Of a stretch of DNA of 64,000 nt, positions 1-64,000 are shown piece by piece. Under the pieces are notes generated by a model that did not search any database, was not told the DNA's origin, and was given only the letters and a program-made list of their open reading frames with translations. The stretch is from Pseudomonadota bacterium. Lineage in GTDB: Bacteria > Pseudomonadota > Gammaproteobacteria > Burkholderiales > Rhodocyclaceae. The translations under genes and the position numbers were made by a program. The stretch covers positions 1 through 64,000 of the forward strand of contig JAFEDK010000017.1 in the NCBI GenBank assembly GCA_018241665.1, given 5' to 3'. Every line of letters begins with the position of its first letter. The stretch's first letter is position 1.

Positions 1-63
1 ACACTATTCTGAAAAATAATTCTCAAGTGGCTGCGGCCTGCCCGGGAGGAGATTTCTGATGGG

Positions 64-1725
64 CTACAACTGCTGTTGGCCTGCGCTATTCAGCCTGGCC
101 TGGAGGGTTGCCGCAACCCGCTCCGAAACCACGAGTGTCAGCTTCATCGTCGCCCGGGTAGCACCGACAAACAACCTCCGCACAGCCTTGTCATCGAGTG
201 CCTCAAAGTCCACCTCAGTCAGGATCACGCAGGGCGCGGCCCGGCCTTTGAAGCGCAGTACGGAGTCCGTGAGAATGTCACCCTCGGTCAGGATCGGATT
301 ACCCAACAGGTCGTAGCGCCCAGTCGGTGCCTTCAGCGAATAGGGACCAAGTCTTGTGAATGGCGTCAATGCAGAATGCTCCCGCCCCCGATAACTGATC
401 AGCGCGATGTGCGAACGTTTGAAGCCAAGGCCTATGGCACGCGTGACGGCACTGACCGAGCGCGCTACCAGTTCGTCAGACGTTGTATATGTCAGGATGT
501 CGATGTCCGATCCGCTCAACGGACTGCCGGCCTCGACGGGATGCTCCAGCGGAAGCAATAGGTTGAGCGACGCGAGGATGTCCTTTGGGCTGCGGTAATT
601 GATGTCCGAACGCAGGGTCACCCAGCCCGGCAGCTGAACCTGTGGCAGGCCGTAGAGGTTCTGCATCGGATCCTCCAGCCACCAGGCCCGCCCGCCTGGA
701 CGCAGGAAGCGCAGCAGGTTGTCGGCCCAGCGGGCATGGAAATCCTGCCCTTCGTCGATGACGATCTCGTCGAAACGATCCGCCTCATCCGGCACATGCT
801 TGTCCAGAAAGCCTTCAAGCCGGGCGAAGGCGCCTTCACGGCTGAAATCCGGCACTTCACCGGCCGCCTGACAAACACGGTCGGCCAGCTGGTGATAAGT
901 AAGGACCTGACCACCCGGCGGGGCGATCAGCGCGATGTGATCGGCCAGCGGCCGGTTGTAACAAACATAGAGCGGCCTGCGCCCAGCGGCGAGCGCATCC
1001 CGATAGACCGCCATGGCCAGTTGGGTCTTGCCCGAGCCGGCGGTGCCGATCACGCGCAGGCGGAAGGGCTTGCACTCGATGCGCCGCGCCCACTCCGCCA
1101 GGCCACCGGCCAGCCGGGTATACAGTGCATGTGCCTCGCCGACGACCGCATGCACTTCCGGGACCAGTTGCAGCACGTCACCAAGGAAGCGGTGCAGCTT
1201 GTCCTTATAGAGGACCGACTCACCCCGCGCCGGCAGGATGGAGCGCACGGTATGGGCCAGGTAATCCCGCTTGCCCGCATCGATGATGCGTGCCGGGTCG
1301 ATACCCGCAGTGCCGGGCTGCTTCACGCTGTAATCCGGGCAGAACAGCAGCGCATCGACCTGCGGCGATTCGATCCCGCAGATCGCCCTCAGGCGCTGGG
1401 TGAACGCATCGACGGTCCGCGCGAGCTGCAGCGGCACGCTCTTGTCCTTCTGGGCGTAGCGCTTCACCAGTCCTTCAGGCGTCTCGGCCAGGAAGCCGGA
1501 TTTCTGCTCGATCAGCAGCAGCTTGCCCGTCGGCCCGACGACCGCGAAATCGATCTCGCCAACGATGGCGTAATTACCCTGCTGGACCCGCGTCCAGTGC
1601 ACGCCGTGATAAACGGTGTAAGTGTCGTCCAACTCCGCGGCAAGAATCGCCAGGGTTTCGATTTCGCGCTGGGCTGCGCCGCTGGCCTTCAACTCGCGCC
1701 AGCCTTCGGGATGAATGACAGCCAT
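64..1725 (-). CDS. NERD-domain superfamily I DNA/RNA helicase-like protein
   Basis: Predicted cytoplasmic fusion of a nuclease-related NERD domain and a UvrD-like ATPase. The N-terminal ~130 residues carry a NERD-type core (GEIDFAVVGP followed by LLLIEQKSG). A P-loop GTAGSGKT lies at about residues 227-234, the Walker B-like DEGQD at 324-328, and a C-terminal LFVGATRA matches UvrD motif VI. The start at 1725 (MAVIHPEGW) has GAGAA about 10 bases upstream; an in-frame start 22 codons earlier is possible. It is transcribed away from nirJ. Family knowledge suggests nucleic-acid processing or repair; the substrate is unknown, and a defence role is possible but nothing in the neighbourhood supports it. 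Confidence 0.8.
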   Translation of the reverse strand: MAVIHPEGWRELKASGAAQREIETLAILAAELDDTYTVYHGVHWTRVQQGNYAIVGEIDFAVVGPTGKLLLIEQKSGFLAETPEGLVKRYAQKDKSVPLQLARTVDAFTQRLRAICGIESPQVDALLFCPDYSVKQPGTAGIDPARIIDAGKRDYLAHTVRSILPARGESVLYKDKLHRFLGDVLQLVPEVHAVVGEAHALYTRLAGGLAEWARRIECKPFRLRVIGTAGSGKTQLAMAVYRDALAAGRRPLYVCYNRPLADHIALIAPPGGQVLTYHQLADRVCQAAGEVPDFSREGAFARLEGFLDKHVPDEADRFDEIVIDEGQDFHARWADNLLRFLRPGGRAWWLEDPMQNLYGLPQVQLPGWVTLRSDINYRSPKDILASLNLLLPLEHPVEAGSPLSGSDIDILTYTTSDELVARSVSAVTRAIGLGFKRSHIALISYRGREHSALTPFTRLGPYSLKAPTGRYDLLGNPILTEGDILTDSVLRFKGRAAPCVILTEVDFEALDDKAVRRLFVGATRATMKLTLVVSERVAATLQARLNSAGQQQL

Positions 1726-1879
1726 GTCGGGGATTCTCGTGATCGGATCCGGTCCGGATCGCAACCCGTCCATTCTGTCAGCCCAGCCCACCGATTGTCA
1801 TGCCACCCGGTGCCACGGACGCTGCTATATATATGGAGTCCACGGTCGACGCAGATACGCCACAGCTGCGGATGCCTGG

Positions 1880-1893
1880 TTGATACCCATCAA
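1880..1893. promoter_or_regulatory. FNR/Dnr box upstream of nirJ
   Basis: TTGATACCCATCAA is a perfect TTGAT-N4-ATCAA dyad. Its centre (1886.5) would be near -41.5 of a start around 1928. A GACAAT at 1917-1922 sits where the -10 hexamer is expected for a class II site, and nirJ begins at 1950. The Dnr-type regulator encoded at 5598-6293 has the ExxSR recognition residues known to read TTGAT, so it is the likely ligand. The divergent helicase gene could also be affected. Confidence 0.85.
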
Positions 1894-1949
1894 GGCCGGG
1901 CGCCCCTCCCCACGGAGACAATGCCCAAAACCCTTCGGAAGGTGAGGCC

Positions 1950-3143
1950 ATGTTCCGCATTTCGAGCTATATCCGCGAGATCGCCACCCCCACGCCCCTC
2001 GGCCCGCGCCGCTCGCCACCGGGGCCGGTGGTCATCTGGAACCTGATTCGCCGCTGCAATCTGACCTGCAAGCACTGCTACTCGATCTCCGCCGACAAGG
2101 ACTTCGCCGGCGAGCTCGACACGCCGGAGGTCTTCCGCGTGATGGACGACCTGAAAGCCTTCCGCGTGCCGGTACTGATCCTCTCCGGCGGCGAACCCCT
2201 GCTGCGGCCGGACATCTTCGAGATCGCCGGCCGCGCCAAGGCGATGGGCTTCTACGTCGGCCTGTCATCCAACGGCACACTGATCGACAAGGACAATATC
2301 GATGCGATCGCCGCTGCAGACTTCGACTACGTCGGCGTCAGCCTGGACGGCATCCGCGCGACCCACGACAAATTCCGCCGCCTCGACGGCGCCTTCGAAC
2401 GTTCGCTGGCCGGCCTGCGCCTGTGCAGCGAACTCGGCGTGAAAGTCGGCGTGCGCTTCACGATGACCCAGGACAACGCCGCCGACCTGCCCGCGGTGCT
2501 GCAGCTGGTGGAGGACGAAGGCATCGACCGCTTCTACTTCTCGCACCTCAACTACGCCGGGCGCGGCAACAAGAACCGCGCCGACGACGCCCACCACATC
2601 CTCACCCGCAAGGCCATGGACCTGCTGTTCGATACGGCCTGGGACTGCGAACGGCGCGGCCTCGACAAGGACTTCACCACCGGCAACAACGACGCCGACG
2701 GCCCCTTCTTCCTGCACTGGGTGCAACGGCGCTTCCCGCAGCACGCGGCCCATGTGGAAGCCAAGCTGCGGCAATGGGGCGGGAACTCCAGCGGCGTCAA
2801 CGTGGCCAACATCGACAACCTGGGCAACGTCCATCCGGACACCATGTGGTGGCACCACACCCTCGGCAATGTCCGCGAGCGCAGCTTCGGCGACATCTGG
2901 ACCGACCTGTCCGACCCGCTGATGGCTGGCCTCAAGCAGTCGCCGCGGCCGGTCAAGGGGCGCTGCGCCGACTGCCGCTACCTGTCCATCTGCAACGGCA
3001 ACACTCGCGTGCGGGCCCAGCAACTGACCGGCGACCCATGGCAGGAAGACCCCGGCTGCTATCTGGACAACGCCGAGATCGGCGTCGCCGACGGTGAGCG
3101 CCTGGAAGTGAAGCCGTGGGTCCGGCTGCAGTCCGTAGCCTGA
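1950..3143 (+). CDS. nirJ: Heme d1 biosynthesis radical SAM protein NirJ
   Basis: Radical SAM enzyme of heme d1 synthesis. In the known pathway NirJ acts on 12,18-didecarboxysiroheme, removing propionate side chains. The CxxxCxxC cluster motif (RRCNLTCKHC) places its cysteines at residues 36, 40 and 43. LSGGEPLLRPD is the glycine-rich SAM region. A C-terminal cysteine set (GRCADCRYLSIC ... DPGCYL) would bind an auxiliary cluster. The length (397 aa) is typical. The ATG follows GGAAGGTGAGGCC. It is the first gene after a perfect FNR/Dnr box and is followed by nirN, with a REPIN hairpin in between. No nirS is in the window, so the nitrite reductase that uses heme d1 must be encoded elsewhere. 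Confidence 0.95.
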   Translation: MFRISSYIREIATPTPLGPRRSPPGPVVIWNLIRRCNLTCKHCYSISADKDFAGELDTPEVFRVMDDLKAFRVPVLILSGGEPLLRPDIFEIAGRAKAMGFYVGLSSNGTLIDKDNIDAIAAADFDYVGVSLDGIRATHDKFRRLDGAFERSLAGLRLCSELGVKVGVRFTMTQDNAADLPAVLQLVEDEGIDRFYFSHLNYAGRGNKNRADDAHHILTRKAMDLLFDTAWDCERRGLDKDFTTGNNDADGPFFLHWVQRRFPQHAAHVEAKLRQWGGNSSGVNVANIDNLGNVHPDTMWWHHTLGNVRERSFGDIWTDLSDPLMAGLKQSPRPVKGRCADCRYLSICNGNTRVRAQQLTGDPWQEDPGCYLDNAEIGVADGERLEVKPWVRLQSVA

Positions 3144-3154
3144 CACTGTAAGCC

Positions 3155-3219
3155 GTGGGGGCGAATTCATTCGCCAAAGTCGGCCGAACGAAGTCCGCGG
3201 GCGAATGAATTCGCCCCCT
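3155..3219. repeat. REPIN doublet (nirJ-nirN gap)
   Basis: Two inverted REP arms flank a 23-bp spacer. Each arm is itself near-palindromic around GAATTC (GCGAATTCATTCGC). The spacer reads in the 'reverse' orientation (ends GAACGAAGTCCGC). It starts 11 bp after the nirJ stop and ends 17 bp before the nirN start, so it would form a strong hairpin in the nirJN transcript. Confidence 0.9.
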
Positions 3220-3236
3220 CAAGGGACCGCAGCACC

Positions 3237-4796
3237 ATGATCAAACACCTACTCCACGCCATCGCCCTTGCTGCGCTCGCCTTCACCGCCCTGCCGGCCC
3301 AGGCCGGCGCGCCAGAACTCTTCGCCCAGCACTGCGCCAGCTGCCACGGCAGCAACCGGCTGGGCGTGATGGGGCCAGCCCTGTTGCCGGAAAGCCTCGA
3401 ACGCCTCAAGCGCAAGGACGCCGTCGCGACGATCCGTGACGGCCGCAGCGCGACGCAGATGCCGCCCTTCTCGGCCGTGCTGTCCGCCGCCGAGATCGAC
3501 GCCCTCGCTGACTGGATCTACTCGCCGGTGAGCCCCGCGCCCACGTGGAGCGCCGCCGACATCCGCGCCTCGCGCGTCGAACCCTATCCGCCCGGCAGCC
3601 TGCCGGACGCACGCCAGGGCGACGTGGCCAAGGCCGATCCGATGAACCTGTTCATCGTCGTCGAGGCCGGCGACCACCACGTCAGCGTGCTCGACGGCGA
3701 CCGCATGGAGCGCATCTTCCGCTTCCCGTCCCGCTACGCGCTGCATGGCGGCCCCAAGTTCACGCCGGACGGGCGTTACGTGTTCTTCGCGTCCCGCGAC
3801 GGCTGGGTCAGCAAGTTCGACATCTGGAACCTGAAGGTCGTCGCCGAGGTGCGTGCCGGCCTCAACACCCGCAACGCCGCCGTCTCCAGCGACGGGCGCT
3901 ACGTGGCGGTGGCCAACTACCTGCCCGGCAACCTGGCCATCTTCGACGCCGACCTCAAGCTGCTCAAGCTCATCGACGGCCGCAACCTGAAGGGCGACGC
4001 CGCTTCGCGCATCTCCGCGGTATACGACGCCGCGCCGCGCAAGAGCTTCGTGGTCGGCCTGAAAGATCTGCCCGAGATCTGGGAAATATCCTACGACCCG
4101 GCCGCCAAACCCTTCCACGATGGATACGTGCACGACTACAAGATGGGCGAGGCGATCGCCACGCCGGGCTACCTCAACCCGCGCCGCACGCAACTGGAAG
4201 AACCCCTCGACGACTTCTTCTTCACCCAGGACTACACCAACGTGGTCGGTGCCAGCCGGGACGGGCACGGCAAGGTGGTCAATCTCGATGTGCGCCGGCC
4301 GATCAGCAATCTGGACCTGCCCGGCATGCCGCACCTGGGTTCCGGCATTTCCTGGCTACGGGACGGCCATCGCGTCGTGGCCAGCACCAACCTGAAGGAC
4401 GCGCGGGTCAGCGTCATCGACATGCAGAACTGGCAGACCGTCGCCACCATCCCCACGCTGGGGCCCGGCTTCTTCCTGCGCAGCCATGAAAACAGCCCCT
4501 ACGCGTGGGTCGACTCGATGATGAGCCCGACCGCCCGGGACACCCTGCAGGTGATCGACAAGCAGAGCCTGCAGGTCGTCGCCCAGATCCGCCCCGAACC
4601 GGGCAAGACCTTCGCCCACGTGGAATTCGACCGTAACGGCCGCTACGTGATCGCCAGCCTGATGGAGAAAGATGGTGCGCTGATCTTCCTCGACGCGAAG
4701 ACCTTCAAGGAGATCAAGCGCCTGCCGGCCTCGAAGCCGATCGGCAAGTACAACCTGTTCAACAAGATCCAGCGCTCGGAAGGCACCAGCCACTAG
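3237..4796 (+). CDS. nirN: Periplasmic c-type cytochrome with heme d1-binding domain, NirN-like
   Basis: A Sec signal peptide (residues 1-23, ...LPAQA|GAP) is followed by a class I cytochrome c domain with CASCH at 33-37 and a candidate axial Met at 75 (QMPPF). An eight-bladed-propeller-like cytochrome d1 domain (about 110-515) follows, with repeated sheet motifs such as DGRYVFFASRDGWV. This architecture and the 519-aa length match NirN, the dihydro-heme d1 dehydrogenase that completes heme d1 in the periplasm and hands it to NirS. NirF lacks the covalent heme c domain. NirS itself is a possible confusion, but pairing with nirJ and overall divergence favour NirN. It is likely cotranscribed with nirJ. 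Confidence 0.85.
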   Translation: MIKHLLHAIALAALAFTALPAQAGAPELFAQHCASCHGSNRLGVMGPALLPESLERLKRKDAVATIRDGRSATQMPPFSAVLSAAEIDALADWIYSPVSPAPTWSAADIRASRVEPYPPGSLPDARQGDVAKADPMNLFIVVEAGDHHVSVLDGDRMERIFRFPSRYALHGGPKFTPDGRYVFFASRDGWVSKFDIWNLKVVAEVRAGLNTRNAAVSSDGRYVAVANYLPGNLAIFDADLKLLKLIDGRNLKGDAASRISAVYDAAPRKSFVVGLKDLPEIWEISYDPAAKPFHDGYVHDYKMGEAIATPGYLNPRRTQLEEPLDDFFFTQDYTNVVGASRDGHGKVVNLDVRRPISNLDLPGMPHLGSGISWLRDGHRVVASTNLKDARVSVIDMQNWQTVATIPTLGPGFFLRSHENSPYAWVDSMMSPTARDTLQVIDKQSLQVVAQIRPEPGKTFAHVEFDRNGRYVIASLMEKDGALIFLDAKTFKEIKRLPASKPIGKYNLFNKIQRSEGTSH

Positions 4797-4817
4797 TCCG
4801 GCGCCGAGCCGGCCCCC

Positions 4818-5177
4818 TCAGCAACCCAGCGCAGCGCGCTTGGCCTGATGAGCCTGCCGCTGCGCCGTCAGTTGCTCGATGGCCACCTTCGAGCGCGGGT
4901 CGCGCAGTGCAGCCTCCGCACCACGGATGACTTCCAGCAGTTCGGCGCACACTGCCACCTTGCCGGCGGCATCCAGATTCTCAGGAATGTCAGGGCTCCC
5001 GGTGGTCGGTGCCGCAGGCTCGGGCAACACGGCTCGCCGGGCCGGCTCTGCCACCGGCGCCGGCGCCTCTTCGCGGGGCTCGGCCTCCCGCCAGTTGTTC
5101 ACACCGCCATGCGTGGACCAATACGCCACCGCGCCCGTAAGCAGCACCGCGGCGACCATTACGCTACCTTCCCTCAT
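4818..5177 (-). CDS. Small membrane-anchored hypothetical protein
   Basis: About 119 aa from the start MREGSVMVAAVLLTG. A single N-terminal transmembrane segment (about 5-20) is followed by an acidic, Pro/Ala/Glu-rich linker (about 30-65) and a helical C-terminal part with two cysteines. No domain recognised. It is convergent with nirN (21 bp gap). Base use resembles its neighbours, so it is probably a real gene. Confidence 0.55.
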   Translation of the reverse strand: MREGSVMVAAVLLTGAVAYWSTHGGVNNWREAEPREEAPAPVAEPARRAVLPEPAAPTTGSPDIPENLDAAGKVAVCAELLEVIRGAEAALRDPRSKVAIEQLTAQRQAHQAKRAALGC

Positions 5178-5263
5178 CGTCGGCTCTCGCTGCACAAGGC
5201 GCGGAATGTACCATTCTGGGCACACCACTGCCCGTGCCGTCCGCCACGCGAGCGATCCGCCGC

Positions 5264-5277
5264 TTGAGCACGGTCAA
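5264..5277. promoter_or_regulatory. Candidate Dnr/FNR box upstream of the DUF2249 gene
   Basis: TTGAGCACGGTCAA keeps the TTGA-N6-TCAA frame of the FNR/Dnr consensus, with one symmetric mismatch in each half. Its centre is 74.5 bp upstream of the DUF2249 ATG at 5345. No good -10 hexamer is seen at the expected distance, so the call is tentative. Confidence 0.5.
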
Positions 5278-5344
5278 GGCCCGCGTTTCCGGCAGGGGCC
5301 AATCTGTCATGCCCCCTGAGCGGCCCCCAATCGGAGAAAACACC

Positions 5345-5581
5345 ATGACCGATGCCCTGCCCCCCGTCATTGTCGATGCCCGCGGCCTGATGCCGCCGGA
5401 GCCCTTGAACCTGACCCTCGAAGCCCTCGACACCCTGCCGCCGGGTGGCGAGGTGATCCTGCTGATCTACCGGGAGCCGACGCCGCTGTATGACATCCTG
5501 CGGCGCAACGGCTACACCCATCGCACCGAGATGAACAGCGATGGCGAATTCGCGATCCACATCCGCCACGCCGCGGCCTGA
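5345..5581 (+). CDS. DUF2249 domain protein
   Basis: A 78-aa protein spanning a whole DUF2249 (TusA/SirA-like fold) unit. VIVDARGLMPPEPLNLTLEALD is the typical N-terminal strand-helix, here without the TusA cysteine, and YDILRRNGYTHRTEM follows. Such proteins recur beside denitrification and NO-detoxification genes; their biochemical role is not settled. The ATG at 5345 is preceded by CGGAGAAAACACC; a longer in-frame start upstream has no ribosome site. A Dnr-like box lies upstream, and the gene is convergent with dnr (16 bp gap). Confidence 0.85.
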   Translation: MTDALPPVIVDARGLMPPEPLNLTLEALDTLPPGGEVILLIYREPTPLYDILRRNGYTHRTEMNSDGEFAIHIRHAAA

Positions 5582-5597
5582 GCGGCAGGCGGCGGCG

Positions 5598-6293
5598 TCA
5601 GTCGTGTTCGGCCAGGCGGGCGGCGTCGTGGATCACGATGTGCTTGCCCTGCACCGAGATCAGGCCGGCATCGGAGAGCTCGTGGAAGATCCGCGACAGG
5701 GTTTCCGGCGTCAGGCTCAGGCGCGACGCAATCACCTGCTTGCTGGTCGGCAGCTCGACGTTGTGGGTGCCGTCCTTCGGCGCGCAGGGCGCGCTTTCAG
5801 CCAGCTGCAGCAAGTAGCCGATGACCCGCTGGGTGGACGAGCGCAGCGCGTAGGACTCCACGTCCCGCACCATGGTGTGCAGGCGGATCGACATGCCGGC
5901 CAGCAGCTTGCGCGCAAAGCGCGGGTCCTGCTCGATCTGCTCGAACACCGCCGACGCGCCGATGTGCAGCACCAGCGTGTCGGCCAGCGCCTCACCGAGC
6001 ACCGGGTAGGGCTGGTCGAGGAACATCACCGCCTCGCCGAAGCTCTGCAGCGGCCCGAGGATCTCGACGACCTTCTCGTTGCCCTGGGCAGACGTGAAGG
6101 CCAGCTTGATCTGTCCCCACACCACCAGGAAGAAGCCCTTCGGCAGATCGCCGCGCTGGAACAGGCGGTCGCCCTTCTGCAGGCGCTTCTCCCGTGTCGC
6201 CGCCGCCAGCTGGGCCAGATCCTCCGGCGCCAGCGCGCTGAACAGGGGCATCCGGCTGAGCAGGCCGGGAATATCGATCTTGTCGGTGGACAT
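5598..6293 (-). CDS. dnr: Crp/Fnr-family regulator, Dnr type
   Basis: 231-aa regulator. A cyclic-nucleotide-binding-like sensor (about 12-130) precedes a dimerisation helix and a winged HTH (about 150-225). Recognition-helix residues E197, S200 and R201 (PETLSR) are the ExxSR set that contacts TTGAT in FNR. The N-terminal cysteine cluster of FNR is missing (only one Cys, in SAPCAP), so it should not carry an oxygen-labile 4Fe-4S cluster. This favours the NO-responsive DNR/NnrR class. It is divergent from nnrS across 91 bp. The boxes at 1880 and 5264 are its likely targets. Confidence 0.88.
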   Translation of the reverse strand: MSTDKIDIPGLLSRMPLFSALAPEDLAQLAAATREKRLQKGDRLFQRGDLPKGFFLVVWGQIKLAFTSAQGNEKVVEILGPLQSFGEAVMFLDQPYPVLGEALADTLVLHIGASAVFEQIEQDPRFARKLLAGMSIRLHTMVRDVESYALRSSTQRVIGYLLQLAESAPCAPKDGTHNVELPTSKQVIASRLSLTPETLSRIFHELSDAGLISVQGKHIVIHDAARLAEHD

Positions 6294-6384
6294 GGCGCGG
6301 GTTCTCGTGTTGGGCGAAGTACAACACCGGATTCTAACCCTCTCTGTCCGCCCGGAAACCTCTGCACGGAGTCCTTACCCCTTT

Positions 6385-7659
6385 ATGGATAAGCCCATTT
6401 CACTGCAGGCGCGCCCCACGGGTGCGGCGCCTCAACCCGCCACCGAGCCCCCCGCGTCGGGTGCCGCGGTCCTCTTCGCCGCCCCCCACCGCTCCATGTT
6501 CCTGGCCGGCGCGCTGCAGACCCTGCTGGCCTTCGCACCGTGGGCGTGGGAACTGCTGGCCCGCAACGGCCTGCTGCCGGCCCCCGCCTGGCCATGGCCG
6601 CCGGCCTGGGTACACGGCCTGTGGGCCGCCTACGGCATCTTCCCGTTCTTCGTGTTCGGCTTCCTGCTGACCGCCATGCCCCGCTGGCAGGGCATGCCCG
6701 ACACACCAGGCGCGGTGGCGCGCCTGCCGTGGCTGCTGCTGGCTACCGGCTGGCTGCTGTTCGACGCAGGCCTGTTCATCGTCACGCCAGCGCTGCGGAT
6801 TGCCGGGCTGGCGCTGGTACTGGCCGGCTGGCTGCTGGTGCTGCGCGCGCTGTGGCCGGTGGCCTTCAAGCCGGAGGCCCAGCGCAAGCACGCCGGCACG
6901 GCCTGGTTCGCTCTCGCCGCCGGCGCGCTCGGCCTCGTCGCCTGGCTGGCCTTCGCGGCAGGTGCCGAGCCGCTGGCGGCCCGCATCGGCGTGTCCATCG
7001 GCGTCTGGTGGCTGCTCGCCCCGCTGTTCATGGTGGTCAGCCACCGCATGATTCCCTTCTTCTCCTCGTCGGTACTGCCCAAGTACGAACTCGTCCGCCC
7101 GGACTGGGCACTACAGGTACTGGTCGGCGCCAGCCTGGTCCACGGCCTGCTGGCCATGGCCGGGTACGAAGCCTGGGCCTGGCCCACCGATCTGGCGGCC
7201 GCCGGCACGGCCCTGTGGCTGAGCTGGAAATGGCAGTTCCGGCGCAGCTTCGCAGTGCGCCTGCTGGCCATGCTGCACATCGGCTTCCTGTGGCTGGGCA
7301 TCGCCTGGCTGCTGGCGGGCGTGCAGGGCCTGCTGCACGCCTTCGGCATCACCACCCTGGGCCTGGCACCGCTGCACGCGATGGCCGTCGGCTTCTTCGC
7401 GACGATGACGCTGGCGATGGTGTCCCGCGTCACCCTCGGCCACTCGGGACGCCCGCTGGTGGCCGACGAACTGACCTGGCGGCTGGCCCTCGGCCTCCAT
7501 GCGGTCGCCGCAGTGCGGGTGCTGGCCGACCTGCTGCCGGGCGCCCAGACGGTGCTGCCGGCGGTTGCCGCCATCGGTTGGCTGGCCGTGTTCACCCCGT
7601 GGGTCGCCCGCCTGGTGCCGATCTACCTGAGCCGGCGCGCCGACGGCAAGCCGGGCTGA
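6385..7659 (+). CDS. nnrS: NnrS family heme/copper membrane protein
   Basis: 424-aa polytopic protein with about 12 hydrophobic helices and several membrane histidines (AAPHRSMFLAG, MVVSHRMIPFFSSS, PLHAMAVGFFATM, VTLGHSGRPL), as in NnrS. NnrS proteins are induced by NO-responsive regulators and relieve NO-dependent damage to iron metabolism. The start at 6385 (MDKPISLQ) gives the family's usual length. It is divergent from dnr; no clear Dnr box was found in the 91-bp gap. A strong hairpin follows at 7725-7750. Confidence 0.9.
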   Translation: MDKPISLQARPTGAAPQPATEPPASGAAVLFAAPHRSMFLAGALQTLLAFAPWAWELLARNGLLPAPAWPWPPAWVHGLWAAYGIFPFFVFGFLLTAMPRWQGMPDTPGAVARLPWLLLATGWLLFDAGLFIVTPALRIAGLALVLAGWLLVLRALWPVAFKPEAQRKHAGTAWFALAAGALGLVAWLAFAAGAEPLAARIGVSIGVWWLLAPLFMVVSHRMIPFFSSSVLPKYELVRPDWALQVLVGASLVHGLLAMAGYEAWAWPTDLAAAGTALWLSWKWQFRRSFAVRLLAMLHIGFLWLGIAWLLAGVQGLLHAFGITTLGLAPLHAMAVGFFATMTLAMVSRVTLGHSGRPLVADELTWRLALGLHAVAAVRVLADLLPGAQTVLPAVAAIGWLAVFTPWVARLVPIYLSRRADGKPG

Positions 7660-7724
7660 GCACGGCCCTCTCCGCTTTGCTGCGAGGCAGCGAAGCACAC
7701 CGTTTTCATGCGACCATGCGCGGA

Positions 7725-7750
7725 CGCGGGCGGCTGACATGCCGCCCGCG
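7725..7750 (+). terminator. Hairpin terminator after nnrS
   Basis: CGCGGGCGGC and GCCGCCCGCG form a 10-bp GC stem around the loop TGACAT, followed by TTTCCCC. It lies 66 bp after the nnrS stop and 27 bp before terC. The T-tract is short. Confidence 0.5.
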
Positions 7751-7776
7751 TTTCCCCAAACAACCGTGCTATCGAC

Positions 7777-8538
7777 ATGGAATTCCTGACCGACCCGCAA
7801 CTGCTGATCGCCTTCTTCACCCTCACCGCGCTGGAACTGGTGCTGGGCATCGACAACGTGATCTTCATCTCCATCCTGGTGGACAAGCTGCCGCCCGCCC
7901 AGCGCGGCACCGCCCGCCGGCTGGGGCTGTTCCTGGCAATGTTCATGCGGATCGGCCTGCTGATGCTGCTGTCGTGGCTGGCCGGACTCACCGAGCCCCT
8001 CGTCACGGTGCTCGAACACGGCTTTTCCGGGCGCGACCTGATCCTGCTGGCCGGCGGCCTGTTCCTGGTCTGGAAGAGCACCCAGGAGGTGCACCAGCTG
8101 ATGGAAGGCGAGGAGGGCGAGGCCTCCAGCGCCGTGCAGGCCACCTTCGGCGCAGTGATCGTGCAGATCATCCTGATCGACATCGTGTTTTCGCTGGACT
8201 CCATCATCACCGCCATCGGCATGGTCAATAACCTGCAGGTGATGATTGCCGCCGTGATCGCCTCGGTGGGCCTGATGATGATCGCCTCCGGCCCGATCGG
8301 TGAATTCGTGTCACGCCACCCCACCGTCAAGATGCTGGCCCTGTCCTTCCTTCTGGTGATCGGCGTGGTGCTGATCGCCGACGCCTTCGGCCACCATGTG
8401 CCGAAGGGCTACATCTACTCGGCGATGGCCTTCTCGGTGATGGTCGAAGCCCTCAACCTGCGCATGCGCAGCCGCCAGGCTGCCAAGACCGAGCCGGTCA
8501 AGCTGCACGCCGCCTATGCGCGGGAGGAGAAGCAATGA
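7777..8538 (+). CDS. TerC family integral membrane protein
   Basis: 253-aa protein with about seven membrane segments. The first TM carries the family signature ELVLGIDNVIFISIL and a later TM the pseudo-repeat DIVFSLDSIITAIG; the paired Asp/Asn-bearing helices are typical of TerC/YgdQ metal-efflux proteins. Substrate unknown; homologues handle manganese or act in metalation of exported proteins. Its last four bases overlap the srkA ATG (8535-8538), so the two genes are translationally coupled. Confidence 0.88.
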   Translation: MEFLTDPQLLIAFFTLTALELVLGIDNVIFISILVDKLPPAQRGTARRLGLFLAMFMRIGLLMLLSWLAGLTEPLVTVLEHGFSGRDLILLAGGLFLVWKSTQEVHQLMEGEEGEASSAVQATFGAVIVQIILIDIVFSLDSIITAIGMVNNLQVMIAAVIASVGLMMIASGPIGEFVSRHPTVKMLALSFLLVIGVVLIADAFGHHVPKGYIYSAMAFSVMVEALNLRMRSRQAAKTEPVKLHAAYAREEKQ

Positions 8539-9515
8539 CGGCCCCCTTCGGGCCGCTGACTCCCGATTTCGTGCTGTCGGCGGTGGAGGCCACCGGCCTC
8601 TTCTGCGACGGCCGGCTGCTGACCCTCAACAGCTACGAGAACCGCGTCTACCAGGTCGGCATCGAGGACGCCGCACCGGTGGTCGCCAAGTTCTACCGCC
8701 CCGCGCGCTGGAGCGACGAGGCGATCCTCGAAGAGCACGCCTTCCTGGCCGAGCTGGCCGAGGCGGAGATCCCCGCCGTGCCGGCGCTGGAGATCGGCGG
8801 TCGCACGCTGCACCACGCCGACGGCTTCCGGCTGGCCCTGTTCCCGCGCCGCGGTGGCCGCGCGCCGGAACTGGACGACCCGGAGGTGCTGACCTGGCTG
8901 GGCCGCTTCCTCGGGCGCATCCATGCGATCGGCGCCCGCCGGCCCTTCGCCCACCGGCCGACACGGGACATCCGCAGCTTCGGCGAGGAACCGCGCGACG
9001 CGCTGCTGGCCTCGTCCTTTCTGCCGCCGGAGCTGCGCGACACCTGGCTGTCGGTGGTGGACCAGGCCCTGGCCAGCGTGCGCCGCTGCTTCGAACTGGC
9101 CGGCGAACTACCGCAGATCCGCCTGCACGGCGACGTGCACAGCGGCAACGTACTGTGGACCGATGCCGGCCCGCATTTCGTGGATTTCGACGATGCCCGC
9201 AACGGCCCGGCGATCCAGGACCTGTGGATGCTGCTGTCCGGCGACGCACCGGCAATGGCGCGCCAGCTCGACGCAGTGCTCGAAGGCTACGAGCAGTTCG
9301 CCGATTTCGAGCCGCGCAGCCTCAATCTGGTGGAAGCCCTGCGCACCCTGCGCCTGATCCACTACGCCGGCTGGATCGCCCGCCGCTGGGACGACCCCGC
9401 CTTCCCGGCCGCCTTCAGCTGGTTCGACACGCCGCGCTACTGGCAGGACCAGATCCTGGCGCTGCGGGAACAGGTGGCGTTGATGGACGAATCGCCGCTA
9501 GTGCGGCAGTTTTGA
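8535..9515 (+). CDS. srkA: Stress response kinase A (YihE-like)
   Basis: 326-aa aminoglycoside-phosphotransferase-fold Ser/Thr kinase. The N-lobe YENRVYQVG and VVAKFYRP lysine motif, the catalytic loop LHGDVHSGNVLW (about 196-207) and the metal motif FVDFDDARNGPAIQDLWML match SrkA/YihE from end to end. In enterobacteria SrkA limits stress-induced cell death. It starts on the ATGA overlap with terC and is followed by reverse-order REP arms. Confidence 0.92.
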   Translation: MTAPFGPLTPDFVLSAVEATGLFCDGRLLTLNSYENRVYQVGIEDAAPVVAKFYRPARWSDEAILEEHAFLAELAEAEIPAVPALEIGGRTLHHADGFRLALFPRRGGRAPELDDPEVLTWLGRFLGRIHAIGARRPFAHRPTRDIRSFGEEPRDALLASSFLPPELRDTWLSVVDQALASVRRCFELAGELPQIRLHGDVHSGNVLWTDAGPHFVDFDDARNGPAIQDLWMLLSGDAPAMARQLDAVLEGYEQFADFEPRSLNLVEALRTLRLIHYAGWIARRWDDPAFPAAFSWFDTPRYWQDQILALREQVALMDESPLVRQF

Positions 9516-9529
9516 GAGATGTGCGGCGT

Positions 9530-9652
9530 GGGCGAATGAATTCGCCCCTACGTGGGGCCGGGCGCCGGCTCCCCTGTGCGGATGCGTTCATTCAAAAACC
9601 CGGCGGAAATGGCAAGGCGCCGGTTTCCCCGTGGGGGCGAATTCATTCGCCC
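9530..9652. repeat. Reverse-order REP pair
   Basis: Two REP arms in reversed order relative to the REPINs: arm 9530-9551 (GGGCGAATGAATTCGCCC core then CTAC) and arm 9631-9652 (GTGGGGGCGAATTC head). The 79-bp interval contains two GGCGCCGG-CTCCCC/TTTCCCC-like stretches; the second directly abuts arm two, as in the pair at 11759. Confidence 0.8.
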
Positions 9653-9687
9653 AACCCGGCTCATACCACCCACGAACCCATGACGGT

Positions 9688-10164
9688 TCAGGCCGGCGCG
9701 GCCGTCTCCGGCGCCTTGAACTCGCCGGAACGGAAGGCATCGAGCATGCGCCGCATGCGGCCGGCGTCCTCGTCGGTGAAGCCGCGCTTGAAATCGGTCA
9801 GCACCAGCCGCGCGCGGGTCGGCCAGTTGCCGGGGGCGTCGTCGATGGCCAGCCATTGCGCGTCGCCGCCCTTGCGGGCCAGCCACTGGTGGGCCTCCCG
9901 CTCGCGCAGGCCGTACAGCTCGTCGGGCTTGCGCGGAAAGATCGTCGGCGTGGTGTCGATGACCCGCGGCCGGATGTCCTCCGAAAAGCGTGCCACCAGC
10001 TTGGGCAGCGAGAACAGCGTGCGCCAGTCGGACGCGATGACGACCCGCGTCTCCGGGTAATCGCGCAGCACCGTCTCCAGTTCCGGCAGGCAGCGGAAAT
10101 CCTCCACCTCGCCCCAGGGATGGGTGACGCCGTCGAAGTCGAGGAAGACGTAAACCGGACTCAT
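9688..10164 (-). CDS. HAD-fold phosphatase-like protein (Swiss-army-knife RNA-repair type)
   Basis: 158 aa. The N-terminal FLDFDGVTHP is a HAD motif I (DxD), VVIASDWR is motif II, and LAIDDAPGNW is the motif IV acidic pair. No cap domain. The overall pattern resembles the 'HAD domain in Swiss Army Knife RNA repair' group found in many bacteria without a confirmed substrate. It stands alone between a REP pair and fabI, opposite in strand to both flanking genes. Phosphatase activity is inferred from motifs only. Confidence 0.7.
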   Translation of the reverse strand: MSPVYVFLDFDGVTHPWGEVEDFRCLPELETVLRDYPETRVVIASDWRTLFSLPKLVARFSEDIRPRVIDTTPTIFPRKPDELYGLREREAHQWLARKGGDAQWLAIDDAPGNWPTRARLVLTDFKRGFTDEDAGRMRRMLDAFRSGEFKAPETAAPA

Positions 10165-10345
10165 CGCCCCGGCCGCCGAACCGGCAAGTTTTCGATCAGG
10201 ATTTGACGCATCGCAACAATGGCATTCGAGAAAGCCGGAAACTAAACGTTAATGTAAAAAACCCGTGTAACAGACACGCTAGACTATTCTAAAGTCAGCG
10301 ATTGTTGCAGCGCGGTAAATTTTCTTATCCCTACGGAGCCCCTCT

Positions 10346-11125
10346 ATGAAACCCATCATCAACCTCGAAGGCAAGGTTGGCCTGATCACCGGCATCGCCA
10401 ACGAAAAATCCATCTCCACCGGGGTAGCCGAGGCCTGCATCGACGCCGGCGCCAAGGTCATCATCACCTACCAGAACGAGAAGACCCTGGCCTTCATCGA
10501 GCCCATCGTCAGCCGCCTGGGTGTCGAGGACGTGATGCTGCTCGACGTGACCAAGCCGGAAATCGTCGACGACGTGTTCGCCCAGATCGATGCCAAGTAC
10601 GGCAAGCTCGACTTCGCGATCCACTCGATGGCCTTCGCCAAGCGCGACGACCTGCATGGCCGTGTGGTGGACACCTCCGCCGACGGCTTTGCGCTGGCCA
10701 TGGACGTGTCCACCCACTCCTTCGTGCGCCTGGCCCGCAAGGCCGAGCCGCTGCTCGAGAAGGCCGGCGGCGGCTCGCTGATCACCATGACCTACCTGGG
10801 CAGCGAAAAGGTCATCGCCAACTACGGCATGATGGGCCTGTGCAAGGCCGCGCTGGAAGCCGCGACCCGCTACATGGCCTTTGAGCTGGGCTCCAAGAAC
10901 ATCCGCGTCAACGCGATCTCCCCGGGCCCGCTGATGACCCGCGCCGCCTCCGGCATCGCCGGCTTCGACGGCCTGATGGCCGCCGCGGTGGATCGCTCCC
11001 CGCTGCACCGCCTGGTCACGCCGGAAGACATCGGCGCCCTCACCGCCTTCCTGGTCTCCGACGCGGGCCGCAACCTCTCCGGTGGCGTACACTTCGTGGA
11101 TGCCGGCTACAACATCATCGGGTAA
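10346..11125 (+). CDS. fabI: Enoyl-[acyl-carrier-protein] reductase (NADH) FabI
   Basis: 259-aa short-chain dehydrogenase of the FabI type; it reduces trans-2-enoyl-ACP in the last step of each fatty-acid elongation cycle. The cofactor loop GLITGIANEKSISTG is near the N-terminus. The catalytic set Y150, Y160 and K167 (Y-x6-K, as E. coli Y156/K163 shifted by four) is intact. The C-terminus GGVHFVDAGYNIIG is typical. The start follows CCTACGGAGCCCCTCT. The next gene begins 16 bp downstream and is probably cotranscribed. Confidence 0.93.
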   Translation: MKPIINLEGKVGLITGIANEKSISTGVAEACIDAGAKVIITYQNEKTLAFIEPIVSRLGVEDVMLLDVTKPEIVDDVFAQIDAKYGKLDFAIHSMAFAKRDDLHGRVVDTSADGFALAMDVSTHSFVRLARKAEPLLEKAGGGSLITMTYLGSEKVIANYGMMGLCKAALEAATRYMAFELGSKNIRVNAISPGPLMTRAASGIAGFDGLMAAAVDRSPLHRLVTPEDIGALTAFLVSDAGRNLSGGVHFVDAGYNIIG

Positions 11126-11141
11126 TCCCACCCGCTCCGTG

Positions 11142-11735
11142 ATGACGGAACCGGACGCCGGGAACGCCGCGGGCGACATCATCGCCGCCCGCATCGCCGA
11201 CCCGGTGCCGGCCCATCCGCTCCTCGACGGCCGCCCCGAACTGGGGCGCGGCGAGTCGTCCATCGTCCTCGATGCCGGCGACGGGGAGCGGGTCTACAAG
11301 GTCGTCAGCTCCCCCGCCGACTACTACTACCTGGCTGCCGACGACCGTCCCACCGGCATCCACTTCCCGCGCCTGTACCGCGACCATGGCGTGGTCGGCA
11401 AGGCCAGCAACGGCTACTCCTTCCGCCTGCTGGAAATCGAACGCCTGGAGCCGATCAGCGGCCCGGCCGAAGCCGTGGCACGCACCCTGTCCGACGCCTA
11501 CTGGCAAGGCTGCGAGAAATGGGCCAACCTGGGCGTCAATCGTGGCCGCCTGGCGCTCTACCACATCGCCCAGGAACCGCCGCCGGGCCTGCCGGCGAGC
11601 ATCGTGCAGGCCATCGCGGCGCTGTCCGACTTCATCGAGGAATACCCGGTCCAGCCGGACATCCTCAACCCCCACAACCTGATGATGCGCGCCGACGGCA
11701 CCCTGGTGTTTTCCGATCCGGTGTTCCTACCGTAG
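11142..11735 (+). CDS. Small kinase-fold-like protein of unknown function
   Basis: About 197 aa from MTEPDAGNAAGD (a GTG one codon upstream is possible). Not recognised as a named family. Visible pattern: ELGRGESSIVLDAGDGERVYKVV looks like a glycine-rich loop with an ATP-binding lysine, and near the C-terminus ILNPHNLMMRADGTLVFSDPVF resembles a kinase catalytic-loop Asn plus the metal-binding D(P/F)x motif. The usual catalytic Asp before the loop is not obvious; the only nearby acid is in QPDIL. The protein is much shorter than typical kinases. Adjacent to fabI on the same strand. Function is inference only. Confidence 0.6.
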   Translation: MTEPDAGNAAGDIIAARIADPVPAHPLLDGRPELGRGESSIVLDAGDGERVYKVVSSPADYYYLAADDRPTGIHFPRLYRDHGVVGKASNGYSFRLLEIERLEPISGPAEAVARTLSDAYWQGCEKWANLGVNRGRLALYHIAQEPPPGLPASIVQAIAALSDFIEEYPVQPDILNPHNLMMRADGTLVFSDPVFLP

Positions 11736-11758
11736 CGGCACGCGCTGGGGGCGGTTGC

Positions 11759-11826
11759 GGGCGAATGAATTCGCCCCTACGGTGGATCAGGTGCAGGTTT
11801 CCCCGTAGGGGCGAATTCATTCGCCC
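11759..11826. repeat. Reverse-order REP pair
   Basis: Arms at 11759-11780 and 11805-11826, both of the CCCCTAC/GTAGGGG variant, arranged tail-to-tail around a 24-bp interval ending GGTTTCCCC. The same GGTTTCCCC precedes the second arm of the 9530-9652 pair, suggesting one element subtype. Confidence 0.85.
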
Positions 11827-11969
11827 ATCATTCTCCCGAGCCCCCTGTCACGAAATCTTCATTTGCTTAAGCAAGACGCCTGTCGATAAATGTGCGGGTT
11901 TTCTGGTGCGACGCACAAGAAAACGCCCAAACCCGCATCGCCCTGCCGGGCCGACATGAAGTCATCTCC

Positions 11970-13610
11970 ATGAGTATCCGACGTTACCTGATCATCCTCA
12001 TCACCATCACCACCACCCTGCTGCTGGCCGCCGGCACCGCCGGCCTGCTGATGTTCCACCACAACACGCGACTGGTGCGCAGCCTCACCGACGACGCGAT
12101 CCCCGGCGCCCTGGCGGCCTCGGATCTGGGCGCCCAGCTCAAGCAGGTGCAGATCGTCCTCACCGAAATCGTCTATGCGCCCAGTGCCGACGTGGCCGCC
12201 GGTGCCAAGGAAAAACTGCTGGCCCAACGCCAGGGCCTGCACGAGGCCCTCAAGGAACAGGCACCGCTCGCCCACTCCGACACCGAACAAGCGATGCTCC
12301 GCCAGGCGGAGGAAAGCCTCGCCCAGTACGAGGCAGCGATGGACGAGACCATCGAGCAGGCCGTGGCCGGCCAGCGCGCCCTCGCCGAAGCCAGCCTGTA
12401 CGCCAACGTGGCCCAGTACCAGCAGGAATTGCAGCAGATCCTCGAGACCCTGCGCGTCGAGAAGCGCCGCACCAAGGACCGCTCGGTGGCCGCCGTGGAG
12501 GAAGGCTTCGTGCAGACCGAATGGATCCTGTCCGGCGCCACCGGGCTGACCCTGGTCGTACTGGTCGGCCTGGTGTTCCGCCTGCACGGCAACATCATCA
12601 AGCCGCTGCGTGCGATGGAAGCCACGATGGCCTCCATCGCCACCTCGCTGGACTTCACGCAGCGCGTGCCGGTGGTACGCAACGACGAGATCGGCCAGTC
12701 GGTGCGCGCCTTCAACAGCCTCATCGACACGCTGCAGGCCAGCCTCGGCGAAATGGTCGAGGTGATCCGCCGCAACGAGGTGGCCTCCATCGAGATGCAC
12801 CAGTCGGCCGCCGCCATCGCCCGCCTGGCCTCAAGCGGTACCCACTCTTCCCAGGCCATCCACTCGGCGGTGCAGGCGATCCAGGCCCACATCGTCGACA
12901 TCGACCGGGAAACCCGCCAGGCCGGCGAAATCAGCAGCGACTCCAGCGCCCGCGCCACCGAGAACAGCGCGGTGATCCGCAACGCCGCCGGCCGCATCGA
13001 GCAGCTCGCCGCCAGCATCGACAACGCCTCGCGACGGGTCTTCGACCTGGCGGCGTCGGTGGTGAAGGTCGAGACCGTCGTCTCCGAGATCCGCCAGATC
13101 GCCGACCAGACCAACCTGCTGGCCCTCAACGCCGCCATCGAGGCAGCCCGCGCCGGCGAATCGGGACGCGGCTTCGCGGTGGTCGCCGACGAGGTGCGCA
13201 AGCTGGCCGAACGCGCCGCCGGCTCCACCGAGCTGATCAACCAGCACATCTCGGAAATCCGCGAGACCTCCCACGACTCCACCGAGTTGATGCAGAAGGT
13301 CATCGGCGAGATGCAGGAGAGCACGGTACTGGCCCAGACGGCCGGCAACGCGGTGGAACGCATCGAGGACTCCACCGGCAAGGTCATCCACGTGGTGAAC
13401 GAAATCACCCGCCTGGTGGCCATCGGCCAGTCGTCCAGCGACGAAATCGTCGGCCAGGTCGGCATGATCGACAACCTGCTCGGCGACGCCAACCACGCGG
13501 CGCTGCATACCAAACAGGCCGCCGACTCGATCCGCGACATCTCCCAGCACATGGCACGCATCGTCGAGCGCTTCCGCATCGGTGGGCCGACCCTTGCATC
13601 GGCACGCTAA
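11970..13610 (+). CDS. Methyl-accepting chemotaxis protein
   Basis: 546-aa chemoreceptor. TM1 spans about residues 8-30. A periplasmic four-helix-type sensor (about 35-185) rich in Ala/Gln/Glu follows, then TM2 at about 186-208, HAMP at about 209-262, and a cytoplasmic signalling domain with the conserved hairpin tip [19 protein letters not shown] and [14 protein letters not shown]. No C-terminal CheR-tethering pentapeptide. The start [10 protein letters not shown] gives a short N-terminus before TM1; a longer in-frame start lacks a ribosome site. A GTCGATAA at 11882-11889 resembles a sigma-28 -10, but the -35 is poor. Ligand unknown. Confidence 0.9.
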
Positions 13611-13686
13611 ACGGCGCCGCTTGGCCTAAAATCCGCAGCGCTTTGACGGGGCACGGCCCCGCACACCCTCAACACGGAGAAACTGC

Positions 13687-14259
13687 ATGTCCGGCCACCA
13701 TTTCCACGTCCACGGCCCCCACGACCACGCCGTCGAGCACGCCAGCCACGGCGGCGACAGCTTCGCCTCGCGCATTGCGGCAATGACCGCGGTCCTCGCC
13801 ACCCTCGGCGCGCTGTTCAGCTATGCCGGCGGCGCCACCCAGAACGACGCGCTGATGCACAAGAACGAGGCCGCCATCCGCAAGACGGAAGCCTCCAACC
13901 AGTGGGGCTACTACCAGGCCAAGAGCTCCAAGCAGAACATTGCCGAGCTGGCTGCCGCGCTGACCAGCGGCGAGACCCAGGCCCGCTACACGGCGGAGAT
14001 CGAGCGCTACAAGCGCGAGAAGGAAGACATCAAGAGCAAGGCCGAGAAGCTCGAAGCCTCCGCCACCGAGGCCGAGGAAGCCAGCGAACACTCGCTGCAC
14101 GAGCACCACCGCTGGGCCCAGGCGATGACCGCCATGCAGGTTGCCATCTCGCTGGCGGCAATTACCCTGCTGACCCGCAAGAAGTGGATGGAATGGACGT
14201 CCCTCGGCGTGGCCGGCGCCGGCTGCGCGATCGCCGCGGTGGCCCTGCTCCATCTTTGA
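13687..14259 (+). CDS. DUF4337 membrane protein with His-rich N-terminus
   Basis: 190 aa. The first 21 residues hold eight histidines (MSGHHFHVHGPHDHAVEHAS...), a probable metal-binding tail. A hydrophobic segment (about 30-48) is followed by a long charged coiled-coil-like helix (about 60-140) and two C-terminal TM segments (about 145-188). This matches DUF4337, of unknown function. The ATG follows CACGGAGAAACTGC. It is separate from the upstream chemoreceptor by 76 bp. Confidence 0.75.
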   Translation: MSGHHFHVHGPHDHAVEHASHGGDSFASRIAAMTAVLATLGALFSYAGGATQNDALMHKNEAAIRKTEASNQWGYYQAKSSKQNIAELAAALTSGETQARYTAEIERYKREKEDIKSKAEKLEASATEAEEASEHSLHEHHRWAQAMTAMQVAISLAAITLLTRKKWMEWTSLGVAGAGCAIAAVALLHL

Positions 14260-14340
14260 AACCCAAAACGGTCAGATTGCCTTGACAGCCTGATTGCCGC
14301 TACGGAGCATGGAACGACTACAACTCAGGGGGAGCTCACC

Positions 14341-15387
14341 ATGCAAGACCGTACGCGTTCCATCGAGCAGGGCAGTGCATGGCGGCCCTGGCGCCGCCTC
14401 GCCGAGGCCTTCGCCGTCGTTGCCGGCCTCGCCGTACTGAGCCCGGCCCACGCCGACAAACCCTACCAGTATTACGTGGTCGGCAACCCCGCCGACGCCA
14501 GCTCCAGCCAGCCGCCCCGCGAGCCTTCCGCCCTCTTGATGGGTGGTGGCCCGGACGTGGATGCGGCCTTCCCGTGGATGATCGCCCGCGCCGGCGGCGG
14601 CGACTTCGTGGTGATCCGGGCCACCGGTACCGACGCCTACAACCCCTACATCTACGCGATGGGCGGTGTCGATTCGGTGGAGACGCTGATCATCCCGTCG
14701 CGGGGTGCCGCCAACGATCCCTTCGTGATCGACCGCATCAGCAAGGCCGAGGCCTTGTTCATCGCCGGTGGTGACCAGGCCGACTACATCAACTTCTGGA
14801 AGGGCACCGGCGTCGAGCAGGCCATCAACGGCCTGATCGCCCGCAACGTGCCGATCGGCGGCACCAGTGCCGGCCTGGCGGTGCTCGGCCAGTTCGACTT
14901 CGCGGCGCTCAACGGCACCGTCTATTCTGACGACGCGCTGAGCAACCCCTACAACAAGCGGATGACCATCGACCGGGGCTTCATCACCGCGCCAGGCCTG
15001 GACTTCGTGATCACCGATGCCCACCTGGACACCCGTGACCGCATGGGCCGGCTGGTCGGCTTCCTGGCGCGCATCGTGCAGGACGGCTGGTCGGGCATGG
15101 CCCGCGGCGTCGGCGTGGACGTGGAGACCGCCCTCGCGGTGGCTGGCACCTCCGCGACGCGCTTCGGCACCGGCTCGGTGTATTTCCTGCAGACCAACGG
15201 CCTGCCGCAGGTCTGCCAGCCGCGCATGCCCCTCACCTATCGCAACATTGGTGTGCAGCGCCTGTCCGGCAGCGGCCGCTTCGACCTGCAGAACTGGCGC
15301 GGCTACGACGGCGCCACCACCAACTACAACCTGTCCGCCGAGAGCGGCACCTTGTACTCCACGCAAACTGGTGGCGCGATCTACTGA
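14341..15387 (+). CDS. Exported cyanophycinase-like peptidase (S51)
   Basis: 348 aa with a predicted signal peptide (cleavage near AHA|DK, residues 37-39). The peptidase S51 core follows: LLMGGGPDVDAAF, ALFIAGGDQADYINFW, and the nucleophile elbow GGTSAGLAVLG with Ser176. Cyanophycinases hydrolyse beta-Asp-Arg bonds of cyanophycin. An exported form would act on external polymer or peptides rather than an internal store. No cyanophycin synthetase is in the window. The ATG is preceded by GGGGGAGCTCACC. Convergent with the sulfatase gene (6-bp gap). Confidence 0.8.
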   Translation: MQDRTRSIEQGSAWRPWRRLAEAFAVVAGLAVLSPAHADKPYQYYVVGNPADASSSQPPREPSALLMGGGPDVDAAFPWMIARAGGGDFVVIRATGTDAYNPYIYAMGGVDSVETLIIPSRGAANDPFVIDRISKAEALFIAGGDQADYINFWKGTGVEQAINGLIARNVPIGGTSAGLAVLGQFDFAALNGTVYSDDALSNPYNKRMTIDRGFITAPGLDFVITDAHLDTRDRMGRLVGFLARIVQDGWSGMARGVGVDVETALAVAGTSATRFGTGSVYFLQTNGLPQVCQPRMPLTYRNIGVQRLSGSGRFDLQNWRGYDGATTNYNLSAESGTLYSTQTGGAIY

Positions 15388-15393
15388 AACCGC

Positions 15394-17076
15394 TCAGTTA
15401 CCGATGCTGAAGGGGCGCTCCAGGTAGATGTTGCGCCCTTCCGGCAGCACCACCCGGTTTTCCTTCACATAGCCGTCCCACAGGGCCACCAGCTCCGCCA
15501 GCCGGGCCGGCTGGCGGGCGGCCAGGTCGGTGGTCTCGCCAGGGTCGACCGCCAGGTCGAACAGCTCCCACCTGCCGCTGCCCACCGGCTTCTCGGACCA
15601 CACGATCTTCCAGTCCCCCTGGCGGATCGAGCGGTTGCCGAACAATTCCTCGCCGAGTACGTAATCCTGCGGATGGGGGCTGGCGACCTGCCCTTGCAGG
15701 TAGGGCAGCAGCGAGCGCCCGCTGATCGGATGGACATCGCGCCCCTTGTAGCGGCTGCCGGGGTCGGCCACACCGGCCAGTTGCAGGAAGGTCGGTGCCA
15801 GGTCGCGGACCGTTGCCAGCGCCTTCCGGTTGCCTCCTTCCGCGCCCGTCACACCGGGCACGCGGGCGATGGCCGGCGAGATCACACCGCCTTCGGTGGT
15901 AAAGCCCTTCGAGTAGCGGAACGGCGTCGCCCCCACCTCGGCCCAGCGGGCCCCGTAATACACGTAGGAATCCGCCTTGCCGATGTTGTCCAGCCGGTTG
16001 TTGGCGCTGGCCGGTGCGAACTCGGGCACCACGTGGCCCTCCGCGCCGTTGTCGGACAGGAAGAAGATCGCCGTGTTGTCGTACTGGCCGGTGTCCTTCA
16101 GGTACTGGACCAGGCGCCCGATGTTGGCATCCAGGTTGTCCACCAGCGCCGCATAGGTCTCCATGCGGCGCGCCTCCAGGGCCCGCTGCTCAGGGTTCAG
16201 GCTGTTCCAGTCGGGTAGCGTGGCCGTCGCCGGCAGCGGCTGATGCACCGACTTTCCGGCCTCGACGAGGCCGAGGCGGCGCTGGCGCTCCAGGCGCTCG
16301 GCGCGGATCGCCGCGTAGCCGCCGTCGTAGCGGCCCTTGTACTTGGCGATGGCCTCCGGCGGCGCCTGCAGCGGCCAGTGGGGCGCGGTGTAGGCCGCGT
16401 AGGCAAAGAACGGCTGGCCGTCGGCACGGTGCTTGTCGATGAAGGCGATCAGCTTGTCGGTGAAGGTGTTGGACGAGAAGTAGTCCGCCGGCAGCTTCAC
16501 CTCACGACCGTTATCCACGTAGGTGCCGGCGTTCCAGCCGGCCGGCGTCGCGAAGTGGTTGCCGCCGCCCTGCAGCAGCGCGAAGGATTCCTCGAAACCG
16601 CGCGCCGGCGGGCGGTGCTTCCCGTCCAGGCCCAGGTGCCACTTGCCGGCCAGGTAGGTGTGGTAGCCGGCGTCGCGCAGCAGCGCCGGGAAGGACAGCG
16701 CGTCGTCGTTCAGATAACCCTCGTAGCCGGGCTGGCCCTTCTGGTTGGGCTGGATCAGCTCGGCCATCGTGCCGAGGCCCGCGAGGTGGTGATCGGTGCC
16801 GGACAGCAGCGCCGCGCGGGTCGGCGAGCAGGTCGGCGCGACGTGGAAATTGGTGAGGCGCACGCCGTCGCGGGCCAGCTCGTCCAGGTTGGGGGTGTCG
16901 ATCTCGCCGCCGTAGGGGCGGATGTCCGAATAGCCCAGGTCGTCGGCCAGGATCAGCAGAATGTTCGGCCGGCGCGCCGCAGCGCCCGCCTCAGTCCCGG
17001 CCGCCAGCGCGGAGCCGACGCCGCAGCACAGCAGGGCCAGCGCCGTCAGGCGGGGGAAATCGATCTTCACAGCCAT
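15394..17076 (-). CDS. Exported arylsulfatase
   Basis: 560-aa sulfatase with a signal peptide (about 1-26, ...GSALAAG). RPNILLILADDLGYSD provides the metal-binding Asp pair. The active-site motif CSPTRAALLSG puts the formylglycine precursor at C83 (Cys type, needing a formylglycine-generating enzyme). Further motifs are GKWHLG and FLSDNGAEGH. The start at 17076 has GGAG about nine bases upstream; a TTG start six codons earlier is less likely. Substrate cannot be told from sequence; family members hydrolyse sulfate esters in the periplasm, often for sulfur scavenging. Confidence 0.88.
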   Translation of the reverse strand: MAVKIDFPRLTALALLCCGVGSALAAGTEAGAAARRPNILLILADDLGYSDIRPYGGEIDTPNLDELARDGVRLTNFHVAPTCSPTRAALLSGTDHHLAGLGTMAELIQPNQKGQPGYEGYLNDDALSFPALLRDAGYHTYLAGKWHLGLDGKHRPPARGFEESFALLQGGGNHFATPAGWNAGTYVDNGREVKLPADYFSSNTFTDKLIAFIDKHRADGQPFFAYAAYTAPHWPLQAPPEAIAKYKGRYDGGYAAIRAERLERQRRLGLVEAGKSVHQPLPATATLPDWNSLNPEQRALEARRMETYAALVDNLDANIGRLVQYLKDTGQYDNTAIFFLSDNGAEGHVVPEFAPASANNRLDNIGKADSYVYYGARWAEVGATPFRYSKGFTTEGGVISPAIARVPGVTGAEGGNRKALATVRDLAPTFLQLAGVADPGSRYKGRDVHPISGRSLLPYLQGQVASPHPQDYVLGEELFGNRSIRQGDWKIVWSEKPVGSGRWELFDLAVDPGETTDLAARQPARLAELVALWDGYVKENRVVLPEGRNIYLERPFSIGN

Positions 17077-17432
17077 CACGTCGCGTCTCCACAAGGGCGG
17101 CGCTGAGCTCAGCGCCTGACGCCGCGCACGTTAATGGCGAAACGGAAGGCGGGGAACGAACAAATCGTGGATAGCTTTGCGCCCTTTACAGGGCTTGCGC
17201 AGCACGAAGCAGCCCTGCTCGAGCGGCAACAGGAAGCTGTGGCCAAGGCAGCAGACGCAAGCCTGGCCATCTCGTGCACGGGGCCATCCGGCGTCACGGC
17301 CCGAACCCCGGCCCCACCCGGAAAACCGCGCGCCACGGGCCGGAACACACCACTACGAGTCGGGCGGGGAACGCTTCTTGCGGACTTGCGGCAGCGCAAC
17401 ACCCGTTCCCTCAACGAAAGAACAACGCTCCA
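17077..17432. other. 356-bp intergenic region without a convincing gene
   Basis: Divergent gap between the sulfatase and the HbpS-like gene. It contains a 100-codon plus-strand reading frame (17134-17436, MAKRKAGNEQIVDSFAPF...) with no ribosome site, lower third-position GC than its neighbours, and an end overlapping the next start. It may be a relic or noise. It presumably holds the promoters for both flanking genes; none was identified with confidence. Confidence 0.4.
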
Positions 17433-17933
17433 ATGAAACTGAAGACCCTGCTTTCCGTCGCCGCCGTCTGCCTCGCCACGCCGCTGCTGGCCCAGGCCCA
17501 GGCCGTCGTCAACGTGCGCAACCTGTCCTACGCGGCGGCCCATGAAGCCGCCTCGGTGGCCCTCGAAACCTGCCGCAAGAACGGCTACGCGGTCACCGTC
17601 ACCGTGCTCGACCGCCTCGGCCGTACCAAGGTCGTCCTGCATGACGACGGCGCCGGCCCGCACACCGTCGAGAACAGCCTGCGCAAGGCCTACACCAGCC
17701 TGACCTTCAAGACCACGTCGGGGGAATTCGGCAAGCGCATCGCCGGTACGCCGAACGCCGCCGGCATCCTGCAGCTGGAAAACGTCACCACGCTGGAAGG
17801 CGCGCTGCCAATCCTGGCCGGCCAGGACCTGGTCGGCTCCATCGGCATTTCCGGCGCGCCGGGCGGCGACAAGGATGCCGCCTGCGCCCAGGCCGGCATC
17901 GACCGCATCGCCGGCGGGCTGGCCGCCCGCTGA
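17433..17933 (+). CDS. Exported GlcG/HbpS family heme-binding-like protein
   Basis: 166 aa. Signal peptide at about residues 1-22 (LLAQAQA|VV). The mature part is a complete GlcG/HbpS domain: helix AAHEAASVALETCRKNGY, strand VTVTVLDRLGRTKVVLHDDGAG, and the C-terminal GSIGISGAPGGDKDAACAQAGI. Family members bind heme or small ligands, some extracellularly; the role here is unknown. The start MKLKTLLSVAAV is chosen because it begins the signal peptide. Convergent with rdgC over a hairpin. Confidence 0.85.
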   Translation: MKLKTLLSVAAVCLATPLLAQAQAVVNVRNLSYAAAHEAASVALETCRKNGYAVTVTVLDRLGRTKVVLHDDGAGPHTVENSLRKAYTSLTFKTTSGEFGKRIAGTPNAAGILQLENVTTLEGALPILAGQDLVGSIGISGAPGGDKDAACAQAGIDRIAGGLAAR

Positions 17934-17955
17934 CGCCTGCCAGGCCGGGCCGCCT

Positions 17956-17985
17956 GCAGGGGAGGCCGGCACCAGCTTCCCCTGC
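17956..17985. terminator. Candidate bidirectional terminator hairpin
   Basis: GCAGGGGA (17956-17963) pairs with TCCCCTGC (17978-17985) around a 14-nt loop, in the 57-bp gap between the convergent HbpS-like gene and rdgC. No T-tract on either side. Confidence 0.35.
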
Positions 17986-17990
17986 GGTGT

Positions 17991-18899
17991 TCAGATCACC
18001 GCGTCCTTCACTTCACCGCCGAGGGCTTCCAGCACGGCCGGGATCAGGCGCGACAGCTCGCCGCTCATCAGCGCGAAGTCGGCTTCGATCTGCATGTCGG
18101 TGGCGTCGGCCTGGCGCTCGGCCTCTTCCTTGATGATGTCGAGGAAGGCCAGGCGCTTGATCTCCATCTTCTCGGTGAGCATGAAGGAGATGCGGTCGTC
18201 GAAGGTCAGCGCCAGGCGCGTCGGCAGCTTGCCGGCAGCCAGGTGGTCCTGCACGTCCTTGCCGTCCAGCGCGTGGCGCACGTAGCGCACGGCGGCCTTC
18301 TCGTCGGTGACGGCGCGCAGCTCGCAGTCCAGGTCGATGCTGAAAGCACCCGATGCCTCGTTGGCGGCCAGCCAGTCGGTCATCACCGACACCGGCGACA
18401 GCTGGGTCTTGACCATTTTCACCGGCAGCTCGTCCAGCGTGTCGCGCAGGGCCTCGAGGACCTCCTCGGCGCGGGCCTGGCTAGCGGCGTCGATGACCAG
18501 CCAGCCGCCCACCGGGTCGATCCAGCTGAACACCTTGCGGCGGCGCGTGAAGGCGCGCGGCAGCAGTTCCTGCAGCACCGCCTCCTTGATTTCCTTCATC
18601 TGCTTGCGGCCGGGCTTGTAGCCCTGCTGGGCCTCGATCATCTCGGCCTTGTCGGCCGCCACCTCATTGACCACCGACGAGGGCAGCAGCTTCTGCTCGA
18701 CGGCCAGCGCAACCAGGAAATGGCCACCGACCGCCAGCACGAAGCGGTCGTCCTTGGTCGGCGAACTCCAGCCGCGGGTCGCCATGTCCTGGCTGCCGCA
18801 GGGCTGGAAAGGCCGCGCGGCGAGCTTCTCGGCGAGGGCTTCGGCAGTCAGGCCCCAGTTTTCAGGAAGACGGTAGATCTGGAGATTGCGGAACCACAT
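17991..18899 (-). CDS. rdgC: Recombination-associated protein RdgC
   Basis: 302 aa, the normal RdgC length. Starts MWFRNLQIYRLP and contains the conserved N-terminal block FQPCGSQDMATRGWSSP and the central LLPSSVVNEVAADKAEMIEAQQGYKPGRKQ. RdgC forms a DNA-encircling dimeric ring and modulates RecA. The N-terminal MWF start is diagnostic; in-frame codons upstream run into REPIN sequence and are not coding. Confidence 0.95.
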   Translation of the reverse strand: MWFRNLQIYRLPENWGLTAEALAEKLAARPFQPCGSQDMATRGWSSPTKDDRFVLAVGGHFLVALAVEQKLLPSSVVNEVAADKAEMIEAQQGYKPGRKQMKEIKEAVLQELLPRAFTRRRKVFSWIDPVGGWLVIDAASQARAEEVLEALRDTLDELPVKMVKTQLSPVSVMTDWLAANEASGAFSIDLDCELRAVTDEKAAVRYVRHALDGKDVQDHLAAGKLPTRLALTFDDRISFMLTEKMEIKRLAFLDIIKEEAERQADATDMQIEADFALMSGELSRLIPAVLEALGGEVKDAVI

Positions 18900-19012
18900 G
18901 GGGATACATCCGTGCTGATGGAGAAGAGGCGGCATTGTAGCCGTCATGGGCGCGGATGGCCCGGCCCGGCTTGCTGCGGAGAAGCTCTGGGGCTCGGGAC
19001 CGACCTGCAACC

Positions 19013-19079
19013 GTGGGGGCGAATTCATTCGCCCTCGGACTTCGAGCAACCGACGGCGGGCGAATGAATTCGCCCCCAC
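19013..19079. repeat. REPIN doublet
   Basis: 67-bp doublet. Arms at 19013-19034 and 19058-19079; 'forward' spacer TCGGACTTCGAGCAACC followed by GACGGC. It lies between rdgC and bluB. Confidence 0.92.
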
Positions 19080-19142
19080 GGGCACCCCCACAAAGGTAGG
19101 CCCCACAAACAGCCTGCGGGTAGCCCTGCAGGCTGAGGCGGG

Positions 19143-19808
19143 TCAGGATGCGTCCGCCGGGGTGCTTTCCCAGCCGTTCTCGAAGACCACCGTCTCCAGC
19201 GGCATGCGCTCGGCCCACTGGTGGATCTCCAGCATCGGCCTGGGATAGAACTCGTCCACGTGGCCGATGCACAGGATCGCGACTGGGCGCGCGCCGGCCG
19301 GCATGTCGAGCAGCGTGGCCAGGTCCACCGGATCGAAGATCGACACCCAGCCGAGGCCAATGCCTTCGGCGCGGGCCGCCAGCCACATGTTCTGGATCGC
19401 GCAGGCCACCGAGGCGAGATCCATCTCGGGCAGCGTGCGGCGGCCGAAGACGTGCTTCTCGCGGCCGTCGGCCAGCGCCACGACGATCACCTCACCGGCC
19501 TCGAGCAGGCCTTCCACCTTGAGGCGCATGAAGTCCTCTTCCCGCTCGCCAAGGGCACGGGCGGTGTTGCGGCGCTCCTTCTCGACCAGCACGTGCATGC
19601 GCTCGCGCAGGCCCCGGTCGGTGATGCGGATGAAGCGCCAGGGCTGCATGTAGCCGACGCTGGGAGCGTGGTGGGCCGCCCACAGCAGCCGCGCCAGGAT
19701 CTCGGGATCGACCGGGTCGGAGCGGAAGTGGCGCATGTCGCGCCGCTCGGCGATGACGCGGTAGATCGCCGCGACCTCGGCATCCGGGAAACGATGGGAA
19801 TCGGCCAT
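19143..19808 (-). CDS. bluB: 5,6-dimethylbenzimidazole synthase BluB
   Basis: 221-aa nitroreductase-fold enzyme that converts FMNH2 and O2 to 5,6-dimethylbenzimidazole, the lower ligand of cobalamin. RRDMRHFRSDPVDPEIL and AAHHAPSVGYMQPWRFI are the FMN-binding start of BluB, and GWVSIFDP plus PVAILCIGHVDEFYPRPMLE are typical of the family. The start MADSHRFPD is chosen because upstream in-frame sequence is REPIN. It works with cobU/cobT/cobS/cobC at 60-63.5 kb but is not linked to them here. No riboswitch is seen upstream. Confidence 0.92.
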   Translation of the reverse strand: MADSHRFPDAEVAAIYRVIAERRDMRHFRSDPVDPEILARLLWAAHHAPSVGYMQPWRFIRITDRGLRERMHVLVEKERRNTARALGEREEDFMRLKVEGLLEAGEVIVVALADGREKHVFGRRTLPEMDLASVACAIQNMWLAARAEGIGLGWVSIFDPVDLATLLDMPAGARPVAILCIGHVDEFYPRPMLEIHQWAERMPLETVVFENGWESTPADAS

Positions 19809-19848
19809 GATGGGTACGGTTTTATCGGTGAGGGGTTGGGGGCTGTGT

Positions 19849-19884
19849 ATGGAGCGGCCGGTGGAGCTGTTTGTGGAGCTGCCT
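19849..19884. repeat. 12-bp tandem array beside a REPIN
   Basis: Three imperfect copies of GTGGAGCTGTTT (19849-19860 as ATGGAGCGGCCG, then 19861-19872 and 19873-19884), ending six bases before the REPIN head at 19891. Confidence 0.6.
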
Positions 19885-19890
19885 TTTTGT

Positions 19891-19955
19891 GTAGGCGAAT
19901 TCATTCGCCCACGGACTTCGATCAACCGGCTGAGGGCGAATGAATTCGCCCCCAC
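19891..19955. repeat. REPIN doublet upstream of bluB
   Basis: 65-bp doublet. The left arm has a shortened head (GTAGGCGAATTC). 'Forward' spacer CGGACTTCGATCAACCGGC. It sits in the 5' region between dbpA and bluB. Confidence 0.9.
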
Positions 19956-20006
19956 GGCTTAGGGCAGCGGCTCCATGCGAAGCCGCCCCACGGCACGGCC
20001 CCGAGT

Positions 20007-21470
20007 TTACTCGTCGAGCAGGCGGACGCGGACCTTCTTGCCCTTGAGCTTGCCATCGGCAAGGCGCTTCAGGGCCTGACGGACAATGTCGCGCCGCACG
20101 GCCACATACGTGGACTGCTCGGTCACGTTGATCTTGCCGATCTGCTCGGCGGCGAAGCCGGCCTCGCCGGTCAGCGCGCCGAGCACGTCGCCGGGACGGA
20201 TCTTGTCCTTGCGCCCGCCGAGGATCTGCAGCGTCGCCATCGGCGGCAGCAGCGGCGCGGCGTTCTCGGCCTGCAGCTCGGCGATGGATTCCCAGATGGG
20301 TTCGAAGCCCTGGCTGCGGGCGATGTTGCCGACACGGTTCTTTTCCGTCGGGCCGACCAGGCTCAGCGCCCAGCCGTCGCGCTCGGCACGGCCGGTGCGG
20401 CCGACGCGGTGCACATGCACCTCCGGGTCGGGGGTCACGTCCACGTTGATCACTGCTTCCAGGCTGGCGATGTCGAGGCCGCGGGCGGCCACGTCGGTGG
20501 CCACCAGCACCGAACAGCTGCGGTTGGCGAAACGCACCAGCACCTGGTCGCGCTCACGCTGGTCGAGGTCACCGTGCAGGGCGAGCGCATGGATGCCCTC
20601 GGCGTGCAGCGTGTCCACCAGGTCGCGGCATTGCTGCTTGGTGTTGCAGAAGGCCAGCGCGCTTTCCGGGCGGTAATGGCGCAGCAGCAGGCCGACCGCC
20701 GGCAGGCGTTGCTCCCGGGTCACCTCATAGAAGCGCTGGCGGATCTTGTCGGCCTCGTGCTGCTCGGCCAGGGCGATCTCCCGCGGCTGGCGCATGAACT
20801 GGCGGGCCAGGCGCACCACACCCTCCGGGTAGGTGGCCGAGAACAGCAGGGTCTGGCGATCCCTCGGGCAGGCCTTGGCGACATAAGCGATGTCGTCGAA
20901 GAAGCCCATGTCGAGCATGCGGTCGGCTTCGTCGAGGACCAGCGCCCGCAACGCGTCGAGCTGGAGGCTGCCGCGCGACAAATGATCCATCAGGCGGCCC
21001 GGCGTGCCGACGACGATGTGTGCGCCGTGGGCCAGGCTGTCGGCCTGCGGCCGGATCGGGCTACCGCCGCACAGGCTGAGGACCTTGATGTTCTCCTCGG
21101 CACGGGCCAGGCGGCGGATCTCCTGGGCAACCTGCTCGGCCAGTTCGCGGGTCGGGCACAGCACCAGGGCCTGCACGGCGAAGCTACGCACATCGAGGCG
21201 GTTCAGCAGCGGCAGCGCGAAGGCCGCCGTCTTGCCACTGCCGGTCTTGGCCTGGGCGATCAGGTCGTCACCGGCCAGGGCCACCGGCAGCGCGGCGGCC
21301 TGGATCGGCGTCATCGTGTGGTAGCCGAGGCGCGCCAGGTTGGCGATCACCGCGGCCGGCAGGGGCAGCTGGTCGAAGGGCGCCGGCACGGCGGCAACGG
21401 GGGGCGGGACGAAAGTCGCCTCGGGGGCAGCGGAATCGGCGTCCGGCAGCGGGGGAAGAATCGAGCTCAT
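20007..21470 (-). CDS. dbpA: ATP-dependent RNA helicase DbpA
   Basis: 487-aa DEAD-box helicase. Motif order: Q motif region FDQLPLPAAVIANLARLGY...TPIQ, AKTGSGKT (I), PTRELAEQ (Ia), DEADRMLD (II), SATYPEG (III), ATDVAARGLD (V), HRVGRTGR (VI). The C-terminal ~75 residues (LQILGGRKDKIRPGDVLGALTG...) are the DbpA RNA-binding domain, which targets 23S rRNA helix 92 in large-subunit assembly. It has a short low-complexity Pro/Ala N-terminus. Confidence 0.93.
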   Translation of the reverse strand: MSSILPPLPDADSAAPEATFVPPPVAAVPAPFDQLPLPAAVIANLARLGYHTMTPIQAAALPVALAGDDLIAQAKTGSGKTAAFALPLLNRLDVRSFAVQALVLCPTRELAEQVAQEIRRLARAEENIKVLSLCGGSPIRPQADSLAHGAHIVVGTPGRLMDHLSRGSLQLDALRALVLDEADRMLDMGFFDDIAYVAKACPRDRQTLLFSATYPEGVVRLARQFMRQPREIALAEQHEADKIRQRFYEVTREQRLPAVGLLLRHYRPESALAFCNTKQQCRDLVDTLHAEGIHALALHGDLDQRERDQVLVRFANRSCSVLVATDVAARGLDIASLEAVINVDVTPDPEVHVHRVGRTGRAERDGWALSLVGPTEKNRVGNIARSQGFEPIWESIAELQAENAAPLLPPMATLQILGGRKDKIRPGDVLGALTGEAGFAAEQIGKINVTEQSTYVAVRRDIVRQALKRLADGKLKGKKVRVRLLDE

Positions 21471-21529
21471 GCCGGATTATCCCGGAAAGCCCCGCCTGCT
21501 GCTCGCCAAGCAGGCCAGTGCCCCCGCCC

Positions 21530-22336
21530 TCAGTTGTTGTTCAGGTGCAGGCGGGCCCGTTCCCGCGCCAGCCGCTCCTGCACGCGGCGTTGCTCCTCTT
21601 CTTCGGCCCGGCGCTGCTGCTCTTCCTTCTGGCGCTGCTCGTATTCGGCCTTGCGGCGGGCCGACTCCTCGGCCTGCTGCAGCTCGGACGACACCCGGTC
21701 GGCGTAGTAGCCACGCTCCTGAAGGGCCCGCTCGCGCTGGCGTTCTTCCTCCTTGCGGGCGTATTCGGCACGCTGCTCCTCCTGGCGGCGCAGGGACTCC
21801 GCACGCTGGCGGCGTTCTGCGGCTTCCTGCTCGGCGATTTCCTGCTCCGACAGGTCGCCGTACATCTGGCGCCGCTCCGCTGCGATGACCTTCTGCTGCG
21901 CCTCCGCCGCCCCGTCGCCACTGGCCACCCGGCGGAAGGCGAAGACCGAGAAGAAGATCTGGATCAGCATGCCGATGATCATCAACGTACCGATCACCCC
22001 TAGCATGATGCGCAGCGGCGAGCGTTTGGCGGCCTTGATCTCCACCTGCAGCGGTAGCGGATCCTTGAGCAGTTGCTCGACGACCGGCTCCAGCGCCGGC
22101 GCCGGCGGCTGGGTACGCGCCAGGCCCGCATCGTAGGCGGCCCGCCGCCCCGGATCGGCGAGGATCCACACCGCCTCGCGGATCGCCTTCAGCTTGTTGT
22201 CCACATCGACGGGCGACAGGCCGTGATTGCCGGACTGGTAGTGACGACTCAGGCGCAGGTGGGCGGCCTGGATGTCGGCTTCGCTGGCGGTGGGCGTCAG
22301 CCCGAGCAGGTCGTAGAGCGTGGTCCTGGCTTTCAT
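21530..22336 (-). CDS. Membrane protein with degenerate J-like domain and coiled coil
   Basis: 268 aa. The N-terminal ~70 residues resemble a DnaJ domain (TLYDLLGLTPTASEADIQAAHLRLSRHY ... KLKAIREAVWILADPGRRAAYDAGL), but the catalytic HPD tripeptide between helices II and III is absent (RHYQSGNHGLSP instead). One TM segment (about 107-130, LRIMLGVIGTLMIIGMLIQIFF) precedes a long Glu/Arg/Gln-rich coiled coil (about 145-265). It probably does not stimulate an Hsp70; a scaffold role is a guess. Divergent from the DedA-rhodanese gene. Confidence 0.75.
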   Translation of the reverse strand: MKARTTLYDLLGLTPTASEADIQAAHLRLSRHYQSGNHGLSPVDVDNKLKAIREAVWILADPGRRAAYDAGLARTQPPAPALEPVVEQLLKDPLPLQVEIKAAKRSPLRIMLGVIGTLMIIGMLIQIFFSVFAFRRVASGDGAAEAQQKVIAAERRQMYGDLSEQEIAEQEAAERRQRAESLRRQEEQRAEYARKEEERQRERALQERGYYADRVSSELQQAEESARRKAEYEQRQKEEQQRRAEEEEQRRVQERLARERARLHLNNN

Positions 22337-22492
22337 GGCATTTCGTCGGAGAAGAGCCCGGCTAGGGGCCGAAAGACAGCGGGATTATACGGATCTCCAG
22401 CGGCATATCGGCGTGACGCAGATCGTCACGGACACGGCAAAAAATCGCGCCGCGGCCGATAATCGGCCATCCGCCCACCGATCCGCAGCCCG

Positions 22493-23434
22493 ATGGAACT
22501 CGCCCAGCTCAGCCACACCCTCCGCCAGGACGCCCTCAGCGTGGTGTTCGTCAATGTGCTGCTGCAGCAGATGGGCGTGCCCGTGCCGGCGCTGCCGACC
22601 CTGCTGCTGGCCGGCAGCCTCGCCGCCGGGCCGGATGGACTCGGCAGGCTGCTGGCGGTGGCGGTGCTGGCTTCGGTCGTGGCCGACTGGGCCTGGTACG
22701 GCGCCGGCAAGCTGTTCGGCTACCGGGTGCTGGCCGGGCTGTGCAAGCTGTCGATCAACCCCGCCTCCTGCGTCAGCCAGACCGAAGCCCGCTTCATCCG
22801 CTGGGGCCTGTCGTCACTGGTGGTGGCCAAGTTCATCCCCGGCTTCTCGACGGTAGCGCCACCGATTGCCGGCGCGCTGCGCATGAACCTCGGCGGCTTC
22901 CTGCTGGCCGCGGCGGCCGGCGCCGCGCTGTGGGCCGGTGCGGCGCTGGGTGCAGGCTGGGTGCTGAAGGAGGCGGTGCAGGCCGCCATCGTCGCGCTGG
23001 ACGAACACATGGGCCGCGCGCTGGTGGTGGCCGGCCTGCTGGCCGGCGCCTGGCTGGGCTGGAAGCTGTGGCAGAAATACCGGTTCCGTCAGCAGTGCGC
23101 GATCGCCCACATCACGCCAGCCGAGCTGCTGGCGGCATTGGGATCAACCGACCGGCCGCTGGTGCTGGACCTGCGCGGCGCGACGATGGTCGCCGCCACC
23201 GGCCCGATCCCGGACACACGGCTCGCCGAACACGACCGCCTGCACGAGGCGGTCGGCGACTGGCCGAAGAACCGCCCCATCGTCACACTCTGCGCCTGCC
23301 CGGAGGATGCCGGCGCGATCCAGGCGGCGCGCCGCCTGCTGGAAGCAGGCTACCTGTCGGTGCGGCCGCTGCAGGGCGGTTACGAGGCCTGGCTGGCGGC
23401 CACCGACCAGGCCGCGCCGGGGGATGCTCAGTAA
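22493..23434 (+). CDS. DedA/VTT membrane protein fused to a rhodanese domain
   Basis: 313 aa. Residues ~1-190 are a DedA (SNARE-associated/VTT) domain with several TM helices and the motif FIPGFSTVAPPIAGALRMN (DedA proteins are implicated in polyprenyl-phosphate or lipid flipping). Residues ~205-305 form a cytoplasmic rhodanese domain (ITPAELLAAL, LVLDLRG, PIVTLCACPEDAGAIQAARRL, VRPLQGGYEAWL). The active-site Cys is present in TLCAC. Sulfur-transfer or redox coupling to lipid transport is speculative. The last 7 bp overlap the convergent pirin gene. Confidence 0.85.
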   Translation: MELAQLSHTLRQDALSVVFVNVLLQQMGVPVPALPTLLLAGSLAAGPDGLGRLLAVAVLASVVADWAWYGAGKLFGYRVLAGLCKLSINPASCVSQTEARFIRWGLSSLVVAKFIPGFSTVAPPIAGALRMNLGGFLLAAAAGAALWAGAALGAGWVLKEAVQAAIVALDEHMGRALVVAGLLAGAWLGWKLWQKYRFRQQCAIAHITPAELLAALGSTDRPLVLDLRGATMVAATGPIPDTRLAEHDRLHEAVGDWPKNRPIVTLCACPEDAGAIQAARRLLEAGYLSVRPLQGGYEAWLAATDQAAPGDAQ

Positions 23435-24306
23435 CCCGGCCAAGGCAGCGGCGGGGCGACCAGGCGCCGCTCGCCGGGCCCGGCCACCGGGCCGAAGCGT
23501 GCATCGCCGCCCTCCCACTCGTGCTGGGCAGCGGCGATCTCCTCCTTGCTGAAACCGACGAAGTTCCACCACATCAGCACCGGCTCGCCAAAGGGTTCGC
23601 CGCCGAGCAGCAGGATGCGCCCGCCCGCCGACAGCCGCGCAGCGAAACGCGCCTGCCCGTCACCTAGATAGGCCAGTTCGCCGATACCGAAACGCTCGCC
23701 ATCGATGTCGATCTCGCCCTCCAGCGGCAGCACCGCGTATTCGAAGCCGGGTTCCAGCGCCAGGCCGATGCGGCCGCCCGCCGCGCTGCTCACATCCAGC
23801 CCGACCAGCGGCGAATACAGACGCGCCGGCGCCACGTGGTCGCCATGAGCGCCCGCCAGCAGCGTGAACGCGCAGCCTTCGGCGTCCCAGCGCGGCAGGT
23901 CGGGATAGTGCTCGAAAGCCGGCTCACGCTCCCGTTCTTCAAACGGCAGTGCAATCCACAGCTGTGCGGCGTGCAGACGCGTCTCGCCAGGCTGGGAATC
24001 CTCGGTATGCACGATGCCGCGCCCGGCGGTCATCAGATTGACCTGACCGGGGCGGATCACCTGCTCGTGGCCGAGGCTGTCCCGGTGCAGCACTTCGCCC
24101 TCGATCATCCACGTGAAGGTCTGCAGGCCGATGTGCGGGTGGGCGCCAACGTGCATGCCGTGGCCGGTCTCGAAATCCCGCGGCCCGATGTGGTCGAGGA
24201 AACACCAGGCGCCCACCATGCGCCGCTCGCGGGTCGGCACGGCGCGCCGGATCGTCAGCCCTTCGCCCAAGTCGGCCGTGCGGGCTTCGATGCGCTGGAT
24301 CGTCAT
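23428..24306 (-). CDS. Pirin family protein
   Basis: 292-aa bicupin. The N-terminal cupin has the metal-binding set HPHIGLQTFTWMIEGEVLHRDSLGH...GRGIVHTED (three His and one Glu). The C-terminal cupin contains PLEGEIDIDGERFGIGELAYLGDG and ILLLGGEPFGEPVLMWWNFVGFS. Known pirins bind iron and some show quercetinase activity; the role here is unknown. An osmC-like gene lies 18 bp upstream on the same strand, likely one stress-related unit. Confidence 0.9.
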   Translation of the reverse strand: MTIQRIEARTADLGEGLTIRRAVPTRERRMVGAWCFLDHIGPRDFETGHGMHVGAHPHIGLQTFTWMIEGEVLHRDSLGHEQVIRPGQVNLMTAGRGIVHTEDSQPGETRLHAAQLWIALPFEEREREPAFEHYPDLPRWDAEGCAFTLLAGAHGDHVAPARLYSPLVGLDVSSAAGGRIGLALEPGFEYAVLPLEGEIDIDGERFGIGELAYLGDGQARFAARLSAGGRILLLGGEPFGEPVLMWWNFVGFSKEEIAAAQHEWEGGDARFGPVAGPGERRLVAPPLPWPGY

Positions 24307-24324
24307 GATTCCGTCCTCCCGCCC

Positions 24325-24735
24325 TCAGGCACTCAGTTCGGTCTGGATGCGCACCTCGCCGGTGAGCAGCTTGTGCATCGGGCAGGCGTTGGCGATCTTC
24401 AGCAACTGTGCGCGCTGCTCGTCGCTGAGTTCGCCGTACAGATGGATCAGGCGCTCGATGTCGTTGCCGGCCTCGGGCTTGCCCGCCGGGTTGAGCCGCA
24501 ACTCCACGCGCACGCCGGTCAGCGGCCACTGGCGGCGTGTCGCCACCATCTTGAGGGTGATCGCGGTGCAGGTGCCGAGGCTGCCGAGAATCAGGCGCTC
24601 CGGCGACGGGCCGGCATTACCGCCGCCCAGTTCGATGGGCTCGTCGGCGGACCACACGTGGCCCAGATCATCGGACAGCTGCACGAGGTAGGGCGTGTCC
24701 TGCAGGACGGCTTCGACGCGGGGTGTTCCGGACAT
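24325..24735 (-). CDS. OsmC family peroxiredoxin-like protein
   Basis: 136 aa. Both catalytic cysteines of the family are present (GSLGTCTAITLKM and IANACPMHKLL). OsmC/Ohr proteins reduce organic hydroperoxides. The start MSGTPRVEAV has CGGAGGAACC immediately upstream, better than the in-frame start eight codons earlier. Lies upstream of the pirin gene. Confidence 0.88.
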   Translation of the reverse strand: MSGTPRVEAVLQDTPYLVQLSDDLGHVWSADEPIELGGGNAGPSPERLILGSLGTCTAITLKMVATRRQWPLTGVRVELRLNPAGKPEAGNDIERLIHLYGELSDEQRAQLLKIANACPMHKLLTGEVRIQTELSA

Positions 24736-24802
24736 GGTTCCTCCGAGGAATGACGGCAAGCTGCCGGGTCCTGCTGCGACTCCGCCGCCCGGCGAACGTT
24801 CC

Positions 24803-25612
24803 TCAGCGCGGATGCTGGCCCTTGCGCACCGCGTCGATCATCTGGAAGGCGATGGTGGCCGGGTGGGGCAGCATCGGCAGCGCATCGAGGGGATACCAGC
24901 CGATGTCCTCGATTTCGCTTTCCTGGGCCACGACGTCGCCACCGACGTAGTCGGCAAAGAAGCCGAGCATCAGCGAATGGGGGAAGGGCCAGGGCTGGCT
25001 GCCGAACCAGCGGATGTTGGCGATCTCGATGCCGGCCTCCTCGCGGATCTCCCGGCGCAGGCAGTCCTCGACGGTTTCGCCGGCCTCGACAAAGCCGGCC
25101 AGCGCGCTGTAGATACCCGGCGGGAAATGCGGCGAGCGGGCCAGCAGCAGCTCGTCACCCTTCAGGATCAGGCCGATGCACACCGGCGAGATGCGCGGAT
25201 AGGCCTTCGCACCGCAGGCCCGGCATTCGCGCGCCGGCTCGCTGGCGCTGGTGTGCAGCGGACCACCGCATTCGCCGCAGAAACGGTGCTGCATCAGCCA
25301 CGATACGAGCTGGCGGGCGCGGGCCAGCGCCTCGTGCAGTCCGTCGGGCCAGCGGCCCCACAGCTGGCGGTAATCACGGGTGGTGAACTCCGGCGGCACC
25401 CCGAGATGGGCCGGCCACAGGCGCAGTTCGCAGGGGATGCCGTCGAGGCTGCCGATGGTGATCGCCTCCAGGCACGGGCCGAGGGCTTCCAGCCGCGTCG
25501 GGTCCGGCAGTTGCAGATCGGGATCCAGCAGCAGGGACGTCCCGACGAACGGAAACACCAATGACGCGATGGCCTCTCCGGCCACTCCAAAGCTCGGCAC
25601 GAAACCCGACAT
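24803..25612 (-). CDS. nudC: NAD(+) diphosphatase / NADH pyrophosphatase NudC
   Basis: 269 aa. A Cys4 zinc ribbon (FCGECGGPL ... CRACGAKAYPRISPVCI) is followed by a complete Nudix box, GFVEAGETVEDCLRREIREE then AGIEI, and the NudC-specific SQPWPFPHSLMLGFFA. NudC hydrolyses NADH and removes NAD caps from RNA. Start taken at MSGFVPSFGV; a GTG seven codons upstream is possible. Confidence 0.92.
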   Translation of the reverse strand: MSGFVPSFGVAGEAIASLVFPFVGTSLLLDPDLQLPDPTRLEALGPCLEAITIGSLDGIPCELRLWPAHLGVPPEFTTRDYRQLWGRWPDGLHEALARARQLVSWLMQHRFCGECGGPLHTSASEPARECRACGAKAYPRISPVCIGLILKGDELLLARSPHFPPGIYSALAGFVEAGETVEDCLRREIREEAGIEIANIRWFGSQPWPFPHSLMLGFFADYVGGDVVAQESEIEDIGWYPLDALPMLPHPATIAFQMIDAVRKGQHPR

Positions 25613-25762
25613 AAGCACGCTCACCCTAGGCACGGGCCGCCGGCACGCGGCGGCGGAAGACAGGATCTACCCGACGGGGCAGGACAACGGCTTCACGATA
25701 CGGAATTTTCGGTGGCGCCACCAGCCGCCCGATGCAACACCGGGGCGCCGCGTGCCGCTCCG

Positions 25763-26608
25763 TCAGCCCTCCCGCACGAAGCGCGTCAGGCTGACGTCCA
25801 CCGTCAGGTCCAGGGATTCCAGCGCCGCGGCGCGGGCCCGCCCCTCGGCCGTGGCGCGATACAGGTGGGGTGTCATCGTCAGCAGGTCGGCGATCTGCGC
25901 GGCGCTGTCGAGGCGGATGGCGGCGCGGACGGTGTCCACGCCGTGCCGCCGGAAGCCCTCCGGCACACGTTCATCGGACTGGCGCGGCGCTTTCAGCGTC
26001 GGATAGATGATCTCGCGCAGCTCGCGCAGGTGATCCGGCCCCGCGTCCACCTGCAGCAGTTCGCCGCCGGCCCGCAGCACACGGGCGAACTCGCCATACA
26101 CCGGGAAGCCGAACAGGCACAGCAAGCGGTCCACGGTGCCCGCCAGCACCGGCAGGTTGGCATTGCTGCCGACCACCCAGGCGGCCCGCTTGTCACGCTT
26201 GGCGGCGGCCTGCACCGCCCATTTGGAGATGTCGAGGCCCAGCACGGCCAGGTCGGCGCCGCCGGCATCCGCCGCCGCGGCCAGTTCGCGCAGGTAGTAG
26301 CCCTCGCCACAGCCCGCGTCGAGGCAGGCCGCCGGGCGGCCGGCGGGCAGATCCGCCAGCACGGCGCGATTCACCGCATCGGCGATCGGGCGATACACGC
26401 CGCTCTCCAGGTAACGCCGGCGTGCCGCCACCATCTCCTTGCTGTCGCCCGGATCGCGGGAGCGCTTCTGCTGGACCGGCAGCAGGTGGATGTAACCCTG
26501 GCTGGCCAAGTCGAAGCTATGGCCGGCTGCACAGCGCCAACTGGCGCCGTCGCGCCGCAGCGGGCCACCGTCGAGGGGGCAGGCCAGGGCCTGGAAGGGA
26601 GTGATCAT
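25763..26608 (-). CDS. rlmA: 23S rRNA (guanine-N1)-methyltransferase RlmA-like
   Basis: 281 aa. An N-terminal zinc site (LACPLDGGPLRR...WRCAAGHSFDLASQGYIHLL) and the SAM-binding motif LDAGCGEGYYLREL, plus VLGLDISKWAVQAAAKR, match the RlmA(I)/TlrB family, which methylates G745 (or G748) of 23S rRNA. Length is normal. The start MITPFQALACP fits the family. Confidence 0.88.
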   Translation of the reverse strand: MITPFQALACPLDGGPLRRDGASWRCAAGHSFDLASQGYIHLLPVQQKRSRDPGDSKEMVAARRRYLESGVYRPIADAVNRAVLADLPAGRPAACLDAGCGEGYYLRELAAAADAGGADLAVLGLDISKWAVQAAAKRDKRAAWVVGSNANLPVLAGTVDRLLCLFGFPVYGEFARVLRAGGELLQVDAGPDHLRELREIIYPTLKAPRQSDERVPEGFRRHGVDTVRAAIRLDSAAQIADLLTMTPHLYRATAEGRARAAALESLDLTVDVSLTRFVREG

Positions 26609-26717
26609 GGTGATTCGGTGGGAAGGCGCAAAAACGGCGGAGCTGCACGATACCCGAGATGACGGCCAGCCAGAACCGCGCGGGCCACGACGGCACCGCC
26701 GGTGCCGTATCTGCAGG

Positions 26718-27725
26718 TCAGCCGGAGGCGCAATCGGCCTGCCGGCTGCGGCGCGCCCGTTTGACCGAGTACATGCGCCGGTCGGCCACGTCCAGTAGTT
26801 GTTCGATGTCGTCGCTGTCTTCCGGCAGGCAGGCGGCGCCGATGCTCACGCTCAGATCGTAGGCCCGGTCTTCGTAACTGAACGGGCCGGTGACTTCGGA
26901 ATACAGGCGCTGCACCGCCGCGTCAATGCCGGCCGCCTGCTCGACCGGTGTCAGCAGCACCGCGAACTCGTCTCCACCGAACCGGGCCACGGTGTCGGAC
27001 TCGCGCGCGGCGGTCTTCAGGCGCTTGGCCACTTCGCGGATCGCCGCATCGCCAACCCGGTGCCCGAAGGTGTCGTTGAGTTCCTTGAGGCCGTCCATGT
27101 CGATCATCAACACGCCGGCCGGCCGCCCATCGCGGCTGCGCCGGGCCACCACATTACGCAGGCGGTCCATGAACAGGGAACGGTTGGCCAGGTTGGTGAG
27201 ACCGTCGTGGGTGGCCTTCTGGAAGAGCTTGTTGCTGTCGAGCTGGGTAGCGAAATGCATGGCCGCCGCCACCACCCCGGACAGCAGCCCGAGCAGGGCT
27301 TCGTCCGCCGCACGGAAAGCCTGCGGCTGCACGCCCATGGCCTTCAGCACACCCACCACCTTGCTGTCGAACTTGAGCGGCATGACGATCATCGAGCGCA
27401 GGCCGATCCGCCGGCAGGCGGCCTGGTCCACCCGCTCGTCCCGCTCTGTGTCGTCGCTGCGCAGGATGGACCCGCTCTCCACGCACATCCCCGACAGGCT
27501 GTCGGCCTGGCGCAGGCGCAGGCCCAGGTGGGGGCTGGCGATGCCGGAGGTCGCCGCGTAGACCATCTCGCCTGCCTGGGCCAGCTCGATCACCGCCCCG
27601 TCGGCACCGATCAGCGACAGGGTACGCTCGACCACCAGCGCCATCACTTCGCCCAGGTCCAGCCCGGCCTTGACGATCTCGCTCTGGATCTCGATGACTT
27701 GCAGCAACTGCGCCTGGGACGGCAT
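26718..27725 (-). CDS. GAF-GGDEF diguanylate cyclase
   Basis: 335 aa. An N-terminal GAF domain (about 15-160; LDLGEVMALVVERTLSLIGADG) is followed by a GGDEF domain (about 170-325) with KATHDGLTNLANRSLFMDRL and the intact active site RFGGDEFAVLL. It is predicted to make cyclic-di-GMP in response to a GAF-sensed signal. No RxxD inhibitory site is obvious five residues before GGDEF (SDTVARFGGDEF). No TM segment, so cytoplasmic. Start MPSQAQLLQV follows AAGGACCCCCCGGC. Confidence 0.88.
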   Translation of the reverse strand: MPSQAQLLQVIEIQSEIVKAGLDLGEVMALVVERTLSLIGADGAVIELAQAGEMVYAATSGIASPHLGLRLRQADSLSGMCVESGSILRSDDTERDERVDQAACRRIGLRSMIVMPLKFDSKVVGVLKAMGVQPQAFRAADEALLGLLSGVVAAAMHFATQLDSNKLFQKATHDGLTNLANRSLFMDRLRNVVARRSRDGRPAGVLMIDMDGLKELNDTFGHRVGDAAIREVAKRLKTAARESDTVARFGGDEFAVLLTPVEQAAGIDAAVQRLYSEVTGPFSYEDRAYDLSVSIGAACLPEDSDDIEQLLDVADRRMYSVKRARRSRQADCASG

Positions 27726-27862
27726 GCCGGGGGGTCCTTGTGCTCGTTTCAAAATTATCAAATTCGCGGCAAGACCATACGCAAGGCTTGGGCATTTTGC
27801 AACGCGGCAGACCACCCCCGGCGTGACTTCCTGCCCGCGGCCCGGCAGGCCGGCAGCGGGCA

Positions 27863-28552
<690 letters not shown>

Positions 28553-28591
28553 GGCATATCCCGGGGTTCAGCGGCCACGCGGGCTACCCCT

Positions 28592-28658
28592 GTGGGGGCG
28601 AATTCATTCGCCCCCAGCCGGTTGTTCGAAGTCCGGGGGCGAATGAATTCGCCCCCAC
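28592..28658. repeat. REPIN doublet inside ABC operon
   Basis: 67-bp doublet with a 'reverse' spacer (CAGCCGGTTGTTCGAAGTCC), between the permease and ATPase genes. Confidence 0.93.
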
Positions 28659-28695
28659 AAAGATCCCCCCCACAAAGATCCCCCCCACAAAGTTC
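28652..28695. repeat. 15-bp tandem array at REPIN end
   Basis: CACAAAGATCCCCCC repeated with period 15 (copies begin at 28656, 28671 and 28686, the last diverging as CACAAAGTT). The first copy begins within the REPIN tail, so the array looks like an expansion of the element's end plus flank. Confidence 0.75.
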
Positions 28696-28742
28696 ACTCC
28701 CAGAAGATTCGGCCCCACGGGATGGGCTCTCAAAGGCGTGGC

Positions 28743-29963
28743 TCATGCGCGGATCGCCTGCACCGGGTCCATCTTCGCCGCGCGGCGGGCCGGAATCAGC
28801 GCCGAGGCGAGGCCGACGCCGGTGGCCACCAGCGCCGCCAGCACGATGAAGCGCGGTTCCAGCTGGGCGGCGAACAGCGGGCTGCCGTCGGCATTGCGGT
28901 AGATCGCCGAGAACATGTTGAGCAGTCCGAAGGCCAGCAGGCTGCCGAGGATCGAGCCGACCGCCCCGACCAGCGCCCCCTGGATCAGGAAGACCTGCAG
29001 GATCATCGCCCGGCTGGCACCCATCGCGCGCAGGATGCCGATCTCCTTCTGCTTCTGGACCACGCTGACCACCAGCACGCTGGCGATGCCGAGGGCTACG
29101 ATGAGGATCACGAAGCTGCGGATCAGGTTGTTGGAAACGGTCTGGTTGCGCAGCGCGGCGAGGAGCTGGGCGTTGGTCTGCATCCAGCTGTCCACGGTGA
29201 GGCCGGTAGCGCCCTGCAGGCGGGTGGCGATGGCCTGGGCGTCGAAGATGTCGGCCACCGTCAGGTCCAGGTTGGACACCCCGCCGGGCAGGTCGAGCAG
29301 GCTCTGGGCCAGCGGCAACGTCACGAAGACCCAGCGGCGGTTGAGGTCCTTGTTGCCGATGTCGAAGATACCGCCCACCTGCAGCAGCTCGTCGCGCCCG
29401 TTGGGCAGCGCCACGCGCAGCTTGTCTTCCAGGCGGATGCCCAGGTCCTTGGCCAGCTCGGAACCGATCACTGCGCGGGTGCCGTCTACCGCGAAGCGGC
29501 CGGCAACCATGTATTCCTCCATGCGCACGATGCGCCGGTAGCGCTCGGCGTCGATGCCCATCAGCGCGACGGACTTGTTGGCCTGGCCGCGCACCGCGAA
29601 GGCCGGCCCGGTGACCGTCGGCGACACCGCGGTGACGCCGGGCATCGCGGCAGCCAGGCGGGCGACGTTCTCCCATTGGTCCACCGAGCGCAGGCGCTGC
29701 GCACGGGGCTCGATGACCACCGCCGCGGCCGGGTCGTCGAAGGCGCGGCGGTTGGCTTCCTCCAGCGGGCGGATCACCACGTGGGGCTGGGTGCCGAGCA
29801 CCCGGTCCACGATCTGCGCCTGCAACTGGGTGATCAGCTGGGTCAGGAAGACGATCACCGCCACCCCGCCGGTCGTGCCGGCAAGGATCAACAGGGTCTG
29901 CATGCGCCCCTCGCGCAGGAAACGCAGCGCAACCAGCGGCGCGAAGGGCAGGCGGAATCTCAT
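28743..29963 (-). CDS. ABC transporter permease, FtsX/MacB type
   Basis: 406 aa. TM1 near residues 20-45, a large periplasmic domain (about 50-270), then three TM helices (about 280-400), the four-TM FtsX-fold layout. Conserved [15 protein letters not shown] start and C-terminal [14 protein letters not shown] (typical of MacB/LolC/DevC permeases). Starts [10 protein letters not shown]. Works with the adjoining ATPase and membrane-fusion protein; cargo unknown. Confidence 0.88.
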
Positions 29964-30011
29964 GACGTCCGCCCCCTTGAGGCGAATGCACCCATCGGAG
30001 TGAATAACCCC

Positions 30012-30078
30012 GTGGGGGCGAATTCATTCGCCCGCGGACTTCGAACAACCGGCTGAGGGCGAATGAATTCGCCCCCAC
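30012..30078. repeat. REPIN doublet
   Basis: 67 bp, 'forward' spacer GCGGACTTCGAACAACCGGC; sits 49 bp upstream of the permease start. Confidence 0.93.
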
Positions 30079-30120
30079 GGGGGGTGCCCCTGCGGCGTGT
30101 CAGCGGCATCCGCCCAAGCT

Positions 30121-30187
30121 GTAGAGGCGACTTCATTCGCCCATCAACACTGTGCCGACGACCGCCGGCGAATGAATTCGCCCCCAC
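30121..30187. repeat. REPIN doublet, diverged
   Basis: 67 bp, 43 bp from the previous doublet. The left arm is mutated (GTAGAGGCGACTTCATTCGC, losing GAATTC) and the spacer has diverged (ATCAACACTGTGCCGACG). Probably an older copy. It ends 20 bp from the adaptor stop. Confidence 0.85.
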
Positions 30188-30207
30188 AGTGCATGGCCGG
30201 ACCATCA

Positions 30208-31446
30208 TCAGCGCATCATCCCCTGCGGCACCTGCACGCCGCCGACCTTGGGCTTCTTCGCCTCGCGGATGCGCAGTTGGTCGCCTTCCAGCGCGCCGGA
30301 GGCCGGCAACACGGCCAGATCGCCCTCGGCAAGGCCCTTGAGGATCTCCACCTGGCCGATGCCGGCGAGGCCGAGCTGCACGTCGACGCGCACCGCCACG
30401 CCGTCACGGGCCAGCAGCACCCACGGCTTGCCGCCGTCGAGATCACGCACCGCCTCGGTCGGCAGCACCAGGGTCGCGTCCCGGCGGCCGGTGACGGTTT
30501 CCACCGACACGGTCATGTCGGGGCGCAGGAAATCCGGCGGCGTCGGCACGCGGAAACGGATCTCGACGGTGCCGCGCTGGGGGTCCACCGCTGGGGCCAG
30601 GTAGTACAGCGTCGCGTCGAAGGGCCGCGCCGGATAGGCGTCGGCGACGCCACGGGCCGGCTGGCCAGGCTGCAAGAGGCGCAGGTTCTTCTCGTCCACC
30701 GTCGCGTAGACGCGGGTCTCGCCGCTGTCGGCCAGTTCCAGCAGCACCTTGCCGGCCGCTGCCACGTCGCCGGGCTCGGCCTTGCGGCTGAGCACCACGC
30801 CCGTCGACGGCGCGGTGAGGGTCAGCAGCGCGGCCCGCGCGCGGGCATTGGCGAGCTGGGCACGGGCCTGGGCCACGCGGGCCTCGGCGGCAATCTTCTC
30901 GGTGCCGCCCGGCTGCTGGGCGGCCAGCTGGGCGCGGGCCGCGGCCACCGCGGATTCCGCATTGGCAGCGTTGCGCAGCGCATCGTCAGCCTTGGACTGG
31001 GCATAGAAACCACGACCGACCAGCTGGCGGGCACGCTCGGCCTCGGCGCGGGCCACAGCCTGGTTCGCTTCGGCCTGGGCCAGTTGCTGGGCCGCCACCG
31101 GGCGGCCGAGGGCTTCGATCTGGGCCAGGCGCGCCTCGGCTTCGGCCAGTGCAGCCACCGCCTGGCCGATCAGCGCCTCGGCGTCGTCGGCGCGCAGGCG
31201 GGCCAGCACCTGGCCGGCCTTCACCTTGTCGCCCTCGCGCACGGCGACTTCGAGCACCGTGGCGGCCAGCGGGCTGCCGATGGAAATCCGCGCCGGCGTG
31301 ACGATGCGGCCGGTCGCCACCACCGACTGGGTCAGCGGCGCCTTGCGCACCGCCGCCACATCCACCTCGCGCCCCTTCGGCCACAGCAGCACAGCCGCAA
31401 CCGCGCCGGCCGCGGCCAGCGCCAGGATCAGCCCGCGGCGCGTCAC
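30208..31446 (-). CDS. Periplasmic adaptor (membrane fusion protein), HlyD/MacA family
   Basis: 412 aa from a GTG start (VTRRGLILAL) that overlaps the tlpA stop by 4 bp. N-terminal membrane anchor (about 5-20). A first lipoyl half (GRIVTPARISIGSPLAATV...GDKVKAGQVLARL), a long Ala/Glu/Arg helical hairpin (about 90-190), the second lipoyl half (LTAPSTGVVLSRKAEPGDVAAAG), then beta-barrel and membrane-proximal domains. This is the adaptor of a MacAB-like exporter. Upstream in-frame codons fall inside tlpA and are not used. Confidence 0.88.
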   Translation of the reverse strand: MTRRGLILALAAAGAVAAVLLWPKGREVDVAAVRKAPLTQSVVATGRIVTPARISIGSPLAATVLEVAVREGDKVKAGQVLARLRADDAEALIGQAVAALAEAEARLAQIEALGRPVAAQQLAQAEANQAVARAEAERARQLVGRGFYAQSKADDALRNAANAESAVAAARAQLAAQQPGGTEKIAAEARVAQARAQLANARARAALLTLTAPSTGVVLSRKAEPGDVAAAGKVLLELADSGETRVYATVDEKNLRLLQPGQPARGVADAYPARPFDATLYYLAPAVDPQRGTVEIRFRVPTPPDFLRPDMTVSVETVTGRRDATLVLPTEAVRDLDGGKPWVLLARDGVAVRVDVQLGLAGIGQVEILKGLAEGDLAVLPASGALEGDQLRIREAKKPKVGGVQVPQGMMR

Positions 31447-31940
31447 GCCGGTTCGGCCAGGAGTTTGTCGAGGAGGGCGTGGAGCTTGGCGAAGTCCGGC
31501 TCGCCGAGGTACTTCTGGACGATCCGGCCCTGCTTGTCGAGCAGGAAGGTGGTCGGCGTCAGGCGCACGTCCTCGAAGCCCTTGGCGGCCTTGCCGCCGC
31601 TGTCGAGGGCCACGGTGAAGGGCAGGCCGGTCTTCTGCGCGTAGTTGCGCACATATTCGGGCGGGTCGTAGTCCATCGCGATGGCGACGGTCTCGAAGCC
31701 CTTCGGCGCGAACTTGTTGTAGGTCTCGACCAGCTTGGGCATCTCGGCCACACAGGTGGTGCAAGTGGTGGCCCAGAAATTGACCAGCACCACCTTGCCC
31801 TTCAGGGACGACAGCTGGCGGGTCTGGCCGTCGAGGGTCGTGAAGCTCACGTCGGGGGCTGCCGCCGGCTGGCTGCAGCCATGCAGGAAGGCCAGGATCA
31901 GGACGGGGGCGACAAGACGCGTGATAGCCTTTAATAACAT
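31443..31940 (-). CDS. TlpA-like thioredoxin lipoprotein
   Basis: 165 aa. Lipoprotein signal with lipobox FLHGC (Cys at about residue 22). TlpA/ResA thioredoxin fold with redox motif TTCTTCVAEMP (CxxC), VVLVNFWATTC, and the cis-Pro loop LTPTTFLLDKQGRIV. Likely a membrane-tethered periplasmic thiol reductase. First gene of the export operon (4-bp overlap with the adaptor). Divergent from the DUF4197 gene with a 31-bp gap. Confidence 0.88.
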   Translation of the reverse strand: MLLKAITRLVAPVLILAFLHGCSQPAAAPDVSFTTLDGQTRQLSSLKGKVVLVNFWATTCTTCVAEMPKLVETYNKFAPKGFETVAIAMDYDPPEYVRNYAQKTGLPFTVALDSGGKAAKGFEDVRLTPTTFLLDKQGRIVQKYLGEPDFAKLHALLDKLLAEPA

Positions 31941-31971
31941 CGTGTTCAACCGGAAAAGAAGGAGGTATGCC

Positions 31972-32655
31972 GTGCGTGCGATTCTGAGAGCTTTGCTGAT
32001 GCTTGTCATCTGTAGCCAAGCCTGGGCCCTGGGTCTTTCCGACCTGACCGACAAGGATGCGTCGGGCGGCCTGAAGGACGCCCTCGTACAGGGGGCTGGC
32101 AAGGCGGTTGGACAACTGGGCGCGGACGGCGGTTTCCTCAACAATCCGAAAGTGAAGATCGGCCTGCCCGACAGCATCGCGCCGCTGGAAGGGGTGCTGC
32201 GCACGATGGGCCGCGGCAAGGATGTGGACGCGCTGATCGCCACGATGAACAAGGCCGCCGAGCAGGCCGTGCCGAAGGCCAAGGTCCTGCTGGTGGACGC
32301 AGTGAAGAAGATGAGCGTCGAGGACGCCAAGAAGATCCTCACCGGCGGCGACGACTCGGCTACCCAGTATTTCAAGGAGAAGACCTCCGCCCAGCTCGCC
32401 GAATCCTTCCTGCCGACGGTGAAGGAGACCACCGACAAGCTGGCCCTGTCCGCCCAGTACAACAAGCTGGCCAGCAAGGCCGGCCAGTTCGGGCTGGTCA
32501 AGGGTGACGACCTGAAGATCGAGAACTACGTGACCCGCAAGGCCCTCGACGGCCTCTACCTGATGATCGCCGAGGAAGAGAAGGCGATCCGCAAGGACCC
32601 GGTCGGCGCCGCCACCGGCCTGGCGAAAAAGGTCTTCGGGGCGCTCGGCCAGTAA
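31972..32655 (+). CDS. DUF4197 exported protein
   Basis: 227 aa from a GTG (31972) with GGAGGT five bases upstream; a nearby ATG at 31967 is in a frame that stops at once. Signal peptide about 1-18 (ICSQAWA|LGL). The mature region is all-helical DUF4197 (LTDKDASGGLKDALVQGAGKAV, then SIAPLEGVLRTMGRGKDVDALIATMNKAAEQAVPKAK), a family of unknown function common in proteobacteria. Confidence 0.85.
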   Translation: MRAILRALLMLVICSQAWALGLSDLTDKDASGGLKDALVQGAGKAVGQLGADGGFLNNPKVKIGLPDSIAPLEGVLRTMGRGKDVDALIATMNKAAEQAVPKAKVLLVDAVKKMSVEDAKKILTGGDDSATQYFKEKTSAQLAESFLPTVKETTDKLALSAQYNKLASKAGQFGLVKGDDLKIENYVTRKALDGLYLMIAEEEKAIRKDPVGAATGLAKKVFGALGQ

Positions 32656-32668
32656 GCCGGCGCCAACC

Positions 32669-33433
32669 TCAGAAGCGGAAACCCACCGTCAGGCGGGTGG
32701 CGTTCACGTCGCTGAAGTTCTGCCATGGCTCGTAGGCCAGGTGCAGGAACCAGGCCCGGAAGTCATAGCCCAGGCTGAGGCCCCAGCCTTCCACCGGGCC
32801 GCTGTCGGCGATGCCGGTCTTGCGCAGCACATCGACGGTGACCCGCTGCCCGTTGCCCACCGGCCAGCGCGCCACCGCGTGGACGTGCTGCTGGTGGGTG
32901 CCCAGGCGGTCGTCGCGAATCGCCATCAGGTAGTAGGTGCGGCCGCTGTCGTCCCGGTAGCCGGCGGCCAGTGACAGCGCGTCGTTGGGGTCGAAGTTGA
33001 GATTGAAGTAGGGCTTGGTGTTGGTGCGCCCGATGCCGGCCTGCACGAACCACGGCTCACCCACCTCGATGCTGAAGCTGCCACCCCAGAAACCGCCGGA
33101 AGCCCACTGCAGGGACGGCTGCAGCGCCAGCGTCGAACCCTCGAAGGGCTGCCAGCTGGTATCCACGCCGGCCCGCCCCTGGCTGCCGAAATCCCGGTCG
33201 CGGTAAGCCCCCAGCCACACCGACGAGTCGCCGCGGCGGTAGCGCAGGTTCACGTCCTGGCCGCTGAAATTGCCGCCATAGCGGTATTCACCAAGGCTCA
33301 GCTTGAAGGGCCGATCAGCTGCCGCGACCTGTACTGCGGCCGCGTCGCCGGGCAGGCGAGCCTCGTCGGAGGCCTGGACGGAGAGGCTCACCATCATACC
33401 GATGGCAAGGACAACGGGAGTCTGGACACGCAT
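32669..33433 (-). CDS. Predicted outer-membrane beta-barrel protein
   Basis: 254 aa. Signal peptide (about 1-24, SLSVQA|SDE). The mature part is an array of alternating-hydrophobic strands rich in Tyr/Trp/Gly ([40 protein letters not shown]-like) ending in an aromatic-terminated strand TRLTVGFRF, as required for BAM insertion. Resembles small YaiO-like barrels; exact family uncertain. Start [10 protein letters not shown]. Convergent with DUF4197 (13-bp gap), divergent from gdh. Confidence 0.75.
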
Positions 33434-33589
33434 CACGGGCAGTCGTCGCGAAAAAAACACAGCACGATCATAGCGGACGAGTTCACGGCGGTACTCAACT
33501 GGCTGGAACCGAAAGCCCGCTGCACACTCTGCGTCATTAAGGAGGCCGGCAGAGCGTCCTGCCCCGGCCCTTCGGAGGAGGAAGACAAA

Positions 33590-34876
33590 GTGAACAACGT
33601 TTCGCACATCCCGTCCTACCTGTCGGCCGAGCACCTCGGCCCGTGGGAGACCTTCCTGGTGCAGGTGGACCGGGTCGAACCGCATCTGAACCCCGAGTTG
33701 CGCGCGCTGACGCCCATCCTCACCCGCCCGATGCGGGCGCTGATCGTCAATGTGCCGATCCGCCTCGACAACGGCGAGATGGGGCATTTCGAGGGTTACC
33801 GGGTCCAGCACAACCTGGCCCGCGGGCCGGGCAAGGGCGGCATCCGCTTCCATCCGGACGTGACCCTTGCCGAGGTGATGGCCCTGTCGGCGTGGATGAC
33901 CGTCAAGAACGCAGTGGTGAACGTACCCTTCGGCGGCGCCAAGGGCGGCGTGCGGGTGGATCCGCGGCAGCTGTCCGCCGCCGAGCTGGAGCGCCTGACC
34001 CGCCGCTATACCAGCGAGATCCACATCCTGCTCGGCCAGGACAAGGACGTGCCGGCCCCCGACATCAACACCAACGAGCAGACCATGGCGTGGATCATGG
34101 ACACCTACTCGATGAACGAGGGTCGCACCGCGATGAGCGTGGTCACCGGCAAGCCGATCAGCCTGGGCGGCAGCCTGGGCCGCAAGGACGCCACCGGCCG
34201 CGGGGTCTTCGTCGCCACCGTCGAGGCGGCCCGGCACGTCGGCCTGGACATCAGCGACGCGCGGGTGGCCGTGCAGGGCTTCGGCAATGTCGGCGAAGCG
34301 GCGGCACGCCTGTTCTCCAACGCCGGCGCGAAGATCGTCGCAGTCCAGGACAGCACCGGCGCCATCGTCAATCCGGCCGGCCTCGACGTGCGGGCGGTGA
34401 AGGCCTGGCGCCACGAGCACGGCACCCTGCAGGGCGCGCCGGGTGCCGAGTCGGTGTCCACCGACGACTTCTGGCAGATGGAAACCGACGTGCTGATTGC
34501 CGCGGCGATGGAGAACCAGATCACCGCCGCCAACGCTGGTCACATCCGTACCCGCATCATCACCGAGGGCGCCAACGGCCCGACCACGCCGGAAGCCGAC
34601 CTGATCCTGCAGGAGCGCGGCATCACGGTGATCCCCGACGTGCTCGCCAACGCCGGCGGCGTGACGGTGAGCTACTTCGAGTGGGTGCAGGACATCAGCG
34701 CCTTCTTCTGGACCGAGGACGAAATCAACGCCCGTCTCGACCGCATCATGCGCGAAGCCTTCGCCGCTGTCTGGGATTCGGCCCAGGCCAAGGGCATCCC
34801 GCTGCGCACCGCCGCCTTCGTGCTCGGCTGCGAACGGGTGCTGCTGGCCCACAAGGTGCGCGGCTTGTACCCGTAA
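33590..34876 (+). CDS. gdhA: Glutamate dehydrogenase
   Basis: 428 aa, the size of hexameric class I/II enzymes that interconvert glutamate and 2-oxoglutarate plus ammonia. [11 protein letters not shown] binds substrate, and [15 protein letters not shown] holds the catalytic lysine. [17 protein letters not shown] is the dinucleotide fold. C-terminal [20 protein letters not shown] is typical. The start is GTG at 33590 after TTCGGAGGAGGAAGACAAA. Cofactor (NAD or NADP) cannot be decided by eye. Confidence 0.93.
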
Positions 34877-34894
34877 CGGGGTAGCACAGCGGAT

Positions 34895-34928
34895 GCAGGG
34901 CGAAATCCGGAAGCGGAATTCGCCCTGC
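34895..34928. terminator. Bidirectional hairpin terminator
   Basis: GCAGGGCGAA / TTCGCCCTGC (10-bp stem), extended inside by TCCG-GAAG-CGGA, forming a nearly continuous 34-nt hairpin between convergent gdhA and the peptidoglycan-binding gene. No T-tract. Confidence 0.6.
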
Positions 34929-34944
34929 GCTCAATCAGCGGGAA

Positions 34945-35607
34945 TCAGGCGCCCGCCGGCTTCGCCAATGCCGTATCGAAAGTCCGGCCGAGCTGCAGCG
35001 CATCGGCAATCACATCGACGAAAAAGGCGATGATCTTTTCCTCGACATGTTCGGGAATGAGCGGGACATTGATGTGGCCATTCAGCGTCTTGACCAGACG
35101 TGCCTTCAACGCGCTGAAATCACCGTTGGGCAGCCCCTGGTTGAAGTCGTTGATATAGACCAGCACACCGGACGGCAGGATCTTCGCCAGGGCCGCATCG
35201 AGCCGCGAAACCAGCCAGCTGATCAAGGGTCCGTCGATGAGATCGAAGGGGCCGGTCGGAATCAGCGCATCGATCCTCTCGGCCAGCAACGTGAGCTGCT
35301 TCTCGTTCAGCACATGCGTCGGCGGTGCGTTGCGGGCTGCCGCCACCGACTGCTGCCGCTCCTGCAGGCGCGCCGTCCAGTCCAGCCCCAGCGCAGCAGC
35401 TGTCTCGCGGCCGACGATACCGTCCACGTCCAGGTGCTGCTCCTGCTGGAATTTCTTCACCGCGTCCTCTGTGATCCAACCGAACCTGCCGTCCTTGTTC
35501 GGCGTTCCACCGGTCTCGTTCCCAAGCGCCCCGCGTTCGATCAACGCTGCCTGCAGTTGTTGGACGTCCTCTCCACTGTCACCCCGCTTGAGCACGAAAT
35601 AGGCCAT
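34945..35607 (-). CDS. Peptidoglycan-binding-domain protein
   Basis: 220 aa. Residues ~5-75 form a PG_binding_1 domain (LKRGDSGEDVQQLQAALIERG ... GRFGWITEDAVKKFQQEQHLDVDGIVG). The remainder is helical, without a recognised catalytic domain, and includes the semi-hydrophobic stretch GPLISWLVSRLDAALAKILPSG. No signal peptide. The start MAYFVLKRG follows GGAGGAAATCCAA. It may associate with the cell wall or be phage-derived; not certain. Confidence 0.75.
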   Translation of the reverse strand: MAYFVLKRGDSGEDVQQLQAALIERGALGNETGGTPNKDGRFGWITEDAVKKFQQEQHLDVDGIVGRETAAALGLDWTARLQERQQSVAAARNAPPTHVLNEKQLTLLAERIDALIPTGPFDLIDGPLISWLVSRLDAALAKILPSGVLVYINDFNQGLPNGDFSALKARLVKTLNGHINVPLIPEHVEEKIIAFFVDVIADALQLGRTFDTALAKPAGA

Positions 35608-35820
35608 TTGGATTTCCTCCGAGAAATATGCCAAGTCAAATAAGAGGTACTGCAAAGGCATACTAGGACAGGAAATCCGGTCTCGACAGGTAAAGCCAAA
35701 TGGTATTTTCAGCTATGTATCCATGAAAAATATCGGGTATTACAACTCGTTTTCATGGGTAAGCCCGAAACGGAAATAAGGCACCGCAAGGGACCGGGAA
35801 TTTCCACCGGAATCCACCGG

Positions 35821-36300
35821 TCAGTAGGGCGAACCGTCCTTGTGCACGAAGACCCAGCGGCCATCCTCGCGGAGGGCCTGGAGGTCGTCGTCCGGATAGC
35901 TGACGGCATCGCCCTCGCTGCGATCGCCAACCTCCAGGTACACGACCTCCTCCCCGCTGAGGTTCACCAGGCAGTGCGCATCGCCGGAGCCGGCCCGGAA
36001 GCCTGCGCACATGCCCGGCTCGAGACGGGTTTCGCCCTGGTCGGTGCGCAGGGTCGGCGTGCCGCTCAGCACATAGATGAACTCGTCCTGCCGGCTATGG
36101 GCATGGCGCAGCGCGGACACCGCGCCGGGGGCCATGCGCACCAGGTTGACGCCGAAATTGCCGAGGCCGAACAGGTCGCCGAGGGGACTTTTCTGGCGGC
36201 CGCTCATCCGCGACGCGAATGGCTCCGGATAGGCGGACGGGCGACGGCGGGGTTCGGCGTCGGCGGCGCAGATGGCAACCGGCGGCTTGGTTTCGCTCAT
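35821..36300 (-). CDS. Cupin domain protein
   Basis: 159 aa. Single cupin: motif 1 region ALRHAHSRQDEFIYVLSG (His/His/Glu metal set) and motif 2 region GDAHCLVNLSGEEVVYLEVGDR. Family members include sugar and small-molecule-binding proteins and dioxygenases. Lies 52 bp downstream of the TetR gene on the same strand, so likely cotranscribed and autoregulated. Start MSETKPPVAI. Confidence 0.82.
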   Translation of the reverse strand: MSETKPPVAICAADAEPRRRPSAYPEPFASRMSGRQKSPLGDLFGLGNFGVNLVRMAPGAVSALRHAHSRQDEFIYVLSGTPTLRTDQGETRLEPGMCAGFRAGSGDAHCLVNLSGEEVVYLEVGDRSEGDAVSYPDDDLQALREDGRWVFVHKDGSPY

Positions 36301-36352
36301 GGACAGGTTCTCCTGGACACAGGGCTGATAAGAAAACGGAGATCGGCAGGGT

Positions 36353-36943
36353 TCAAGACGCGGCGGGAAGCAGCCGGCGCGCCATGTTCCAGGCCCGCTC
36401 CGCGGCCTCTGCATCGCCGCTCACCAAGGCCACGCCGATCGCCCCATCGAGAAGCAGGTTGAAATCGGCGGCCAGCGCCGGGGCCGCATCGATGCCGGTC
36501 AGCGGCTCCAGCAACCCGACGAGGTAGCTTTCAACGGCCTTCTTGTGCTCGCGGGCCAACCGCTGCAACTCGGCCACTTCCCCGTGAAACTCGGCGGCGA
36601 CGTTGAGGAACATGCAGCCGGCAAAACCCGGCTCTGCGAACCACTGGCGATGCCAGGCGAACACTGCCGCCAGACGCTCGAGCGGTGCCGACCGGCGGTC
36701 GACGAAAGCTGCCAGGCTGGCGCAAAAGCGCCGGTCGCGCTCGCGCAGCACCTCGGCGATCAGTGCGTTCTTCGACGGGAAATGGGCGTACAGGGTCTTC
36801 TTGGCGACCCCGGCCTCGGCCAGCACCCGATCAATACCGACCGCGTGATAGCCACCGGTCGCGAACAGACGCAGGGCCGTGTCGACCAGATGGGCGCGCT
36901 TGTCGGCGCGGGGCGCGGGCTGCGATGGCATAGGACTGGGCAT
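36353..36943 (-). CDS. TetR/AcrR family regulator
   Basis: About 196 aa from MPSPMPSQPAPRADKR (alternate starts four codons later or eight codons earlier). N-terminal HTH: LVDTALRLFATGGYHAVGIDRVLAEAGVAKKTLYAHFPSKNALIAEV. The C-terminal ligand domain carries LLDGAIGVALVSGDAEAAERAW. Divergent from the HPP gene, with a 20-bp palindrome between them that is probably its operator. Confidence 0.88.
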   Translation of the reverse strand: MPSPMPSQPAPRADKRAHLVDTALRLFATGGYHAVGIDRVLAEAGVAKKTLYAHFPSKNALIAEVLRERDRRFCASLAAFVDRRSAPLERLAAVFAWHRQWFAEPGFAGCMFLNVAAEFHGEVAELQRLAREHKKAVESYLVGLLEPLTGIDAAPALAADFNLLLDGAIGVALVSGDAEAAERAWNMARRLLPAAS

Positions 36944-36972
36944 GGGCTTCACGTTACCTGCTGCCACGGGGC

Positions 36973-37001
36973 TTGCAAAGCCGGCGGCGCAGGCCGATAG
37001 T
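36973..37001 (+). promoter_or_regulatory. Promoter of the HPP gene
   Basis: TTGCAA (36973-36978), a 17-bp spacer, GATAGT (36996-37001), with the TetR palindrome covering the -10 and start site. Confidence 0.5.
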
Positions 37002-37018
37002 AGACAAATCTGTCTACT
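36999..37018. promoter_or_regulatory. TetR-type operator
   Basis: AGTAGACAAATCTGTCTACT: 8-bp inverted arms (AGTAGACA/TGTCTACT) with a 4-bp centre, a form common for TetR-family operators (TAGACA-n-TGTCTA). It overlaps the promoter -10 and ends 16 bp before the HPP start. Confidence 0.75.
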
Positions 37019-37034
37019 TTACTGGAGAACATCC

Positions 37035-37544
37035 ATGCCTGCCTTCCTTCAGCGCCTGCGCGGCACCGGTAGCGCCCTGCCCCCCGTGCCGCCGGCCCGC
37101 TCCGTCGTCCTGGCCGGGCTCGGCGGCTTCCTCGCCATCGCGGTGGTCGGCGGCCTCGCCGAACAGGCCTCGCTGGCCCTGCTGCTGGGTTCCTTTGGCG
37201 CCTCCTGCGTGCTGGTCTTCGGCTTTCCCGAGGTGCCTTTCTCCCAGCCACGCAACGTCGTCGTCGGCCACACCCTGAGCAGCCTCGTCGGCCTGGCCTG
37301 CCTGGCCGCCTTCGGCCCGCACTGGTGGGCCGCCGCGCTGGCGGTGGCACTGGCGATCATGGGCATGATGGCGCTGCGCTGCGTCCACCCGCCGGCCGGC
37401 TCCAACCCGGTGATCGTCTTTCTCACCGCGCCAGGCTGGTCCTTCCTGCTCACCCCAACCCTCGCCGGCGCCCTGCTGCTGGTGGCCGTCGCGCTGGTGT
37501 ACAACAACCTGCGCGGGGCGAAACACTATCCCCAGTACTGGTGA
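37035..37544 (+). CDS. HPP family membrane protein
   Basis: 169 aa with four to five TM helices and the family signature ALRCVHPPAGSNPVIVFL (the HPP motif). Also GSFGASCVLVFGFPEVPFSQPRNVVVGH. HPP proteins are inner-membrane; some transport nitrite, most are uncharacterised. Start MPAFLQRLRG follows CTGGAGAACATCC. Probably repressed by the divergent TetR protein. Confidence 0.88.
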   Translation: MPAFLQRLRGTGSALPPVPPARSVVLAGLGGFLAIAVVGGLAEQASLALLLGSFGASCVLVFGFPEVPFSQPRNVVVGHTLSSLVGLACLAAFGPHWWAAALAVALAIMGMMALRCVHPPAGSNPVIVFLTAPGWSFLLTPTLAGALLLVAVALVYNNLRGAKHYPQYW

Positions 37545-37570
37545 CACCGGGCACCTGTGGGGCTGCTCCT

Positions 37571-37640
37571 GTGGGGGCGAAGCTGTGGGGGCGAAGCTGT
37601 GGGGGCGAAGCTGTGGGGGCGAAGCTGTGGGGGCGAAGCT
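37571..37640. repeat. 14-bp tandem array, five copies, at REPIN head
   Basis: GTGGGGGCGAAGCT is repeated exactly five times (37571, 37585, 37599, 37613, 37627) and runs directly into the head GTGGGGGCGAATTC of the REPIN at 37641. The unit is the first ten bases of the REP arm plus AGCT. Confidence 0.95.
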
Positions 37641-37707
37641 GTGGGGGCGAATTCATTCGCCCGCGGAGGTCAAGCCACGCGCGGTGGGCGAATGAATTCG
37701 CCCCCAC
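37641..37707. repeat. REPIN doublet
   Basis: 67 bp: arms 37641-37662 and 37686-37707; diverged 'forward' spacer GCGGAGGTCAAGCCACGC. Follows the HPP gene. Confidence 0.93.
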
Positions 37708-37815
37708 GAAGATAGGTTAGGCAAAGACGGATTCGCCTGGGCTGTTACACTTTCGCGCCATTTTCCGCTGGCGCCCAAGCCGGGCAGCAGCGTCGACGAA
37801 GAGGACAGCAGCGGC

Positions 37816-38712
37816 ATGCAGACGCCCAACCCCAGCCAGCACCCACCGGCAGAAGACGCCCAGGTCACCGCCGTCATCGATTGCAGCACAATGCGCCTCG
37901 GCGACCGCATGGCCTGCGCGTGGATGGCGCAGCAGCGCCACCGTGCCACCGGCGAGCGCTTCGCGCTGATCGATCGTCACCCGGTGCTGGCCAGGGACTT
38001 TCCTCTGCAACGCTATTTCGGCGAGACCTTCGTGGACTGGAGCGAAGCCCGGATCGCCGCCGCCGCGCTGCCTGCATGGGACATGGGTAACCTGTGGCTG
38101 ACGGTGACCAACGCCTTCGCCGCTGCCCCACAAGCTGGCCAGTTCGAGACGCTGCCGGCGGCCATCGCCACCCAGGCGCGGGAACTGGCGGCGTCGACGC
38201 CCGCCGGCAAGCCGCGGATCCTGGTCCATGTGCTCGACGACGCCCCTTACAACATGGCCCGCCGCTGGCGCCGCAAGGATGCGAATGCCCTGTGCGACGA
38301 ACTGCGCCGCCTCGGCGGCCACGTCGTGCTGCTCAACCCCTCATCGGCGCAATTCATCGGCGGCTTCGAGCGCATGCTGGCCGAGATGCTGGCGGCCGAC
38401 CTTTTCGTCGGTGGCGACACCGGCCCCAGCCATGTATTCGCGCTGCTGTGCGCCGACAAGCCGCAGGTCGCCGTGTACCCGTCGATGCTGAAGGACCAGC
38501 GCAAGTTCGCCGCCGACCAGGCCCGCCTGGGGCTGGCGCTGCCGTGGGACAGCCTGCCCAAGCGCCCCGCGCTGCGGGTCATCACCATGAAGCGCCGGCT
38601 GGCGCTGATCTGGCACGAGCGCCAGCTGCTGCTGCGGCGGGCCGGCCTGTTCGACGGCCGCGATGTCGCCCGCCAGGCGATGGCCGAACTGGCTGCCCAC
38701 CCGAAAGCCTGA
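37816..38712 (+). CDS. Glycosyltransferase family 9-like protein
   Basis: 298 aa. The C-terminal half has the GT9 (heptosyltransferase) donor-site motif MLAADLFVGGDTGPSHVFALL plus QVAVYPS. The N-terminal half is weakly conserved and shorter than in WaaC/WaaF. No signal or TM segment. It lies outside the main glycan cluster and on the opposite strand. Likely a sugar transferase, substrate unknown. Confidence 0.75.
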   Translation: MQTPNPSQHPPAEDAQVTAVIDCSTMRLGDRMACAWMAQQRHRATGERFALIDRHPVLARDFPLQRYFGETFVDWSEARIAAAALPAWDMGNLWLTVTNAFAAAPQAGQFETLPAAIATQARELAASTPAGKPRILVHVLDDAPYNMARRWRRKDANALCDELRRLGGHVVLLNPSSAQFIGGFERMLAEMLAADLFVGGDTGPSHVFALLCADKPQVAVYPSMLKDQRKFAADQARLGLALPWDSLPKRPALRVITMKRRLALIWHERQLLLRRAGLFDGRDVARQAMAELAAHPKA

Positions 38713-38784
38713 CGACAGCCCTTTGTCACAGCGGCGTGACATTCAGCCGCTAGGCTCGCCGGCTGGTCTTTCTGCGTACCCGCC

Positions 38785-39801
38785 GTGCTGCCCACCGACG
38801 CCTCCTATGGCTCCGATCGTTCGGGGCTGATCTCCGGTTTCCTGTTCCGCCCCGGCGCTGCGGGCGAAGCCCTCGACACGGCCCGGGCCGCGCGCTGGCT
38901 GAGCGGCGCCGAGGTGGCCCACGACGGGGCCTTCGCGTGGCTGCATTTCAACCTCGCCAACGCCGCCACCGAACGCTGGCTGCGCGAGCACCTGGGTGAG
39001 GTGGATGCCTTCTTCGACGCGCTGCACGAGGGTTCCCGCTCGACGCGCATCGAGTACGCCCACGACGCGCTGATCGCGGTGGTGAACGACGTGCTCTACG
39101 AGTTCGACTTCGAGCCATCGCAGCTCGCCACTCTGTGGCTGTACCTGGATGAGCGCACGGTGATCAGCGCCCGCCTGCAGCCGCTGCGCACCATCGACCG
39201 CCTGCGCGAAGCTGTACGCCAGGGCGAAACCTTCGACTCCACGGTGGCGATGCTGACCCACCTGCTGCGCGACCAGGCCGACGTGCTGGTGCAGATCGTG
39301 CGCACCGCCACCGACCAGGTGGACGACGTGGAAGACACCATGCTCGCCGAGCGCGGGCAGCGCAGCCGCGCCCGGCTGGGCTCCCTGCGCCGGGTGCTGG
39401 TGCGCCTGCGCCGCCTGCTGGCGCCGGAGCCCGGCGCCCTGTTCCGCCTGCTCAACCAGCCACCGCGCTGGATCGCCCCGGACGACCTGCAGGACCTGCG
39501 CCATTCGACCGAGGAGTTCTCGGCGGTGCTGGCCGACATGAGTGCGCTGCAGGAACGCATCAAGCTGTTGCAGGAAGAAGTGGCGGCACGTGTCACCGAG
39601 GAAACCAACCGCAGCGTGTTCGTGCTGACGATGGTCACCGTGCTGGCATTGCCGATCAACATGATCGCCGGCTTGCTCGGCATGAACGTCGGCGGCATTC
39701 CCCTGGCCGACCATCCGGAAGGCTTCTGGATCGTCGTCGCGATCATCGCCAGCTTCACCGTCGGCGCCGCCTGGTGGGCCTTCCGGCGGCGCGAGGAGTA
39801 G
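38785..39801 (+). CDS. zntB: Zinc transporter ZntB (CorA family)
   Basis: 338 aa from a GTG start. Large cytoplasmic N-terminal domain with the long alpha helix (about 150-285), then two C-terminal TM helices flanking the signature LLGMNVGGIPL (GMN-type motif with VGG(I/V)P as in ZntB). Moves Zn2+ (or other divalent cations) across the inner membrane. Followed at once by a REPIN. Confidence 0.88.
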   Translation: MLPTDASYGSDRSGLISGFLFRPGAAGEALDTARAARWLSGAEVAHDGAFAWLHFNLANAATERWLREHLGEVDAFFDALHEGSRSTRIEYAHDALIAVVNDVLYEFDFEPSQLATLWLYLDERTVISARLQPLRTIDRLREAVRQGETFDSTVAMLTHLLRDQADVLVQIVRTATDQVDDVEDTMLAERGQRSRARLGSLRRVLVRLRRLLAPEPGALFRLLNQPPRWIAPDDLQDLRHSTEEFSAVLADMSALQERIKLLQEEVAARVTEETNRSVFVLTMVTVLALPINMIAGLLGMNVGGIPLADHPEGFWIVVAIIASFTVGAAWWAFRRREE

Positions 39802-39821
39802 GAATCAGGAGCAAGAGCCCT

Positions 39822-39888
39822 GTGGGGGCGAATTCATTCGCCCTCAGCGCGTAACTTGACCACCGCGGGCGAATGAATTCGCCCCCAC
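39822..39888. repeat. REPIN doublet
   Basis: 67 bp with a 'reverse'-type spacer (TCAGCGCGTAACTTGACC). It separates zntB from the convergent end of the glycan operon, so it may serve both as terminator. Confidence 0.93.
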
Positions 39889-39898
39889 AGGCGCCGTG

Positions 39899-40639
39899 CT
39901 AGCGACGGATCGGCGGGTGCTTGGGGGTGTTCTTGGCGAGCAGCTTCCAGGCCACGCCGAAGACGTCGTCGCCACGCGACACGGCCTTGCGCGGCAGGCT
40001 CAGCAGATCGTCCTCCGGCGTCGCGGCAGCCCGCTCGCAGGTGGTGCCGCTGAGGTAGCCGGCGGCGGCGGCGGCCTCGACGCAGCGCAGGTCGTGGCTG
40101 CCGTAGGGGTAGCAGAAATGGGCCACCCGCCGGCCGAGCAGGTCTTCCAGCGCGGTCTTGCTGGAGTTCATTTCATCGACAATCCGTTCCGTGCCCTGTT
40201 CGGCAAGGCGCAGGTGGCTGTGGGAATGGGAGCCGATGGTGAAGCCGAGATCCTGCACCTCGCGCAACTGGGCGGCGTTCATCAACGGCGCCGGTTCCGG
40301 TCCCTTGCCGGCATCCCAGCTGGAGGTCTGGCCGATCAGCCCGCTCACCGCATACACCGTCGCCGGGTAGCCATGCTCCTTGAGCACCGGCGCGGCGTGG
40401 GTCAGGAAATCCACGTAGGCGTCGTCGAAGGTCAGCACCAGCGGCCGCGATGGCAGCGGCCCTTCTCCACGCAGGCCAGCCACCGCCTCGTCGAGGCCGA
40501 TCACCGAATAGCCCAGCAGCTTGAACAGCGTCATCTGCGCCCGGAAGCGCGGCAGGTGGCAGTACAGCGCGCCATGGGCCTTGACCCGGCCGGGGAAGTC
40601 ACCGACCCGGTGGTACATCAGGATCTGCACCCGCGTCAT
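39899..40639 (-). CDS. Polysaccharide deacetylase (NodB), copy 2
   Basis: 246 aa. NodB homology: LVLTFDDAYVDFL (motif 1, catalytic Asp and metal Asp), GSHSHSHLRL (motif 2, H-x3-H), and HFCYPYGSHDLR. Probably removes N- or O-acetyl groups from a surface glycan or its lipid-linked precursor. No signal peptide. Paralogue of the gene at 43831-44583. Last gene of the operon; start overlaps the upstream glycosyltransferase stop by 4 bp. Confidence 0.9.
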   Translation of the reverse strand: MTRVQILMYHRVGDFPGRVKAHGALYCHLPRFRAQMTLFKLLGYSVIGLDEAVAGLRGEGPLPSRPLVLTFDDAYVDFLTHAAPVLKEHGYPATVYAVSGLIGQTSSWDAGKGPEPAPLMNAAQLREVQDLGFTIGSHSHSHLRLAEQGTERIVDEMNSSKTALEDLLGRRVAHFCYPYGSHDLRCVEAAAAAGYLSGTTCERAAATPEDDLLSLPRKAVSRGDDVFGVAWKLLAKNTPKHPPIRR

Positions 40640-41703
40640 CGTTTGCAGGCCTCACGATAGACGGCAATCGTGCGCTCGAACATCGCCTCCTCCGTAAAGC
40701 CGCCCTCGAAGATCTGCCGCGCACGGGCGCCGAAGACGGCGCGCCGGGCCGGATCGCCGAGCAGGTCGTCGATGGCAGCGGCCAGCGTGACGGGATCGTC
40801 GGGCGGCACCAGATGGCCGCTGCCGCCCTCCTCCACCACTTCGCCGATGCCGCCGACGTAGCTGGCGACGATGGGCAGGCTGCAGGCGGAAGCTTCCAGC
40901 AGGGTCAACGACAGGGCTTCCCGGCGCGACGGCGCCAGCAGCAGGTCGGACGCGGCCAGCAGGGCCGGCACGTCTTCGCGCAGGCCGAGGAAACGGACCC
41001 GCCCCTCCAGGCCGAGCTCCCGCGCCTGGGCCTGCACCTGCGGGCCCAGGTCGCCGTGGTGGTCGCCGGCCAGCAGCAGCGTCCAGCGCCGCTCGCGGAG
41101 GCGCGCCAGGGCCGCCAGCGCGGTGTCGTGGCCCTTGGCGGAGACGATGCGGGCGGCCATCAGCAGGCAGGGTTCGTCATCGGCCACGCCAAGCTCGCGC
41201 CGCGTCGCCGCACGCACATCGGCCGGCAATGCAGCCGCCAGGTCGGCGATACCGTGATGGACCATGCGGATGCGCGCCGGATCGTAGCCGGTGCGCGCCA
41301 GGAAATCCGCCACCGCCTGGGACACCGCGATGATGCGGTCGGCGCGGCCGAAGTGCTTGCCGGCGTTGTCCGAATGGGCGGTCGCCACATTGGGCAGGCG
41401 CGCCAGCTTGGCCGCGAGGCCGGCGTACCAGGCACCACGGGTCAGGTGGCCGTGGATCAGGTCGGCGCCGATGCGGCGGGCGTACAGCGCCAGGCGGACG
41501 GTGGACGGCAGGTCGTAGATGCCGACCAGCGGCAGGTCGATGCCGTCGAAGCCCTCGGCGCGTAGCTGCTGGCCGAGCCAGCCGGCCATCGGCCCGGCGT
41601 AAAAAGCTTCGTGGCCGCGCTCGCGCAGGCCACGCATGAGTTGCAGCGCGTGGCGCTCGGCGCCGCCGCTCTTGAGGCTGCGCAGGACGGTGACGATCTT
41701 CAC
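40636..41703 (-). CDS. Glycosyltransferase family 4
   Basis: 355 aa GT-B enzyme: N-terminal LKSGGAERHALQLMRGL and C-terminal donor site LLAPSRREALSLTLLEASACSLPIVASYVGG (E-x7-E). Transfers a sugar from a nucleotide donor to a growing glycan, probably LPS core or O-chain. Four-bp overlaps with both neighbours. Confidence 0.92.
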   Translation of the reverse strand: MKIVTVLRSLKSGGAERHALQLMRGLRERGHEAFYAGPMAGWLGQQLRAEGFDGIDLPLVGIYDLPSTVRLALYARRIGADLIHGHLTRGAWYAGLAAKLARLPNVATAHSDNAGKHFGRADRIIAVSQAVADFLARTGYDPARIRMVHHGIADLAAALPADVRAATRRELGVADDEPCLLMAARIVSAKGHDTALAALARLRERRWTLLLAGDHHGDLGPQVQAQARELGLEGRVRFLGLREDVPALLAASDLLLAPSRREALSLTLLEASACSLPIVASYVGGIGEVVEEGGSGHLVPPDDPVTLAAAIDDLLGDPARRAVFGARARQIFEGGFTEEAMFERTIAVYREACKR

Positions 41704-42782
41704 TGGCCGAGCACCTTGCGATAAATGGCCAGGTTGCCCTCAACCATGCCGTCGATGGAAAACTCGGCGAGGATGCGCGCCCGCCCGGCCTCGCCGTACT
41801 GGGTGCGCAGAACCGGGTCGGCAACCAGGCGCTCGATGGCGGCGGCCAGCGCCGGCACGTCACCCGGCGGACAAAGGATGCCGGTCACCCCGTCCTGCAC
41901 CGCTTCCGGCAAACCGCCGGCACGGCTGGTGATGACCGGCACGCCGGCGGCAGCGGCCTGCAGCAGGGACACGCCGAGGCCTTCCATCTCGGCCGGGTGG
42001 ACCAGCAGGTCGAGGCCGCCGATCCAGTGGGCCAGGTCGTGGCGGAAGCCGGCGAAATGCACCGTGCCACCGAGGCCGCGGGCTGCCACATCGGCGCGCA
42101 GCTCGGCCTCCAGCGGCCCCTGGCCGAAAACCAGCACCTGCAGTTCGGGGTAGTGCTCGACCAGCTCGGGCAGCGCGGCAAACAGGTAGCGATGGCCCTT
42201 GCGCGGGATCATCTGGGCCACCACGCCGATCACCAGCGCGTCCTGCGGCAGGCGGAACTCGGCGCGGAAGGCTTCCGGATCGACGGGCGTCAGGAAGGGC
42301 GCCGGGTCCACCGCGCTGCGCACGCAGCTGACCTTGTGCGGCGCCAGGCCTTCGGACAACAGCACGTCACGGATGCCCTCCGAAATCGTGATCACATGAT
42401 CGTAGAGGCGGTACTTGAGGGCCACCGCCAGCCGCGATTCCGGGTTGTCCACGCGGCGCGACAGCACGCAGGGCACGCCGGCCAGCTTCGCCGCCAGCGC
42501 GCCCCAGGTGTCGGCGCCGCGGCGGCTGTGCAGATGCACGAGGTCGGGCTTCTCGGTTCGGATCACCCTGGCCAGGCGGAAGGCCAGGCCGATGTCGCCG
42601 TCGCCGCCCATCTTCATCTCCAGCAGGCGCGTGCCGGCCGGATGGCGGTGGGCGATGTCGCTGCCGGCCGGACAGGCCAGCAGGGTGTCGATGCCGCGGG
42701 CAGCGAGGCCCTCGGCGATGTACTGGACCTGGCGGGCGCCACCGTAGAGGTGCTTGCCCGCTTCCACGTGCAGAATCTTCAT
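41700..42782 (-). CDS. Glycosyltransferase family 4
   Basis: 360 aa. N-terminal HVEAGKHLYGGARQVQYIAE, central VAQMIPRKGHRYLFAAL, and donor motif LLVHPAEMEGLGVSLLQAAAA. Distinct from the next GT4 gene (adjacent, 4-bp overlap) in N-terminal acceptor half. Start MKILHVEAGK, sharing ATGA with the preceding GT9 stop. Confidence 0.92.
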   Translation of the reverse strand: MKILHVEAGKHLYGGARQVQYIAEGLAARGIDTLLACPAGSDIAHRHPAGTRLLEMKMGGDGDIGLAFRLARVIRTEKPDLVHLHSRRGADTWGALAAKLAGVPCVLSRRVDNPESRLAVALKYRLYDHVITISEGIRDVLLSEGLAPHKVSCVRSAVDPAPFLTPVDPEAFRAEFRLPQDALVIGVVAQMIPRKGHRYLFAALPELVEHYPELQVLVFGQGPLEAELRADVAARGLGGTVHFAGFRHDLAHWIGGLDLLVHPAEMEGLGVSLLQAAAAGVPVITSRAGGLPEAVQDGVTGILCPPGDVPALAAAIERLVADPVLRTQYGEAGRARILAEFSIDGMVEGNLAIYRKVLGQ

Positions 42783-43834
42783 GGTCTTGCTTCTTGGGTC
42801 TGGGCGGCCAGCATGGCCTGGGCCCGGTCGAGGACCATGGCCGGCGTGATGTCGCGCAGACAGGTGAATTTGCCACCGCAGGTCGGCCGGCGCCGGCACG
42901 GCGAGCATTCGAGGCCGAGCCAGATCACGCTGCCAGTGGGGCGGCCGGTGTCCTGGTAGGGGCAGGTGGAGCCGAAGATGGCCACCGTCGGGCGGGCCAG
43001 CGCGGTGCCCATGTGGGTGAGGCCGGTATCCACGCCGATCAGCAGCGCCGCGTGGGCGATGGCGGCCACCGCCTCCGGCAGGCGGGTGCGGCCGGCCAGG
43101 TTGACGATGCGCGGGTCGGCCGCCGCGATGCGCGCCGCCGCGTCAGCATCTGCCGGGCCGCCGAGGATCACTGGGGTCAGCCCGGTGGCAGCGATTAGTG
43201 ATGGCGCCAGCGCCTGCCAAGCGTCCTCGAACCAGTGTTTCTGCGGCCGTGTCGTAAAGGGCGCAAACACCGCGTAGCGGCCGGGCGCCAACCCATGCTC
43301 GGCGAGCTTGGCGAGCACGCTGGCTTCAGCGGCCGGATCGACGCCGAGGGTCGGCAGGAAGGCGCCGGCGTCGAGGCCCAACTGCTGGGCCAGGTACTGG
43401 TATTCGGAACCGATGCGCGCCTGTTCGCCGCCACGCGGGATCACCTCGCTCATCAGCAGCTGGCTGCCTTCCTTGGAGCCAAGGCCGACGCGCCGCGGCG
43501 CGCCCGACAGCCAGGTGATGAAGCCGCTCTTCAGCAGGCCCTGCAGATCCAGCGCGGTGTCGAAGCGACGCGCGTGCAGCTCGCGCCGCAGCTGACGCAC
43601 GCGCCGCCACAGCTCGAGGCGGCGCCCCTCCTTCCACAACTTGACCCACTCACCCTTCGACCAGGTGATGACCTCGTCGATGTTCGGATCGGCGAGCAGC
43701 AGTTCGTGGATGCCCGGCTCGACCAGCCAGGCGATGTGGGCGTCCGGATGGGTGCGGCGGATCGCCGCCGGCAGCGCGGAGGCGAACACCACGTCGCCGA
43801 TGGCCGAGCTACGGACGATGAGGATGCGCTTCAT
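42779..43834 (-). CDS. Heptosyltransferase-like glycosyltransferase family 9
   Basis: 351 aa. MKRILIVRSSAIGDVVFASAL is the WaaC/WaaF N-terminus, and LLIGVDTGLTHMGTALARPTVAIFGSTCP the donor-site motif. A C-terminal cysteine group (LECSPCRRRPTCGGKFTC) is present, as in several heptosyltransferases. Likely adds heptose to the LPS inner core (WaaC-like), not assigned more exactly. Overlaps neighbours by 4 bp. Confidence 0.9.
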   Translation of the reverse strand: MKRILIVRSSAIGDVVFASALPAAIRRTHPDAHIAWLVEPGIHELLLADPNIDEVITWSKGEWVKLWKEGRRLELWRRVRQLRRELHARRFDTALDLQGLLKSGFITWLSGAPRRVGLGSKEGSQLLMSEVIPRGGEQARIGSEYQYLAQQLGLDAGAFLPTLGVDPAAEASVLAKLAEHGLAPGRYAVFAPFTTRPQKHWFEDAWQALAPSLIAATGLTPVILGGPADADAAARIAAADPRIVNLAGRTRLPEAVAAIAHAALLIGVDTGLTHMGTALARPTVAIFGSTCPYQDTGRPTGSVIWLGLECSPCRRRPTCGGKFTCLRDITPAMVLDRAQAMLAAQTQEARP

Positions 43835-44583
43835 GCATGCACGGGCCGGCGGAGTGCGGCCTGCTTCGAGGTGTTCTTGGTGAGCAGCTTCCACAGCACG
43901 CCGAAGGCGGTGTTGCCCTGGGAGACGGCCTTGCGCGGCAGCGTCAGCAGGTCGTCGGCTGGCGTGGCGACGGCGCGCTGGCAGGTCGTGCCGGTGACAT
44001 AGCCGGCAGCGGCAGCGGCTTCCACGGCGCGCATGTCGTGGCTACCGTAGGGATAGCAGAAATGATTCACCGGCGCACCGAGCACGTCTTCGAGCATGCG
44101 CTTGCTGGCCGTCAGCTCCTCAGCGATGCGCGGCGTATCCATCTGGACCAGACGCGGATGGCTGACCGTGTGGGAGCCCACCGTGAAACCCATCGCGTGG
44201 ATCTCCCGCAGCTGGGCGGCGCTCATCAGCGGGGCGGGAACGAGGCCTTCCGGCGTGACCCACTCGGAGGTCTTGCCAAGCAGGCCGGCCACCGCGTAGA
44301 TCGTCGCCGGATAGCCATGGGCCTGCAGCACGGGGGCGGCCTGCTCGAGGAAGTCCACGTAGGCGTCGTCGAAGGTCAGCACCACCGGCTTGGGCGGCAG
44401 GGTTTTCCCGCCGCGCAGGGCCGCCGCCGCATCGTCCAGGCTTACCACCGAGTAGCCGCAGTAACGCAGCATGGCCATCTGCGCCTTGAAGCGCGGCAGG
44501 TGGCAGATCTGCGCGCGATGACTGGGCATGCGCTGCGGAAAATGCCCCACCCGGTGATACATCAGGATGTGGATACGGCTCAT
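43831..44583 (-). CDS. Polysaccharide deacetylase (NodB), copy 1
   Basis: 250 aa. VVLTFDDAYVDFLEQAAPVL, GSHTVSHPRL and HFCYPYGSHDMR give a complete NodB catalytic set. Closely similar along its full length to the protein at 39899-40639, pointing to duplication. Start MSRIHILMYHRVG. The two copies bracket three glycosyltransferase genes. Confidence 0.9.
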   Translation of the reverse strand: MSRIHILMYHRVGHFPQRMPSHRAQICHLPRFKAQMAMLRYCGYSVVSLDDAAAALRGGKTLPPKPVVLTFDDAYVDFLEQAAPVLQAHGYPATIYAVAGLLGKTSEWVTPEGLVPAPLMSAAQLREIHAMGFTVGSHTVSHPRLVQMDTPRIAEELTASKRMLEDVLGAPVNHFCYPYGSHDMRAVEAAAAAGYVTGTTCQRAVATPADDLLTLPRKAVSQGNTAFGVLWKLLTKNTSKQAALRRPVHA

Positions 44584-44661
44584 CGGCTCGGCAAATGACG
44601 CGTGCGGGATCGCATGATGCCAGAGGATCGCCCCTTGGCGTAGCCGCCTGTTGCAGCGCAA

Positions 44662-45339
44662 CTAGAACCAGCGGCTGGCCAGCCAGCCGAGAGCGGCCAG
44701 CACGGCGGCGCCGAGGGCCGCGTTGCGGGTTTTCTTGAGGGCCCGCTGCAACTTGACGTGGCGCCGGCTGGCCTGGAAATGCTCGACCACCGGCGTTTCC
44801 GTGCCGCGGTCGAAGATCTTCACATAGCTCTCCGGCAGCGGCCCGATGCGCAGTTCCGGATGGCGCTCGATGGCGGTGGTGAAGCTGTCCTGGTCCACGC
44901 CGAGCAGCATGCCGTCCTGGGCAGCGATCCAGTCGTCCACGAAGGCCAGCGTCGGCGGCCCATTGCGCAGGTAGAGGGTGCCGGTCAGGTAGCGGTGGGA
45001 GAAGCCGCCGTCGCCGGGCGCCACGAAGACGCCCAGGTCGGCGTCGAAATCGAAGAACAGGCGCAGCGGCGAGCGCACCACCGAGTCGGCGTCCAGATAG
45101 ACGACGTCCCGCCCCTCGAAACGCTGCAGGCAGTCACGCAGGAACTCCGGCTTGATGCGCGTGTTGGCCTCCCAGTAGCCACGGCTGGAGTATCGCTTGA
45201 GGAAATACGGGGTGCCGGTCTGCTCCAGGGACGCGCGCAGCTGGGCGGCCTCGGCCGCATAGGTGTCGGTGTAGAAGGCGCACACCAGGAAGGGCACATC
45301 CGGGCGGTCCTGCAGGATTTCGTCGGTGGTGGTGGTCAT
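44662..45339 (-). CDS. Putative nucleotide-diphospho-sugar transferase, membrane-anchored
   Basis: 225 aa. GT-A-like fold with a DxD metal site (VVYLDADSVVRSPL), a YWEANTRIKPEFLRDCLQ acceptor region and QDSFTTAIERHP. A hydrophobic C-terminal tail (about 208-225, GAAVLAALGWLASRWF) could anchor it to the membrane. Start MTTTTDEILQ. Precise family uncertain. Five-bp gap to the GT25 gene and 78 bp to the deacetylase, so it ends one tight gene block. Confidence 0.75.
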   Translation of the reverse strand: MTTTTDEILQDRPDVPFLVCAFYTDTYAAEAAQLRASLEQTGTPYFLKRYSSRGYWEANTRIKPEFLRDCLQRFEGRDVVYLDADSVVRSPLRLFFDFDADLGVFVAPGDGGFSHRYLTGTLYLRNGPPTLAFVDDWIAAQDGMLLGVDQDSFTTAIERHPELRIGPLPESYVKIFDRGTETPVVEHFQASRRHVKLQRALKKTRNAALGAAVLAALGWLASRWF

Positions 45340-45344
45340 CGTCG

Positions 45345-46061
45345 TCAGTGGGCTGCCTGGCGGAGCCGGCGGGCGAGCAGGAAAACGGCGAGCTTGCGGC
45401 GCTTCGCCTCGATCACCCGCGCCAGGTGGCGGCCGATGGTCTTGCGGTGGTGGCCGTCCATGCGGGTGCCGATGGTGCTGGCGAGGCCGCCATCTTCCTC
45501 GACCACACAGGGAAACACCACCGGCACGCACAGGCCGTGCTTCCAGTAGAGATCGAACTCATCGTCCACCGGCCGCTGCGGCACCGCCAGCCGCTCGAGC
45601 AGGCGACGGGCGCCGGCCTGGCTGACGAGGTAGCCCTGGGCGCCGCTGGGGTTCTTGTTCGGCAGGATCAGCCGCCGCCCATCGGCCAGGCGGGCCACCG
45701 CGATGCCGCGCACCGGGCCGAGGGAAGACAGGCGGACCAGGTCGTAGGGCAGATCGAGGCCGGCCAGCCCGGCGATCACCCGCGGCAGCTCCGGGCTCAG
45801 CACCACATCGTCCTCGAGCACCACCGCATGGGCCAGTCCCCGCTCGACGACGAGCTCCCAGCTGCGCCGGTGGGAAAGGTAGCAGCCCAGTTCGCCATTG
45901 CTCAGGCGCGGCTCGGAACCCGCCGGCAACTTGCGCCGGTCGACGCGGGCGCCATCGACGGCCGGCAGGAACTCGGCATCCAGCCCCAGCGCCGCCAGGC
46001 GCTGCTGCATCAGCACGCGGCGGTCGGCGGCACGTTCGAGGTTGAGGACGAAGATCTTCAT
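45345..46061 (-). CDS. Glycosyltransferase family 25 (LPS biosynthesis)
   Basis: 238 aa. MKIFVLNLERAADRRVLMQQRL is the GT25 start; RLSNGELGCYLSHRRSWE and AVVLEDDVVL (DxD) are the family motifs. Homologues add galactose or related sugars to lipooligosaccharide. Overlaps the ligase gene by 4 bp. Confidence 0.9.
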   Translation of the reverse strand: MKIFVLNLERAADRRVLMQQRLAALGLDAEFLPAVDGARVDRRKLPAGSEPRLSNGELGCYLSHRRSWELVVERGLAHAVVLEDDVVLSPELPRVIAGLAGLDLPYDLVRLSSLGPVRGIAVARLADGRRLILPNKNPSGAQGYLVSQAGARRLLERLAVPQRPVDDEFDLYWKHGLCVPVVFPCVVEEDGGLASTIGTRMDGHHRKTIGRHLARVIEAKRRKLAVFLLARRLRQAAH

Positions 46062-47299
46062 CGCAACGCCGATGCTTGCCCGTCCCGGCTGCGCGCGCCG
46101 AGCAGCAGCACCGCGAAGAGCACGAACAGCAGCGAGGTGTTGGAGCGCCACAGGTAGTCCTCGAACAGGCAGCTGGTGCAGATGAAGGCCACCAGCGCGG
46201 TACGCAGGGGCGCCACGCTGTCGCGCCGGCCGCGCCACAACAGCGGCGGGAAATACACGGCGAGGAGGACAGCCCCGCCGAGCAGGCCGGTGGTGCTGAG
46301 CACGAAGAGGTACTGGTTGTGGGGATTATCGGTGGCCAGCCAGCCCGGCGAATAACGCGCATGGAGCTCGGCATAGTCCCGCGTGTAGTCGCCAGCCCCA
46401 ACGCCAAGCAGCGGATGTTCGGCAAACAGGCGCGCCGAGTTCATCAGGAAGGTCAGGCGCAGGCCGGCCGAAGTGTTCACCGACTCCTCGTAATGGGTGA
46501 TTTCATTGACCGCCATATCCACCCGGGTGCGGAAATAGTCGTTGCCGGCATAGGCACCGGCCAGCAGCGCCGACACCAGCACGACGGACAACGCGCCCGC
46601 CAGCAGCGGCCGCCGCGCGAAGCGCTGGAAGACCAGTACCGCCAGCAACACCAGGAACACCAGCTGCCCCGCCCGACCACCGGAGAACAACAGGTTTCCG
46701 GCAGTCAGCACCGTCAGCAACGCACAACCCAGGCGCCGCAGCGGCGGGCCCGCCAGGCTGGCCCGCGCGGCGAGATAGGCGGCCCAGGCGAGGATCGGCG
46801 CATAGAGGATGTGATCGACGAAGGGCGCGGTGTCCTCCGGGTCCTTGGCCACCCGCAGCCCGGCCGGCCAGTCGGTGAAGACGTGCATCTGCAGCCAGTT
46901 GTAGTAGGCCAGGCCCTCGGCCAGCAGGCAGCCGGCCAGGAAGGCGGCGATGCAGCGCGGCAGCAGCTCCCGGCGGGCGATCGTCAGGTACAGCGGGGAC
47001 AGCAGGAAGAAGGTGTAGCGCCCGACCATCCGGCGCCCTTCCGCCATGTCCTCGGTCCACAGCAGGGCCAGCGGAAACAGCCAGAAGAAGGCCTGGAAGA
47101 TCCAGAACAGGCTGTCGCCGCGCAGCAGCGCCCACTTTTCGCGGAAACGCCCCTCCAGCAGGGACAGCACCAGCATCACCGCGCTCAGGGTATAGACCGG
47201 CGCCACGTGGCCGGGCAGGAAGAAGAAGGCTGCCGTAAACAGCGCCGCGTTGATGCGCGGGATACGGGAACGCAAGGCTACCAGCGGCCCGACCGTCAT
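46058..47299 (-). CDS. O-antigen ligase family protein
   Basis: 413 aa with about 11-12 TM helices and a large periplasmic loop containing HPLLGVGAGDYTRDYAEL and DNPHNQYLFVLSTTGLLGG (the conserved H of Wzy_C/WaaL proteins). WaaL joins undecaprenyl-linked polymer to lipid A-core; Wzy polymerases look alike, so the exact role is open. Positioned next to msbA and the sialyltransferase-like gene. Confidence 0.85.
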   Translation of the reverse strand: MTVGPLVALRSRIPRINAALFTAAFFFLPGHVAPVYTLSAVMLVLSLLEGRFREKWALLRGDSLFWIFQAFFWLFPLALLWTEDMAEGRRMVGRYTFFLLSPLYLTIARRELLPRCIAAFLAGCLLAEGLAYYNWLQMHVFTDWPAGLRVAKDPEDTAPFVDHILYAPILAWAAYLAARASLAGPPLRRLGCALLTVLTAGNLLFSGGRAGQLVFLVLLAVLVFQRFARRPLLAGALSVVLVSALLAGAYAGNDYFRTRVDMAVNEITHYEESVNTSAGLRLTFLMNSARLFAEHPLLGVGAGDYTRDYAELHARYSPGWLATDNPHNQYLFVLSTTGLLGGAVLLAVYFPPLLWRGRRDSVAPLRTALVAFICTSCLFEDYLWRSNTSLLFVLFAVLLLGARSRDGQASALR

Positions 47300-48327
47300 C
47301 GCAGCTCGACCCCGCAGACGGCGAAGGCCGCCTGCATGTCGTGCCGCTCGGCATCGGACTTGAAGCGCACCCGGTCCCAGCCGAAGGCGATCACCCGGGT
47401 CTCGGCCGGGCTGGTCTGGCGGGCGAACAGCAAGGCTGAGGAACGCACGCCCAGCACCGCGTCATAGGCGTTGCTGGCCAGATGCATCTCCAGGGGTTCG
47501 TCCAGGGTCACCACCGCGTAGTCCGGGCAGTTCAGCTCCAGCGCGGGGTCCTTCGGGTGCCCCTTGTAGAAGACCTGCCGGATGCCTTCGGCGGCCAGCC
47601 AGGCGTGGATCTCCGCGCTCACCGCGTCCCGGTCGGCGGGCTTCATCAGACCGGCCCCGACCAGCGGCTGGCCGATCACCAGCGCACGGCGCGGCTCTTC
47701 TCCCGCCAGCGCCCCGTCGGCGGCCGGCGTGACGAGAGGCGGCAGCACCACGACCTTGGCCGGCGGATACTCGTGGGGCAGGCCTGGAATCACGTAAACG
47801 CGGTCACAGAACCCGGCGTCGGAGCCGATGCGGTCGCCGGCAAAGCACCAGTAATCCAGCTCCGGCGCCACCAGGCGGCGCAGCTTGCGGGCTTGCTGGG
47901 ACAGGCGGCGGAAAGCGGTGAGCGGGTAGCGGCGGATGCTGATGATGCCGTCCGGCAGGATTCGCGCCTTCATGTCGGCGCAGCCGCACAGCCTGGGCAG
48001 GGCACGCAGGAAGTAGTTGATCGCCTCGGTGTCGAACACCGCGCTGTGGATGTGCAGGCTGTCACAGCGGCCGACCAGCCCGGCCACCAGCCGGATGTTG
48101 GCACGCAGGCGGCGCAGGCGGCCGAAGGGGCCGGGCAGCGGCTCCCGGCGCGGCCACGGCATGTAGCTGGCGGCATCCCAGTCGCCGGCCCGTACCACCG
48201 GCGTCATGCCCGGCTTGTACCAGACCAGCACCTGGCGCGCGCCGGCCTCGTGGGTCTCGGCGATGCGCCGCGCCGCCAGGTATTGCAGCGGCGAGGCGAC
48301 GAAGTAGAGGGCGACCCGGTTCGTCAT
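47296..48327 (-). CDS. Polysialyltransferase-like GT-B glycosyltransferase
   Basis: 343 aa. Not assignable to a named enzyme, but it carries the three short motifs shared by bacterial sialyltransferases of the GT38/GT52/GT80 kind: an acidic-Gly motif ILPDGIISI (D126, G127), the HP motif YKGHPKD (H257, P258) and a paired-serine motif GVRSSALLF (S296, S297). N-terminus ALYFVASPLQYLAARRI resembles the 'P-L-Q' start of these families. The canonical D/E-D/E-G first acid is Pro here. Suggests transfer of sialic acid or another nonulosonic acid; no CMP-sialate synthesis genes are in the window. Five bp from msbA. Confidence 0.65.
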   Translation of the reverse strand: MTNRVALYFVASPLQYLAARRIAETHEAGARQVLVWYKPGMTPVVRAGDWDAASYMPWPRREPLPGPFGRLRRLRANIRLVAGLVGRCDSLHIHSAVFDTEAINYFLRALPRLCGCADMKARILPDGIISIRRYPLTAFRRLSQQARKLRRLVAPELDYWCFAGDRIGSDAGFCDRVYVIPGLPHEYPPAKVVVLPPLVTPAADGALAGEEPRRALVIGQPLVGAGLMKPADRDAVSAEIHAWLAAEGIRQVFYKGHPKDPALELNCPDYAVVTLDEPLEMHLASNAYDAVLGVRSSALLFARQTSPAETRVIAFGWDRVRFKSDAERHDMQAAFAVCGVELR

Positions 48328-48331
48328 GGCG

Positions 48332-50077
48332 TCAGGCGGCGTCCGCCGTCACCTGTTCGCCGCTGGCCAGCAGGCGCGCGTAGGCCTCGCCGCGGGCCAC
48401 CAGTTCTTCATGGGTGCCGGCTTCGACGATGCGCCCACGCTCCATCACGACGATGCGGTCGGCATCGCGGATGGTGGACAGGCGGTGGGCGATGACGATC
48501 ACCGTGCGGTTGCGGCGCAGTTCGACCAGCGCATCCTTCACCGCCCGCTCCGATTCGTTGTCGAGGGCCGAGGTGGCCTCGTCGAGCAGCAGGATCGGTG
48601 CGTCGCGCAGGAAGGCGCGGGCGATCGCGATGCGCTGGCGCTGGCCGCCGGACAGCTGGCTGCCGTTGGCGCCGACCCGCGTCGCCAGGCCGTCCGGCAG
48701 CTTGTCGATGAACTCCATCGCATGGGCGGCGCGGGCCGCTGCGACGATGTCGGCTTCCGGCACGTCCGGGCGGCCATAGGCGATGTTGGCGGCGATGCTG
48801 TCGTCGAACAGCACGACCTGCTGGCCGACCCAGCCGAGCTGGGCGCGCAGGTGGGCCAGCGGCAGGCTGTCGAGCGGCGTGCCGTCGAGCAGCACGCGGC
48901 CGGCACCCGGCTCGTAGAAGCGGGCGATCAGGTTGATCAGCGTGGTCTTGCCGCTGCCGGAGGCACCGACCAGGGCCACCGTCTGGCCCGGATGCACGTC
49001 CAGGCTGAAGTGCCGCAGCGCCGCCTCGGTCTGGCCGGGGTAGGCGAAGCTGACGTCGTCGAAACGCAGTTCGCCGGTCGCCCGCGGCAGCGTGCCGCTG
49101 GCGCTGTCTACCTCCGGCGGCGTGTCGAGCAGCTCGAAGAGGCTCTGCGCACCGGCCAGGCCGCGCTGGATCGTCGCGTTGATGTTGGTCAGCCGGCGGA
49201 TCGGCTCGAAGAGCATCGACATCGCGGTGACGAAGGACACGAATTCGCCGGGGCTGAGCTTGTCCTGGGCCGACAACGAGGATGCGGTCCAGATCACCGT
49301 GGCCACCGCCGCCGCCGCCAGCACCTGCACCAGCGGCACGTTGGCGGACGACACCCGCACGGTACGCATGGTCTGCTTGCGCAGCTTCTCGGACACCTCG
49401 GCGAAGCGCCGGTCCTCGTGCTCGTGGGTGCCGAACAACTTGATCTCGCGCACGCCGCCGAGGGTCTCCTCGACCATCCCGGTCATGCGTCCAGTCGTTT
49501 CCTGCATCTCCTGGTTGGAGCCGCGCAGCTTGCGGCTGGCCACGCGGATCAGCCAGGCCACGATCGGCGCGATGGCGACGATCACCAGGGTCAGCTCCCA
49601 GGCGGTGTAGATCAGGTAGCCGGTCAGGCCGATGATGATCAGGGTGTCGCGAACGACGATGATCCACGCGTTGGACAGCGCGGCGCCGACCTGGGGGATG
49701 TCGTAGAGGATGCGCGACAGCATGCGTCCGCCGGTCTCGGCCTGGTGCACGGGAATCGGCAGGTGCATCTGGTGGCGGAAGACCTGCTGGCGCAGGTCGG
49801 TGATGGCCTGGTTGGCGATCCACTGGCTGGACACGCTGGCCACGTACTCGGCCACGCCCTTGCCCAGGAAGGCCAGCATCAGGAACAGCGGCACCTGCCA
49901 CTGGGCAACCTGGCTCTTCTTGATCAGGCTCTCGTCCACCAGCGGCTTGAGCAGGCCCGGCAACACGGGCTCCAGGGAGGCGGCGGCGATCATCGCCAGG
50001 ATGGACAGGGCGACCACCTTCGAATACGGGCGGATCGAACCGAGCAGGCGACGGTAGAGCTGGATGGAGTCTTTCAT
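48332..50077 (-). CDS. msbA: Lipid A export ABC transporter MsbA
   Basis: 581-aa half-transporter, normal MsbA size. Six TM helices (about 20-310). The nucleotide-binding domain has Walker A VGASGSGKTT, signature NGSQLSGGQRQR, Walker B ILLLDEATSALD and HRLSTI. Flips lipid A-core from the inner to the outer leaflet of the inner membrane. Sits within LPS genes; 153 bp separate it from the upstream GT9 gene, so it may have its own promoter. Confidence 0.93.
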   Translation of the reverse strand: MKDSIQLYRRLLGSIRPYSKVVALSILAMIAAASLEPVLPGLLKPLVDESLIKKSQVAQWQVPLFLMLAFLGKGVAEYVASVSSQWIANQAITDLRQQVFRHQMHLPIPVHQAETGGRMLSRILYDIPQVGAALSNAWIIVVRDTLIIIGLTGYLIYTAWELTLVIVAIAPIVAWLIRVASRKLRGSNQEMQETTGRMTGMVEETLGGVREIKLFGTHEHEDRRFAEVSEKLRKQTMRTVRVSSANVPLVQVLAAAAVATVIWTASSLSAQDKLSPGEFVSFVTAMSMLFEPIRRLTNINATIQRGLAGAQSLFELLDTPPEVDSASGTLPRATGELRFDDVSFAYPGQTEAALRHFSLDVHPGQTVALVGASGSGKTTLINLIARFYEPGAGRVLLDGTPLDSLPLAHLRAQLGWVGQQVVLFDDSIAANIAYGRPDVPEADIVAAARAAHAMEFIDKLPDGLATRVGANGSQLSGGQRQRIAIARAFLRDAPILLLDEATSALDNESERAVKDALVELRRNRTVIVIAHRLSTIRDADRIVVMERGRIVEAGTHEELVARGEAYARLLASGEQVTADAA

Positions 50078-50230
50078 TCGTTCAGTGGCTCGAAACCCAG
50101 TGCAGACCCATCGCTCCGGGCGCGCCGAAACTGCGCATGGACCGAAGCTTGCGCATTGCGGGGCGCGGGGTCAAACGCGTTTTTGTCATCAAATGTGCGG
50201 CAGCCCCGGCCGCCTCGCATGTCATCACAT

Positions 50231-51253
50231 TCAGCGGCCCGGCGATATGCCGGAGGTCACTGCCGCCAGTGCGTCCTTTACCGCGAGCTGGTTCAGCGCC
50301 ACCCCGTCGAGACAGTGGATCGCCGGGTCGTGCAGCAGCAACGGGCGTTTTCCGAGCAGGCAGATGGCCGGCTTGCCGGTGGCGGCAGCCATGTTGATCA
50401 CGCCGGTGTCATTGCCGACGCAACCATCCGCCGCGAGCAGGATGCCGGCGGTCTGCATGATGGTGCCGCGGGTAAACGGCTGGACGGCCGCCCGCTGTGC
50501 CTCCGGAACCCCGGCGACGATGCGGCGCGCGCTGTCCTCCTCGCCGGGCCCACCGAGCAGGACGACGCCGTAGCCCCGGGCGACGAGCTCCGCCGCCAGC
50601 GCGCCATAGCGCTCATCGCCCCAGTGCTTGTGCTTCTCGGAGGTGCCGATGGCAAAGCAGACGGTCGGGCGCGGCAGCTTGGCGATGAAATCCTGCCCGA
50701 AGGCGAGCTCCGCCGCCGGCACTTTCATGCGCGGCACGATGGCTGCCGGCACGATGCCGTGGGCGATCATCAGCGCGGTGGCCTCTTCGTAGATGCCGAC
50801 CCCGGCGCCCTCGTACTTGGAAATGAAGGGCGGCTGGTTGAGGAACACGCGCTGGCGCAGGTTGGTGCCGAAGCCGATGCGCGTCGGGATCTTGGCCAGC
50901 CAGGCGAGAATCCCGTGGTGGTAGCGGCGGGAGAACAGGAAGATCCGCTCGAACTGGTAGCGCTCCAGTTCCCGCGCAAAGCGCCGCAGGCCGGCAAAGC
51001 CCCGGTGATGCCCCTTGCGCCCCTCGTGGCGGCGGGGATTGCGGTCGTAGAGGATCACGTCGTCGATGCAGTCCTCGGCGGCCAGGATGTCCTTCGCCCG
51101 GGTGGACGGCGCGGCGATCACCGACACCTTGCCGTTGCGGCTCGCCGCCGCAACCGCGCGGATGTAGGGCAGATGCCAGACGAGGTCGCCAATGCCAACG
51201 TGGCGGATCAGCACCGCGGTTTTCGGGTCCGCCCCACGCACCTGTGATTCCAT
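50231..51253 (-). CDS. Glycosyltransferase family 9
   Basis: 340 aa. AVLIRHVGIGDLVWHLPYIRAV and the C-terminal donor motif GCVGNDTGVINMAAATGKPAICLLG match GT9. The central FAIGTSEKHKHWGDERYGALAAEL is the usual acceptor/donor hinge. Start MESQVRGADPK; in-frame codons further upstream are unsupported. Likely heptosyl- or related transferase. Confidence 0.87.
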   Translation of the reverse strand: MESQVRGADPKTAVLIRHVGIGDLVWHLPYIRAVAAASRNGKVSVIAAPSTRAKDILAAEDCIDDVILYDRNPRRHEGRKGHHRGFAGLRRFARELERYQFERIFLFSRRYHHGILAWLAKIPTRIGFGTNLRQRVFLNQPPFISKYEGAGVGIYEEATALMIAHGIVPAAIVPRMKVPAAELAFGQDFIAKLPRPTVCFAIGTSEKHKHWGDERYGALAAELVARGYGVVLLGGPGEEDSARRIVAGVPEAQRAAVQPFTRGTIMQTAGILLAADGCVGNDTGVINMAAATGKPAICLLGKRPLLLHDPAIHCLDGVALNQLAVKDALAAVTSGISPGR

Positions 51254-51515
51254 ATCTCTAGGGGATTCCTGCTGCTGCACCGGCGTGGCGGCCTCGGTGG
51301 CCCGCCAGCGCGATGCCGGTTGATGTGATGCCGGCCCGGCCCCGGAACGGCCGCGCGGCGACGCCGGCAGCAGTTTCACCCACCGGCCCTTTCGGAAACC
51401 TGACCAGCATCCCACGGGCCGATGCAAAGCGCCGTAGGGCAATCGTCTGGATTGGCCAGCAATCTGTAATCAAATGTTCTGCGCCCCTGCTGCCGCCCCC
51501 GACGAGGCGGCGAGT

Positions 51516-52178
51516 CTATTCCCGGTGCAGGACCTTGTCCACGATCAGGCTGGACCAGCCTTCCTCGCGGAAACTGGCCTCCAGCGCATCACGGTCGTAC
51601 TCGGTATCCACCCATTCCAGGAAGCCGATCGGGCTGCGCGCGTTGCGCGCCACGTAGCTGGCCAGGAAGAAATCCAGGATGCCGGTCTTGGCACCCTTGA
51701 AATGCCCATAACGCCAGTTGAGCTCGGCCAGCGCGTCCTCGACCGGGTGGCCCAGGTGCAGGATGCGGTACAGCGCCGAGCCGAGGCCGGCCCGGTCAGC
51801 CCCTGACTTGCAGTGCATCAGCGCCGGGAATTCCATGCCCTTGAACAGCTCGTCCATCGCATGGATCTCTTCCACCTCGGGCGCGGTGCGGGAATACAGC
51901 TTGACGTCGTGGAGCACCAGGCCGAGCTTGTCGCAGGCCTCCTTCTCCAGCGCATAGGAACCGTAGCCGTGGGGGCCGCGCAGGTTCACCACGCTGCGGA
52001 TGCCGTACTTCTGCTGGTACTTGGCAAGCTGGGCCGGACTGGGCTGGCTGCAGCGGTACATGCTGCCGCCCAGATGGTAGAAGTTGTTGTAGACCGCACG
52101 GATCATCCCGTGGTCCACCAGATGCATGTCGAACCAGGCACGCACGCGCCCGGAGCGCGAGGAAATGTCCATCACCAT
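51516..52178 (-). CDS. Protein tyrosine phosphatase-like protein in glycan cluster
   Basis: 220 aa. Active-site loop MHCKSGADRAGLG (C-x5-R). SVVNLRGPHGYG is a typical preceding block, and LYSRTAPEVEEIHAM likely supplies the general acid region. Resembles atypical dual-specificity/SIW14-like phosphatases rather than low-molecular-weight Wzb types. Ten bases downstream of the heptokinase gene, hence cotranscribed; may act on a phospho-glycan or regulatory tyrosine. Start MVMDISSRSG (M3 possible). Confidence 0.8.
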   Translation of the reverse strand: MVMDISSRSGRVRAWFDMHLVDHGMIRAVYNNFYHLGGSMYRCSQPSPAQLAKYQQKYGIRSVVNLRGPHGYGSYALEKEACDKLGLVLHDVKLYSRTAPEVEEIHAMDELFKGMEFPALMHCKSGADRAGLGSALYRILHLGHPVEDALAELNWRYGHFKGAKTGILDFFLASYVARNARSPIGFLEWVDTEYDRDALEASFREEGWSSLIVDKVLHRE

Positions 52179-52187
52179 GGCCGGGCC

Positions 52188-53519
52188 TCAGTCCGGCAAC
52201 GCCAGGGAGCGCACATCGGCCGCCGCCGCGCGGGTTTCGTCGGGCAGCGTGGCGAGGCTGGCCTGGCGGCCGAACAGCATGTCCGGGCGCAGCGCGACCA
52301 GCAGCGCGTCGCGGGTCGCCTCATCGGCGCGCACAACCCAGTCCACCGGGCGCAGCGCGGCCAGCACCGCTGCCGCACCGGCCGCCGCGGCAGCCGGCTC
52401 GATGACCAGCAGGCGGTCCACGCCCTTGCCGGCGATTTCCAGCTGGGCCAGCATGTCGGCGCCCGGCACCCCCACCGGCCCCAGCACCACGGCGATCCGT
52501 TCGCCGGCAGCCTGGGCGCGCTGGCAGGTACCCAGCACCCTGTCGGCCGCCAGCACGCCGCGGGCCAGCGGCGCGTGGGCGTTCATCGCCTCGTAGAGCT
52601 CATCGATGCTGACGGTGGCCGTGCCCAGCTTGCCGACCACCACCCCGGCGGCCAGGTTGGCCAGCGCGGTGGCATCGCGCAGTTCGAGCCCGGCGGCGAT
52701 GCCGCAGCCGAGCACCGCCGACACGGTATCGCCGGCGCCGGTCACGTCGAATACTTCCTGTGCCCGGGTGGGCTGGTGATGGGCCGGCTGACCCTTCTGC
52801 AGCAGGGTCACCCCGTGCTCGCCGCGGGTCACCAGCAGCGCCTCCAGGCCCAGTTCATCGCGCAGGGCTTCGCCGCGGGCGATCAGCGTGGCCTCGTCCG
52901 GACAGGGGCCGACCACCGCTTCGAATTCCGCCAGGTTGGGTTTGACGATGGTGGCACCGCGGTATCGCGAGAAATCGGTGCCCTTCGGGTCCACCACCAC
53001 CGGGATACCCCGCGCCCGCGCCGCGGCGATCAGCGCCGCCACGTCGGACAAGGTGCCCTTGGCATAGTCGGACAGCACCAGCACGTCGGCCCGGTCGAGC
53101 TGGGCGGCCAGCGCGACGCCGACCAGCGCAGCCTGGCGGTCGTCGAAACGTTCCTCGAAATCCAGGCGGATCAGCTGCTGGTGGCGGGAGATCACGCGCA
53201 GCTTGGTGATCGTCGGGGCATCGCTCAGGCGCTCGAAAGCGCACGCGACGCCGCGCTCCACCAGACCGGACTCCAGCAGCCGGCCGGCCTCGTCGTCGCC
53301 GATCAGGCCGACGACCCGCGCCTGCGCGCCCAAGGACGCCGCGTTGAGGGCCACGTTGCCGGCCCCGCCGGCCCGCGCCTCGTCATTGCGCACCTGCACC
53401 ACCGGCACCGGCGCTTCCGGCGAAATACGGGCGGTGGCGCCATGCCAGTAGCGGTCGAGCATCACGTCGCCACAGACGAGCACGCGGCAGGCAGAAAAAT
53501 CCGGCAGGGAGAAATGCAT
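52188..53519 (-). CDS. D-glycero-beta-D-manno-heptose 7-phosphate kinase with degenerate nucleotidyltransferase domain (HldE-like)
   Basis: 443 aa. Residues ~1-315 are an intact PfkB-type heptose-7-phosphate kinase (CGDVMLDRYWHG, RAGGAGNVALNAA, VLSDYAKGTL, DPKGTDFSRYRGAT, and the catalytic DVTGAGDTVSAVLG). Residues ~330-430 align with the HldE adenylyltransferase domain (RAQAAGERIAVVLGP ... VLAALRPVDWVV ... LRPDMLFG), but the nucleotide-binding HxGH motif is replaced by GVPGADM and the KGGDY motif is lost. The kinase should work; the second activity should not. A separate adenylyltransferase would be needed for ADP-heptose. Start MHFSLPDFSA. Confidence 0.85.
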   Translation of the reverse strand: MHFSLPDFSACRVLVCGDVMLDRYWHGATARISPEAPVPVVQVRNDEARAGGAGNVALNAASLGAQARVVGLIGDDEAGRLLESGLVERGVACAFERLSDAPTITKLRVISRHQQLIRLDFEERFDDRQAALVGVALAAQLDRADVLVLSDYAKGTLSDVAALIAAARARGIPVVVDPKGTDFSRYRGATIVKPNLAEFEAVVGPCPDEATLIARGEALRDELGLEALLVTRGEHGVTLLQKGQPAHHQPTRAQEVFDVTGAGDTVSAVLGCGIAAGLELRDATALANLAAGVVVGKLGTATVSIDELYEAMNAHAPLARGVLAADRVLGTCQRAQAAGERIAVVLGPVGVPGADMLAQLEIAGKGVDRLLVIEPAAAAAGAAAVLAALRPVDWVVRADEATRDALLVALRPDMLFGRQASLATLPDETRAAAADVRSLALPD

Positions 53520-53709
53520 ACACGGGCAGGCATCCGCGACACGGACGCCGGAAAGACGTAAAGGCGGAATTATCGCATCAAGGACCGGATGCCGGACGGC
53601 CGCCGGGCATTTTGGGCAATGGCAGCACTGCCGCGCCGGACGGCAGTTGTCGCCCGCGGGCCAGGATCGCATACTGCCGGCGTGACCTTCAGCCACGGAG
53701 GACTGCACC

Positions 53710-54339
53710 ATGCTTCATGCCACACCGGGTCGCAACCACGCCGCACCGCCACCGGAAGAAGAATTCGAACCCTTCGGCGGACTGGTGCGCTACGAGCGGC
53801 ACGTGCCGATCCACCAGGTGTCCTACTACCTGTGCGGCGAGATCCAGGAGCCCCAGTTCTACACCGAACTGTTCTACACCCTGCGCACCGCCGCCGAGAC
53901 CGACCTGATCTACCTGCACATCAATTCGCCGGGCGGCGACTTCAACACCGGCCTGCAGATCATCAACAACATGCTGGCCTCGGAAGCCCATGTGATCACG
54001 GTACTGGAGGCGCGGGCCTACTCGATGGCGGCCTTCATCTTCCTGTCCGGCGACGAACTGATCGTGCACGACAACTGCCAGCTGATGTTCCACACCTATT
54101 CGAGCAGTTTTGCTGGCAAGGGCAGCGAGCAGCTGGCCGAGGTGCACGCCCTCGGCAACTGGTTCGAGAAGGTCACCACGCGGCTGTGCACGCCTTTCCT
54201 GAGCGCCGCCGACATCAACCACATCCTGCAGGGCAGCGACCTGTGGATGGACTCCGACGAGATCCGCCACCGCCTCGGGCGCATCAAGCGCACGCCGGCC
54301 CGGCCGCGCAAGACCACCCGCAAGACCGCCGAGAGCTGA
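53710..54339 (+). CDS. Orphan ClpP-like serine protease
   Basis: 209 aa. ClpP fold: INSPGGDFNTGLQIINNM, nucleophile S105 in EARAYSMAAFIFLSGD, His128 in LMFHTYSSSFAGKG. Spacing is close to E. coli ClpP (S97/H122 in mature numbering). An N-terminal extension (about 1-30) and basic C-tail (KRTPARPRKTTRKTAES) are unusual. No clpX/clpA nearby. The ATG follows GGAGGACTGCACC. Divergent from the hldE-like gene. Could be a phage-head-type protease or a specialised ClpP; not decided. Confidence 0.8.
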   Translation: MLHATPGRNHAAPPPEEEFEPFGGLVRYERHVPIHQVSYYLCGEIQEPQFYTELFYTLRTAAETDLIYLHINSPGGDFNTGLQIINNMLASEAHVITVLEARAYSMAAFIFLSGDELIVHDNCQLMFHTYSSSFAGKGSEQLAEVHALGNWFEKVTTRLCTPFLSAADINHILQGSDLWMDSDEIRHRLGRIKRTPARPRKTTRKTAES

Positions 54340-54341
54340 AC

Positions 54342-54362
54342 AGCGCCCCGGACGGGGGCGCT
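54342..54362. terminator. Hairpin terminator between clpP-like and pqiC
   Basis: AGCGCCCC / GGGGCGCT stem with a 5-nt loop, between convergent genes. No T-tract. Confidence 0.4.
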
Positions 54363-54392
54363 ACGGGAACCCGGGCCGGCGGCGACCGGCCG

Positions 54393-54953
54393 TCAGGGCA
54401 GAGCCGCGGCGATGTCGCGGGCCAGCGCGTCCACCAGCCGGCCGTGGGCGGCGGCGAGGGCCGCATGGGTCGGCGCCGCCACCGCCTCGCTGGCGACGAA
54501 GCGCCGGCTGACCAGGTCCTTGCCACCCTTGCGCAGGGTCCACACTGCTTCCAGCGTGACGCGCTCGAAACCTTCGGCGTCGAAACGCTGCACGTCGATC
54601 GGCAGGCTCAGGTCCGGCTCGGCCTGCGTCGCCTGCGGCCACGCGACGACCCGCCCATAGCCGCGCAACCGGGCGATGTCGGAGGCGATGCGGCGGGCCA
54701 TCTCGGTCTTCAGCGGAGCGGCCCAGCGGTGCCCGTCCGCCACCTCGACACGCACGCCGTCCACCAGGCGGACCATGTGCAGGCGGTCGATGGCCGCCGG
54801 CACGCCGACCGGCCCGACCACCAGGCTCGGCCCAGCCGGCGCGGCCGGCGCGGCATCCATCGCCGCCAAGGGGCCGAGGCCGAAGAACTGGATCGGCGGC
54901 GTGGTGCCACAGGCCGCCAGCAGAAGGGCCAGGCTGGCCAGCACGGGTTTCAT
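54393..54953 (-). CDS. pqiC: PqiC-like ABC-type transport auxiliary lipoprotein
   Basis: 186 aa. Lipobox LLAAC (Cys15). Domain PF03886-like: QFFGLGPLAAM, VVGPVGVPAAIDRLHMVRLV, WAAPLKTEMARRIASDI. Outer-membrane lipoprotein partner of the PqiB tube in lipid transport between membranes. Overlaps the pqiB stop by 4 bp. Confidence 0.88.
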   Translation of the reverse strand: MKPVLASLALLLAACGTTPPIQFFGLGPLAAMDAAPAAPAGPSLVVGPVGVPAAIDRLHMVRLVDGVRVEVADGHRWAAPLKTEMARRIASDIARLRGYGRVVAWPQATQAEPDLSLPIDVQRFDAEGFERVTLEAVWTLRKGGKDLVSRRFVASEAVAAPTHAALAAAHGRLVDALARDIAAALP

Positions 54954-56587
54954 GGCTTGTCCTCGGGTTTGCCGCGCAGCAGCGCTTCAGGGTGACGGTC
55001 GAGGCTGTCGGCCAGGTGGCGCAGGGCCTGGGCCGCCCGCGACAGCTCCTGCAGGCTGGCGCGCAGATCCTGCTGCAGCGGCGCATCGCTGCTCAAGAGC
55101 TTGCGGGTATCGGCGATGGCGCCGCGGGCCTCGATGATCGTGTCGCGCACGTCGCCATTGGCCAGGCCGTCGAGACGCTTGACCAGCGCCTCCACCTCGT
55201 CGAGGGTGCGGCCGAGGCTGGCGATGGCCTTCTGAGTGTCCTTGCCGATGGCGTCCAGCGGCAGCTTGTCGATGCGCTCGACGACGCGCAGCAGGGTGGT
55301 CTGCAATTCCTCCAGGCTGCCGCGCTGGGTCGGCAACTGGGGCGGGTTCTGCGCCCAGTCGGCGTGGCCTGGCCCGGCGGCAGGGAAGAAGTCCAGTGCC
55401 ACGTAGAGCTGGCCGGTCACCAGATTGCCGTTGCGCAGCTGGGCACGCATGCCGCTGGCGATCAGGCGGTCGATGAAGGCGCGGAAATCCTTGTCCCGGA
55501 AGTCCTTGCCGGCGTATGGCGTTTTGCCTTGCTCGTTGCGCGCCTGCAGGCGGTTGGGGAAGATCGCCACCTCGACGAGCAGCTCCAGATCGGCGCCGCG
55601 GGCATGGAAGGCCGGATGGATGGCGGTCACCTCACCGACCTGGATGCCGCGGAAATCCACTGCGGCGCCCACCGACAGGCCACGTACCGACTCATGGAAA
55701 CGCAGCAGATAGGTATGCGCGTTGACGTTGGGCTGCTTGAACGCCTCGTCCCGGTTGCGGAACAGGCGGAACACGTGGTCCTTTGGCGCCGGCTCGTCGG
55801 CGTCGCCCTCCGGCGTCTGGAAGGCCAGCCCGCCGGTGAGGATCGACGTGGCCGACTCGGTATTGACCTGCACCCCTTCGGCGCTCAGCTTCACGTCCAC
55901 GCCGCTGGCATTCCAGAAGCGGGAGTTGGCGGTGACGAAACGGTCGTAGGGCGCCTGTACGAAGACCTGGATGTCCAGGTGCTTGCCCTGCTCGTCGAGC
56001 TTGTAGCCGGTGACCTGGCCGGCCTGGATGCGCCGGTAGAACACCGGCGTGCCGACGCCGATCGAGCCGAGGTTGTCGGCCTCCAGGCTGAAGCTGCGGC
56101 CGGGCACGTCGAAACTGACCACCGGCGCCTCCCGCAGTGCGACGAACTGGCGCCGCGGCTCGGCCGACTTGCCCACGTCCATACCCACGTGGGCGCCGGA
56201 CAGCAGCGTATCGAGGCCCGAGATGGAGCCACCGGAAACCCGCGCGCTGACCACCCAGAAGCGCGTGTCGTCCACCAGCAGGCGGGCCGCCTCGCGGGCC
56301 AGCTGGGCGGTGGCCAGCACATGGCTGCCATCCTCGGCAAGGGCCACCGCGGTGATCTGGCCGACGTCCACGTCGCGGTACTTGATGCGCGTCTTGCCCG
56401 GCTCCAGGCCGGTGCCGGTATCGAACTGGATGGTGATCACCGGCCCCTGCTCGTAGTAGCCGCGCACCACCAGGAACAAGCCGATCAGTGCCGCCACCAG
56501 CGGAATGATCCACACCAGCGGAATCCGCAGGCGGCGCGGACGATCCACGACGGCGGCAGGCAGGGAAGGCGGCAACGGATCAGTCAT
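54950..56587 (-). CDS. pqiB: PqiB-like MCE (MlaD) domain protein
   Basis: 545 aa. Cytoplasmic N-tail, one TM (about 22-42, PLVWIIPLVAALIGLFLVV), then three MCE domains (YYEQGPVITIQFDTGTGLEPG; PGRSFSLEADNLGSIGVGTPV; VRGLSVGAAVDFRGIQVGEV) and a C-terminal coiled coil (about 440-545). Forms a periplasm-spanning hexameric tube for lipid transport. Overlaps pqiA2 by 8 bp. Confidence 0.9.
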   Translation of the reverse strand: MTDPLPPSLPAAVVDRPRRLRIPLVWIIPLVAALIGLFLVVRGYYEQGPVITIQFDTGTGLEPGKTRIKYRDVDVGQITAVALAEDGSHVLATAQLAREAARLLVDDTRFWVVSARVSGGSISGLDTLLSGAHVGMDVGKSAEPRRQFVALREAPVVSFDVPGRSFSLEADNLGSIGVGTPVFYRRIQAGQVTGYKLDEQGKHLDIQVFVQAPYDRFVTANSRFWNASGVDVKLSAEGVQVNTESATSILTGGLAFQTPEGDADEPAPKDHVFRLFRNRDEAFKQPNVNAHTYLLRFHESVRGLSVGAAVDFRGIQVGEVTAIHPAFHARGADLELLVEVAIFPNRLQARNEQGKTPYAGKDFRDKDFRAFIDRLIASGMRAQLRNGNLVTGQLYVALDFFPAAGPGHADWAQNPPQLPTQRGSLEELQTTLLRVVERIDKLPLDAIGKDTQKAIASLGRTLDEVEALVKRLDGLANGDVRDTIIEARGAIADTRKLLSSDAPLQQDLRASLQELSRAAQALRHLADSLDRHPEALLRGKPEDKP

Positions 56588-57218
56588 CGGCAGTTTCGGA
56601 ATCGGTGAGCGGGTCCCAGATCAGGCGCGGGTCGAAGGTCAGCGCGGCGAACATCGTCAGCACCACCACGGCACCGAAGGCCAGCGCAGCCGGCCCCGTG
56701 TCGACGGTGGCAAAACCCCGGAACTGTACCAGCGCCACCAGCAGCGTGATCACGTAGATGTCCAGCATCGACCAGCGTCCGACGAATTCCACCAGCCGGT
56801 ACAGGCGGGCGCGCTGCATCACCCGGTGCCGGGAACGCAGCTGCACGGACGCGGTGAGATAGGCCAGCGCCAGGATCTTCAGCAGGGGCACGACCACGCT
56901 GGCGAAGAACACCACGACAGCCAGCGGCCACTGCCCGTCCACCCACAGGAAGATCACCCCGCTCATGATGGTGTCCACCTGGTGGCTGACCAGCGAGGTG
57001 GTGATCATGATCGGCATCAGGTTGGCCGGCAGGTAGAGCAACGCCGCCGCCGCGAGCAGGGCCCAGGTGGTGCTGATGCTGGCCGGCTTGCGCAAATGTA
57101 ACGGCGCCGCACAGCGCGGGCAGCGCAGCGGGCCGGCAGCCTCCGGCGCCTGCGCGAGCTGGCCGCAGACATGGCAGCTCAGCAGGCCGGCCTGGCGGGC
57201 GGTGAGCCGGGGCTTCAC
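56580..57218 (-). CDS. PqiA C-terminal-half protein
   Basis: 212 aa from a GTG start overlapping the stop of the upstream half by 4 bp. A zinc ribbon (LLSCHVCGQLAQAP...LRCPRCAAPLHLRKP) precedes four TM helices (SISTTWALLAAAALLYLPANLMPIM...). Corresponds to the second half of the fused E. coli PqiA, an inner-membrane partner of PqiB. Confidence 0.88.
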   Translation of the reverse strand: MKPRLTARQAGLLSCHVCGQLAQAPEAAGPLRCPRCAAPLHLRKPASISTTWALLAAAALLYLPANLMPIMITTSLVSHQVDTIMSGVIFLWVDGQWPLAVVVFFASVVVPLLKILALAYLTASVQLRSRHRVMQRARLYRLVEFVGRWSMLDIYVITLLVALVQFRGFATVDTGPAALAFGAVVVLTMFAALTFDPRLIWDPLTDSETADD

Positions 57219-57841
57219 GCGGGCTCCGCGGCAACTCGCCACAACAGGCGGCGGTCGAAAGCCCGGCCGGCCAGCGTGAGGACCAGGATCAGCGCCGCCG
57301 TGGCCCAGAAGGCCGTGCCCAGGATCACCGACCCGGAGTGGGCCAGCTTGACCAGCGACACAAGCATGCCGAGCAGGAAGACCTCCATCATGCCCCACGG
57401 CTGCACGGACAACACCAGGCGGAAGAAGGCGGCCACGCGTGGCGAACGGCAGCCCAGGCGCAGCGGCAGCAGCACCAGCAGGATCATCAGCATCTCGAGC
57501 AGCGGGAACAGCTGCGCGGTGACGAAGACCAGCGCCGCCACCGGCTGCATGCCGATCTGCCACAGGTTGCGCACCGCCGCGAACAGCGTCACCTCGGCAT
57601 GATGCCCCTGCATCTCCAGGCCCATCAGCGGGAAGGCATTGGCCAGCACATACAGGATGGCCGCGGTCAGGGTGTAGGCCAGCGTCCGGTCCAGGCTGTC
57701 TGGCGGATTGCGCGCCAGTTCGGCCCCACAACGGGCGCAGCGAGCCGTCTCGCCAGCCTGGAGGGGCGCATCGTGCTGCAGCAGGTCGCACTCATGGCAG
57801 GCGACCAGTGGGACGGGCGAAATTGGCGGATCGACGCGCAT
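57215..57841 (-). CDS. PqiA N-terminal-half protein
   Basis: 208 aa. Zinc ribbon (VACHECDLLQHD...ARCARCGAELARNP) followed by four TM helices (DRTLAYTLTAAILYVLANAFPLMGL...). Corresponds to the first half of PqiA. The operon order pqiA1-pqiA2-pqiB-pqiC, each overlapping the next, is unbroken. Confidence 0.88.
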   Translation of the reverse strand: MRVDPPISPVPLVACHECDLLQHDAPLQAGETARCARCGAELARNPPDSLDRTLAYTLTAAILYVLANAFPLMGLEMQGHHAEVTLFAAVRNLWQIGMQPVAALVFVTAQLFPLLEMLMILLVLLPLRLGCRSPRVAAFFRLVLSVQPWGMMEVFLLGMLVSLVKLAHSGSVILGTAFWATAALILVLTLAGRAFDRRLLWRVAAEPA

Positions 57842-57925
57842 GGGCAGGCCACGGACAATGACGTTCCATTGTGCGGTGCACGGCCCGTGCCCTGCAAGAT
57901 CGGGCCGGGTCGCCGGCCAGGCCGC

Positions 57926-58390
57926 TCAGCGCGGCGCGGCGGTCTTGCTGGCCGCCTGCTCCGGCGGCGCAACCTGGCTGGCTACGCCATCCGCCGGCGT
58001 CGACGCGCCGGGCGCACCGGAAGCAGACGGCTGGACCACCGCCAGCACGATGGGCGCGTTGCTGTCCCGCTGCCGCAGGATCACCCGGTCGGCGAGCACC
58101 CGTTCGATGCGCAGATCGTCATGATAGGCCTGGCCTTCGGAGAGCATTTCGGGCGGGCGGCCGTTGTCGGACAGGATCACCATCCCGGGCGTCGTCGCGT
58201 TCCCGAGAATGACCCCCTTGGCTACCAGACCCATGGCCTCGGCGGCCGGGGCTGGCAGATCCTCGTCCTGGTAGTTGCCGGAACCCACCATGTTGATCCA
58301 GCCGGCATCCTCGGCAATCCACAGGGCCGCCACCGCCAGCACCACGATGCTGAAGAGTACGCGCCGCAGATCGATTCCACCCATCTCCAT
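57926..58390 (-). CDS. Membrane-anchored protein with GspC-like domain
   Basis: 154 aa from MEMGGIDLRRVLFS, just after GAGGGGAGA. One TM (about 9-27), then a compact beta domain (about 50-115: GLVAKGVILGNATTPGMVILSDNG... SEGQAYHDDLRIERVLADRVILR) resembling the HR domain of type II secretion GspC, and a Pro/Ala-rich tail. No other secretion genes are nearby. Function unknown. Confidence 0.65.
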   Translation of the reverse strand: MEMGGIDLRRVLFSIVVLAVAALWIAEDAGWINMVGSGNYQDEDLPAPAAEAMGLVAKGVILGNATTPGMVILSDNGRPPEMLSEGQAYHDDLRIERVLADRVILRQRDSNAPIVLAVVQPSASGAPGASTPADGVASQVAPPEQAASKTAAPR

Positions 58391-58474
58391 TCTCCCCTCT
58401 TGTGCGGGACCCACCGCCCCGGCTTCCCTTCGGCGGCCCCGATTGCGTGAAAAGCGCAGGATTCGACACTCAGT

Positions 58475-59338
58475 TTAGCGCTGGTCCTGCGTGAACTCGC
58501 CTGCGGTTTTCCCTGCAACGAAAGCGAACACGTCGCGCACGAAACGCTCCCGCTCCCACAGGTGCGGCGCGTGATCGACGCCCTCGTAGATGTGCAGCAG
58601 CGCATCCGGAATGCGCTGCTGCACGAAATGGGCAGTACCCGTCGAATAGAAGTTGCTCGCCCCGCCATAGACCAGCAGCGCCGGCACCGGAATGGCCTGC
58701 AGCACGTCCCGGTAGTCGGCGGCGGTCAGGCTGCGCCAGCACTCGATCAGCGGCCCGGGCTCGAGGGCCTGCAGGCGCTGGCGGGCGGTCTGGATGCCAT
58801 TGCCGTTCTCGGCATACTTGCTCCGCGCCCTTTCGTTGTGGCCGTCGGCTGCCAGGCGCAACACCGCCTCGGCGAAGTCCTGCTGCAGCGCGCCGATGAA
58901 GACCGCATTGCGGCCGGCGTCGAAATCGCCGTAGATGCCGCTCTTCCAGTCGTCGTCGGTGATGAGGCGCGGCGACTGGTCGATGAAGACCAGCCGGGAC
59001 AGACGGCCGGCGCCGAAATCGCGCAGGTATTGCCACAGGGTCAGCGCGCCCATCGAGTGGCCGACCGCCACCACCTGGTCGAGGCGGTAGTGATCGAGCA
59101 GGTTCTGCAGGTCGCGGGCCATCCGCGCGACGGTCGGCACGGTGTCGGTCCGCAGCCCATGCCCGCCATGGCCGCGGGCGTCCCAGCGATACACGCGGAA
59201 GCGGGCCTCGAAGGCTTCGATGAAGGGGTTCCAGTCCCGGTGGGAAGACGTCCAGCCGTGCAGCAGCACCAGCGGCGGGCCCTCGCCGGAGATCTTCAGG
59301 TGGAGCTTTTCGCCGTCGTCGGCAAGGAAGTGGTCCAT
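58475..59338 (-). CDS. Alpha/beta hydrolase
   Basis: 287 aa. Oxyanion region PLVLLHGWTSSHRDW, WDARGHGGHG, nucleophile elbow VAVGHSMGALTLW, acid near LLVYGGASNFY, and the catalytic His in GVDHAPHLWERE. Cytoplasmic, substrate unknown (esterase, haloperoxidase or MhpC-like). Start taken at MDHFLADDGEKLHL; a TTG 22 codons upstream is possible. Confidence 0.88.
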   Translation of the reverse strand: MDHFLADDGEKLHLKISGEGPPLVLLHGWTSSHRDWNPFIEAFEARFRVYRWDARGHGGHGLRTDTVPTVARMARDLQNLLDHYRLDQVVAVGHSMGALTLWQYLRDFGAGRLSRLVFIDQSPRLITDDDWKSGIYGDFDAGRNAVFIGALQQDFAEAVLRLAADGHNERARSKYAENGNGIQTARQRLQALEPGPLIECWRSLTAADYRDVLQAIPVPALLVYGGASNFYSTGTAHFVQQRIPDALLHIYEGVDHAPHLWERERFVRDVFAFVAGKTAGEFTQDQR

Positions 59339-59393
59339 GGGCCTGGCGGGAATCGGTGGAAGCCCGAGTGTAGCGGACAAATATGGCGACAGA

Positions 59394-59915
59394 TCAACCG
59401 TCAACCGGATGCTGCGGGGTTTTCAGCGTACGCTGGTAGAAGCCCACGTCGAGCCAGCCCCCGAACTTGAAACCGACTTCCTTCAAGGTGCCCCCGTGCA
59501 CGAAGCCGAGCTGCTCGTGCAGCGCGATGCTGCCGGTGTTGGCCATATCGATGACGCCGACCAGCAGGTGGTAATCCTGGGCCGTGGCCGCTTCCACCAG
59601 ACGTTCCAGCAAGGCCCGCCCGATGCCCTTGCCGCGCTGCTCGCGGTGCACATAGACGGAATGCTCGACGGTGTATTTGTAGGCCGGAAAGGCGCGGAAC
59701 GGGCCGTAGCTGGCGAAACCCCGCAGCGCGCCGGCTTCGTCCACGGCGCCGATCACCGGGTAATTGCCGGCCGCCTTGGCGGCGAACCAGGCCGTCATGC
59801 TGTCGCGGGTACGCGGCTGGTAGTCGTAGAGAGCGGTGGAGGTGGCGATGGCCTCGTTGAAGATGGCCAGGATCGCTTCGCCATGCTCGGCGAGGGTGCA
59901 GGTAACGAATTTCAT
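59394..59915 (-). CDS. GNAT acetyltransferase, phosphinothricin-acetyltransferase-like
   Basis: About 173 aa from MKFVTCTLAEHG (an ATG six codons upstream is possible). N-terminal IFNEAIATSTALYDYQPRT, acetyl-CoA site VYVHREQRGKGIGRALLERLVE, and C-terminal GFVHGGTLKEVGFKFGGWLDV are the Pat/YncA pattern. Homologues acetylate methionine sulfone/sulfoximine or phosphinothricin. Adjacent to cobC, likely coincidental. Confidence 0.88.
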   Translation of the reverse strand: MKFVTCTLAEHGEAILAIFNEAIATSTALYDYQPRTRDSMTAWFAAKAAGNYPVIGAVDEAGALRGFASYGPFRAFPAYKYTVEHSVYVHREQRGKGIGRALLERLVEAATAQDYHLLVGVIDMANTGSIALHEQLGFVHGGTLKEVGFKFGGWLDVGFYQRTLKTPQHPVDG

Positions 59916-59988
59916 CGGCGAGAGACGGGACATGGGACGCGGGGACAAGCCCGATTGTGCCCCAATCCTCGGCTCAGCCAATGCATGC

Positions 59989-60540
59989 TCAACGATTGAA
60001 CCAGCGCAGCAGCGTGCCCCAGTCGTGGAGGTCGAGGCGGGTCACTTCGCCACAGGCGAAGTCGAGGCCGAGCCAGTGCTCCGCCGGCAGCTTGAGCAGG
60101 TGGCCGGCCAGCGCGCGCAGCGGGCCGCCGTGGGCGACCACCACCGCGGCTGGCGGCGGCGCGGCCTGCAGCTCGGCGAGAAAGTCGTGGACGCGGGCCG
60201 CCATCTGGCGCGGCGACTCGCCGCCCGGCGGCGCGAAATCCAGCGGCGCGTCGGCCCACGCGTCGAGGGCGGCGCGGCCGATGTCGTCGTAACTGCGCCC
60301 TTCCCATTCGCCGAAGTGGATCTCCTTCAGGCGCGGCTCCAGCCGCGGCGTGCCGAGGGCTTCGGCCAGCAGGCGGGCGCGGGCCAGCGGGCTCGCGTAC
60401 AGCGCAAACTCCGCCGGCAACAGCGGACGCAGACGCGTCGCCACGTCGACGGCGGACTCGGCCAGCCCCAGGTCGGTCTGGCCGTAGCAGATCCCCGGCG
60501 CCACGGCGGGCCGGGGATGACGGATCAGGTAAAGCTCCAC
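59989..60540 (-). CDS. cobC: Alpha-ribazole phosphatase / histidine phosphatase CobC
   Basis: 183 aa. Phosphohistidine motif LIRHPRP (His8), [25 protein letters not shown] and the second His in [12 protein letters not shown]. Removes phosphate from alpha-ribazole phosphate or cobalamin 5'-phosphate in nucleotide-loop assembly. Overlaps the cobS end by 16 bp. Confidence 0.9.
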
Positions 60541-61298
60541 GCGGCGAGCATCCCCAGGTAGATGGCGATTTCGGCGAGCTGCTGGGTGGCGCCCAGGCAG
60601 TCACCGGTATAACCGCCGAGGCGGCGGGCGAACTTGCGCGCCGCCGCCACCGCCACCAGCGCGGTGACCAGCAGCGCCGCCAAGGCTTCCAGCGGCGTCA
60701 GCAGCAGCAGCGGCACGACCCCGGCCAGCGTGGCGATGCCCAGCTCGGTGGCACTCGGGCGGCGCGCTACCGGCGCCGACTTGGCGCTGTCGTCGCTGCG
60801 TGCATAGTCGAGCACCGCCATCACGCTGACCGCGGCGAGACGCGACAGGGGATGGGCCACCAGCAGCGCGGCGAGCACCGGGTAGTCGTCGTCGGCACCC
60901 AGGTCGGCGAGGGCCAGGTATTTGGCGAGCAGCAGCAGCACCAGGCCGATGGCCCCGTAGCTGCCGATCCGTGAGTCCTTCATGATCGCCAGCACCTGGT
61001 CCTTGGTCCATCCGCCGCCGAGGCCGTCGCAGGTGTCGGCCCAGCCGTCCTCATGGAAGGCGCCGGTGGCGCGGATGGTCGCCGCCATCGCCAGCACCAC
61101 CGCCAGGTCCACCGGCAGCAGCTGCGCCGCCAGCCAATAGACCACCGCGCCGATCAGGCCGATCAGCCAACCGACCAGCGGCAGGTAGCGCGCAGCCCGC
61201 CCCAGCTTGTCCGGCGCGAAGTCCACCCAGCCCGGCACCGGCAGGCGGCTGAAGAAGGCGATGGCGATGAAGATCAGCTCGAGCTGGGCGCGGATCAT
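60525..61298 (-). CDS. cobS: Adenosylcobinamide-GDP ribazoletransferase CobS
   Basis: 257 aa, six to seven TM helices. [31 protein letters not shown], and [21 protein letters not shown] are the conserved CobS blocks. Joins alpha-ribazole to GDP-cobinamide at the inner membrane. A REPIN lies 9 bp upstream of its ATG, between it and cobT. Confidence 0.93.
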
Positions 61299-61307
61299 GG
61301 CAATACC

Positions 61308-61374
61308 GTGGGGGCGAATTCATTCGCCCTCAATCGGTTGAGCGGAGTCCGCGGGCGAATGAATTCGCCCCCAC
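61308..61374. repeat. REPIN doublet between cobT and cobS
   Basis: 67 bp, 'reverse' spacer TCAATCGGTTGAGCGGAGTC. Positioned 9 bp upstream of cobS and may affect its translation. Confidence 0.93.
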
Positions 61375-61404
61375 GGCAGACATCTCCACGGAATTGGGTG
61401 GGTC

Positions 61405-62442
61405 TCACGCGTCCTTGCCGCTGACGCCGGCGGATTCGAAGCTGGCCATCTGGTTGAGGAAATTGACTGCCGCCTGCACCAGCGGGAAGGCCAGCGCGGC
61501 GCCGGTGCCTTCGCCGAGGCGCAGGTCGAGCTGGACCAGCGGCGCAGCGCCCAGGTGGGCCAGCTGCACGGCATGGCCGGGCTCTTCGGAGCGGTGGGCG
61601 AAGACGCAGTAGTCGATGATCGCCGGCGCGATCTCGTAGGCCACCAGCAAGGCGCTGGTGACGATGAAGCCGTCGATCAAGAGCAGCATGCCGGCTTCGG
61701 CGGCGCCGAGCATCGCGCCGGCCATCATTGCGATTTCGAGGCCGCCGTATTCGGTCAGCGCTTCCAGCGGATCGCCACGGCGCCCGCCGCGGGCCACGGC
61801 CTTGGCCAGCAGCGCACGCTTGCGGGCCATGCCAGCATCGTCGAGGCCGGTGCCGCGGCCGATCACCACGTCCAGTTCGGTGCCGGTCAGGCAGTGGGTC
61901 AGCAGGGACGCAGCGGCGGTGTTGCCGATACCCATCTCGCCAAAGCCGACCACGTTGCAGCCGTCGGCGGCCAGGCCGCGGGCCAGCTCGCGCCCGCGAG
62001 CCAATGCGGCGTCGCGCTGGGCGACGGTCAGCGCGGGCTCTTCCAGGTAGTTGGCGGTGCCCGGAGCGATCTTGGCATCGATCAGGCCGGGGCGACTGCC
62101 GAAGTCGTGGGCCACGCCGGCATCCACCACCGTCAGGCCCATGCCCATCTGGCGCGCGAAGACGTTGATCGCGGCGCCGCCGGCGAGGAAGTTCTCGACC
62201 ATCTGCCAGGTCACGTCCTGCGGATAGGCGGACACGCCGGCCTTGGCCGCGCCGTGGTCACCGGCAAACACCAGCATGTGCGGCTGGCGCAGCTCGGGGC
62301 TGAGGCTCTGCTGCACCAGGCCGATCTGGCGGGCCAGCGGCTCGAGGCGGCCTAGGGCGCCGAGGGGCTTGGTCTTGGTGTCGATGCGCTGCTGCAGCGC
62401 AGGGGCGAGAGCCTGGTCGGGGCGGGCGATGGCGTAGGTCAT
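61405..62442 (-). CDS. cobT: Nicotinate-nucleotide-dimethylbenzimidazole phosphoribosyltransferase CobT
   Basis: 345 aa (start [10 protein letters not shown]; an ATG three codons upstream is possible). [15 protein letters not shown] at the N-terminus, [16 protein letters not shown], and the catalytic Glu motif [19 protein letters not shown]. Activates the DMB base made by BluB. Upstream of cobS on the same strand. Confidence 0.93.
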
Positions 62443-62559
62443 GGGACGCATCTGCGGACGGTGTCGAGGCCGCGGATGCTAGGACGCGAAAACCAATTGT
62501 TCAAGCGCCGGCGCACCGGAACGACCGCCCCGCGACATCTTCCGGACAGCCGGAAAGCC

Positions 62560-62865
62560 TTAGTTGGCGCGGGTTTGACCGGCGATGGAGCGGACCTGCA
62601 GGACGACCCGGCGGCTGTTGCGCACCTCGCGCTCCCACGCGCGCTTTAGCACGAAACGCAGCTCGTAGTCGCCGGCCGCCTCGCCGATCACCGAGAAGAC
62701 CTGGCTGCCGTCCCGTCGCGCTTCGGCACCGCGCGTTTCCTCGAGGCGGACACGCACCGCACCGTTGCCACCATCCACGTACCAGGTGGCGCCACTGCCG
62801 GGATAGGACGGCAGCGCGATGCGGCAGATCTGCCCGACGTTGCTGGCAAGGCGTTGAGTGCTCAT
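62560..62865 (-). CDS. Chagasin-like (I42) protease-inhibitor-fold protein
   Basis: 101 aa from MSTQRLASNVGQICRIALP. The spacing of ALPSYPGSGATWYV (the L-P-x-N-P-T-T-G loop region), GSQVFSVIGEAAGDYELRF and LKRAWEREVRNSRRVVLQV matches the I42 inhibitor fold, though the T-T-G tip is altered to S-G. No signal peptide. Inhibits cysteine proteases in characterised families; here only a fold-level call. Between cobU and cobT. Confidence 0.65.
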   Translation of the reverse strand: MSTQRLASNVGQICRIALPSYPGSGATWYVDGGNGAVRVRLEETRGAEARRDGSQVFSVIGEAAGDYELRFVLKRAWEREVRNSRRVVLQVRSIAGQTRAN

Positions 62866-62974
62866 GGTGTGGATCCCCTGCTGTTTCTTCTGGGGACCAA
62901 TGGTGCCCTGCAGCACGCAAGCGCCGCTATGCGCCGGGACATGGCCGGGCTGTGACCTATTACCGCTCTCCCCT

Positions 62975-63523
62975 TCAGGCCCCCTTGAGGACCAGCGGCA
63001 GCCCCGCGGCGACGAAAATCACCCGCTCGCAGAGGGCCGCCACCGCCTGGTTGAGACGCCCGGCCTCGTCGCGGAACAGACGGCCCAACGGGCTTTCCGG
63101 CACCAGGCCGAGGCCCACCTCGTTGGCGACGAAAATCACTTTTCCCGGCAACTGCGGAATCAACTCGAGCAGCGCCGCCCGCTCTCGGGCAAAAGCCGGC
63201 AGCAGTTCGGCGCCGGCAGCCGGGGACAGGTTCTCCGCCCCGTCGAGCAGGTTGGCCAGCCACAGGGTCAGGCAATCGACCACCACGCAGCGCTCCGCTG
63301 CGGCCGTCGCCTGCAGCGCCGCCGCCAGCGCCCGCGGCGCTTCGACGACGGTCCAGCCGGCCGGCCGGTCGGCCTGGTGGCGGGCAATGCGCACGCGCAT
63401 CTCCTCGTCCAGCGCCTCCGCGGTGGCGATCACATGCACGGCCAGGCCGCTCGCTGCGGCGGCCTGCTCGGCGTGGCGGCTCTTGCCGGAACGAGCCCCG
63501 CCGACGATGAATTCACATGACAT
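62975..63523 (-). CDS. cobU: Adenosylcobinamide kinase / guanylyltransferase CobU
   Basis: 182 aa. P-loop GGARSGKSRHAE (8-19), IATAEALDEEMRVRIARHQADRP with the guanylylated His region, and VDCLTLWLANLL. Phosphorylates and then guanylylates adenosylcobinamide. Start MSCEFIVGGARSGKS. Divergent from the riboswitch transcript. Confidence 0.93.
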   Translation of the reverse strand: MSCEFIVGGARSGKSRHAEQAAAASGLAVHVIATAEALDEEMRVRIARHQADRPAGWTVVEAPRALAAALQATAAAERCVVVDCLTLWLANLLDGAENLSPAAGAELLPAFARERAALLELIPQLPGKVIFVANEVGLGLVPESPLGRLFRDEAGRLNQAVAALCERVIFVAAGLPLVLKGA

Positions 63524-63582
63524 AAAGAACTCCAGCGAATTGACGCGCACGTCAACCGAATTCGGGAAGTGACTGATTTTGG

Positions 63583-63591
63583 TGGTATTAT
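63583..63591 (+). promoter_or_regulatory. Extended -10 promoter for the riboswitch transcript
   Basis: TGGTATTAT fits an extended -10 (TGnTATAAT, one mismatch), about 50 bp before the riboswitch core. No clear -35. Confidence 0.4.
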
Positions 63592-63639
63592 CGCAGCCGT
63601 TGTCGCCACTGGGCTGATTCAGCCCGGCGATACGCGTGC

Positions 63640-63862
63640 TCCAGGTGCTCCAGCGGCCGTCCAGGCCAGGAGTTAAACGGGAAACAGGTGCGCGTGCTTC
63701 CACGGAAGCCGCAAGGCCTGTGCTGCCCCCGCAACGGTAAGCAAGCGCAAGACGCATCACATAGCCACTGGGCCTTACGGGCCTGGGAAGGCGATGCGTC
63801 CTGTCCGGTCGGCATTGTGCCGCACCGGCTCGGCTTGCGAGCCCGGATACCGGCCTCGATCA
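63640..63862 (+). ncRNA. Cobalamin (AdoCbl) riboswitch
   Basis: Plus-strand B12 aptamer. GTTAAACGGGAAACAGGTG (63672-63690), the B12 box TGCTGCCCCCGCAACGGTAA (63721-63740), a GCCACTGG ... GGGAAGGCG segment (63764-63793), and the 3' GCCCGGATACCGGCC (63841-63855) occur in the right order and spacing. It reads rightward, so its target gene (typically btuB or a cobalt/B12 uptake or synthesis gene) starts beyond 64000; CCGGGAGAACCTG at the window edge may be its ribosome site. It is antisense to nothing and divergent from cobU. Confidence 0.93.
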
Positions 63863-64000
63863 CACAACAGCGGAAGTGCCACGGGGTGGTGGCAACGCGC
63901 GTGGCCGTGACACTGTCCGGCCTTCTGCGGTACCTCCCCTGCGCTTCCACACGCAATCCACCCGAGTCGGCGGGGACGCCACCGGGTCCGGGAGAACCTG

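What the first reader, a model, noticed from the sequence alone, without database searches (positions are those of the whole stretch)
3155..61374. A family of 67-bp REPINs with oriented spacers in intergenic regions
Nine doublets (3155, 19013, 19891, 28592, 30012, 30121, 37641, 39822, 61308) share the same plan: inverted arms with a near-palindromic core GGGCGAATTCATTCGCCC, a ~23-bp spacer and a total of 65-67 bp. The spacer is asymmetric (CGGACTTCGA-CAACCG) and occurs in both orientations, so these are mobile units rather than simple palindromes. All lie between genes. The known model (REPINs moved by RAYT tyrosine transposases) fits, but no RAYT is in this window.
Basis: partly seen in the sequence, partly recalled or inferred. 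Interest (0 to 1): 0.7.

Follow-up and report, generated by a model that had tools for sequence, protein, structure and literature searches.

The report
REPIN mobile repeats growing tandem tails
The nine doublets are ordinary REPINs, tiny DNA hairpins thought to be spread through bacterial genomes by a single-strand transposase; less ordinary, some carry private short tandem arrays fused to one end, which may be traces left by that enzyme.

Summary
In detail: all nine doublets exist, eight of 67 bp and one of 66 bp, between genes. They belong to a genome-wide family: 759 core copies (up to 1 mismatch) in the 5.43-Mb genome, 0 for the reversed control. The genome has one Y1 transposase hit, a REP-associated tyrosine transposase (RAYT), with perfect REPINs of this family on both sides. 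Related species lack most of the window's copies (6 of 9, 7 of 9, 7 of 8 absent). The REPIN/RAYT reading is supported and, so far, ordinary. A unit is the 5' end of the REP, a local filler and a final T. All 23 have T before the head (20 CT, 3 TT), against 112 of 243 arms without such arrays. Two other genera with different REPs and their own RAYTs show the same arrangement. TnpA-REP enzymes are published to cut at C|T, so I propose that RAYT nicking seeds the arrays (about 50%); plain replication slippage is the main rival.

The parts
3155..3220 (-). REPIN, 66 bp, spacer reversed (22 nt), 1 mismatch per arm
   Evidence: absent in G006, degenerate copy in G013 and G014
9530..9551 (-). single REP (guide GTAG), head towards the next REP
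9631..9652 (+). single REP
   Evidence: 12-13 bp at this site in G006, G013, G014
11759..11780 (-). single REP (guide GTAG)
11805..11826 (+). single REP (guide GTAG)
19013..19079 (+). REPIN, perfect arms
   Evidence: hairpin fold z -9.4 (71 nt with flanks)
19889..19955 (+). REPIN, 2 mismatches in left arm
   Evidence: in G006 only one arm and a head remnant remain
28592..28658 (-). REPIN, perfect arms, between MacB-like permease and ABC ATPase genes
   Evidence: site empty in G006, G013, G014
28659..28702 (-). tandem head array fused to the 28592 REPIN, period 15
30012..30078 (+). REPIN, perfect arms, between HlyD-like and MacB-like genes
   Evidence: 5 bp between aligned flanks in G006, G013, G014
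30121..30187 (.). REPIN, diverged (3 + 1 mismatches), orientation not assigned
37557..37640 (+). tandem array of head units CTGTGGGGGCGAAG in phase with the next REPIN, period 14
37641..37707 (+). REPIN, perfect arms
39822..39888 (-). REPIN, perfect arms
   Evidence: empty in G006, G013, G014
61308..61374 (-). REPIN, perfect arms, between a CobS gene and a PF02277 gene
   Evidence: empty in G006, G013, G014

Best explanation
These are REPINs: non-autonomous mobile units made of two inverted REPs (5'-GTGG guide plus an 8-bp stem-loop) around a 23-nt spacer, spread in trans by the single RAYT (Y1 tyrosine transposase, 149 aa) encoded at C3:133855-134301 of the same genome. Shown here: the family, its copy number, the RAYT between matching REPINs, the predicted hairpin, empty orthologous sites in related species, and arrays fused to REP heads. 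Inferred from the published biochemistry of TnpA-REP enzymes: the RAYT binds a REP as single-stranded hairpin, cuts at C|T beside it, holds a 5'-phosphotyrosine and leaves a 3'-OH. For the arrays I propose that the nick at C|T directly 5' of the head gives a 3' end which is extended a few bases into the head, stalls at the hairpin, re-anneals one unit upstream and is sealed, each round adding one unit (filler + T + GTGG...). Probability of the REPIN/RAYT identity 0.95; of RAYT-dependent array growth 0.5.
For: Copy number 369 + 390 against 0 reversed. RAYT: PF01797 33.1 bits, REP_Tyr_transpos 150.1 bits, only PDB match 4er8 TnpArep; REPINs 41 nt beyond its 3' end and 113 nt before its 5' end. 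Doublets better kept than singles: 0.51 against 1.11 mismatches per arm. Hairpin fold z -8.6 to -10.8 in the 4 of 9 window copies folded. Empty sites. Arrays: 23 of 266 arms, all with T at -1, against 112 of 243 others, Fisher 9e-8; 14 of 222 arms and p 2.3e-5 after dropping six stretches whose choice could favour arrays. A looser short-period test gives 31 arms, 30 with T (26 CT, 4 TT) and 1 TC, whereas 32 arms in long-period repeats, mostly whole REPINs, show no such rule (CC 15, CT 10, TC 5, TA 1, TT 1). In another genus (G027) 15 of 49 arms have arrays, 14 of 15 at CT against 15 of 34 (p 0.0013). Unit heads follow the REP of each genome: GTGGGGGC in G000, GTGGGAGC in G027 and G249, GTAGGGGC in G003. 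Of 54 short tandem repeats in the G000 sample 30 abut a REP head and 1 a tail; in G027 21 and 0 of 39.
Against: No transposition or cleavage was observed. The guide is GTGG in 198 and GTAG in 46 of 266 arms but does not covary with CC or CT before it (p 0.69), and the published guide logic (GTGG gave CC in one enzyme) would let CC ends be cut too, yet none of the 23 arrays sits on CC. G006 has no RAYT hit (730 contigs) but still two arrays in 89 arms, one longer than its G000 ortholog (14 against 3 units). No bias to one GC-skew strand (11 of 23). In the contiguous stretch C51:20001-300000 only 3 of 59 arms have arrays and the T rule is not significant alone (p 0.26). 3 of 23 arrays are TT, not CT. 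In G027 T at -1 is near-universal (45 of 49), so T itself is uninformative there (p 0.30). Outside the family no genome exceeds chance: 3 matches in 376 genomes against 7 for the reversed pattern.
Confidence: 0.9

Rival explanations
1. The arrays come from replication slippage alone: the long REPIN stem stalls the polymerase, which slips back on the G-run of the head. RAYT spreads REPINs but has no part in the arrays.
For: In G000, 22 of 23 arrays include 4-8 nt of the head (the test itself required at least 4), as expected for stalling at the stem foot; arrays persist and differ in length in G006 without a detected RAYT; some leftmost units follow a chance G-run (my reading, not counted).
Against: Slippage gives no reason for T at -1 in 23 of 23 arrays when 131 of 243 other arms lack it, nor for CT in 14 of 15 arrays in G027 against 15 of 34.
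Confidence: 0.4
2. The REPINs are relics: the RAYT is a domesticated host gene and the population no longer moves.
For: G006 keeps 223 REP core copies with no RAYT found; at some sites relatives keep only degenerate copies.
Against: Arms are perfect in 132 of 210 doublet halves, and five window sites are empty in all three relatives compared.
Confidence: 0.15
3. The doublets are selected cis-elements (terminators, mRNA stabilisers) placed one by one, not mobile units.
For: All nine lie between genes; three sit at the junctions of what looks like a MacB-type exporter operon. Terminator or transcript function was not tested.
Against: Near-identical 67-bp units at unrelated loci, empty orthologous sites, and a matching RAYT.
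Confidence: 0.03

Closest known systems
REPINs of Pseudomonas fluorescens SBW25 (Bertels and Rainey 2011, PMC3116915; passages and section 12 seen)
   Same: Inverted REP doublet with spacer, predicted hairpin, extragenic, doublets better conserved than singlets, RAYT in the genome.
   Different: Different REP sequence; here 67 bp with a spacer of 23 nt in 90 of 105 doublets. What I saw of the paper describes larger tandem arrangements of whole REPs, not 11-16-nt head arrays.
Group 3 REPtrons of Stenotrophomonas and Marinomonas (Corneloup et al. 2021, PMC8266576, passages and sections 11, 20, 29 seen; Nunvar et al. 2013, PMC3686654, passages seen)
   Same: In stenotrophomonads GTRG is directly followed by 8-9 perfectly complementary bases, as here; cleavage beside the REP at CT; different REPs around RAYT genes at one syntenic place (orthogroups), as between G000 and G003 here.
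   Different: Guide here is mostly GTGG; cleavage was not tested; head arrays are not mentioned in what I saw.
GTAG palindromic families (Di Nocera et al. 2013, PMC3733652; passages and section 5 seen)
   Same: Dimers with the GTAG ends outside, most 20-100 bp apart; clusters repeated in tandem with flanking DNA.
   Different: Its consensus sequences are in figures that are not held, so whether this very REP is listed there is unknown; no 11-16-nt head arrays in what I saw.

Membership tests
REPIN | Two REPs in inverted orientation, heads outward, short spacer | tested here: met
   9 of 9 in the window; 105 doublets in 859,632 bp, spacer 23 nt in 90
REPIN | REP = GTRG tetranucleotide plus palindrome | tested here: met
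   GTGG 198, GTAG 46 of 266 arms
REPIN | High copy number, extragenic | tested here: met
   759 core copies; 9 of 9 window doublets between genes; extragenic location not scored genome-wide
REPIN | Folds as one hairpin in single strand | tested here: met
   4 of 9 window copies folded, z -8.6 to -10.8; prediction only
REPIN | Cognate RAYT flanked by the same REPs in the genome | tested here: met
REPIN | Sites filled in one lineage and empty in another | tested here: met
   6 of 9 (G006), 7 of 9 (G013), 7 of 8 (G014) window doublets absent; movement itself not observed
REPIN | RAYT cuts these REPs | not testable with these tools
   needs an enzyme assay
RAYT (TnpA-REP) | Y1 transposase domain and REP_Tyr_transpos profile above cut-off | tested here: met
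   33.1 bits PF01797 (cut-off 23); 150.1 bits NF047646 (cut-off 80)
Group 3 RAYT | Group assignment by phylogeny | not tested
   suggested only by the perfect palindrome next to GTRG

The most novel reading that the evidence does not exclude
REP heads act as generators of private minisatellites: the RAYT nicks at C|T beside the REP, and each failed or aborted round leaves one more copy of (filler + T + guide). The arrays would then be a readable in vivo record of RAYT activity at each site, a class of bacterial minisatellite made by a domesticated single-strand transposase, present in at least three genera of one family.
Probability: 0.45. Interest if true: 0.8.

Novelty: new variant of a known kind. 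Interest (0 to 1): 0.55.

Why it matters
How REPs spread is unresolved; [quoted passage not shown] If the head arrays come from RAYT nicks, they give a natural, countable trace of the enzyme acting in living cells at the predicted dinucleotide, and make the mechanism testable by comparing array lengths with and without RAYT. They also account for a large share of the short tandem repeats in the samples read: 30 of 54 in G000 and 21 of 39 in G027 abut a REP head (samples not random).

Tried and rejected
Guide-target covariation inside one arm: none. Strand bias of arrays by GC skew: none, 11 of 23. GTAG-headed arrays by strict pattern: 1 of 249 family genomes (G027, 2 matches), against 3 control matches in three other genomes; two shorter GTAG arrays are seen in 17 arms of one G003 stretch. 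Class-wide search: 3 of 377 genomes, G000 and two with 2 and 1 matches, against 7 control matches in five genomes, so nothing beyond chance outside the family; the pattern fits only GTGGG heads. REPIN in plasmids: no match. The identical core as text in print: 0 papers. The first regex scan undercounted mismatched arms and was replaced. A head-unit count with another definition gave 27 of 266 arms, CT 23 and TT 4, in line. Organism not named: the one named-genome scan gave six relatives of the RAYT at 48-59% identity, with records near the window's own possibly left out.

Sampling. The 41 own stretches are not random. Those were mostly chosen where one search listed REPs; six (L137, L152-L156) lie at or beside matches, whose query held an array, and repeats the test without those six. 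The G006 stretches were chosen at G006 REP positions, so shared sites there (16 of 26 present) are overcounted; the window set is not so chosen. G027 stretches were partly chosen at array positions and RAYT genes, so 15 of 49 is no genome-wide rate; 3 of the 49 arms are expected by the reversed control. Rows dropped: doublets without collinear flanks (26, 12 and 11 of 105 kept). One of the 23 arrays has period 6 and may be chance. In the end-dinucleotide asymmetry repeats of whole REPINs were not reduced to one.
Full report
What is there. The nine doublets are real. Eight are 67 bp, one (3155) is 66 bp. Each is REP - spacer - inverted REP, with REP = GTGGGGGCGAATTCATTCGCCC: a GTGG tetranucleotide and an 8-bp stem GGGCGAAT/ATTCGCCC around TC. 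The window also has four unpaired REPs (9530, 9631, 11759, 11805). No RAYT lies in the window: the only Y1_Tnp hit of the genome is on contig C3.

Genome scale. The window is the first 64 kb of contig C8 of a 5.43-Mb genome in 55 contigs, 99.95% complete. The 17-nt core with up to one mismatch occurs 369 times forward and 390 reversed, the reversed-pattern control 0 times. I read 41 stretches of this genome (859,632 bp with the window): 266 arms up to 5 mismatches (reversed sequence: 1), forming 105 doublets and 56 singles; the spacer is 23 nt in 90 of 105 doublets. Arms in doublets carry 0.51 mismatches on average, singles 1.11, as PMC3116915 reports for its REPINs (passages).

Polarity. The 77 spacers of 23 nt, counting whole-REPIN repeats once, can be oriented to a shared consensus beginning GCGGA (18.3 bits; 20 shuffled sets at most 2.8). 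The two ends differ: over 90 doublets the arm on the GCGGA side is preceded by CT 47 and CC 19 times, the other arm by CT 34 and CC 39 times (Fisher 0.0036).

The transposase. C3:133855-134301 (minus strand) encodes 149 aa: PF01797 Y1_Tnp, NCBIfam REP_Tyr_transpos 150.1 bits against cut-off 80; its only PDB sequence match is 4er8, TnpArep. REPINs with perfect arms lie 41 nt beyond its 3' end and 113 nt before its 5' end. The neighbouring 473-aa gene is found in most genomes of the genus, and G003, G004 and G011 carry a RAYT match within about 500 bp of it, in G011 in two pieces, so the gene seems inherited in place. In the G003 stretch the REP is GTAGGGGCGACTTCAGTCGCCC: an A-T stem pair is replaced by C-G. 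Such changes of REP around a RAYT at one place are described in PMC3686654 (passages).

Variation between species. Among 23 genomes of the genus, core counts run from 0 to 759; after G000 come 223 (G006), 28, 23, 19 and 13. A RAYT relative is found in 9 of 23, the own genome included; none in G006, G013 or G014. These three align with the window in long syntenic blocks, about 93% identical in the longest, 84-97% around the REPIN sites. Of the nine window doublets 6 are absent in G006, 7 in G013 and 7 of 8 in G014. The sequences show it directly: flanks separated by 182 bp with the REPIN at 28592 overlap by 12 bp in all three relatives, and the 253-bp stretch with the REPINs 30012 and 30121 is 5 bp there. 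These sites lie between co-directional genes for an HlyD-like, a MacB-like and an ABC ATPase protein, by inference one exporter operon. The differing stretch is longer than 67 bp, so I could not read a clean insertion or target duplication.

Head arrays. Just 5' of the GTGG head, in phase with it, some arms carry a tandem array private to the locus. With periods of 4 to 30 nt allowed, 23 of 266 arms (core up to 3 mismatches) qualify; 22 periods lie at 11-16 nt, one is 6; random positions give 15 of 3,600. A unit is the first 4-8 nt of the REP (11 in one; the test asks for at least 4), a filler that differs between loci, though a few are alike, and a final T. The dinucleotide before the head is CT in 20 and TT in 3 of the 23; among the other 243 arms 112 have T (Fisher 9e-8; perfect arms only, 3.7e-7). 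Without six stretches whose choice could favour arrays: 14 of 222 arms, p 2.3e-5; in the contiguous C51:20001-300000 alone 3 of 59, not significant. A looser test adds eight short arrays, seven with T; in the same call the 32 arms caught in long-period repeats, mostly whole REPINs, follow no such rule (T in 11 of 32), which serves as internal control. Arrays favour the GCGGA side: 12 of 90 doublets on that side only, 2 on the other only, 3 both (binomial 0.013). By TRF, 30 of 54 short tandem repeats of the sample abut a REP head and 1 a tail; tails of doublets have only 23 nt of room, which weakens that contrast.

Beyond this genome. A pattern of three heads with CT was searched in 249 genomes of the family: 4 have it, G000 177, G027 (genus g6) 233, G006 13, G249 (genus g48) 12; the reversed control gave 6 in G027, 2 in G175 and 1 in G212. 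In a class sample 3 of 377 have it, G000 and two with 2 and 1 matches, against 7 control matches, so outside the family nothing exceeds chance. G027 and G249 are single-contig genomes, each with two RAYT genes over the cut-off, and their REPs differ from this one beyond the GTGGG start; in the three places read in each, the arrays run straight into a REPIN head. In 645 kb of G027, 15 of 49 arms have arrays, periods 12-30, with 4-16 nt of the arm in the unit; 14 are at CT, against 15 CT of 34 without array (p 0.0013). Units copy the head of the local REP, so I take arrays to grow from REPs rather than to be their targets. At two loci the array is shared by G000 and G006 with different lengths: 3 against 14 units of 16 nt, and an 11-nt array.

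How it works. PMC8266576 (passages and sections 11, 20, 29) reports that TnpA-REP recognises REP as single-stranded hairpin, cuts C|T 5' or 3' of it (one enzyme also CA), links to the 5' phosphate and leaves a 3'-OH that could prime synthesis or attack; the GTAG motif acts as guide in one system. The array rule fits a nick at C|T directly before the head. I infer that the 3' end is extended a few bases into the head, stalls, re-anneals one unit upstream and is joined. This would explain the T rule, the few head bases per unit and the local filler. Shown: anatomy and statistics. Inferred: nick, extension, re-annealing, and that this RAYT moves these REPINs. Against the array model: the published shift to CC with GTGG guides is not mirrored (0 of 23 arrays on CC), G006 holds arrays without a detected RAYT (2 of 89 arms against 23 of 266, p 0.053), and no strand bias is seen.

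Known or new. REPINs and RAYTs are known and this is a new member. Head arrays of this kind did not appear in the listings, nor in what I saw of five papers, from a library that lacks most subscription journals; larger tandem repeats of whole REPs are known and occur here too (113-116 bp on C3).

Noticed in passing
L032:4473-5115 and L032:12280-12685 (C3 near the RAYT): Whole REPINs repeated in tandem every 113-116 bp (6 and 4 copies) close to the RAYT gene.
   Followed up: partly
window 28553-28736 and 29954-30208: REPINs lie at the junctions of a MacB-type exporter gene set that is tightly packed in three relatives; effect on expression unknown.
   Followed up: partly
window 19013-19079 against G006 (L107): G006 has a REPIN in the same intergenic space with the spacer reading the other way: inversion or independent insertion.
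   Followed up: no
window 63626-63872: Cobalamin riboswitch, 96.3 bits, about 1.2 kb from the PF02277 gene.
   Followed up: no
window 39903-40202, 40315-40513 and 43847-44146, 44259-44457: Stretches about 74-75% identical, 3,944 bp apart; the first copy overlaps a polysaccharide deacetylase gene.
   Followed up: no
G006 genome: 223 REP core copies but no RAYT hit in 730 contigs, and none beside the gene that neighbours the RAYT elsewhere: recent loss or assembly gap.
   Followed up: partly
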